The translations under genes were made by a program, and so were the position numbers. The notes under the pieces were generated by a model, which ran no database searches, was not told the origin of the DNA, and saw nothing but the letters and a program-made list of their open reading frames with translations. From a virus, in the IMG/VR virus record IMGVR_UViG_3300020428_000083, positions 1 through 23,820 of that record: 23,820 nt of DNA. The stretch is one strand, 5' to 3'. Shown here one piece after another: positions 1 to 23,820 of the stretch (positions are counted from its first letter, which is position 1; every line of letters begins with the position of its first letter).

Positions 1-2
1 TA

Positions 3-1499
3 AATAGAATTCGTATTATTCCTCGCCCCGACGGTTTTCTTGATCGTAATGTAGGCTCGAGTGGAGAAGTATTCTATGACAAACAAGCAAATACTTTAAG
101 GCTATATGATGGCAAGTTAGCTGGCGGCTATACATTATTAACATCAGGAAATTTATCACAACAACTTAGTGCATCTGGAGTTGCTGTTTTAGAAAAAACT
201 GTTACTGTAGGAGTTGACACAGTAGCAAGTCAAGGATCCGGTGTATTTTATATTGACGGTGTAGAAAAACCTCAACTTAATTTAGTTAGAGGATACACGT
301 ATGTCTTTGATCAAAGCGATGCAACTAACGAAAACTATGCTAGTTTATACCACCCATTAATGTTTAGTACAGTAGAGAACGGTGAACTTGCAGGTGGTGG
401 ACATTATAATACAGGTGTTGTTTATTTGTTAGATGATGATCCTGTTACAATGGCAAAATATGTGTCAGGATTTCAAGCAGCTACTACAAGAAAAGTTTTA
501 CTTACAGTAAAAACTAGCACACCTAATTCACTTTTTTATTGGTGTCATTTTCATTTAAATCAAGGAAACAGTATTACAGTTGCAGACCCAGGAACAGGCT
601 CTGGCAGCGGTGGAGGCGGTGGATCAGCTAGTGTAGAAGTTTCTGACACAGTACCAGCTACTCCTACATCAGGTAATATATGGTTTAATAGTTCAAGTGG
701 TAGATTGTATGTATACGCAGGCGACACAGATAGTAATCAATGGGTGCAACCAACTGTGCCGGTTTTTCCAACATTTAAAACAGTAGCAATTAAAGACAGC
801 GATAGTGCTACAATAGTAGCATCATCAGTAGCTGATACACTTACCTTTGAACAAGGTACTGGAATAGATTTACAAATTAATAGTGCTACAAATACTCTTA
901 CAATTACTTCTGCTTCAAGCAGCAGTGTAGGTAATTTTAGTTTTGCATCTAGTATTATTGATACAGATGATAGTAGTAGTATTATAATTACACCCAGTGT
1001 TACAGTAAGTAGCGACTTAACTGTAGAAAATGATTTAGTTGTAAACAACACATTGTCTGCAAAACAGTTTATTAATACAAGTATAGGAGCACCAATATTA
1101 GATAGTGCATCAACACTTTCATTTGTTGCCCCAGATGGTGTATTAATAAGAGGTGAATTAAAATTAGAAAACAATAACATCACAGGCGTAGGTACAATTA
1201 ACAATGAACCTACACCTTTTATCATGGGAGTGCTAGATGGTAGCACAAACGCATGGTCAGGAGGAGGAGTTTCAGGAATAGTTGATAATGCCGTAGGCGA
1301 TCATACACTAACATTTACTTCAAATCTTGGTACCACTGTAGACGATTTCCAAGTACTTGCAACAGTGCAAGATAAAACAGCTGGCCACAGTTGTGTAATA
1401 TCAAAACCAGCTGTAAATCAAATTAGAGTTAATGTAGATAATTTATCAGGAACAGGAGTAGATTCCAAGGTATTTCTTGTAATTTATAAAACAGCATAA
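3..1499 (+). CDS. Fibre-like virion structural protein with cupredoxin-like domain (5' partial)
   Basis: The reading frame is open from base 3 and has no ATG until 360, so the true start lies upstream of the window, probably only a few codons away because the visible N-terminus (RIIPRPDGFLDR) looks like the head of such proteins. About 498 codons are visible. In order they hold a short N-terminal region, a cupredoxin-like beta domain (about 215-585; His at 351, then Cys 543, His 552 and Gln 561 in the CHFHLNQ loop), a Gly/Ser linker (about 598-630), a W-box motif (SGNIWFNSSSGRLYVY), one copy of the repeat also found in the fibre at 3124, and a beta-rich C-terminus. Low complexity and Thr/Ser/Gly richness fit a tail fibre or other surface fibre. 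Its stop overlaps the protease start by one base (TAATG), so the two are translationally coupled. The exact role and receptor are unknown. Confidence 0.75.
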   Translation, partial: NRIRIIPRPDGFLDRNVGSSGEVFYDKQANTLRLYDGKLAGGYTLLTSGNLSQQLSASGVAVLEKTVTVGVDTVASQGSGVFYIDGVEKPQLNLVRGYTYVFDQSDATNENYASLYHPLMFSTVENGELAGGGHYNTGVVYLLDDDPVTMAKYVSGFQAATTRKVLLTVKTSTPNSLFYWCHFHLNQGNSITVADPGTGSGSGGGGGSASVEVSDTVPATPTSGNIWFNSSSGRLYVYAGDTDSNQWVQPTVPVFPTFKTVAIKDSDSATIVASSVADTLTFEQGTGIDLQINSATNTLTITSASSSSVGNFSFASSIIDTDDSSSIIITPSVTVSSDLTVENDLVVNNTLSAKQFINTSIGAPILDSASTLSFVAPDGVLIRGELKLENNNITGVGTINNEPTPFIMGVLDGSTNAWSGGGVSGIVDNAVGDHTLTFTSNLGTTVDDFQVLATVQDKTAGHSCVISKPAVNQIRVNVDNLSGTGVDSKVFLVIYKTA

Positions 1500-3100
1500 T
1501 GAGTGAAAAAGAATATATTGTAGTAGTAAAAAAAGGTGTAGACTTAGAAGTATTTGATGCTGATTTAGCATCAGATACTGGTGACAGTACTATTCCTGAA
1601 AGAGCTGTTACAGTAGCAAATCCTAGACTAGGATCAAAGAGAATGACACACTGGATGCTTACAGACGATGAAGCACAAGCCCTAAAAAACGATCCAAGAG
1701 TACTTGATGTAGAAATCCCTGTTGAGCAACGCGACGATATAGTTATACACCCACGTGCAATACAAACCGGAACGTTTAACAAAACAAATTCTTCAACAGG
1801 CATTAATTGGGGTCTAAACAGATGCGTAAGTGCTTCTAATAATTGGCCTTCAACTATCACAGAAAAAGTAGCGGCTGAGTATCCTTATGCATTAGACGGT
1901 ACAGGTGTAGATGTTGTTATACAAGATAGCGGCATTGAACCTAATCATCCTGAATGGCAAGACACTAATAGCAATTCAAGATTAAAACAAATTGATTGGT
2001 TTACAGAAAGTGGTATCTCAGGAACACAATCTGCAAGTTTTTATAGTGATACAGACGGACACGGTACTCATTGTGCAGGAATTAGTGCAGGCAAAACTTA
2101 TGGCTGGGCAAAGAATGCACATATATATGCACAAAAGGTCTCAGGATTAGAAGGTCCAGCAGATAGCAGTGGTATCAGTACGGCAAACTGCTTTGATACA
2201 ATACGATTATGGCACTCTGCAAAAACTAACGGCAGACCTACAGTTGTAAACATGAGTTGGGGATATTCTACAACATTAATTGGAACCCCTGATCCTACTA
2301 GCGGTACGCATTATAATGACAACACCGGTGTTATGGATACATGGACTTATGGTGATACAGGTTATACTACAGATAACAATATTTGGCAAAATACAGGATT
2401 TGTGCCTAATCAAAGAAGCGGTAATAGAACAATACCTGTAAGACTATCAAGTGTAGATGCAGAAATAGATGATATGATTGATGCTGGAATACATGTTATA
2501 ATTGCAGCTGGAAATGATTACACAGTTAGTGCTAAAGATACTGCTACTGCCGCAGATCATTTTAATGACAGCATACAAATAGGCGGAGTAACTTATTATT
2601 ATCATAGAGGCTCTAGTCCAAGATCTACAACTAATGAAGGTTTAGTAGTGGGAAGTATAGATGCTGATCTACAAGGTGAGTCAGATAAAATTGCACCATA
2701 TTCTACAAGAGGCCCAGCAGTTGATATTCTTGCTCCTGGTTCTAACATAGTTTCAGCTTGTAGTACTGCAAGTATATACACAACGGCAGCTTACCCTCCA
2801 GATACAACTTACAAAATTACAAATATTGATGGTACGAGTTTTGCAGCTCCACAAGTTGCAGGATTAGCAGCTCTTTATTTACAAGTACTTCCAAACTTAA
2901 CTACAAGCGAATTAAAAACAAAAATACTTAATGATTCATTAAGTGTTGTATATGATAACCCTAATGCATATCAAGGTCCGCCTTTAAATTATTTAAATTA
3001 TGGTAACGGACTATACGGAACTCCAAATAAAATGATGTTTAGTAAATATGGCCGTAATTCATCTTTTGAAATAAAAGGTAGTCTTAATGTTAACATGTAA
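1499..3100 (+). CDS. Subtilisin-like serine protease (peptidase S8)
   Basis: 533 aa with a complete S8 catalytic set: Asp143 (VIQDSGIE), His188 (DGHGTHCAG), oxyanion Asn339 (IIAAGND) and Ser447 (DGTSFAAPQVAG). Residues about 5-78 look like an inhibitor-I9 propeptide (YIVVVKKG at the start, DPRVLDVEIP near the end), which in subtilisins folds the enzyme and is then cleaved. There is no signal peptide, so the product probably acts in the lysing cell or on the virion. An insertion of about 50 residues after the NMSWG strand (257-315) is longer than in secreted subtilisins. It is translationally coupled to the upstream fibre gene and followed by another fibre, so it may mature a fibre protein or digest a host surface protein. 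The family call is firm; the substrate is inference. Confidence 0.93.
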   Translation: MSEKEYIVVVKKGVDLEVFDADLASDTGDSTIPERAVTVANPRLGSKRMTHWMLTDDEAQALKNDPRVLDVEIPVEQRDDIVIHPRAIQTGTFNKTNSSTGINWGLNRCVSASNNWPSTITEKVAAEYPYALDGTGVDVVIQDSGIEPNHPEWQDTNSNSRLKQIDWFTESGISGTQSASFYSDTDGHGTHCAGISAGKTYGWAKNAHIYAQKVSGLEGPADSSGISTANCFDTIRLWHSAKTNGRPTVVNMSWGYSTTLIGTPDPTSGTHYNDNTGVMDTWTYGDTGYTTDNNIWQNTGFVPNQRSGNRTIPVRLSSVDAEIDDMIDAGIHVIIAAGNDYTVSAKDTATAADHFNDSIQIGGVTYYYHRGSSPRSTTNEGLVVGSIDADLQGESDKIAPYSTRGPAVDILAPGSNIVSACSTASIYTTAAYPPDTTYKITNIDGTSFAAPQVAGLAALYLQVLPNLTTSELKTKILNDSLSVVYDNPNAYQGPPLNYLNYGNGLYGTPNKMMFSKYGRNSSFEIKGSLNVNM

Positions 3101-3106
3101 TAAATA
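3099..3106 (+). promoter_or_regulatory. T4-like late promoter box (AATAAATA)
   Basis: AATAAATA spans the protease stop codon. If the box sits at -13 to -6 as in T4, transcription would start near 3112, just before the Shine-Dalgarno AGAGG (3113-3117) of the fibre gene at 3124. Confidence 0.6.
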
Positions 3107-3123
3107 TACAAAAGAGGTAATCA

Positions 3124-4965
3124 ATGGCTATTAATTTTCCAAATACCCCAGTAGTAGATGACATATACACAGAAGGTGGTTCATCTTGGCAATGGGACGG
3201 TACTGCGTGGAATGCTTTAGGTGCAGGTATTACACCTCCTAGTGTAGATCAATTTAAAACGTTTAATGCTGATACAGGTACTACTACAGCAAATACACAA
3301 AACGATGTGCTTACAGTAGCAGGTGGCACTGATGTAACTACTAGTATAACAGGCGATATACTAACTATTAATGCATCAGTATCTGCGGGAGACTCAAATC
3401 AAAATGCATTTAGTAATGTAGGTACCGATGCAGGAACAGTTGTTGCATCAACTACGACAGATACTTTTAATATTCAAGGTGGTACCAAAATAGCTACCCA
3501 AGCAAATGATAAAACTATCACTATTGATGTTGATAATTTAGGCATAAATGATCTAATAGACGTTGATACAGCATCAAGTGCTCCATCTAGTGGACAAGTG
3601 TTAAAATGGAACGGCGTTAATTGGGCTCCTGGAACAGATGCAACATCAGGCGGTGGTGGATCAGATGCTGATACCTTAGACGGATTTGATGGAAGTTATT
3701 ATTTAAATTATAACAATTTAAGTAACAGACCTAATATCAATAGTTTTACAACAGTTACAGTAAACGGACAAAATAACGTTGTTGCAGATGCTGCAAGTGA
3801 TACAATAACTTATGTTGCAGGCTCAGGAATTAGTCTTACTACAAATGCTGTGACAGACTCTATTACATTTGAAAACTCTGCACCAAACGTTGATCAAAAT
3901 ATTTTTAAGACTTTTAATGCAGACAGTGGCACAACAACAGCAAATTCTACAACTGATACACTAACTATAGCAGGCGGTACTGGATTAACTTCAAATCTTG
4001 TAGGAGATACACTAACTCTTAATGTAAATTCTTCGTTAAGTTTTGCAGGCGAAACAACTCTTAATGCTGGTAGTAACAATCTTAATTTAAGTACAACTAA
4101 TGGCGATGTTATGGTTAGTGCTAACGGCGGAAGAGTATCAATAGAATCAGCCGTTGGCAACTTAGAAATACTAAACACAGCAGCTAGTCCAGCAAATGTA
4201 AAAATACAATCTGCTGGCGGCGTAATTTTTAGTAACGGAACTACGCAATATATTTTTCCAGTAAATGACGGCACCGCAGACCAAGTGCTACAAACAAATG
4301 GTTCAGGTGTATTATCATTTGCAGATGTATCCGGTGGTGGTGGAGGAGAAGCTAATCAAAATGCATTTAGTACTATTGCGGTAGCAGGACAAAGTAATAT
4401 TGAAGCTGATACTGCAACAGATACATTAAATGTAGCTGCAGGTGCAGGTATTTCTCTTACTAATACTCCTGGAACAGACACAATAACAATAACAAATACA
4501 GTATCGGCAGGTGCGGCAAACTTTATACAATTAGGTGACATTGCACAGTCATTAGCATCAGGATATGGTAGTAACTTAACACCAGATCAAATATTTGAAA
4601 ATGCTATTGTTACTTTAAGAGTTGGCGCAACTGGCAACAACAGTGCATACTTGTTTAACAGTCATTACAGTGGAAACAATCCAACAATATATGCACTAAG
4701 CGGAACTACTATTGCATTTGATTTAACAGGTAGTGCAGGACATCCTTTCGAAATTCAAGATGGTACTGGCACAGCTTACAACATAGGATTAGTACACGTT
4801 GGTGGTGACGGTTCAGTTAATACAGGGTCAAATGCTCAAAATAAAGAGTTTGGAACATTATATTGGAGAATACCGGAATCAATTTCCGGCGGTTATAGAT
4901 ATCAATGTACAGCTCATGCACCAATGGTTGGTTCTATACAAGTTAAACGTTTCTCAGCTATTTAG
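3124..4965 (+). CDS. Tail fibre-like structural protein with C-terminal cupredoxin-like domain
   Basis: 613 aa, preceded by AGAGG. The N-terminus has a W-box (SSWQWDGTAWNALG, residues 20-33). Five copies of a repeat of about 42 aa follow (near residues 43-84, 95-136, 207-250, 260-302 and 413-462), with the pattern F-x-T, then Ala-Asp/Asn, DTLT, a Gly-rich turn and DTITI. Between repeats lies DADTLDGFDG plus YYLNYNNLSNRP (about 181-203), a motif frequent in tail fibres of marine T4-like phages. The last 90 residues form a cupredoxin-like domain with His540, Cys595, His598 and Met601. The gene ends seven bases inside the converging minus-strand gene. It is probably a trimeric fibre or fibre-like virion protein; which fibre is unknown. 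Confidence 0.8.
   Translation: MAINFPNTPVVDDIYTEGGSSWQWDGTAWNALGAGITPPSVDQFKTFNADTGTTTANTQNDVLTVAGGTDVTTSITGDILTINASVSAGDSNQNAFSNVGTDAGTVVASTTTDTFNIQGGTKIATQANDKTITIDVDNLGINDLIDVDTASSAPSSGQVLKWNGVNWAPGTDATSGGGGSDADTLDGFDGSYYLNYNNLSNRPNINSFTTVTVNGQNNVVADAASDTITYVAGSGISLTTNAVTDSITFENSAPNVDQNIFKTFNADSGTTTANSTTDTLTIAGGTGLTSNLVGDTLTLNVNSSLSFAGETTLNAGSNNLNLSTTNGDVMVSANGGRVSIESAVGNLEILNTAASPANVKIQSAGGVIFSNGTTQYIFPVNDGTADQVLQTNGSGVLSFADVSGGGGGEANQNAFSTIAVAGQSNIEADTATDTLNVAAGAGISLTNTPGTDTITITNTVSAGAANFIQLGDIAQSLASGYGSNLTPDQIFENAIVTLRVGATGNNSAYLFNSHYSGNNPTIYALSGTTIAFDLTGSAGHPFEIQDGTGTAYNIGLVHVGGDGSVNTGSNAQNKEFGTLYWRIPESISGGYRYQCTAHAPMVGSIQVKRFSAI
3250..4509 (+). repeat. Degenerate intragenic repeats of a fibre module
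   Basis: Five related segments of about 126 bp code for the fibre repeat. Copies 1 and 4 are the closest pair (protein KTFNADTGTTTAN versus KTFNADSGTTTAN). A perfect 19-base match lies at 3397-3415 and 4354-4372, at the start of copies 2 and 5. One more copy of the protein module lies in the upstream fibre gene near 765-925, so the repeat is shared between genes. Confidence 0.75.
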
Positions 4966-5221
4966 AATCTTTAATTATTTTTTCAATTTCAGCAACACAA
5001 TCGTGAATTTTAATTCTAGTGTCACGCAAATTTTGCGGTTTAATATAACCGTTTAGTGTTGTATCGTGTACAGTATTAACTTCGGTAGCATGTTCTTGTA
5101 GTTCAGATACTAAGTTCATTACCATGATTTTTGCTTTAGGATTATGAGTATTTTGAATAAATCTATTAAAACGTTTTAAATCGTATACAAATTTTTCTTC
5201 TTTAAATAAATCGTAAATCAT
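4958..5221 (-). CDS. Hypothetical protein, last gene of the gp14 late operon
   Basis: 87 aa and predicted mainly helical, with charged helices at both ends (KEEKFVYDLKRFNRF and EIEKIIKDSK). No family is recognised. Its start overlaps the cupin stop by four bases (ATGA), so it is coupled to that gene. Its 3' end overlaps the end of the convergent fibre gene by eight bases, and no terminator is visible between the two. Coding is supported by tight packing in the operon and normal amino-acid composition. Confidence 0.65.
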   Translation of the reverse strand: MIYDLFKEEKFVYDLKRFNRFIQNTHNPKAKIMVMNLVSELQEHATEVNTVHDTTLNGYIKPQNLRDTRIKIHDCVAEIEKIIKDSK

Positions 5222-5574
5222 TTAATATTATTTGCACTAATTACTGTAAAAACATCAGTTGGCAAAAAACTATTAGATACTTCATTAATGCTTCCTGTTG
5301 TTTCTAAACATTCCCAACTATGTGGATGTAATGGCGGAGCGTGATAAACATCTCCTTCTTTTAATTCTTTTTGTAACAATTTTCCAGACTGTGTGTCAAT
5401 AAACCTTAATAAAAATTTACCATTGTTTATAAAGAATGTTTTATTAGCATCAGAATGAAAACGTAAATCAGTCTTTGCATTTTTGTTTTCAAATAATAAA
5501 ATTTTTGCAACATATCCTGGTTGCATTGCCCAAACAAGTTCCTTGCCCCATTTATGATTGTTTACTTGACTCAT
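5218..5574 (-). CDS. Cupin-domain protein (phosphomannose-isomerase type II-like)
   Basis: 118 aa, a single small beta barrel. The N-terminus WGKELVWA and the body KTFFINNGKFLLRF ... EGDVYHAPPLHPHSWEC match cupins related to the C-terminal domain of type II mannose-6-phosphate isomerase. Of the usual metal ligands, His40 in motif 1 and His85 (or His83) in motif 2 can be seen. The usual HxH is reduced to FH and the usual Glu is not evident, so catalysis is uncertain and a sugar-binding role is possible. The Shine-Dalgarno AGGAG lies just upstream, and the gene follows the Nudix gene after 8 bases. Such cupins in phages are often linked to nucleotide-sugar or glycan modification, but the substrate here is unknown. 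Confidence 0.75.
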   Translation of the reverse strand: MSQVNNHKWGKELVWAMQPGYVAKILLFENKNAKTDLRFHSDANKTFFINNGKFLLRFIDTQSGKLLQKELKEGDVYHAPPLHPHSWECLETTGSINEVSNSFLPTDVFTVISANNIK

Positions 5575-5582
5575 GTTTTCTC

Positions 5583-6011
5583 CTATAATAAATCTATCAT
5601 TTTAAAGACAGTATCTAATTTTGTAACATTAGTTTTATTTGATAGTGTTGCTCTAAGACCTTGATGTAATGGCTTAGGCCATTTTCCAAAACTAACCCAA
5701 GCATAGCCATCATGTTCTTCATTAAGTACTGGAATAAACTCTTTTTCAATAACACAAACATATGTATGAAAAAGAAATTGTGAATCATTGCTTATAAAAG
5801 TTTCAAGAGGTATTGTTTTTTTAATAGTAACTTCACCAATTTCTTCTTTTATTTCACGTTTTAATCCCTGCCAAGCTGATTCAGTACCTTCTGTTGTACC
5901 GCCTACAAGACCAAACAAATTTGACTGTTTGCCTTTTGTTCTATGCAAAAATAGAAAACGTTTTGTATCAAGGGTGTAAAAAAGTGCACCACTACATATA
6001 ATCTGATCCAT
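5583..6011 (-). CDS. Nudix hydrolase
   Basis: 142 aa with a near-perfect Nudix box: G38, five residues, E44, seven residues, then REIKEEIG at 52-59, which binds Mg2+ and catalyses cleavage of nucleoside diphosphate-X compounds. The start at 6011 (MDQIICSGALFY) is preferred because it begins right at the first beta strand and follows the gp15 stop by 13 bases. An in-frame ATG at 6050 would add 13 residues that overlap the gp15 C-terminal codons. The gene belongs to the late operon of neck and tail-completion genes, unlike T4 NudE, which lies among early genes. Substrate (oxidised dNTP, NAD-like, nucleotide sugar or mRNA cap) cannot be read from sequence; the cupin neighbour slightly favours a sugar nucleotide. 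Confidence 0.88.
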   Translation of the reverse strand: MDQIICSGALFYTLDTKRFLFLHRTKGKQSNLFGLVGGTTEGTESAWQGLKREIKEEIGEVTIKKTIPLETFISNDSQFLFHTYVCVIEKEFIPVLNEEHDGYAWVSFGKWPKPLHQGLRATLSNKTNVTKLDTVFKMIDLL

Positions 6012-6024
6012 ACAAATAATTATC

Positions 6025-7443
6025 TTAATATTGGAATAACCAGGAGCCATTTGGATATTCGCCTTCGAAACTTAATATCCATTCATCGTTATCAAATTTG
6101 TATTGTACACCGGTATTTAGGTTAGTAGTATAAACAATATTTGCAGACGAGTCATCGGTGCTTGAATCAAATACAACGTGCCATTTAGAACCATCCCATT
6201 CAATAATATCATTTGCACCAGCTATGAAGTTTGAATTATCTGCATTTTTCCAAGCATCTGCACCATCAGTATTAGAAGAATCTCCTATAGCATCAAGTAA
6301 CAATATTCTAACACCTGCAGTTTTTAGACTCTCAGGATTGCTTTTTTGTGGATCAATTATATAATTTATTTTATTGTTATCACCAGTAGGACCATGTATT
6401 ATTGTATCAGCTGGAAAAGTATCACTGTCCCAATTTATAATTAAACGTCTTTCATCTGTTGTGTCTATTGCAACAGTGCCACTAACAACGGTGTTAATAT
6501 CTTTTCGTCTTAGTTGTATTTGTGTAACACCTGCTATGTATTTTTGCGGCACAGCTTCAAACCATGATGTCCATGTAGTTTCACCTGCAACACCATTATT
6601 CACAAGTTGTGCAGTATTACCCATTACAAGTAAGTCAAAGTCGTTGTAATTTGTACCTAATGTTCCTATAGTATTTGGATATGTAATTTTTTTAGTTGTT
6701 GTAGTAGTACCGTCTTCACTTGTTAACACTTGTCGAACTTCAGCCATACCATAATCAGTGTCAACAAGTTGTATTGTTTCGTTAAAAATATTTGTTATAA
6801 TATTTGTAATTACTCCTAAGCGTTTTACTTTTGCTGGAGGACTTATATAGATAGGTGTTTTTAATGTTAATGTTGCTACGTCAATTTCGCTCTCTGTACC
6901 CATAGGTATACTTCTACTAGTAAAATTAATTCCTTCTAAATTAACAACAGTTAAACTTGTCCAGTCTATGTAATTGTCTGTAGTTTGTATTTCTAAACTA
7001 GGATTAAACAATACTAATACTTGTTCTAGTATTTGTAATTTTTGTTCAGTATTAGTTGACCATATATCAACATTTACTGATAGCTGATAAGGTGTTGGCA
7101 TTAAACGTTCTACTGTATAATTTTTACCTTGCTTGTTTAGATATAATTGTGTGCCATCGTCATAATCTTTTTCACGTACATTAACTTTACTAATATAACT
7201 TGCATCAGCAAGACGTGCAGTGTCTAATTCTAACTCAGTCATATAAACTGCCATACGCGGAGCACTAGGAATTTTATTCTCTGAATTGTCTCTTATTATA
7301 CTACCAACTTGACGTGTTAAATCGCCGTATACAACAGGAATTTGTGTTAGGGCACCTTTACCATCCTTGTAACTAATATTGCTTACTAGCCTTACTAGTT
7401 GCGTTACATAGCGCCTTATTTGTCCGTCATAGAAATGTTGCAT
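6025..7443 (-). CDS. gp15: Tail sheath stabilizer and completion protein (T4 gp15-like)
   Basis: 472 aa. The N-terminal half has the pattern of cyanophage gp15: FYDGQIRRYVTQLVRLVSN, PVVYGDLTRQ, a long YTVERLMPTPYQL stretch, LVLFNPSLEIQTTDNYIDW and TLTLKTPIYISPPAKVKR. In T4, gp15 forms the hexamer that caps the sheath and joins it to the neck. T4 gp15 is 272 aa; the extra 200 residues here form a beta-rich C-terminal extension with W-box-like turns (IIEWDGSKWHVVF, FDNDEWILSFEG). The start overlaps the gp14 stop by one base (TAATG), so the joining proteins are made from one message. The recognised part is strong; the role of the extension is unknown. Confidence 0.88.
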   Translation of the reverse strand: MQHFYDGQIRRYVTQLVRLVSNISYKDGKGALTQIPVVYGDLTRQVGSIIRDNSENKIPSAPRMAVYMTELELDTARLADASYISKVNVREKDYDDGTQLYLNKQGKNYTVERLMPTPYQLSVNVDIWSTNTEQKLQILEQVLVLFNPSLEIQTTDNYIDWTSLTVVNLEGINFTSRSIPMGTESEIDVATLTLKTPIYISPPAKVKRLGVITNIITNIFNETIQLVDTDYGMAEVRQVLTSEDGTTTTTKKITYPNTIGTLGTNYNDFDLLVMGNTAQLVNNGVAGETTWTSWFEAVPQKYIAGVTQIQLRRKDINTVVSGTVAIDTTDERRLIINWDSDTFPADTIIHGPTGDNNKINYIIDPQKSNPESLKTAGVRILLLDAIGDSSNTDGADAWKNADNSNFIAGANDIIEWDGSKWHVVFDSSTDDSSANIVYTTNLNTGVQYKFDNDEWILSFEGEYPNGSWLFQY

Positions 7444-8591
7444 TAATTATCTGCCTTTGGTCTAAGTGCTTTTGATAGGCTTTGTCTTTCAGGAACTTGT
7501 TTTCCACCTATAGTATTTGTAGCTGTATTATTAATAAACGTACCTTTTTGTGTGTTACGATTATCAGTATTAGTAAGAGTCATTCTTACATTATCTTCAT
7601 ATTTAACCCATCTTGTACCATCATATCTAAATAACCGGTTTGGAGCAAAATCTGTACGTAGGAAAAAATCACCTGTTGCACTACTTAACGGAAAAGAAAT
7701 ACCGTGTCCAAAGTTACTTCCGTCTGGTACTCCACCGTCTCCTAATAAGTAGCCATTATATCCTTCTTTTGCAGGACTTACAGAGCTTGTAGTAACAGTA
7801 CTACCATCGTCACCAACTGTTTCAGTAAGACTTGTGTTGCCTTTACTGTCAGTTGAAAGAGTATAATAATGACTTATGTCATAACCACTTTTTGGTGCGT
7901 CAGCTTCTGCTTGTAATACAACAGCATCATTAATTTCTTTTTCTTTATTATATGTAGATAATACATCACGTAAACTAGGGCCACCACCTAAATCATCTTC
8001 TTTAGCTGCTCTATCTAATATATCTTTGTATTCTTGTGAATCTACTATTTGTTTTAGTTTTAATCTGTATAAATGCGGATACCAAGTTTGTGTAAATCCT
8101 TCTGCAGCTCTTGTTACATCTTCTATAACATAAAATCTTTTAAGAGCTACGTCAAAATCATTTAATGCGTATTCGTCTTTTAAATGTGGTAATTCTATTA
8201 CATCACCTGACATCAATTTTCTACCAAGAGTTTTTACACTGCTTCGTATATGTACAGTCATAAACAATGTATCATTACTTAAAAATAAACCAAACTGGCT
8301 TAAATCAAAATCAATATCTTGAACATTGTAAATACCACGCATTGAGTAGATGTCGGAATCATATTTTCTATCTCTATTTTCTAAAAATAGTAAATCTTGT
8401 ATATTTGTTTCATCTAATATATCACGTTTAGGTTGATCAGCAGTTGCATCCTCTTCACTTGGACTTTCTGGCCCTAAGTATTTGTGGACGTGAATGTCTG
8501 TTCCACCTACAGTGAACATTTCGTTAATTTGACGATCTAAAAATTCATAGTCGTTACTTTTATTTGGTTTATATAAACTAAGTCTTGGCAT
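7443..8591 (-). CDS. gp14: Neck protein (T4 gp14-like)
   Basis: 382 aa from the ATG at 8591 (MPRLSLYKPNKSNDY). A second in-frame ATG at 8597 would add two residues, but it overlaps the late promoter box and would lie upstream of the expected mRNA start. The N-terminal 190 residues resemble marine gp14 neck proteins (PRLSLY start, SQFGLFLSNDTLFMTVHI, LGRKLMSGDVIELPHL, FYVIEDVTRA, WYPHLYRLKL). The C-terminal part is low-complexity and carries a W-box (GDFFLRTDFAPNRLFRYDG). No Shine-Dalgarno sequence precedes the start, so translation from a leaderless mRNA is likely. In T4, gp13 and gp14 form the neck that joins filled heads to tails; here gp13 is the divergent neighbour. Confidence 0.82.
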   Translation of the reverse strand: MPRLSLYKPNKSNDYEFLDRQINEMFTVGGTDIHVHKYLGPESPSEEDATADQPKRDILDETNIQDLLFLENRDRKYDSDIYSMRGIYNVQDIDFDLSQFGLFLSNDTLFMTVHIRSSVKTLGRKLMSGDVIELPHLKDEYALNDFDVALKRFYVIEDVTRAAEGFTQTWYPHLYRLKLKQIVDSQEYKDILDRAAKEDDLGGGPSLRDVLSTYNKEKEINDAVVLQAEADAPKSGYDISHYYTLSTDSKGNTSLTETVGDDGSTVTTSSVSPAKEGYNGYLLGDGGVPDGSNFGHGISFPLSSATGDFFLRTDFAPNRLFRYDGTRWVKYEDNVRMTLTNTDNRNTQKGTFINNTATNTIGGKQVPERQSLSKALRPKADN

Positions 8592-8596
8592 ATACA

Positions 8597-8604
8597 TATT
8601 TATC
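8597..8604 (-). promoter_or_regulatory. T4-like late promoter box (GATAAATA) for gp14
   Basis: On the minus strand the sequence reads GATAAATA, then TGTAT, then ATG at 8591. With T4 geometry transcription would start at 8591, the A of the start codon. It is paired with a plus-strand box only five bases away. Confidence 0.7.
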
Positions 8605-8609
8605 GTAAC

Positions 8610-8617
8610 GATAAATA
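8610..8617 (+). promoter_or_regulatory. T4-like late promoter box (GATAAATA) for gp13
   Basis: GATAAATA preceded by C, in a near-perfect inverted repeat with the minus-strand box at 8597-8604. The predicted start near 8623 leaves a 16-base leader with GGAG (8625-8628) ten bases before the gp13 ATG at 8639. Confidence 0.7.
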
Positions 8618-8638
8618 CAATGACGGAGAACTATTTAC

Positions 8639-9397
8639 ATGAGTAGCCTAAAAACACAAAAACAAGAAGTATTTGATTATGTCTATGCCCTATTAGGTGG
8701 AGGTATGGTTGATGTAGAGCTAGATCCAGTGCATTATGAAACTGCATTAGGAAAAGCACTAGGAAAATTTAGACAACGTAGTGATAACAGTGTTGAAGAA
8801 TCATACATGTTTATGCCAACTGTAATAGATCAAAATGAGTACACATTACCAAGTGAAGTAGTTGAAGTTAGAAAATTATTTCGTAGAAGTGTAGGATCAA
8901 GAACAGGTGGTGGCGATGGCGGAACACTATTTGAACCTTTTAACTTAGCATATACTAATACTTACTTACTATCAAGTAGTAATATGGGCGGACTAGCTAC
9001 ATATGATATGTTTAGTCAGTATCAAGAACTAGTAGGACGTATGTTTGGATCATTTATAGAATTTAAATGGAATACACAAACTAAAAAATTAACACTACTG
9101 CAACGCCCAAGAACAGAAGAAGATTTATTATTGTATTGCTACAATTACAGAGGTGACGACCAATTACTAGACGATTACTTAGCAAAGCAGTGGATTAAAG
9201 ATTATACACTAGCTAATTGTAAATATATGTTAGGTGAAGCACGTTCAAAATTTGCTACTATATCAGGGCCGCAAGGAGGTTCAACTCTAAACGGTGATGC
9301 ACTTAAAGCCGAAGGTACAGCTGAAATGGAAAAATTAGAAGAAGAACTTAAAACAGCAGTAGCTGGCGGTGTTGGATACGGCTTCACAATTGGTTAA
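8639..9397 (+). CDS. gp13: Neck protein (T4 gp13-like)
   Basis: 252 aa (T4 gp13 is 309). The N-terminal pattern (VFDYVYALLGGGMVDVELDPVHYETALGKALGKFRQRS, then EYTLPSEVVEVRKLFRR) is that of gp13 neck proteins of marine T4-like phages. The centre holds the IEFKWNTQTKKLTLLQRPR hairpin, and a helical C-terminus follows. It acts with gp14 at the head-tail joint. GGAG provides the ribosome site. It is transcribed away from gp14 from back-to-back late promoters, unlike T4, where genes 13, 14 and 15 run in one direction. The next gene has its own early-type promoter. Confidence 0.85.
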   Translation: MSSLKTQKQEVFDYVYALLGGGMVDVELDPVHYETALGKALGKFRQRSDNSVEESYMFMPTVIDQNEYTLPSEVVEVRKLFRRSVGSRTGGGDGGTLFEPFNLAYTNTYLLSSSNMGGLATYDMFSQYQELVGRMFGSFIEFKWNTQTKKLTLLQRPRTEEDLLLYCYNYRGDDQLLDDYLAKQWIKDYTLANCKYMLGEARSKFATISGPQGGSTLNGDALKAEGTAEMEKLEEELKTAVAGGVGYGFTIG

Positions 9398-9404
9398 AAA
9401 ACAC

Positions 9405-9433
9405 TTGACATTAGATAAGTTTTAAAGTATAAT
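9405..9433 (+). promoter_or_regulatory. Sigma70-type early promoter (TTGACA, 17 bp, TATAAT)
   Basis: TTGACA at 9405-9410 and TATAAT at 9428-9433 both match consensus exactly, with the ideal 17-bp spacer. It lies between gp13 and the dNMP kinase, which fits an early gene set among late genes and read by the unmodified host polymerase. Confidence 0.85.
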
Positions 9434-9459
9434 AATAAAATTATATGGAGAAACAACAA

Positions 9460-10071
9460 ATGATTGTAGGTGTATGCGGCTTAATTGGCAGTGGCAAAGA
9501 TACTATTGCTTCTTATCTTATTGAAGAACACGGATATCAAAAAATAAGTTTTGCAGACAAATTAAAAGATTCTGTTGCAGAGCTATTTGATTGGGATCGT
9601 GAAATGCTTGAAGGTCAAACAGACGATTCGAGAGAGTGGCGAGAACAACCAGATAAATTTTGGACACAAGAAACAGGTAGAACAATTACACCAAGATTAG
9701 TATTACAAGAATTTGGTACTGAGTGTATGCGTAACGGTTTCTTTGATGGTATTTGGGTTAGCTCTACTAAACGTATACTAATTAATAATCCTCATAAAAA
9801 CTTTGTTATTCCAGATGTAAGATTTCCTAATGAAGCATTAATGTTGCAAAAAGTAGGAGGTCAAGTTTGGAGAGTAAGAAGAGGCACAGATCCTGTTTGG
9901 TTTAGAATGTATCAAGACATTGGAGTAGAACCTAAAGATATTCATCCTAGTGAATGGGCTTGGGCTAATACAAATTTTACAACAATATTTGATAATAACA
10001 GTACAATTGAAGATCTTAAAAATCAGGTACAAGGTCACCTTGCTTCCACTTTACACCCTGTTTCTGCATAA
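9460..10071 (+). CDS. gp1: Deoxynucleoside monophosphate kinase (T4 gp1-like)
   Basis: 203 aa from the ATG at 9460, chosen because GGAG (9447-9450) sits nine bases upstream; an in-frame ATG at 9445 would start before that site. The P-loop GLIGSGKD (residues 7-14) begins right after the first beta strand. FADKLKDSVAELFDW, LVLQEFGTE, VIPDVRFPNEA (about 116-126) and WRVRR fit the T4 gp1 / phage dNMP kinase family, which phosphorylates dNMPs for DNA synthesis. T4 gp1 is 241 aa. The last 18 codons overlap the converging HNH gene, and the C-terminal tail (GHLASTLHPVSA) does not look like conserved family sequence, so the end may have been reshaped by the HNH insertion. Likely early, from the consensus promoter just upstream. 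Confidence 0.88.
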   Translation: MIVGVCGLIGSGKDTIASYLIEEHGYQKISFADKLKDSVAELFDWDREMLEGQTDDSREWREQPDKFWTQETGRTITPRLVLQEFGTECMRNGFFDGIWVSSTKRILINNPHKNFVIPDVRFPNEALMLQKVGGQVWRVRRGTDPVWFRMYQDIGVEPKDIHPSEWAWANTNFTTIFDNNSTIEDLKNQVQGHLASTLHPVSA

Positions 10072-10351
10072 TACGCTGACAGTTAGCACATACAGTTTTT
10101 AAGTTATTAAATCTACAATTATTTAAATCACCGTCAATATGGTAAACATTAAACTGTTCAGTGTGTTTACTTTTAAATCCGCAACGTTCACATTCTTGTT
10201 TCTTTTCATACCCTTTTTGTTTCCATTTAGGTATGCCGTGATTTAATCCATTGCGTAAACATTTCTCGCACAAACTTCTATAAAAGGTTTTAGTTCCTTT
10301 TTTATAATTTATAGCAGCAGGTCGTTGTCCGCACTTGCATAAAGGTCTCAT
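10016..10351 (-). CDS. HNH endonuclease (homing-type)
   Basis: 111 aa. An N-terminal zinc knuckle (C5, C7, C28, C31) is followed by an HNH core: C54-x2-C57, YHIDGD (H71, D73, D75), NNCRFNNLKTVC and C88-x2-C91. The H-x-D-G-D ... N-N-L ... C-x2-C pattern is typical of small free-standing phage HNH nucleases, which nick or cut DNA and often promote their own spread. It runs against the surrounding genes and overlaps the end of the kinase by 56 bases, which fits a mobile insertion in the gene 1 / gene 18 gap. Upstream are GAGG ten bases before the ATG and a possible late box. Catalytic residues look intact. Confidence 0.9.
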   Translation of the reverse strand: MRPLCKCGQRPAAINYKKGTKTFYRSLCEKCLRNGLNHGIPKWKQKGYEKKQECERCGFKSKHTEQFNVYHIDGDLNNCRFNNLKTVCANCQRIMQKQGVKWKQGDLVPDF

Positions 10352-10355
10352 ATTG

Positions 10356-10363
10356 TATTTACC
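10356..10363 (-). promoter_or_regulatory. Possible late promoter box (GGTAAATA) for the HNH gene
   Basis: On the minus strand GGTAAATA ends five bases from the ATG at 10351, with GAGG overlapping its first bases. It could be a late box, or simply the spacer after a Shine-Dalgarno sequence, so it is weaker than the other boxes. The rest of 10352-10460 holds a short hairpin and the sheath promoter only. Confidence 0.35.
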
Positions 10364-10418
10364 TCACCTTTTCGGTGCCTTTTTATGGGGGTATATTATA
10401 GGGTTTTTGAAAATAAAT

Positions 10419-10426
10419 GCTAAATA
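10419..10426 (+). promoter_or_regulatory. T4-like late promoter box (GCTAAATA) for the tail sheath
   Basis: GCTAAATA lies 34 bases before the sheath ATG at 10461. The leader carries TAGGAGAA (about 10447-10454) as a strong ribosome site. Confidence 0.6.
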
Positions 10427-10460
10427 GTTATAACAAATCGTATCCAATAGGAGAAATATA

Positions 10461-13400
10461 ATGGCATTAACATCACCAGGTGTACAAGTAAGTGTAATAG
10501 ACGAAAGCTTCTACACCCCAGCAGAACCGGGAACAGTCCCAATGGTTTTTGTTGCATCGGCAGAGAACAGATTAAACAGTTCGGGCACAGGTACAGCAAC
10601 AGGAACATTAAAAGCAAACGCAGGTAAGCCTTTCTTACTTACTTCGCAGAGAGATCTTTCAGAAACTTTTGGAGATCCAGTATTTAAAACAGATTCAAAT
10701 AACAACCCAATACACGCAGGCGAGCTTAACGAGTATGGTTTACAATCTGCATATTCATTCTTAGGAGTGAGCAACAGAGCATACGTTGTAAGAGCAGACT
10801 TAGATACAGCTCAATTAGAGCCAACTGCAATAGCACCAGCGGCAAATCCAGCAGCAGGAACATATTGGTTTGATACACAAGTATCACTATTTGGTATTCA
10901 ACAATGGAACGGTAGCGCCATTACTACTACTGGTGGACAAAGTTTCACTAATAAAGTTCCTAGAATGATTACAGCAGCTAGTGACACTGATTCAGGCTCG
11001 TTAGTTACAAACGGATACGAAGGCATGAAACCTAAGAGCAGCATTGGTGCTGTTGGTGATTATGCTATTGTAGCAACAAGCACATTAAACAGATTATACT
11101 ACAGAAACACAAGCGGTACATGGGTATTAGTAGGTAGTGATCCTTGGTCAAAGAGTTGGCCAACAGTTAAAGGCACACTTGTTAATCCTTCATTTAGCGG
11201 ATCGAGTTCGTTTACAATTAACGGTACTGTTGTTTCTGTTTCAGGTTCAGATACAGTAACTGATGTTGCAGCAACAATTAACGGATTGTTAATTTCAGGT
11301 GTAACAGCTAGTGCTGTTGACGGAAGATTAGAAATTTACAGTGATGGAACAGGATCGGCTGCAGGTGATTCAACTGCCGGCGGTAACATTGATGTTGTTC
11401 AAAGTTCAGGAACTGCTTTAGGATTATTAGGTATTACAGCAGGAACTTACTATCCACCAGCATTACAAATTTCAGGACATACATCAGTTCCAGAATTTAA
11501 GTCAAGCGACACTTATTCAAGACCAACAGGTAGTGTATGGTTTAAAACTACACAACCTAACTTAGGTGCAAGAATAAGAATTAAAGAATGGAACGATCAA
11601 ACACTTTTATGGGACGCTGTGGAAGCTCCAATTTACGACACTAACGAAGCAGCACTTTACGGTTTAGATAAAGCTAACGGTGGAAGCGGTATTGCAGTAG
11701 GCGATGTATTTGCTAAATCAAATACAGCAGGTGACACACAACCTCTTGCAACGTTTACTTTATACCGTAGATCAAACAGTGGTGTTACAAGTATTACTAG
11801 TAGCAAAGTAATTGCAGGAAGCCTAGGTTCAGGATCTAAGAGTTTTAATATTAAAGCAACAGATGCTGGGCAAACTTCTTGGGGTACAACTAGTACAGTA
11901 ACATTTACAGCTGGCGGTGTTGCAGGTGATGCAAGTTTACTTGCAGGTGCAATCAATGATAAAAATATTGAAAACGTAAGTGCATCAGTAGATACGCAGA
12001 ATAGAGTTGTAATTAGTCACTCACAAGGTGGCGATATACACCTAACAGACACAAGTGGTGCATTAGCTGGTATAGGTTACGCACCATATGTTAGTGCAAC
12101 TAGTGGTACTGTTGGCTTATCATATGCAGACGGAACTAACTCTAGCACAAGTCCAAATCAATTTATTGCAAGTAACTGGGCAGTGTTAACTTACACAGCA
12201 TCAGACAATGCACCTACAGCAACAGCAACTAACGGCCAACTTTGGTATAGTTCAGTTGTTGATGAAGTAGATTTACTTGTACACAACGGTACAACATGGG
12301 TAGGTTACTTATATAACGGTGGCACATCAGGAATAACAGCAAGTCCATATTACAACGCTGATGCATCATTAACACCAGACCCAAGTGGTCCAATTGTTAG
12401 TGCATCAGAACCAACTGTACAGTCAGACGGTACTGCACTTAAAACAGGTGATATTTGGATTAGCACAGCAGACTTAGAAAACTATCCAACAATGTATAGA
12501 TATAATGCGGCACTTGCTTCAGGATTAAGATGGGTACTATTAGATAGCAGTGATCAAACATCAGAAGATGGTATACTATTTGCTGATGCAAGATATGCTA
12601 CATCAGGTGGTACTGCTTCTTTATTAGAAGCTTCAAGCATTGAAGATTTACTTAACAGTGCTTACTTAGACACTGATGCTCCAGATCCAGCACTATATCC
12701 AAAAGGTATGTTGTTATGGAATACTAGACGTTCAGGATTTAACGTTAAGAAATTTGTAAGAAACTATGTTGATGTTTCTACAGACAACACAAGATATGCA
12801 CCAGGTGGAAGCGATGAGAGCATGGACAGTTACTATCCACACAGATGGGTAACTGAGTCAGGTAATCAAGAGAACGGCGCAGGTAGCTTTGGACGTAAAG
12901 CACAACGTAAAGTTGTTGTACAAGCGTTACAAGCAGTAGTTAATAAAAACGATGACATTAGAGATGATGAGTCAAGATTATTCAACTTAATGGCAACACC
13001 AGGATATCCAGAACTAATTGGTGAAATGATTAGCTTGAATAACGATAGAGGATTAACAGCATTTATCGTAGGTGATAGTCCGTTTAGACTAACACCAGAT
13101 GCAACATCACTTAATAACTGGGCAACTAACGTAAACAAAGCAGTAGAAGATAACGACAATGGATTAGTAAGTAGAGATGAATACTTAGGTGTATTTTATC
13201 CAGCAGGATTCACAAGTGATAACTTTGGTAGAAATGTTGTAGTTCCAGCTTCGCACATGATGTTAAGAACTATTGCATTAAGTGATCAAGTTAGCTATCC
13301 ATGGTTTGCACCAGCAGGCACAAGACGTGGCGGAATCAGCAATGCAAGTTCAACAGGTTATATTAATAGCGAAGGCGAATTTACAGCAGTAGCACTTAAT

Positions 13401-13832
13401 GAAGGACAAAGAGATACATTATACAGCAATAACATAAACCCAATTACGTTTATTACAGGTGCTGGACTTGTTAACTTTGGACAGAAAACTCGTGCAAGAG
13501 CAGCTAGTTCTTTAGATAGAATTAACGTAGCACGTTTGGTTATCTACTTACGTAGTCAACTTAATCAACTTGCTAAGCCTTACATCTTTGAGCCAAATGA
13601 TAAAATCACACGTGATGAGATTAAACAAGCGGCTGAAAGTTTAATGCTTGAATTAGTAGGTCAAAGAGCGTTATATGACTTCTTAGTAGTATGTGATGAA
13701 TCAAACAACACTGCATCTAGGATTGACAAGAACGAACTATATTTAGATATTGCAATAGAACCAGTAAAAGCAGTGGAGTTCATTTACATTCCATTAAGAC
13801 TTAAAAATACTGGAGAAATAGCAGGACTTTAA
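10461..13832 (+). CDS. gp18: Tail sheath protein (T4 gp18-like), greatly enlarged
   Basis: 1123 aa against 659 in T4. The N-terminal about 130 residues (TSPGVQVSVIDESFYTPAEP, SFLGVSNRAYVVRADLD) and the C-terminal about 400 (EYLGVFYPAGF, FGRNVVVPASHMMLRTIA, WFAPAGTRRGGI, LDRINVARLVIYLRSQL) are the conserved sheath handles and core. Between about 130 and 700 lies a large insertion that should decorate the outside of the tail. It holds four W-box turns (W near 136, 357, 593 and 664) and two segments resembling flagellin_IN motifs (about 245-328 and 475-540). Strong Shine-Dalgarno and its own late box indicate high expression, as needed for the main tail protein. The contractile sheath drives tube penetration. 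Identity is firm; the insertion's role is unknown. Confidence 0.93.
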   Translation: MALTSPGVQVSVIDESFYTPAEPGTVPMVFVASAENRLNSSGTGTATGTLKANAGKPFLLTSQRDLSETFGDPVFKTDSNNNPIHAGELNEYGLQSAYSFLGVSNRAYVVRADLDTAQLEPTAIAPAANPAAGTYWFDTQVSLFGIQQWNGSAITTTGGQSFTNKVPRMITAASDTDSGSLVTNGYEGMKPKSSIGAVGDYAIVATSTLNRLYYRNTSGTWVLVGSDPWSKSWPTVKGTLVNPSFSGSSSFTINGTVVSVSGSDTVTDVAATINGLLISGVTASAVDGRLEIYSDGTGSAAGDSTAGGNIDVVQSSGTALGLLGITAGTYYPPALQISGHTSVPEFKSSDTYSRPTGSVWFKTTQPNLGARIRIKEWNDQTLLWDAVEAPIYDTNEAALYGLDKANGGSGIAVGDVFAKSNTAGDTQPLATFTLYRRSNSGVTSITSSKVIAGSLGSGSKSFNIKATDAGQTSWGTTSTVTFTAGGVAGDASLLAGAINDKNIENVSASVDTQNRVVISHSQGGDIHLTDTSGALAGIGYAPYVSATSGTVGLSYADGTNSSTSPNQFIASNWAVLTYTASDNAPTATATNGQLWYSSVVDEVDLLVHNGTTWVGYLYNGGTSGITASPYYNADASLTPDPSGPIVSASEPTVQSDGTALKTGDIWISTADLENYPTMYRYNAALASGLRWVLLDSSDQTSEDGILFADARYATSGGTASLLEASSIEDLLNSAYLDTDAPDPALYPKGMLLWNTRRSGFNVKKFVRNYVDVSTDNTRYAPGGSDESMDSYYPHRWVTESGNQENGAGSFGRKAQRKVVVQALQAVVNKNDDIRDDESRLFNLMATPGYPELIGEMISLNNDRGLTAFIVGDSPFRLTPDATSLNNWATNVNKAVEDNDNGLVSRDEYLGVFYPAGFTSDNFGRNVVVPASHMMLRTIALSDQVSYPWFAPAGTRRGGISNASSTGYINSEGEFTAVALNEGQRDTLYSNNINPITFITGAGLVNFGQKTRARAASSLDRINVARLVIYLRSQLNQLAKPYIFEPNDKITRDEIKQAAESLMLELVGQRALYDFLVVCDESNNTASRIDKNELYLDIAIEPVKAVEFIYIPLRLKNTGEIAGL

Positions 13833-13835
13833 ATT

Positions 13836-13843
13836 GATAAATA
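13836..13843 (+). promoter_or_regulatory. T4-like late promoter box (GATAAATA) for the tail tube
   Basis: GATAAATA lies three bases after the sheath stop. The leader carries TAGGAGC, and the tube ATG is at 13867. A separate promoter lets tube be made independently of sheath. Confidence 0.72.
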
Positions 13844-13866
13844 ATACTACAATAGGAGCAAATTAA

Positions 13867-14493
13867 ATGGCAGTTTCAACATTATCAAATATTACAGTAC
13901 CTTTAGCAGGGGGGCAAAGTGCAACTACTCAAGGTTTGTTGATGCCGAAGCTTCAATATCGCTTTAGGGTGTCACTTGAAAACTTTGGTGTTAGTACACC
14001 AACTACAGAACTTACAAAACAAGTTATTGATGTGACTCGTCCTACGGTAGCGTTTGAACCAATACAAATTGATGTATACAACTCAAAAGCATACTTAGCA
14101 GGTAAACATACTTGGTCACCAATTACACTAAACTTACGTGAAGACGTAAACCGTGAAGTTCAAAAACTTGTTGGTGAGCAGTTGCAGAAACAATTCGACT
14201 TTTTCGAACAGTCAAGTGCAGCATCAGGACAAGATTATAAATTTACAACACGTATTGAAATCTTAGACGGTGCAAATGGAAACACAACTCCAACAGTACT
14301 TGAAACGTTTGAATTATATGGTTGCTTTGTTACAAATGCAAACTACAATACATTAGCATATGCTAACAATGAGCCAGTAACAATTACACTAGAAATGCAG
14401 TATGATAACGCTATTCAGACAGATGCTGAAGGCGGAATTGGTACAGCAGTAGGTAGAGCCGGTGGATCTTTGATCACAGGCGGCGGATCTTAA
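13867..14493 (+). CDS. gp19: Tail tube protein (T4 gp19-like)
   Basis: 208 aa (T4 gp19 is 163). The core pattern is MPKLQYRFRVSLENFG, KQVIDVTRPTVAF, HTWSPITLNLREDVN, FELYGCFVTNANYNTLAYANNEPVTITLEMQYDNA, the usual order of the phage tube beta-barrel fold. The C-terminal 20 residues are a Gly-rich tail. It stacks as hexameric rings inside the sheath. A late box and a strong ribosome site lie upstream, and a strong terminator directly follows, so sheath and tube form a closed expression unit. The next gene is a divergent relative of this protein. Confidence 0.92.
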   Translation: MAVSTLSNITVPLAGGQSATTQGLLMPKLQYRFRVSLENFGVSTPTTELTKQVIDVTRPTVAFEPIQIDVYNSKAYLAGKHTWSPITLNLREDVNREVQKLVGEQLQKQFDFFEQSSAASGQDYKFTTRIEILDGANGNTTPTVLETFELYGCFVTNANYNTLAYANNEPVTITLEMQYDNAIQTDAEGGIGTAVGRAGGSLITGGGS

Positions 14494-14515
14494 ACTAGGT
14501 ATTATAACATTACAC

Positions 14516-14548
14516 AATAAAGGGGCTTTTATAGCCCCTTTATTTTTA
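14516..14548 (+). terminator. Rho-independent terminator after the tail tube gene
   Basis: A perfect 12-bp stem (AATAAAGGGGCT with AGCCCCTTTATT, 14516-14527 and 14533-14544), a 5-base loop TTTAT, and a T-rich tail. It separates the sheath-tube unit from the next late promoter. Confidence 0.93.
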
Positions 14549-14569
14549 TCTACGTACTTTATTATTTCG

Positions 14570-14577
14570 GATAAATA
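14570..14577 (+). promoter_or_regulatory. T4-like late promoter box (GATAAATA), leaderless type
   Basis: GATAAATA, then TTAGT, then the ATG at 14583. With T4 late-promoter geometry the mRNA starts at the A of the start codon. No Shine-Dalgarno sequence is present. Confidence 0.72.
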
Positions 14578-14582
14578 TTAGT

Positions 14583-15878
14583 ATGGGAAAGTTCAACGGA
14601 TTTTTAGATAACATAGCAGACGGCCTTACTAATCCTAAGGGCAACTTAGGAGATTGGGCACACGCTAGACGCCTTTATGTAGATGATAATCTACGATTAG
14701 CACCTAAGCAAAAATTCTTATATCACTGTCATTTTACATTAGATCCTGTAGTTAGATCTATTATTCCTGATCTTGTTGACAAACATAACTTAGAAATAGG
14801 TATGCTTGTAAAGTCTGCAGAGTTACCTAAGTATTCAGCGGCAGTAGAAACAAAAAACAAGTATAATAGAAAAAAGAATATACAAACAAATATACAGTAC
14901 GAACCAATTACTATTACATTCCATGATGATAACTTTGGTGTTACTACTGCATTATTAGAAGCGTATTATAGATATTATTTTGCTGATGCAAACTATGGTA
15001 CTATGCCTGGAGCATACAGTAAAACAGCAGGAGGAATGGACAACACATACTTAGGTAGTGGAAGAAATCAAGATAAATTTGGTTTAGATAATAATATAAG
15101 TGTTCCATTTTTTCAAAATATACAAATTTCACAAATGGCTAGAAAGTCATTTACTACACATACTTTAGTAAATCCAATTATTACTAACTGGCAACATGAT
15201 TCATTAGATAACGGTGATGGTAGTACGACACTAGTTAATACCATAACACTCTTATATGAAGCAGTTTGGTATGATCGAGGTGAAGTACAAGCCGGTGCAA
15301 ACGGAAGTCCAAAAGGATTTGGATCACCAGATCATTACGATAGAGTACCTAGTCCAATTACAATTATTGGCGGCGGCCAATTAGGGTTAGGCGGTATCTT
15401 TGGTACTGCAATAGATTTATATGATTATATAATGAAGGGTAAAAACTTTAGTAATCCGTTACAAGCAGGATTAGCTGCTGTAAACTTAATAGGTAATATA
15501 CGTAACTTATCTAAAGAAGGACTACGCCAAGAAGGATTTAATTTACTTACAAAAGCAATAGGCAGTGCAGCAGGAGTAGATGTATCAGGAGTACAACGTA
15601 CATTTTTTCCAAAGTCTAGTAATGGCGGAGGTAAAGCAAAAGACTTAGCAATAGCAACAGCAGTTGTAGCAGGTGGATCGTTTGCTGTTAATGCATTTCA
15701 AAAAAATCAAGCACGTAACGGAAATGCAAAAGTTGCAGATAGTCTTGGATTTAAAAGTTATCAAAAAACATATCAAACAGCCGGGGGCACAGGTGGAGTT
15801 AACGGAGCAAAAACATCTTGGGAAAATTTAAACTCATCTGACAAACAAACATATATAAACGAAGCAATAGGAACTTAA
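14583..15878 (+). CDS. Tail tube-domain protein, candidate baseplate-tube initiator (gp54-like)
   Basis: 431 aa. Residues about 40-240 follow the tube protein order: KFLYHCHFTLD matches KLQYRFRVSLEN of gp19, MLVKSAELPKYSAAVETKNKYNRKKNIQTNIQYEPITITFHDD matches its joint-loop and core, and a late strand TLLYEAVWYDRG follows. In T4 the tube-like proteins beside gp19 are gp48 and gp54, which start the tube on the baseplate; the long C-terminal extension and the place right after gp19 fit such a role, but this is inference. The C-terminal part is Gly/Ala-rich with a hydrophobic stretch (LAIATAVVAGGSFAV, about 357-371). Start without Shine-Dalgarno but exactly six bases after a late box. Confidence 0.6.
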   Translation: MGKFNGFLDNIADGLTNPKGNLGDWAHARRLYVDDNLRLAPKQKFLYHCHFTLDPVVRSIIPDLVDKHNLEIGMLVKSAELPKYSAAVETKNKYNRKKNIQTNIQYEPITITFHDDNFGVTTALLEAYYRYYFADANYGTMPGAYSKTAGGMDNTYLGSGRNQDKFGLDNNISVPFFQNIQISQMARKSFTTHTLVNPIITNWQHDSLDNGDGSTTLVNTITLLYEAVWYDRGEVQAGANGSPKGFGSPDHYDRVPSPITIIGGGQLGLGGIFGTAIDLYDYIMKGKNFSNPLQAGLAAVNLIGNIRNLSKEGLRQEGFNLLTKAIGSAAGVDVSGVQRTFFPKSSNGGGKAKDLAIATAVVAGGSFAVNAFQKNQARNGNAKVADSLGFKSYQKTYQTAGGTGGVNGAKTSWENLNSSDKQTYINEAIGT

Positions 15879-15879
15879 T

Positions 15880-16254
15880 ATGGCGCAAACAAACTTACCA
15901 GTAACTCCAGCAAAGAAAGGAAGCGATAGTGATGTAAAGAATTTCTTTAATCAATACTTTACAGAAAAACTTTCATTTCCATCTAATGATGTAGATGCAG
16001 TTATAGGATTTTTTGAGTCAAGAGATTTTGAACGGACTGCGGCAATTAGTGTTGCTACAGCATTATTAGAACAAGCAAAAATAGACGATGTAAAAGTATT
16101 TAAATTACTTGATACGCTTAAAGGATTAGACAATGTACAACTTAGCGTAGTAGTAGGAGAAGTTTTAAACTTTAATAGATCTAAAACATCTACATTAGGT
16201 TTTAAACGTGATAGTAATGTATCTAAACTTGAGCAACGTAATGTAAAGGTATAA
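15880..16254 (+). CDS. Conserved-looking virion-module protein of unknown function
   Basis: 124 aa, mostly helical after a disordered N-terminus (VTPAKKGSDSD). The core DAVIGFFESRDFERTAAISVATALLEQAKIDDVKVFKLLDTLKGLDNVQL resembles a short protein I associate with structural modules of marine T4-like phages, but I cannot name its function. It starts two bases after the preceding stop, with AGGAA as ribosome site, and ends one base before gp4, so it is made with the tube-like protein and the head-completion nuclease. A small baseplate or head-tail assembly factor is possible. Confidence 0.7.
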   Translation: MAQTNLPVTPAKKGSDSDVKNFFNQYFTEKLSFPSNDVDAVIGFFESRDFERTAAISVATALLEQAKIDDVKVFKLLDTLKGLDNVQLSVVVGEVLNFNRSKTSTLGFKRDSNVSKLEQRNVKV

Positions 16255-16255
16255 G

Positions 16256-16690
16256 ATGTCTCGTTTTGCTCAAGGCAAGTATACCTTAAAAAATCCCGAA
16301 AAATATTCTGGAACTAAAACTCCTACTTACCGTAGTAGTTGGGAATTTGCCTTTATGCGTTTCTGTGACGAGCATCCTAGTGTAAGTCAATGGGCTAGTG
16401 AAGCAGTACGCATACCATATAAAAATCCACTTACAGGTAAGCACACTATATATGTGCCAGACTTTTTTATTGTATACTCAGATCAAAAAGGCAAACAACG
16501 AGTAGAACTAATAGAAGTTAAACCTGCAAATCAAACAATTAAAGAAAAACTAGGAAGATCAAGACACAATCAAGCGGCATGGGTAGTCAATCAAGTTAAG
16601 TGGGAAGCGGCTAGAGCATGGTGCAGACAAAAGAAAATATTTTTTCGTGTAGTAACGGAAACTGATATTTTCCATCAAGGAAGTAGATAA
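16256..16690 (+). CDS. gp4: Head completion nuclease (T4 gp4-like)
   Basis: 144 aa (T4 gp4 is about 150). The order YRSSWEFAFMRFCDEHPSVSQWASEAVRIPYKNP, YVPDFFIVY, ELIEVKPANQ matches the gp4 / TnsA-like nuclease fold. Likely active-site residues are Glu49, Asp69 in VPDF and Glu87-x-Lys89 in EVK, a PD-(D/E)xK arrangement. In T4, gp4 (4/50) completes the packaged head so that it can join the tail. AAGG precedes the start, and its stop overlaps the next ATG by one base (TAATG). Confidence 0.85.
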   Translation: MSRFAQGKYTLKNPEKYSGTKTPTYRSSWEFAFMRFCDEHPSVSQWASEAVRIPYKNPLTGKHTIYVPDFFIVYSDQKGKQRVELIEVKPANQTIKEKLGRSRHNQAAWVVNQVKWEAARAWCRQKKIFFRVVTETDIFHQGSR

Positions 16691-17292
16691 TGTTAGATTA
16701 TGAAACATATAAAGAAAAAATGTTAACTATTGCAAACCAATACGATAAAAGAGCTCGAGGAGGAAAGTATATCCGTAAGTGGGATTATCATTGGTTAGAA
16801 AAAAAGTTTTTTTATGACTACGGAGATTTTAGTAATATGAAAACAGTTATTGACATAGGAACAGGAGTCGGTATGCTACCGTACTTGCTTATGTCAAAAG
16901 GCCACCAAGTTGAAGCTACAGATATAGCAGAAGATATTTCAGGACCTATGTTTACACAATGTTGTGATTTAATTGGTCTTAAAAGACATTCATTGTTTAT
17001 AAATGATAGTAAGCCAATGGACTTTCCAGGAAAATACGATATGCTTGTTGCTACTAGAACTGAGTTTGATAGAGAGTGTTTAACACCCGGTGATATATTT
17101 AATTGGAAGTTCTTTTTAGATGATGCGTTTAAATACGTAAAAAGAGTATATATAAAAACAAATTTTGCTGGAAGTGGTAACCATTTTCCTGATTATATAC
17201 GTCCTTTTGTAAGTAATCCCGGCGGTCCAGGAACTGGATTAGGTAAACCTTATAGAGCATATTACATAAAAGTAGATAAAGACCAATGGTAA
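16690..17292 (+). CDS. SAM-dependent methyltransferase-like protein
   Basis: 200 aa. A helical N-terminus (about 1-48) leads into a class I Rossmann core: VIDIGTGVGMLPYLL (motif I, residues 53-67, with G57, G59 and G61), the acidic end of strand 2 at Asp78 (VEATDI), and strand 4 at KYDMLVAT. Motifs for DNA (DPPY/NPPY) or RNA methylation are absent, so the substrate is unclear. FNWKFFLDDAFKYVKRVYIKTNF resembles the later strands of small-molecule or protein methyltransferases. Translationally coupled to gp4 with AAGGAAG as ribosome site, and followed at once by a late promoter for gp16. A methyltransferase inside a head-completion and packaging cluster is unusual. Confidence 0.72.
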   Translation: MLDYETYKEKMLTIANQYDKRARGGKYIRKWDYHWLEKKFFYDYGDFSNMKTVIDIGTGVGMLPYLLMSKGHQVEATDIAEDISGPMFTQCCDLIGLKRHSLFINDSKPMDFPGKYDMLVATRTEFDRECLTPGDIFNWKFFLDDAFKYVKRVYIKTNFAGSGNHFPDYIRPFVSNPGGPGTGLGKPYRAYYIKVDKDQW

Positions 17293-17293
17293 G

Positions 17294-17301
17294 GATAAAT
17301 A
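17294..17301 (+). promoter_or_regulatory. T4-like late promoter box (GATAAATA) for gp16
   Basis: GATAAATA follows the methyltransferase stop by one base. TAGGA (17316-17320) and the ATG at 17328 lie in the expected leader. Confidence 0.72.
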
Positions 17302-17327
17302 ATAGTAGCAGTTAATAGGAATATACT

Positions 17328-17819
17328 ATGACTAAAAAACTTGAAGAAATGTTAAACTTGCCTGATTCTAAAGAACTTATCGAAAAAGCTAAGAATAAAG
17401 ATAAAGCAGAAACAGCAGTAATAGAACAAAAAGAAACAATGCGTGATATTGCTGAGTTTGACAAAATAGCGGCCGCATTACCAGCTGTAAAAGGCTTAGG
17501 TGAAATGGCGGATAAGGAACTAAACGAAGTTGCTCAAAAAGCAATGGATGCCTATGACGATTTAATGGATTTAGGTATGAACGTTGAAAGCCGTTATAGT
17601 GGCCGAGTATTTGAAGTTGCTGGCGGAATGCTTAAAACTAGTTTAGATGCTAAAGTTGCAAAAATGGATAAGAAACTTAAAATGATAGAATTACAACTTA
17701 AGAAAGAAAAACTTGATAACGACTCTGGACCAAATGAAGACGGCATAGTAAATGGCGAAGGTTACGTAGTATCAGATCGTAATACTTTGCTAGAGAAACT
17801 GCGTAATATTGATAAATAA
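17328..17819 (+). CDS. gp16: Terminase small subunit (T4 gp16-like)
   Basis: 163 aa, practically the length of T4 gp16 (164). The C-terminal half has the pattern of marine phage gp16: AYDDLMDLGMNVESRYSGRVFEVAGGMLKTSLDAKVAKMDKKLKMIELQLKKEKLD, a long coiled coil that in T4 builds the small-terminase ring and regulates gp17 cutting and packaging. The N-terminus is a charged helical stretch. gp17 lies two genes downstream rather than adjacent. Its last codons (Asp-Lys-stop) contain the next late promoter box. Confidence 0.85.
   Translation: MTKKLEEMLNLPDSKELIEKAKNKDKAETAVIEQKETMRDIAEFDKIAAALPAVKGLGEMADKELNEVAQKAMDAYDDLMDLGMNVESRYSGRVFEVAGGMLKTSLDAKVAKMDKKLKMIELQLKKEKLDNDSGPNEDGIVNGEGYVVSDRNTLLEKLRNIDK
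17811..17818 (+). promoter_or_regulatory. T4-like late promoter box embedded in the end of gp16
   Basis: GATAAATA overlaps the final Asp, Lys and stop codons of gp16. AAGGAA (17825-17830) and the ATG at 17839 follow in good spacing. Confidence 0.65.
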
Positions 17820-17838
17820 TGTATAAGGAATAGGTAAT

Positions 17839-18408
17839 ATGAAAAATTTTATAGATATACTTACAGAGTCTGCAAAAACTTATAAGTTCAAAATTAGAAT
17901 AGCTGGCGAAATGCCAGAAGGTTTCCAAGACACAATGGAAACAGCATTACAAAAATATGAACTTATAAATTGTAGTGCAGGTAAGCGTACACCTATTCAG
18001 GAAAAACCTTTAGATTTTCCACAACTACAAAATATGGAAGTACACAACTTTGAATGCGAAGTAAAGTATCCTACAACTCCGCATGTACTAGAACATTATC
18101 TAGTAAATGCATGTGGTGTAACACACAGCCATATTATTGTTAGAGGTGAAAATGATCCTATTGAAACTCAACAGGATGGAATTGCTTCTTCGGAAACATA
18201 TCAATCTATGCTAGATACAGAAGAAATGAGTAAACCAGATCCAGAAGCTCACAAACAAGTTGGCGGTGGTAGAGTTATGGAATTACTTAAAGAACTGGAA
18301 AAAGCATCTAAAGAAAAAGAAATAGATCCTATTGCAGATATAAAACCTGGCGATAGTAAAGATATTTCACCAGAACAAAATAATACAAGTCCAATAGGGA
18401 GCAAATAA
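17839..18408 (+). CDS. Unknown protein with capsid-targeting-like N-terminus
   Basis: 189 aa. The N-terminus MKNFIDILTES resembles the capsid targeting sequence of T4 internal head proteins (MKTYQEFIAE), including a possible gp21 prohead-protease site after Leu-Thr-Glu. The core (YKFKIRIAGEMPEGFQDTMETALQKYE, SAGKRTPIQEKPLDFPQL, EVKYPTTPHVLEHYLVNACG, HIIVRGENDP, about 16-115) looks well folded and similar to proteins of other marine T4-like phages that I cannot name. The last 60 residues are charged and disordered. It lies between gp16 and gp17, with its stop overlapping the next ATG (TAATG), so a head or packaging role is inferred. Confidence 0.72.
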   Translation: MKNFIDILTESAKTYKFKIRIAGEMPEGFQDTMETALQKYELINCSAGKRTPIQEKPLDFPQLQNMEVHNFECEVKYPTTPHVLEHYLVNACGVTHSHIIVRGENDPIETQQDGIASSETYQSMLDTEEMSKPDPEAHKQVGGGRVMELLKELEKASKEKEIDPIADIKPGDSKDISPEQNNTSPIGSK

Positions 18409-19211
18409 TGAAATTAGTGGATCTTAAAGATTTATATAAAGAAATAGTTCTAATCGACGAGGGTAAAGATAAGTTACCTTCAAAAGCACACGTAATGAAG
18501 ATGTGTAAAGATGGAATGACAAAAGCAGAAATGTGCAAGATGCATCCAAACTGTGATCAAGACAAACTTAAAGCTATGATCGATGATTGTAAAAAAGAAA
18601 TGAAAGAAAACGTTAACGAAGCTTCGTCAATGAATATTTCAATGTCAGGTGAAACATCGTCAGAAGTTGCAGAGTTAATGAACATGCTTAAAAATGCAGG
18701 AATGCCTGATGCTAAACCAGTAGGTCCAGTATCGCTTCCGATGGACGGACCAATGGACGGACCAATGGACAGACCAAATGACGGTCATGATGACATGGTA
18801 TCTAAATTAAAAATGCTTGGCAAACAAGGACCAGCATCAAGTCCATGTGAAGATGATGTTGAAGAAGATGATAGATATTCAGCAAGTACAGAACCTGATC
18901 CAGAATATAAAGATGATGATTATATGATTCATGACTTAGCAGGTGGTTTAAATAGAAGTAAAAAACAATACACTAAAGCACAAGATGGCGACAATCCAAT
19001 AGCTGTAGAAAATAGCATTTATGAAGAATTAAAAGCTAGATACGAAGCAGCTAAAGCAGAAGCTAAATTTGACGAAATGGGCTGTAAAAAAGAAATGATG
19101 AAACTTAACGCAAGTGGTTGTACAAAAGAATCTATGTATAAAAAAGTTAACGCAGAATATAATTGCGGAAGAGAAAAGTTTGAAAAGTTATACGCAAGTA
19201 ATTGTGGTTAA
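18408..19211 (+). CDS. Unknown acidic protein with duplicated Cys-rich, HTH-like modules
   Basis: 267 aa. An N-terminal module (about 28-66: MKMCKDGMTKAEMCKMHPNC, then DKLKAMIDDCKKE) and a C-terminal module (about 228-267: MMKLNASGCTKESMYKKVNA, then NCGREKFEKLYASNCG) look like copies of one motif: M-K, three residues, G, T-K, M, K, N-C, K and a closing Cys. The GMTKAEM...C pattern also suits a helix-turn-helix. Between them are MNISMSGETSSEVAELMNMLKNAG, a Pro/Met/Asp repeat, and an acidic stretch (EDDVEEDD). GGGAG precedes the start, coupled to the previous gene. A terminator follows, so this closes the gp16 unit just before gp17. A DNA or packaging-related role is plausible but unproven. Confidence 0.72.
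   Translation: MKLVDLKDLYKEIVLIDEGKDKLPSKAHVMKMCKDGMTKAEMCKMHPNCDQDKLKAMIDDCKKEMKENVNEASSMNISMSGETSSEVAELMNMLKNAGMPDAKPVGPVSLPMDGPMDGPMDRPNDGHDDMVSKLKMLGKQGPASSPCEDDVEEDDRYSASTEPDPEYKDDDYMIHDLAGGLNRSKKQYTKAQDGDNPIAVENSIYEELKARYEAAKAEAKFDEMGCKKEMMKLNASGCTKESMYKKVNAEYNCGREKFEKLYASNCG
18741..18776 (+). repeat. Three 12-bp tandem repeats coding MDGP
   Basis: Two exact copies of ATGGACGGACCA and a third with one change (ATGGACAGACCA), coding MDGPMDGPMDRP inside the linker of the Cys-module protein. Likely made by replication slippage and able to vary in copy number. Confidence 0.9.
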
Positions 19212-19235
19212 TAATAATTAACTCCCTCCAGACTC

Positions 19236-19262
19236 AATAGGGCCTACGGGCCCTATTTTTTT
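19236..19262 (+). terminator. Rho-independent terminator before gp17
   Basis: A 9-bp stem (AATAGGGCC with GGCCCTATT, 19236-19244 and 19249-19257), a TACG tetraloop and a run of seven T. It ends the gp16 unit immediately before the gp17 late promoter. Confidence 0.93.
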
Positions 19263-19263
19263 G

Positions 19264-19271
19264 GTTAAATA
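19264..19271 (+). promoter_or_regulatory. T4-like late promoter box (GTTAAATA) for gp17, leaderless type
   Basis: GTTAAATA, then CTTAT, then the gp17 ATG at 19277, the same five-base spacing as at 14570 and 8597. No Shine-Dalgarno sequence is present. Confidence 0.65.
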
Positions 19272-19276
19272 CTTAT

Positions 19277-20857
19277 ATGAGCAAAAGTTTAGACGGCGTT
19301 TTAACAAAAAAAGCCAATCAAAAAGAAACATTTACAGAAGATCAAATACAAGACCTTGCTAAATGCATGGATCCTAAAGAAGGATACTTATATTTTGCAC
19401 GTAAGTTTGCGTATATACAGCATCCTGTAAAAGGTAAGTTACTGTTTGATCCTTACATATATCAAGAAGGTCTAATGCTTAGTTACCATAACCATCGTTT
19501 TAATATAAACATGTTACCAAGGCAAACAGGTAAAACTACATGCGCCGGCATTTACTTGTTATGGTACGCTATGTTTAATCCAGACCAAACAATACTTATT
19601 GCCGCACACAAGTATGCAGGTGCTCAAGAGATTATGCAACGTATTAGATACGCATATGAACTATGTCCTGATCATGTTAGAGCAGGTGTTACAAACTACA
19701 ACAAAGGTAGTATGGAGTTTGAAAACGGATCACGTATTGTTAGTGCTACTACAACAGGAAACACAGGACGTGGTATGAGTATTTCATTATTATACTGTGA
19801 CGAGTTTGCATTTGTTAATCCGGGTATTGCACAAGAGTTTTGGACTTCGATATCACCTACACTAGCAACAGGTGGTCGTGCTATTATTACTAGTACACCT
19901 AATTCAGATGAAGATACATTTGCTACTATTTGGAAACAAGCCGAAGAGAAGTTTGACGAACACGGTAATGAGCAAGAGATAGGCATAAATGGATTCCACA
20001 GTTTTACATGTTCGTGGGACGAACATCCTGACAGAGACGACGAATGGAAAGTAGAAGAAATTGGTCGAATTGGTGAAGAAAGATTTAGGCGTGAATATGG
20101 TTGTGAATTTTTAGTATATGATGAAACATTAATTAACAGTATTCATTTAGCAAACATGGAAGGATCACAACCTTTAATGAATATGGGTCAGACACGCTGG
20201 TATAAAAAGATAATGAAAAATCAAACATATTGCATAGCACTAGATCCTGCAATGGGTACTGGGGGCGACTTTGCTGCAATACAAGTATTTGAAGTACCTA
20301 GTTATGAACAAGTTGCAGAATGGCGACACAACACTTCTCCTATTCCTACACAAATACGAATATTAAAAGATATATGTGATTATATTCAAGAACAACAAGA
20401 TTCGTCTAGTGGTATATATTGGAGTGTTGAAAATAACTCAATAGGTGAAGCCGCACTAATTGTTATTAATGATTTTGGTGAAGAAAATATCCCTGGTATG
20501 TTTGTAAGTGAACCTATACGTAAAGGACATGTACGTAAGTTTCGAAAAGGATTCAATACAACACACGGTACAAAAATCAGTGCATGTGCTAGACTAAAAA
20601 CTATGATAGAAAATAACAAAATGAAATTACATTCTGGGGCTTTATTAAGTGAACTTAAAGGTTATATTGCAACAGGAAATAGTTTTAAAGCTAAAACAGG
20701 CGATACTGATGATCTTGTAAGTGCAGTGCTTCTAGTCATTAGAATGATGGTTGTATTAAAGGATTGGGATCCAAGAGTATACAATACCTTTGTAACTATA
20801 GAAAATGAGGAAGATTATGAACCGCCAATGCCTATATTTGTTTCTACCAATTATTGA
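19277..20857 (+). CDS. gp17: Terminase large subunit (T4 gp17-like)
   Basis: 526 aa (T4 gp17 is 610). ATPase: Walker A LPRQTGKTT (80-88), Walker B LLYCDE (171-176, catalytic Glu176) and coupling motif TSTPN (205-209). Nuclease: Asp323 (CIALDPAMGTGGDF), Glu385 (WSVENN) and Asp478/Asp479 (GDTDDLVSA), matching the three acidic residues of the T4 headful nuclease. It pumps DNA into proheads at the portal and cuts the concatemer. It has its own late box after a terminator, so it is regulated apart from gp16. Its stop codon overlaps the late box of the next gene. Confidence 0.97.
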   Translation: MSKSLDGVLTKKANQKETFTEDQIQDLAKCMDPKEGYLYFARKFAYIQHPVKGKLLFDPYIYQEGLMLSYHNHRFNINMLPRQTGKTTCAGIYLLWYAMFNPDQTILIAAHKYAGAQEIMQRIRYAYELCPDHVRAGVTNYNKGSMEFENGSRIVSATTTGNTGRGMSISLLYCDEFAFVNPGIAQEFWTSISPTLATGGRAIITSTPNSDEDTFATIWKQAEEKFDEHGNEQEIGINGFHSFTCSWDEHPDRDDEWKVEEIGRIGEERFRREYGCEFLVYDETLINSIHLANMEGSQPLMNMGQTRWYKKIMKNQTYCIALDPAMGTGGDFAAIQVFEVPSYEQVAEWRHNTSPIPTQIRILKDICDYIQEQQDSSSGIYWSVENNSIGEAALIVINDFGEENIPGMFVSEPIRKGHVRKFRKGFNTTHGTKISACARLKTMIENNKMKLHSGALLSELKGYIATGNSFKAKTGDTDDLVSAVLLVIRMMVVLKDWDPRVYNTFVTIENEEDYEPPMPIFVSTNY

Positions 20858-20863
20858 TAAATA
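20856..20863 (+). promoter_or_regulatory. T4-like late promoter box (GATAAATA) after gp17
   Basis: GATAAATA begins inside the gp17 stop codon and ends nine bases before the ATG at 20872. The predicted leader is only two or three bases, and there is no Shine-Dalgarno sequence. Confidence 0.7.
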
Positions 20864-20871
20864 CTTGCAAC

Positions 20872-22914
20872 ATGGATAAGAACTTAAACGTAATAGCAGA
20901 AGAGCTTTTTAATAAAATCAGGGGAAGATTCCCATCTGTAACAATTGGTAACGACGAAGGTAAAGTTACTAATGTACCTACCGAAGCTAGATTTTTTGAT
21001 TTTAACTTTACAGAAGGGGCTAATGACTTAGGTAAAGTAAGTATTAGTTTAGAAGACAAAGCGATTGCTATAATGTATAGTAACAGTTTTATCACAGCAG
21101 AAGATACTTTAACAAAAAACAAATGGTACGATTTTTTAAAAGAGATAAGATTTTTTGCTAAGAAAAGATTACTTAACTTTGATACAAGAGACATAACTAA
21201 GAGTAACTTAAACAAAAGAGATTATAAGTTTTTAGCATCAAATACCGGAGAGCAAACAATGTCAGAATCGAAATTATACGGAACAAGCCGTATTAGCTAT
21301 CAGGATGTTGATTCAGCAAGAATAAACATTAGGCATAATAGATCAGTAAACCCTGATTTACCAGCAGGTAGAACACAATACATCGAAACAATTTACATAG
21401 AAAGTTCAGACGGTGAACGCTTTAAATATCCATACAAACATCTAAGTGGTGCAAGAGCAATGGCAAGACACGTTGCTGAAGGTGGCAAACCATACGATAA
21501 ATTTGGAACACAAATTGTAGGTCTTAGTGAAGAATTAGCAAAACTTAAAAAATTTAAAATGGCATTAGGTCGTAATAACATTATGGCTGAAGGATTATCA
21601 GAATATACTAGTATTGTTACAGATCGTATTGAAGAAATTAAAGAAGGTATTCTTGCTTTACAAACTAAAGAAGCATATGAAATTACAAAAGAAACATTTG
21701 AACATATTTCTGTAGAAGAGAAGACAACCATGCCTGATGAGACTGCTGCTAATTGGATTGATCAACTAACAGTAAAACAATTTAACGAAGAACTTAAAGA
21801 TACTTTTCCTTTTGTATATAGATTAGTAAAAGAAAAAACAACACCTAAAGAACTTAATAACATGGAAGATTTGTTAGGTGAAAATCAAATTGATGAAATT
21901 GCTGGTCCGGTAATAAAGGTTGCAAAAGAACTTTTTACAGCGGCAGGTTTTTCAAAAAAGATTGTAGCTGCACTTGCAACAGTAGGAGGTCTATTTGGAC
22001 TTAAAAAGTTATTAGAAATTACAAGTCTAAAAAATAGCCCATTAGGTAAAGCAATAAAAGCAAAATGTGATTCTGGAGACCCAACAACAATAGTTGACAG
22101 TAATGGTAAAGAATTAGGGTGGTGTGAGCACTATGATCTATTAGACTTATATGCAGAAGCAGATAACTTATCTATTTGGACATTACACTCAATAGTATAT
22201 GATGACAGTCCTTATAAAAATAATCCATATGTAATACGTAGACTGAATAAAGGTCAGTCAGATGAATCAAATGATACTATCGATGTAAAGTTTGGCAAAG
22301 ACGGAAGTATGGAAAAAGCAGATGATAAACCTAAAATTCCAGTAAGTGAATTTATTTTATCATTGTTTGATAGAAACAAAGGTACTTTTCCAAAAGGTGA
22401 AACAGCAGTATTAACAGCAGTAGAAAAAGATTATGGCGAACAGTATATCAACCCTGCTAAACAGTTTATTGAAAAAATTACTACAAAGTTTGAAGAGTTA
22501 AACACAGAAGGCAATGCATACGCACACGCTGTAAGAAAAGCCAAAATGAATGGCAAGAAAAAAGGTGATGTAGTTGACGGCCCAGACGGCGACAAAATTG
22601 AATTAGAAAAGTTTGACCCAAGACAAGAACAAAGCCGTGAAGCTCAAGCAATGGAAGAACTAATGACAGCATATGAGCAAGGTGGCGAAGAATCCCTAGC
22701 AAAAGAAATGGGAATAACTACGCAAGAACTTGATCAAGAAATCAATGAAATGGGTAGAGAACATAACTTACACCCAGACGATGATAGAGATGAAATTATC
22801 GAACGTGTTGTTGAAGCAACAGTTGACAATGCTGATTGGGAAGAACAGTTTGAAGCTATGCAACGATTAGCTGGTTTAGACAGTCAAAAAAAAAGACTAA
22901 CGAATCAAAGTTAG
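20872..22914 (+). CDS. Large unknown protein downstream of terminase, possibly virion-associated
   Basis: 680 aa from the ATG at 20872 (MDKNLNVIAEELFNK). A TTG at 20854 is in frame but lies in the late box and in gp17. The N-terminal 300 residues form a folded domain (FFDFNFTEGANDLGKVSISLED, WYDFLKEIRFFAKKRLLNFDTRDI, LYGTSRISYQ, YIETIYIESSDGERFKYPYKHLSGARAMARHVAEGG) that resembles proteins I associate with uncultured marine T4-like phages, of no known function. Residues about 355-385 are hydrophobic (AGFSKKIVAALATVGGLFGL) and could be amphipathic or membrane-active. The C-terminus is charged and helical. The frame ends just after a nine-A run at 22886-22894, where a -1 shift would join it to the next ORF. 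Confidence 0.8.
   Translation: MDKNLNVIAEELFNKIRGRFPSVTIGNDEGKVTNVPTEARFFDFNFTEGANDLGKVSISLEDKAIAIMYSNSFITAEDTLTKNKWYDFLKEIRFFAKKRLLNFDTRDITKSNLNKRDYKFLASNTGEQTMSESKLYGTSRISYQDVDSARINIRHNRSVNPDLPAGRTQYIETIYIESSDGERFKYPYKHLSGARAMARHVAEGGKPYDKFGTQIVGLSEELAKLKKFKMALGRNNIMAEGLSEYTSIVTDRIEEIKEGILALQTKEAYEITKETFEHISVEEKTTMPDETAANWIDQLTVKQFNEELKDTFPFVYRLVKEKTTPKELNNMEDLLGENQIDEIAGPVIKVAKELFTAAGFSKKIVAALATVGGLFGLKKLLEITSLKNSPLGKAIKAKCDSGDPTTIVDSNGKELGWCEHYDLLDLYAEADNLSIWTLHSIVYDDSPYKNNPYVIRRLNKGQSDESNDTIDVKFGKDGSMEKADDKPKIPVSEFILSLFDRNKGTFPKGETAVLTAVEKDYGEQYINPAKQFIEKITTKFEELNTEGNAYAHAVRKAKMNGKKKGDVVDGPDGDKIELEKFDPRQEQSREAQAMEELMTAYEQGGEESLAKEMGITTQELDQEINEMGREHNLHPDDDRDEIIERVVEATVDNADWEEQFEAMQRLAGLDSQKKRLTNQS
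22886..22894 (+). other. Candidate -1 ribosomal frameshift site (A9 run)
   Basis: In the upstream frame the run reads A AAA AAA followed by AGA, a slippery heptamer (22887-22893). The upstream frame stops at 22912-22914. The -1 frame is open from 22854 and leads without a stop into the 118-aa ORF. A short stem CTAAC/GTTAG (22897-22901, 22910-22914) lies downstream but is weak and close. Confidence 0.5.
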
Positions 22915-22970
22915 CACCAAAATCCCCCGATTGGAAAACTGTTAAACTTTTAGGTGAAACCCTTTATATA

Positions 22971-23327
22971 ATGGGAGACGATATAGAGCACGTTATTGCT
23001 GCAGACGGTTTACCAATATACAATGGTTCTCGCACACAACTAATACGTTACGGTCAAACCAATATAGAAAAAGCAGGATACGGATATCCAACAGATTACA
23101 CTCAAATAATGGACACTTGGATTAATAAAAATCAATATGATGAATTTCGAAAACTAAGAAGTTTATCAAACCCTAGTGATCGTATGCAGCTTGAGTATCT
23201 TAAACTATTACGTCCAAAGTTAAAAAATGTGTCAGGGATTGGACAAAAAATAGATAAATTATTAACATCAGCACCTTTTAAAGGATTTGATGTAGAAATT
23301 GATGATCCTACCTACGGTAACGCATAG
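22971..23327 (+). CDS. Unknown protein, or C-terminal part of the preceding gene by frameshift
   Basis: 118 aa from the first ATG, but the same frame is open back to 22854. The translated segment just upstream (TNESKLAPKSPDWKTVKLLGETLYI) looks like normal protein leading smoothly into MGDDIEHVIAADGLPIYNG. There is no good ribosome site (AGGTGA is 14 bases before the ATG) and no clear late box, and the 56-base gap is wide for this region. So the protein may be made only as a -1 extension of the 680-aa product, giving about 820 aa. The body (SRTQLIRYGQTNIEKAGYGYPTDYTQIMDTWINKNQYDEF) matches no family I know. A homopolymer error or a real mutation splitting one gene would look the same. Confidence 0.65.
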   Translation: MGDDIEHVIAADGLPIYNGSRTQLIRYGQTNIEKAGYGYPTDYTQIMDTWINKNQYDEFRKLRSLSNPSDRMQLEYLKLLRPKLKNVSGIGQKIDKLLTSAPFKGFDVEIDDPTYGNA

Positions 23328-23352
23328 ATTACCAAAAAAGATAAAAAATAGG

Positions 23353-23381
23353 TTGACTTTTACTAAATAATATCGTATAGT
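23353..23381 (+). promoter_or_regulatory. Sigma70-type early promoter (TTGACT, 17 bp, TATAGT) for gp32
   Basis: TTGACT at 23353-23358 and TATAGT at 23376-23381, each one base from consensus, with the ideal 17-bp spacer. Transcription would start near 23388 and give a leader of about 73 bases. Confidence 0.8.
23362..23369 (+). promoter_or_regulatory. Possible T4-like late promoter box inside the gp32 early promoter
   Basis: ACTAAATA lies in the spacer of the sigma70 promoter. If used, both phases of infection would feed gp32 from nested promoters, as expected for a protein needed throughout replication. Confidence 0.45.
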
Positions 23382-23410
23382 ATATATTGTGCTGTACATA
23401 TAAAGGCACA

Positions 23411-23428
23411 AGTAGCAATGTAGCTACT
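23411..23428 (+). promoter_or_regulatory. Hairpin in the gp32 leader, possible autoregulatory element
   Basis: AGTAGC, a six-base loop and GCTACT form a 6-bp hairpin 32 bases before the gp32 ATG. T4 gp32 represses its own translation through a leader pseudoknot. Here loop bases ATGTA (23418-23422) are complementary to TACAT (23395-23399), but that pairing would leave no linker on one side, so the pseudoknot is doubtful. AGGAGG (23448-23453) is the ribosome site. Confidence 0.45.
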
Positions 23429-23460
23429 GCACATAGGCATAACAAATAGGAGGCATAACT

Positions 23461-23820
23461 ATGGCATCATTGGCAGAAATCAGAGCAAAACTGAAAGAAC
23501 AAGAATCACGCACAGGTGGTTCTCAAAGCGGCGGCGGCGATAACGCAATTTACCCATTTTGGAATATCAAAGAAGGCGAGTCGGCAACGATGCGTTTCTT
23601 ACCAGATGGAGATGACACAAACACTTTCTTTTGGAAAGAACGTTTGATGATCAAACTTCCATTTGCAGGAGTTAAAGGTCAAACTGACTCACGTCCTGTA
23701 CAAGTACAAGTTCCTTGTATGGAAATGTACGGAGAAGCATGTCCGGTACTACAAGAAGTACGTCCTTGGTTTAAAGATCCAAGTCTAGAAGATATGGGTC
23801 GTAAGTATTGGAAAAAGCGT
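23461..23820 (+). CDS. gp32: Single-stranded DNA-binding protein (T4 gp32-like), 3' partial
   Basis: 120 codons are visible and the frame runs off the window. MASLAEIRAKLKEQE is a basic N-terminal arm for cooperativity. YPFWNIKEGESATMRFLPDGD, TFFWKERLMIKLPF and VPCMEMYGEACPV follow the gp32 core of marine T4-like phages. Cys86 and Cys94 are candidate zinc ligands of the kind found in T4 gp32. It coats single-stranded DNA in replication and recombination. A perfect AGGAGG, early and possible late promoters and a structured leader indicate strong, controlled expression. Confidence 0.92.
   Translation, partial: MASLAEIRAKLKEQESRTGGSQSGGGDNAIYPFWNIKEGESATMRFLPDGDDTNTFFWKERLMIKLPFAGVKGQTDSRPVQVQVPCMEMYGEACPVLQEVRPWFKDPSLEDMGRKYWKKR

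Follow-up and report, generated by a model that had tools for sequence, protein, structure and literature searches.

A predicted cupredoxin domain with the ligand set of a type 1 copper site at the C-terminus of a phage fibre protein

In a 613-aa fibre protein of a marine phage, the C-terminal ~110 residues are probably a cupredoxin whose type 1 site is complete and metal-competent, forming a metal-stabilised surface or attachment module. The protein is encoded in IMGVR_UViG_3300020428_000083, a 23.8-kb fragment of an uncultivated virus; the window analysed here is this whole stretch of 23,820 nucleotides. It carries genes for a contractile tail, head closure and the terminase, which marks the source virus as a myophage, and its terminase is nearest to those of PA5oct-like Pseudomonas phages (54%). 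The fibre ORF (positions 3124 to 4965, plus strand) has a whole-protein profile match (E 5.2e-70) to PHROG 677, the gp9-like baseplate wedge/tail fibre connector of cyanomyoviruses, and encodes a beta-repeat shaft followed by the C-terminal cupredoxin domain. This domain spans approximately residues 498 to 608 (4615 to 4947, plus strand), as delimited by the family HMM envelope, the high-confidence core of an AlphaFold2 model, and Foldseek and VIA matches. A first-pass annotation, made from the sequence alone, had placed it at the fibre "tip"; this word describes just the C-terminus of the sequence.

Reading of the ORF bore out exactly the four residues that the first-pass annotation had named as type 1 copper ligands: His540 (4741 to 4743), Cys595 (4906 to 4908), His598 (4915 to 4917) and Met601 (4924 to 4926), all on the plus strand and all identified by sequence and alignment. 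They follow the order of a type 1 site, with His, Cys and His as equatorial ligands and Met as the axial one, and the last three lie in the loop YQCTAHAPM with the C-x2-H-x2-M spacing of amicyanin, as had been claimed. Cys595 is the sole cysteine in the fibre protein, which rules out its use in a disulfide. The reading of the HPF motif at His540 as plastocyanin-like was mistaken, since both plastocyanin and amicyanin have His-Asn (PHN) at this position. A His-Pro pair at the type 1 His is the arrangement of multicopper oxidases (HPxHLHG).

The AlphaFold2 model of the domain (42 sequences) has a pLDDT of 84.7 overall and 94 to 97 across the cupredoxin core. In a Foldseek comparison of the fibre domain with the PDB, the best 50 matches were all cupredoxins or cupredoxin domains of copper oxidases (best E 3e-6), and VIA-align gave Z scores of up to 10.9. 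The tightest superposition of the top group was on the N-terminal cupredoxin of Hyphomicrobium NirK (2dv6), with Z 10.8 and 2.1 Å over 95 residues at 23% identity. In the strands predicted by DSSP, His540 (model residue 74) lies directly ahead of strand 76-80, Cys595 (model 129) ends the penultimate strand, 123-129, and His598 and Met601 (model 132 and 135) occupy the loop ahead of the last strand, 136-142. This placement in the predicted topology fits that of the type 1 site in blue copper proteins. The first-pass annotation had staked its proposal on a Greek-key barrel, and AlphaFold2 and Foldseek do return a cupredoxin; by prediction and homology together, the fold of the fibre C-terminal domain is nearly certain.

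Sequence comparison points the same way once the family is considered. Searched as a single sequence, the window domain drew no noteworthy Pfam family and nothing related in the PDB, and a family profile was needed. When a profile of 37 relatives was run against PDB sequences, the best 60 of 76 matches were all either cupredoxins or other copper proteins that contain a cupredoxin domain; the best was rusticyanin (7e-5), in whose alignments all four ligand positions were aligned. A second profile (A2) retrieved NirK (5e-6) and amicyanin (2e-5), with Cys, the second His and Met aligned; the first His was in register with the P52G mutant of amicyanin and shifted in the wild-type-like PHN sequences. 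Among PDB sequences, profiles of the family therefore recover plastocyanin as well as rusticyanin, amicyanin and NirK, in line with the profile check suggested in the first-pass annotation. Pfam PF00127 (Copper-bind) gave no match for the window domain and weak matches (E up to 1) for 25 of the 37 family members, the best at 5.8e-5. Likewise, the NCBIfam amicyanin model TIGR02657 did not match the window domain and weakly matched 18 of the 37, the best at 1e-6; the sole NCBIfam match of the window domain was to halocyanin, at E 1.6e-4, far under the cut-off.

Among the nearest known copper proteins, amicyanin shares the cupredoxin barrel and the length of the C-x2-H-x2-M loop; however, it carries electrons as a free protein of the periplasm and has PHN at the first His, whereas the fibre domain has GHPF there and forms part of a phage fibre. 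In rusticyanin the first His stands in GH(S/P)F with no Asn beside it, and all of the ligand columns align, but rusticyanin has a longer loop (C-x4-H-x4-M) and an N-terminal extension, and it serves as an acid-stable electron carrier in iron oxidation. The N-terminal cupredoxins of three-domain Cu nitrite reductases (2dv6 and 6tfo) superimpose with Z 10.5-10.8 and 2.1-2.6 Å over 95-97 residues, at 23-24% identity; unlike the fibre domain, they are part of an enzyme and supply electrons to a catalytic copper.

The first-pass annotation regarded a copper-ligand domain on a phage fibre as unusual. Quite the opposite, the domain is widespread in marine phages: INPHARED has 343 records with a match at E 1 or below, almost all of them from cyanophages, and scans of IMG/VR added hundreds more loci with the cupredoxin family. 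Where the matching isolates have names, they are marine cyanophages together with a small number of other phages from the sea; cultured cyanophages with the domain include S-SSM5, S-RIM2, Syn33 and P-HM1. Most of the INPHARED matches are on gp9, but the domain also occurs in structural proteins annotated as hypothetical, in an S8 peptidase and in a podovirus gene, and predicted viral structures in BFVD show the same domain in tail fibres, S8 peptidases and the proximal fibres of P-SSM2. Across marine phages, the carriers are gp9-like fibre connectors, gp7/gp10-like baseplate proteins, tail fibres and S8 peptidases.

Ligand conservation bears on the main rival explanation, structural reuse, under which the barrel serves only as a stable knob, with the Cys, His and Met maintained by packing or descent and no metal bound in nature. 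In a set of 313 unique copies from 274 loci, whose members were not chosen by ligand content, 248 have the full ligand set, 56 have none and nine have part of it. The ligand-less copies speak for reuse; they fall mostly in one clade, are common in the baseplate protein adjoining gp9 in cyanophages, and are still matched by the family profile. Moreover, a close relative (L022, 3001-3354, 66%) has Leu in place of His540 and Phe in place of His598 (LPF, CPSFTPM) and keeps the Cys and Met; both His are gone together, yet the gene is retained. Judged from its sequence, this copy is a natural apo-site control. The His-Pro pair, which is not that of the classical small blue proteins, also sits well with reuse.

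Against this stands the behavior of the ligand columns at greater divergence. Among copies less than 60% identical that have the loop, the Cys persists in 46 of 49, the His in 46 of 49 and the Met in 44 of 46; these columns are among the most conserved, whereas the x residues of C-x-x-H-x-x-M change freely from copy to copy. The ligand set is no coincidence: in the A2 alignment, whose 42 non-redundant copies had been selected because all four ligands were present, the invariant columns are H540, P541, Y593, C595, H598 and M601; His-Asn at the first ligand, the trait of amicyanin and plastocyanin, is absent from it and His-Pro is invariant. With His-Pro where classical small blue proteins have His-Asn, the second-sphere geometry differs, and the redox potential may be altered. 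Ligand losses, furthermore, are mostly complete rather than piecemeal, a further point against reuse, and the joint loss of both His in L022 also speaks for the metal-site reading. The tree has at least eight changes of ligand state, but its resolution is poor and an independent-pairs test of concerted loss was not significant, so that concerted loss of the ligands is suggestive at most. The all-or-none pattern (248/56/9) derives from few independent losses, a counterpoint to be set against the metal-site reading. On balance we consider structural reuse unlikely.

A second cupredoxin copy, of a longer subtype, lies in the window at 201 to 581 (plus strand), within a structural ORF at 3 to 1499. 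It was identified by HMM (2.7e-19), AlphaFold2 (pLDDT 93.1, pTM 0.87) and VIA (best Z 8.7, the best matches being multicopper oxidases, NirK and rusticyanin); its weaker Foldseek matches include Ig-like domains. The putative ligands, on the plus strand, are His (351 to 353), Cys (543 to 545), His (552 to 554) and an axial Gln (561 to 563). A profile of the long subtype (A3), restricted to copies that keep the Cys, found nothing in PDB sequences at E 1, and assignment of this subtype therefore rests on the fold comparison together with hhalign of A3 to A2 (96% probability, E 2.5e-9). In the long subtype the axial residue is Met, Gln or Lys and the equatorial H-C-H is mostly held. Known type 1 sites vary likewise, with changes in the axial residue and the equatorial ones held, and packing, as supposed under structural reuse, accounts poorly for an M/Q/K axial change beside a near-constant H-C-H. 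The H-C-H-Q set of the second copy resembles the axial Gln of stellacyanin, an analogy of residues only, as plant phytocyanins were not matched directly.

Between the two cupredoxin copies lies an S8 peptidase (subtilase) gene (1499 to 3100, plus strand; Pfam PF00082, 1.8e-35) that belongs to phrog_9158. In phrog_9158, residues 1-551 match subtilase and residues 600-695 match cupredoxin. The window subtilase lacks the C-terminal cupredoxin that its PHROG relatives have, and here the domain is on the neighboring gene. The presence of the cupredoxin at the C-terminus of phrog_9158 proteins in other phages suggests that the module moves between neighboring virion proteins.

Cellular relatives exist. 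One scan of genome contigs gave a match in a Croceitalea MAG, where the adjoining genes are, as we take them from their sequences, rpsP- and rimM-like; a profile search of the class to which this MAG belongs matched 15 of 295 genomes. Several Bacteroidota matches consist of a signal peptide, a collagen-like repeat and a C-terminal cupredoxin with all ligands. Four of these secreted collagen-like repeat proteins (L277, L279, L280 and L282) end in the same cupredoxin subtype with four of four ligands, L282 having one additional residue ahead of the Met; in another relative (L275) the cupredoxin comes after HPGHIH-type repeats. Most of the cellular relatives keep the ligands, and the Bacteroidota collagen-like proteins share with the phage fibre a layout of fibre plus cupredoxin.

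A full ligand set conserved over hundreds of marine phage copies indicates that the virus particles probably carry a metal site. It is quite likely that the fibre domain binds metal, and copper is somewhat favored over zinc as the metal bound. A counterpoint to a copper site is that phage proteins fold in the reducing cytoplasm, where there is little free copper. The cupredoxin family is modular, and marine phages have attached it to many proteins of the adsorption apparatus. In the mechanism we propose, copper or another soft metal would be loaded into the domain after release of the virion, and the loaded domain would give fibre and baseplate a compact surface or attachment module stabilised by the metal. 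Both the attachment role and the surface exposure of the domain are presumed, the former from its location. We find electron transfer less plausible than such a module. A redox role, in which electron exchange with host surface or periplasmic carriers, or redox sensing, triggers attachment or tail firing, could draw on the complete electron-transfer ligand set and on the electron carriers and copper oxidases that are the closest folds; however, many copies are without ligands and a virion fibre offers no obvious circuit, which makes this role very improbable. A photosynthesis-specific role in cyanobacteria is likewise not favored, given the terminase affinity noted above.

In the open literature that we surveyed, we found no mention of a cupredoxin or blue copper protein on phage tails or in cyanophages. 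The cupredoxin fold itself is old and known; what was not found there is any account of marine phages using it systematically, with all ligands in place, on their fibres. The nearest published concept is the HxH-bound iron of tail fibres, as in T4 gp37 and alterophage R22Y (PMC11705849). As with the fibre cupredoxin, a metal site has been proposed for the tail fibre of a phage, but the HxH sites contain octahedral, His-coordinated iron in a trimeric fibre, with no cupredoxin fold and no Cys or Met (PMC11705849). By analogy with the iron Ferrojan hypothesis, copper or another metal bound to the fibre might mimic a metal source and dock the phage on the metal-uptake receptors of its host. The same role has been proposed for the marine phage tail fibres with HxH iron (PMC11705849), and the named isolates with the domain are marine; the structural difference of the HxH sites and the occurrence of copies within baseplate proteins and peptidases make such a lure improbable, if less so than the redox role.

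If the metal-stabilised module does bind metal, very abundant marine viruses show copper proteins on their tails, and phage adsorption is tied to trace-metal chemistry, a copper counterpart of the iron Trojan-horse idea. A broader and more tentative proposal, which we regard as possible and rather doubtful, is that functional type 1 copper centers are a feature of marine tailed phages as a group, that they sit on the adsorption apparatus, often with several kinds in one virion (axial Met and axial Gln), and that they serve in recognising the host or in triggering. Were this true, they would constitute a class of viral metalloprotein so far undescribed, and phages would be a pool of copper-binding ligands in seawater. 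There is also a hazard for annotation: domains that resemble plastocyanin, amicyanin or nitrite reductase could be miscalled as auxiliary metabolic genes.

Two other genes in the window deserve mention. A small gene at 5218-5574 (minus strand) has a PHROG match to cysteine dioxygenase (phrog_7851, 3e-14); it adjoins a NUDIX hydrolase gene and lies within the structural cluster on the opposite strand. The tail sheath protein (10461-13832) is 1123 aa long, and T4-type sheaths are about half that length.

Follow-up and report, generated by a model that had tools for sequence, protein, structure and literature searches.

Leaderless mRNAs, of which lambda cI is an example, and the late promoters of T4-type phages are the closest described systems to the one presented here. 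T4 late promoters consist of a box (TATAAATA) that works with gp55, gp33, and gp45, and relative to the transcription start the T4 boxes span -13 to -6 (PMC1524935). For cyanophages S-PM2 and Syn9, the late promoter is given as NATAAATA (PMC2984593), and the AR9 paper describes phage transcripts as often leaderless (PMC5312081). Herein, a family of marine phages is described that very likely possesses a conserved class of late genes with leaders of 0–3 nt, in which T4-type late promoters would be fused to the ATG, judged from sequence comparison.

The window, meaning the whole stretch of DNA analyzed, is IMG/VR record IMGVR_UViG_3300020428_000083 with 23,820 nt, and 23 of its genes entered the box-position count. 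T4-type boxes (TATAAATA or NATAAATA) are found in sense orientation upstream of late genes. An earlier note on this DNA had named four genes without a Shine–Dalgarno sequence and with a box just upstream, and the reading of the sequence agrees: the boxes lie 5, 5, 5, and 8 nt before the ATGs at 8591 (minus strand), 14583, 19277, and 20872. The features are as follows, the close-box class and its terminators coming first.

8591–7443, minus strand: gp14 (the earlier reader's name), virion structural protein, PHROG 11591; box GATAAATA at 8604–8597, 5-nt spacer, ATG at 8591, element 8589–8604
14583–15878, plus strand: tube-like gene; box GATAAATA at 14570–14577, 5-nt spacer, ATG at 14583, element 14570–14585
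19277–20857, plus strand: gp17, large terminase; box GTTAAATA at 19264–19271, 5-nt spacer, ATG at 19277, element 19264–19279
20872–22914, plus strand: virion structural gene; box GATAAATA at 20856–20863, 8-nt spacer, ATG at 20872, element 20856–20874
10351–10016, minus strand: HNH endonuclease gene, ATG at 10351; box GGTAAATA 4 nt upstream, element 10016–10363
14516–14547, plus strand: terminator-like hairpin and T-run; its end lies 22 nt upstream of the tube-like gene's box
19236–19262, plus strand: terminator-like hairpin and T-run, one base between T-run and gp17 box
3099–3126, plus strand: start of gene 3124, baseplate/tail fibre connector; box AATAAATA, 17-nt spacer with GAGG
8610–8617, plus strand: box of the gp13-like head–tail adaptor gene, ATG at 8639; 21-nt spacer with GGAG, divergent to gp14
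10419–10463, plus strand: start of gp18, tail sheath, ATG at 10461; box GCTAAATA, 34-nt spacer with Shine–Dalgarno sequence
13836–13869, plus strand: start of gp19, tail tube, ATG at 13867; box GATAAATA, 23-nt spacer with AGGAG
17294–17330, plus strand: start of gp16 (gene 17328), weakly matching the small subunit of terminase; box, 26-nt spacer
17811–17841, plus strand: start of a virion structural gene, ATG at 17839; box, 20-nt spacer

The HNH endonuclease gene is the fifth close-box gene of the window, and an overlapping GAGG is a possible Shine–Dalgarno sequence. In gp14, a second in-frame ATG at 8597 overlaps the box. For the six leadered genes, distances of 18–35 bases and a clear Shine–Dalgarno sequence had been proposed; the spacings, read from the sequence, are 17, 21, 23, 26, 20, and 34 nt, and among the matches listed, the homologs of five leadered genes have median distances of 18–37 nt. 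The Shine–Dalgarno part of the proposal holds for gp18 (88/88 homologs), gp19 (91/92), gp13 (64/69), and 3124 (11/11), but the sequence is found in only 64/103 homologs of 17839 and 24/100 of gp16, all among the matches listed and by a loose pattern that misses AGGAA-type sites. Little Shine–Dalgarno pairing is also seen at other window genes, e.g., 1499 and 9445.

The placement of the boxes is real and not accidental. Exact GATAAATA occurs seven times in the window, each time in sense orientation and directly upstream of a gene, and the pattern read backwards has 0 occurrences there. TAAATA is found 33 times on both strands, by which chance would place one 4–8 nt before the ATG in 0.08 of the 23 genes; at least four such genes arise by chance with P = 1.2e-6. 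Across the whole window, one-mismatch copies of TATAAATA show no enrichment (98 versus 85 ± 9; 10 of 100 shuffles as high), so the signal lies in position and not in number. Controls for the box–ATG distance were other hexamers, since the reversed hexamer ATAAAT overlaps the box and peaks one position away from it. At gene level, four family contigs contain 9, 24, 12, and 7 close-box genes versus 0.67–2.1 expected (P from 1e-5 to 1e-17). Chance in an AT-rich genome would draw on a G+C content of 35% (G001) and on the frequency of TAAATA; it is vanishingly improbable and was rejected on the gene-level counts and the window P value. The close spacing is kept in 73–104 distinct homologs per gene among the matches listed, and the AT-rich phages T4, PA5oct, and 121Q (33–35% G+C) show no excess.

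Homologs examined are nearest relatives from IMG/VR, the best 80 per scan among the matches listed. Those with an alignment start past residue 25 or with <80 nt upstream to the contig end were left out, identical 80-nt upstreams were collapsed to one, and window pieces (L001–L007) are excluded from the distinct counts. Among the matches listed, loci hit, with usable start, and distinct number 188, 166, and 103 for gp17; 190, 183, and 103 for the tube-like gene; 112, 112, and 73 for gp14; and 178, 177, and 104 for 20872, the first two figures including window pieces. Within these sets, all 73 gp14 homologs have the box at 5–8 nt (63 at 5), 103 of 104 homologs of 20872 at 4–8 nt (47 at 5), 92 of 103 tube-like homologs at 4–8 nt (82 at exactly 5), and 86 of 103 gp17 homologs at 4–5 nt, rising to 96 with the TAAGTA variant; neither close form is present in seven gp17 and 11 tube-like upstreams of 103 each. 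Hence, conservation of the five-base spacing, on which the earlier note had let its claim depend, is borne out as close spacing, with 20872 ranging over 4–8 nt. The 5-nt spacers occur in 35 (gp17), 12 (tube-like), 12 (gp14), and 17 (20872) different forms among the matches listed, meaning that length is conserved more than letters. The first two box bases are variable and often G, in gp17 mostly GT or AG. The loose Shine–Dalgarno pattern is found in 0/73 gp14, 1/104 20872, and 4/103 gp17 homologs among the matches listed, and in 30/103 tube-like upstreams, eight of which are true leadered variants; the remainder were read, uncounted, as AAGG or AGGA abutting the box. An ATG start is present in 103/103 gp17, 102/103 tube-like, 73/73 gp14, and 104/104 20872 homologs among the matches listed, a weak test because the script preferred ATG.

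With a late box about five bases before the ATG, leaderless messages whose first base is that of the start codon are very probable. A pyrimidine, the base expected before a start site, directly precedes the ATG in 351 of 365 close-box rows (TAAGTA rows included): 96/96 for gp17, 92/92 for the tube-like gene, 73/73 for gp14, and 90/104 for 20872, among the matches listed. It is frequent in some leadered genes, too (gp13, 53/69 among the matches listed). Among the same matches, a pyrimidine–purine step lies 5/6 nt past the box in 89–92% of leadered gp16, gp18, and gp19 homologs and at 4/5 nt in 77% of those of leadered 17839; gp13 is split (0.51 at 4/5, 0.46 at 5/6), and 3124 has 0.60 at 4/5 and 0.10 at 5/6. 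This base signature 4–6 nt past the box supports a predicted start for which the box would occupy -13 to -6. Transcription might instead start 2–4 nt past the box, giving leaders of 1–3 nt rather than none, and steps at 2/3 nt are indeed frequent in both classes (mean 0.51 among the matches listed); the 8-nt spacer of 20872, for which a leader of about 3 nt is expected, points the same way. We consider this unlikely in general, as the steps at 4/5 or 5/6 are stronger in gp16, 17839, gp18, and gp19 and the T4 geometry sets the start six bases past the box (PMC1524935). Leaders of 1–3 nt would still hold no Shine–Dalgarno sequence.

The boxes could also be ordinary late promoters in compact genomes, translation depending mainly on read-through messages, coupling, or AU-rich initiation without a Shine–Dalgarno sequence. 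Gene 20872 lends itself to this explanation: it starts 14 nt past the gp17 stop, its box overlaps the TGA of that stop, it lacks a preceding terminator, the gp17 message might extend into it, and its spacer length is variable; pairing is weak elsewhere in the window as well, as at 1499 and 9445. The other three genes argue against it, making it improbable overall. A hairpin with T-run lies ≤55 nt upstream of the ATG in 61/103 gp17 and 74/103 tube-like homologs, versus 0/73 for gp14, 0/104 for 20872, and 0/452 for five leadered genes, among the matches listed. With gp14 divergent and terminators before the gp17 and tube-like boxes, there is little room for a leader. Moreover, compactness predicts neither the peak at 4–5 nt with few boxes at 6–14 nor the pyrimidine at -1. 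Two phages have an insertion between the box and gp17; there, the ATG at box+5 is retained and opens a mini-gene (MSMWEVE in L317, MSNLSVIQNCEVK in L300), which starts at box+5 and stops in an ATGA overlapping the gp17 ATG.

The split into leaderless and leadered late genes, as suggested before, is well supported by comparison, namely by the conserved spacing, the base signature at the start site, the terminators, the mini-genes, and the numbers of close-box genes. That it sets low or host-dependent translation, as the earlier note also proposed, is conjectural. In the leaderless reading, a phage gp55-like sigma with RNA polymerase would read the T4-type boxes, transcription would start at the A of the ATG or 1–3 bases upstream of it, and the ribosome would initiate on the 5′-terminal AUG without a Shine–Dalgarno sequence. 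The other late genes would use a like promoter about 15–47 bases upstream, mostly with a Shine–Dalgarno leader. We infer the actual 5′ ends and the translation as leaderless mRNA. Clear Shine–Dalgarno leaders precede the sheath, tube, and capsid genes, and several leaderless genes presumably encode low-copy parts by analogy with T4. One may speculate that the class holds low-copy assembly proteins low; since gp13 and gp16, which we take to be low-copy, are leadered, stoichiometry is only a lead.

A gp55-like late sigma is encoded in all four family contigs (HTVC008M gp55 query; E values 2e-10 to 5e-14, frames of 281–286 aa), and the T4 clamp gp45 gave no match in G001–G004, PA5oct, or 121Q; the contigs may be incomplete. 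Counts of TAAATA-N5-ATG against a backward control show a clear excess in G001 (8 v 1), G002 (21 v 4), G006 (6 v 2), G007 (4 v 0), and G008 (8 v 1) and a smaller one in G003 (14 v 7), G004 (6 v 4), G005 (9 v 6), and G009 (6 v 5). The raw-pattern count that was also applied to Atu_ph07 and Phosso gives 16 v 7 in HTVC008M, a phage of the SAR11 bacterium Pelagibacter, 6 v 3 in S-PM2, 6 v 10 in P-SSM2, 10 v 12 in T4, 3 v 7 in Syn9, 20 v 30 in PA5oct, and 6 v 25 in 121Q. At gene level, HTVC008M has 12 close-box genes versus 0.5 expected, and T4 (1), KVP40 (0), Syn9 (0), S-PM2 (1), PA5oct (2), and 121Q (1) reach no significance. In the annotated stretches of HTVC008M viewed, which cover 12 of 13 close-box ATGs, 12/12 are annotated gene starts; the ATGs of two divergent close-box genes are 26 bp apart, just the length of two box+5 units. 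Its relatives in IMG/VR have the close box at gp2 (33/33 at 5–8 nt), gp54 (31/34 at 5), and gp4 (19/34 at 5–7); these T4 designations are ours, the annotations being, in this order, DNA end protector, baseplate tail tube cap, and head closure.

The presence of the class in some T4-type phages and its absence in others fits, but does not establish, a dependence on host or lineage. The pelagimyophage Mosig is weakly enriched (6 vs 1.96, P 0.015), and a slight excess in the OM43 phage Melnitz (3 vs 0.47, P 0.012) counters a trait of SAR11 phages only. As a crude measure of leaderless starts in the host, TATAAT-N6-ATG in four SAR11 genomes gave 155 matches versus 115 for the pattern read backwards. 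An alphaproteobacterial host as general cause was rejected, as Atu_ph07 (17 v 26), Phosso (4 v 2), and phiM12 (0 v 0) show no clear excess. Leaderless mRNAs are considered likely for the cyanophage host Prochlorococcus (PMC5607370), though two Synechococcus phages lack the class at gene level. Of 18 records searched for phage bS21, G002, HTVC008M, PA5oct, Atu_ph07, and Phosso gave a match and 13 gave none. It was rejected as cause and is no marker, since the two occur apart: PA5oct has bS21 without the class, and G001 has the class with no bS21 match in its 147 kb. A broader scenario, which we regard as quite doubtful, is that some marine T4-type phages evolved, perhaps repeatedly and as a response to the host, a 13-bp minimal unit (8-bp box and 5-bp spacer) joining promoter to start codon; late in infection, ribosomes adapted to a 5′-terminal AUG, possibly with phage bS21, would then translate leaderless messages for a defined set of low-copy assembly proteins.

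The open-licence literature searched showed no description of leaderless late genes as a class in T4-type phages. The rule of box, 4–5 nt, and ATG may help to place late promoters and to find the true start codons of genes in these marine phages. Pelagimyophages are among them, and for these a 2020 study describes late promoter prediction as unsuccessful (PMC7029224). The isolated HTVC008M/Pelagibacter pair offers a system in which leaderless translation in marine bacteria and their phages can be put to the test.

Compared with T4, the window-phage family has a like 8-bp box and also a gp55-like sigma; T4 has no close-box class (1 vs 1.45 expected), whereas one class of genes in the family has its box 4–8 nt before the ATG. 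S-PM2 and Syn9 share the box sequence, but their box–ATG gaps are mostly 15–36 nt (35 and 36 cases), seldom 6–14 (3 and 3), with one and zero close-box genes. HTVC008M and its relatives have a close-box class like that of the family, but with mostly other genes: the large terminase gene of HTVC008M is internal to an operon and has no close box, unlike gp17 of the window, and the baseplate wedge gene common to both classes is taken for gp25-like. Like other leaderless mRNAs in bacteria and phages, messages of the close-box class would have a 5′-terminal AUG and no Shine–Dalgarno sequence. Compared with leaderless mRNAs in general, a dedicated phage late promoter is herein joined to several start codons and kept family-wide.

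The box is the 8-bp T4-type late promoter with the core TAAATA (variant TAAGTA), and its distance to the ATG divides the late genes of the window as follows.

8591 (-): virion structural protein by PHROG assignment, labeled gp14 in the earlier note; box 5 nt before ATG
14583: tube-like protein; box 5 nt before ATG
19277: gp17, large terminase; box 5 nt before ATG
20872: virion structural protein; box 8 nt before ATG
10016-10351 (-), ATG 10351: HNH endonuclease, fifth close-box gene; box 4 nt before ATG, overlapped by a possible Shine-Dalgarno
Six leadered genes (3124, gp13, gp18, gp19, gp16, 17839): box 17-34 nt before ATG

The spacers of 5, 5, 5, and 8 nt, read from the sequence, agree with the earlier note; among the 23 genes of the window, 0.08 close boxes are expected by chance (P(≥4) = 1.2 × 10^-6). 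The HNH endonuclease gene is antisense to the end of the dNMP kinase gene, and G002, a family contig, has an open frame of equal length with a nearly identical upstream. The 23.8-kb IMG/VR virus record carries T4-type virion genes including large terminase, tail sheath, tail tube, and head-tail adaptor; cysteine dioxygenase-like and NUDIX hydrolase genes (5218-5574 and 5583-6050 (-)) lie within the structural cluster. The product of 1499-3100, upstream of the baseplate/fibre gene, matches phage protease family PHROG 3677, with PHROG 9158 (unknown) as top match. Among deposited phages, the nearest large terminases (54%) are those of PA5oct, a Pseudomonas jumbo phage, and its relatives. The 147-kb contig G001 (L248), in which two query proteins are matched at 100%, carries more of the window phage.

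Four scans of viral contigs yielded at least 312 loci, wherein homolog starts were placed by protein alignment and only distinct 80-nt upstreams were counted. Among the matches listed, a close box precedes gp17 in 86/103 upstreams (10 more with TAAGTA), the tube-like gene in 92/103, gp14 in 73/73, and 20872 in 103/104 (one more with TAAGTA), so the close spacing, whose conservation the earlier note had named as a check, is kept. The leadered genes, among the matches listed, have their boxes at 16-26 nt (gp13, 65/69; four at 3 nt), 31-47 nt (gp18, 88/88), 15-26 nt (gp19, 91/92), 15-18 nt (3124, 10/11), 16-30 nt (17839, 100/103; the others at 5, 6, and 11), and 21-29 nt (gp16, 82/100; seven at 12-15, two at 5 and 8, nine without box). 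Spacer length is conserved and spacer letters vary.

The T4 late box occupies -13 to -6 (PMC1524935). A pyrimidine-purine step was scored downstream of leadered boxes, where the start codon imposes no constraint. It lies 5/6 nt past the box in gp16 (0.89), gp18 (0.92), and gp19 (0.90), at 4/5 nt in 17839 (0.77) and 3124 (0.60, 10 rows), and is divided in gp13 (0.51 and 0.46). The A of the close-class ATG is mostly found at those positions, preceded by a pyrimidine in 351/365 rows. Because steps at 2/3 nt are frequent as well (0.51 in each class), this signature is supporting, not decisive, for a start site at the close-box ATG. We conclude that T4-type late promoters very probably drive the close-box genes and give mRNAs with a leader of 0-3 nt; these messages would then be translated from a 5'-terminal AUG. 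G001-G004 encode a gp55-like late sigma, and a T4 gp45 query found no match in them.

Within 55 nt upstream of the ATG, among the matches listed, a hairpin with T-run precedes gp17 in 61/103 and the tube-like gene in 74/103, gp14 in 0/73, 20872 in 0/104, and five leadered genes in 0/452. In the window, the T-run is separated from the box by one base (gp17) or 22 nt (tube gene), and the boxes of the divergent gp14 and gp13 are five bases apart. The divergent pair 18916(-)/18943 of the pelagimyophage HTVC008M (in L442) has ATGs 26 bp apart, exactly two back-to-back box+5 units. Terminators and neighbors so close would leave hardly any space for a leader.

When 102 tube-like proteins are arranged in a tree, those with a close box surround two separate groups without one (one row; nine rows). 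Eight of these ten rows have a farther box and Shine-Dalgarno, two have neither; the direction of change is only inferred because the tree is quick and midpoint-rooted with some long branches. At two gp17 loci, L317 and L300, an insertion parts box and gene, and the ATG still at box+5 starts a mini-gene, 7 or 13 codons long (MSMWEVE; MSNLSVIQNCEVK), whose TGA overlaps the gp17 ATG. This is as expected if box+5 is a working start, and the mini-genes, which would be leaderless, are likely leader peptides with coupled translation.

Several close-box genes encode what we take, by T4, to be low-copy assembly parts; sheath, tube, and capsid genes have strong Shine-Dalgarno leaders. Because exceptions exist, stoichiometry is offered as a hypothesis for the choice of genes. 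Host dependence, which the earlier note had raised, is suggested by the spread of the trait among phages. On the host side, four SAR11 genomes contain 155 matches to TATAAT-N6-ATG and 115 to the backward pattern. Leaderless mRNAs are attributed to Prochlorococcus (PMC5607370), and its phage P-SSM2 has no excess of the raw close-box pattern (6 vs 10 control). Ribosomal protein bS21, considered as a cause, is encoded in G002 (332212-332364, L532; a 357-kb relative), PA5oct, Atu_ph07, Phosso, and HTVC008M; its presence does not track the trait.

Close-box genes per genome (box 4-6 nt before in-frame ATG, simple gene calls; Poisson expectation from ten control hexamers in brackets)
G001: 9/120 (0.67)
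G002: 24/397 (2.1)
G003: 12/180 (1.0)
G004: 7/136 (0.75)
HTVC008M: 12/170 (0.5)
Mosig: 6/168 (2.0)
Melnitz: 3/173 (0.5)
T4: 1/213 (1.5)
KVP40: 0/334 (0.5)
Syn9: 0/161 (0.5)
S-PM2: 1/182 (0.25)
PA5oct: 2/339 (2.7)
121Q: 1/484 (1.5)

Genes with farther boxes are present in 13/13 genomes counted. KVP40, without close-box gene by this count, has two lone TAAATA-N5-ATG matches after a pyrimidine (11536 and 222067). Raw pattern counts exceed control in 9/9 family contigs, clearly in five. A published pelagimyophage study reports that predicting late promoters failed there (PMC7029224). In our pelagimyophage set (query HTVC008M gp54, at least 80 loci), among the matches listed, the box lies at 5 nt in gp54 (31/34; farther in 3), at 5-8 nt in gp2 (33/33), and at 5-7 nt in gp4 (19/34; 4 farther, 11 without box), and is close in 2/4 tape measure genes; base -1 is a pyrimidine in 28/33 (gp2) and 32/34 (gp54). 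Neighboring genes, among the matches listed, mostly have no box inside 60 nt (gp48 50/50, tube 35/36, hub 23/28). The class is seen in two distant lineages, for the most part on different genes. In both G001 and G002 it includes a gp25-like baseplate gene, as it does in HTVC008M if the gene at 31132, annotated as a baseplate wedge subunit, corresponds to gp25. Because of the gene-level and raw pattern counts, the close-box class is, as read from these genomes, a trait of some T4-type phages.
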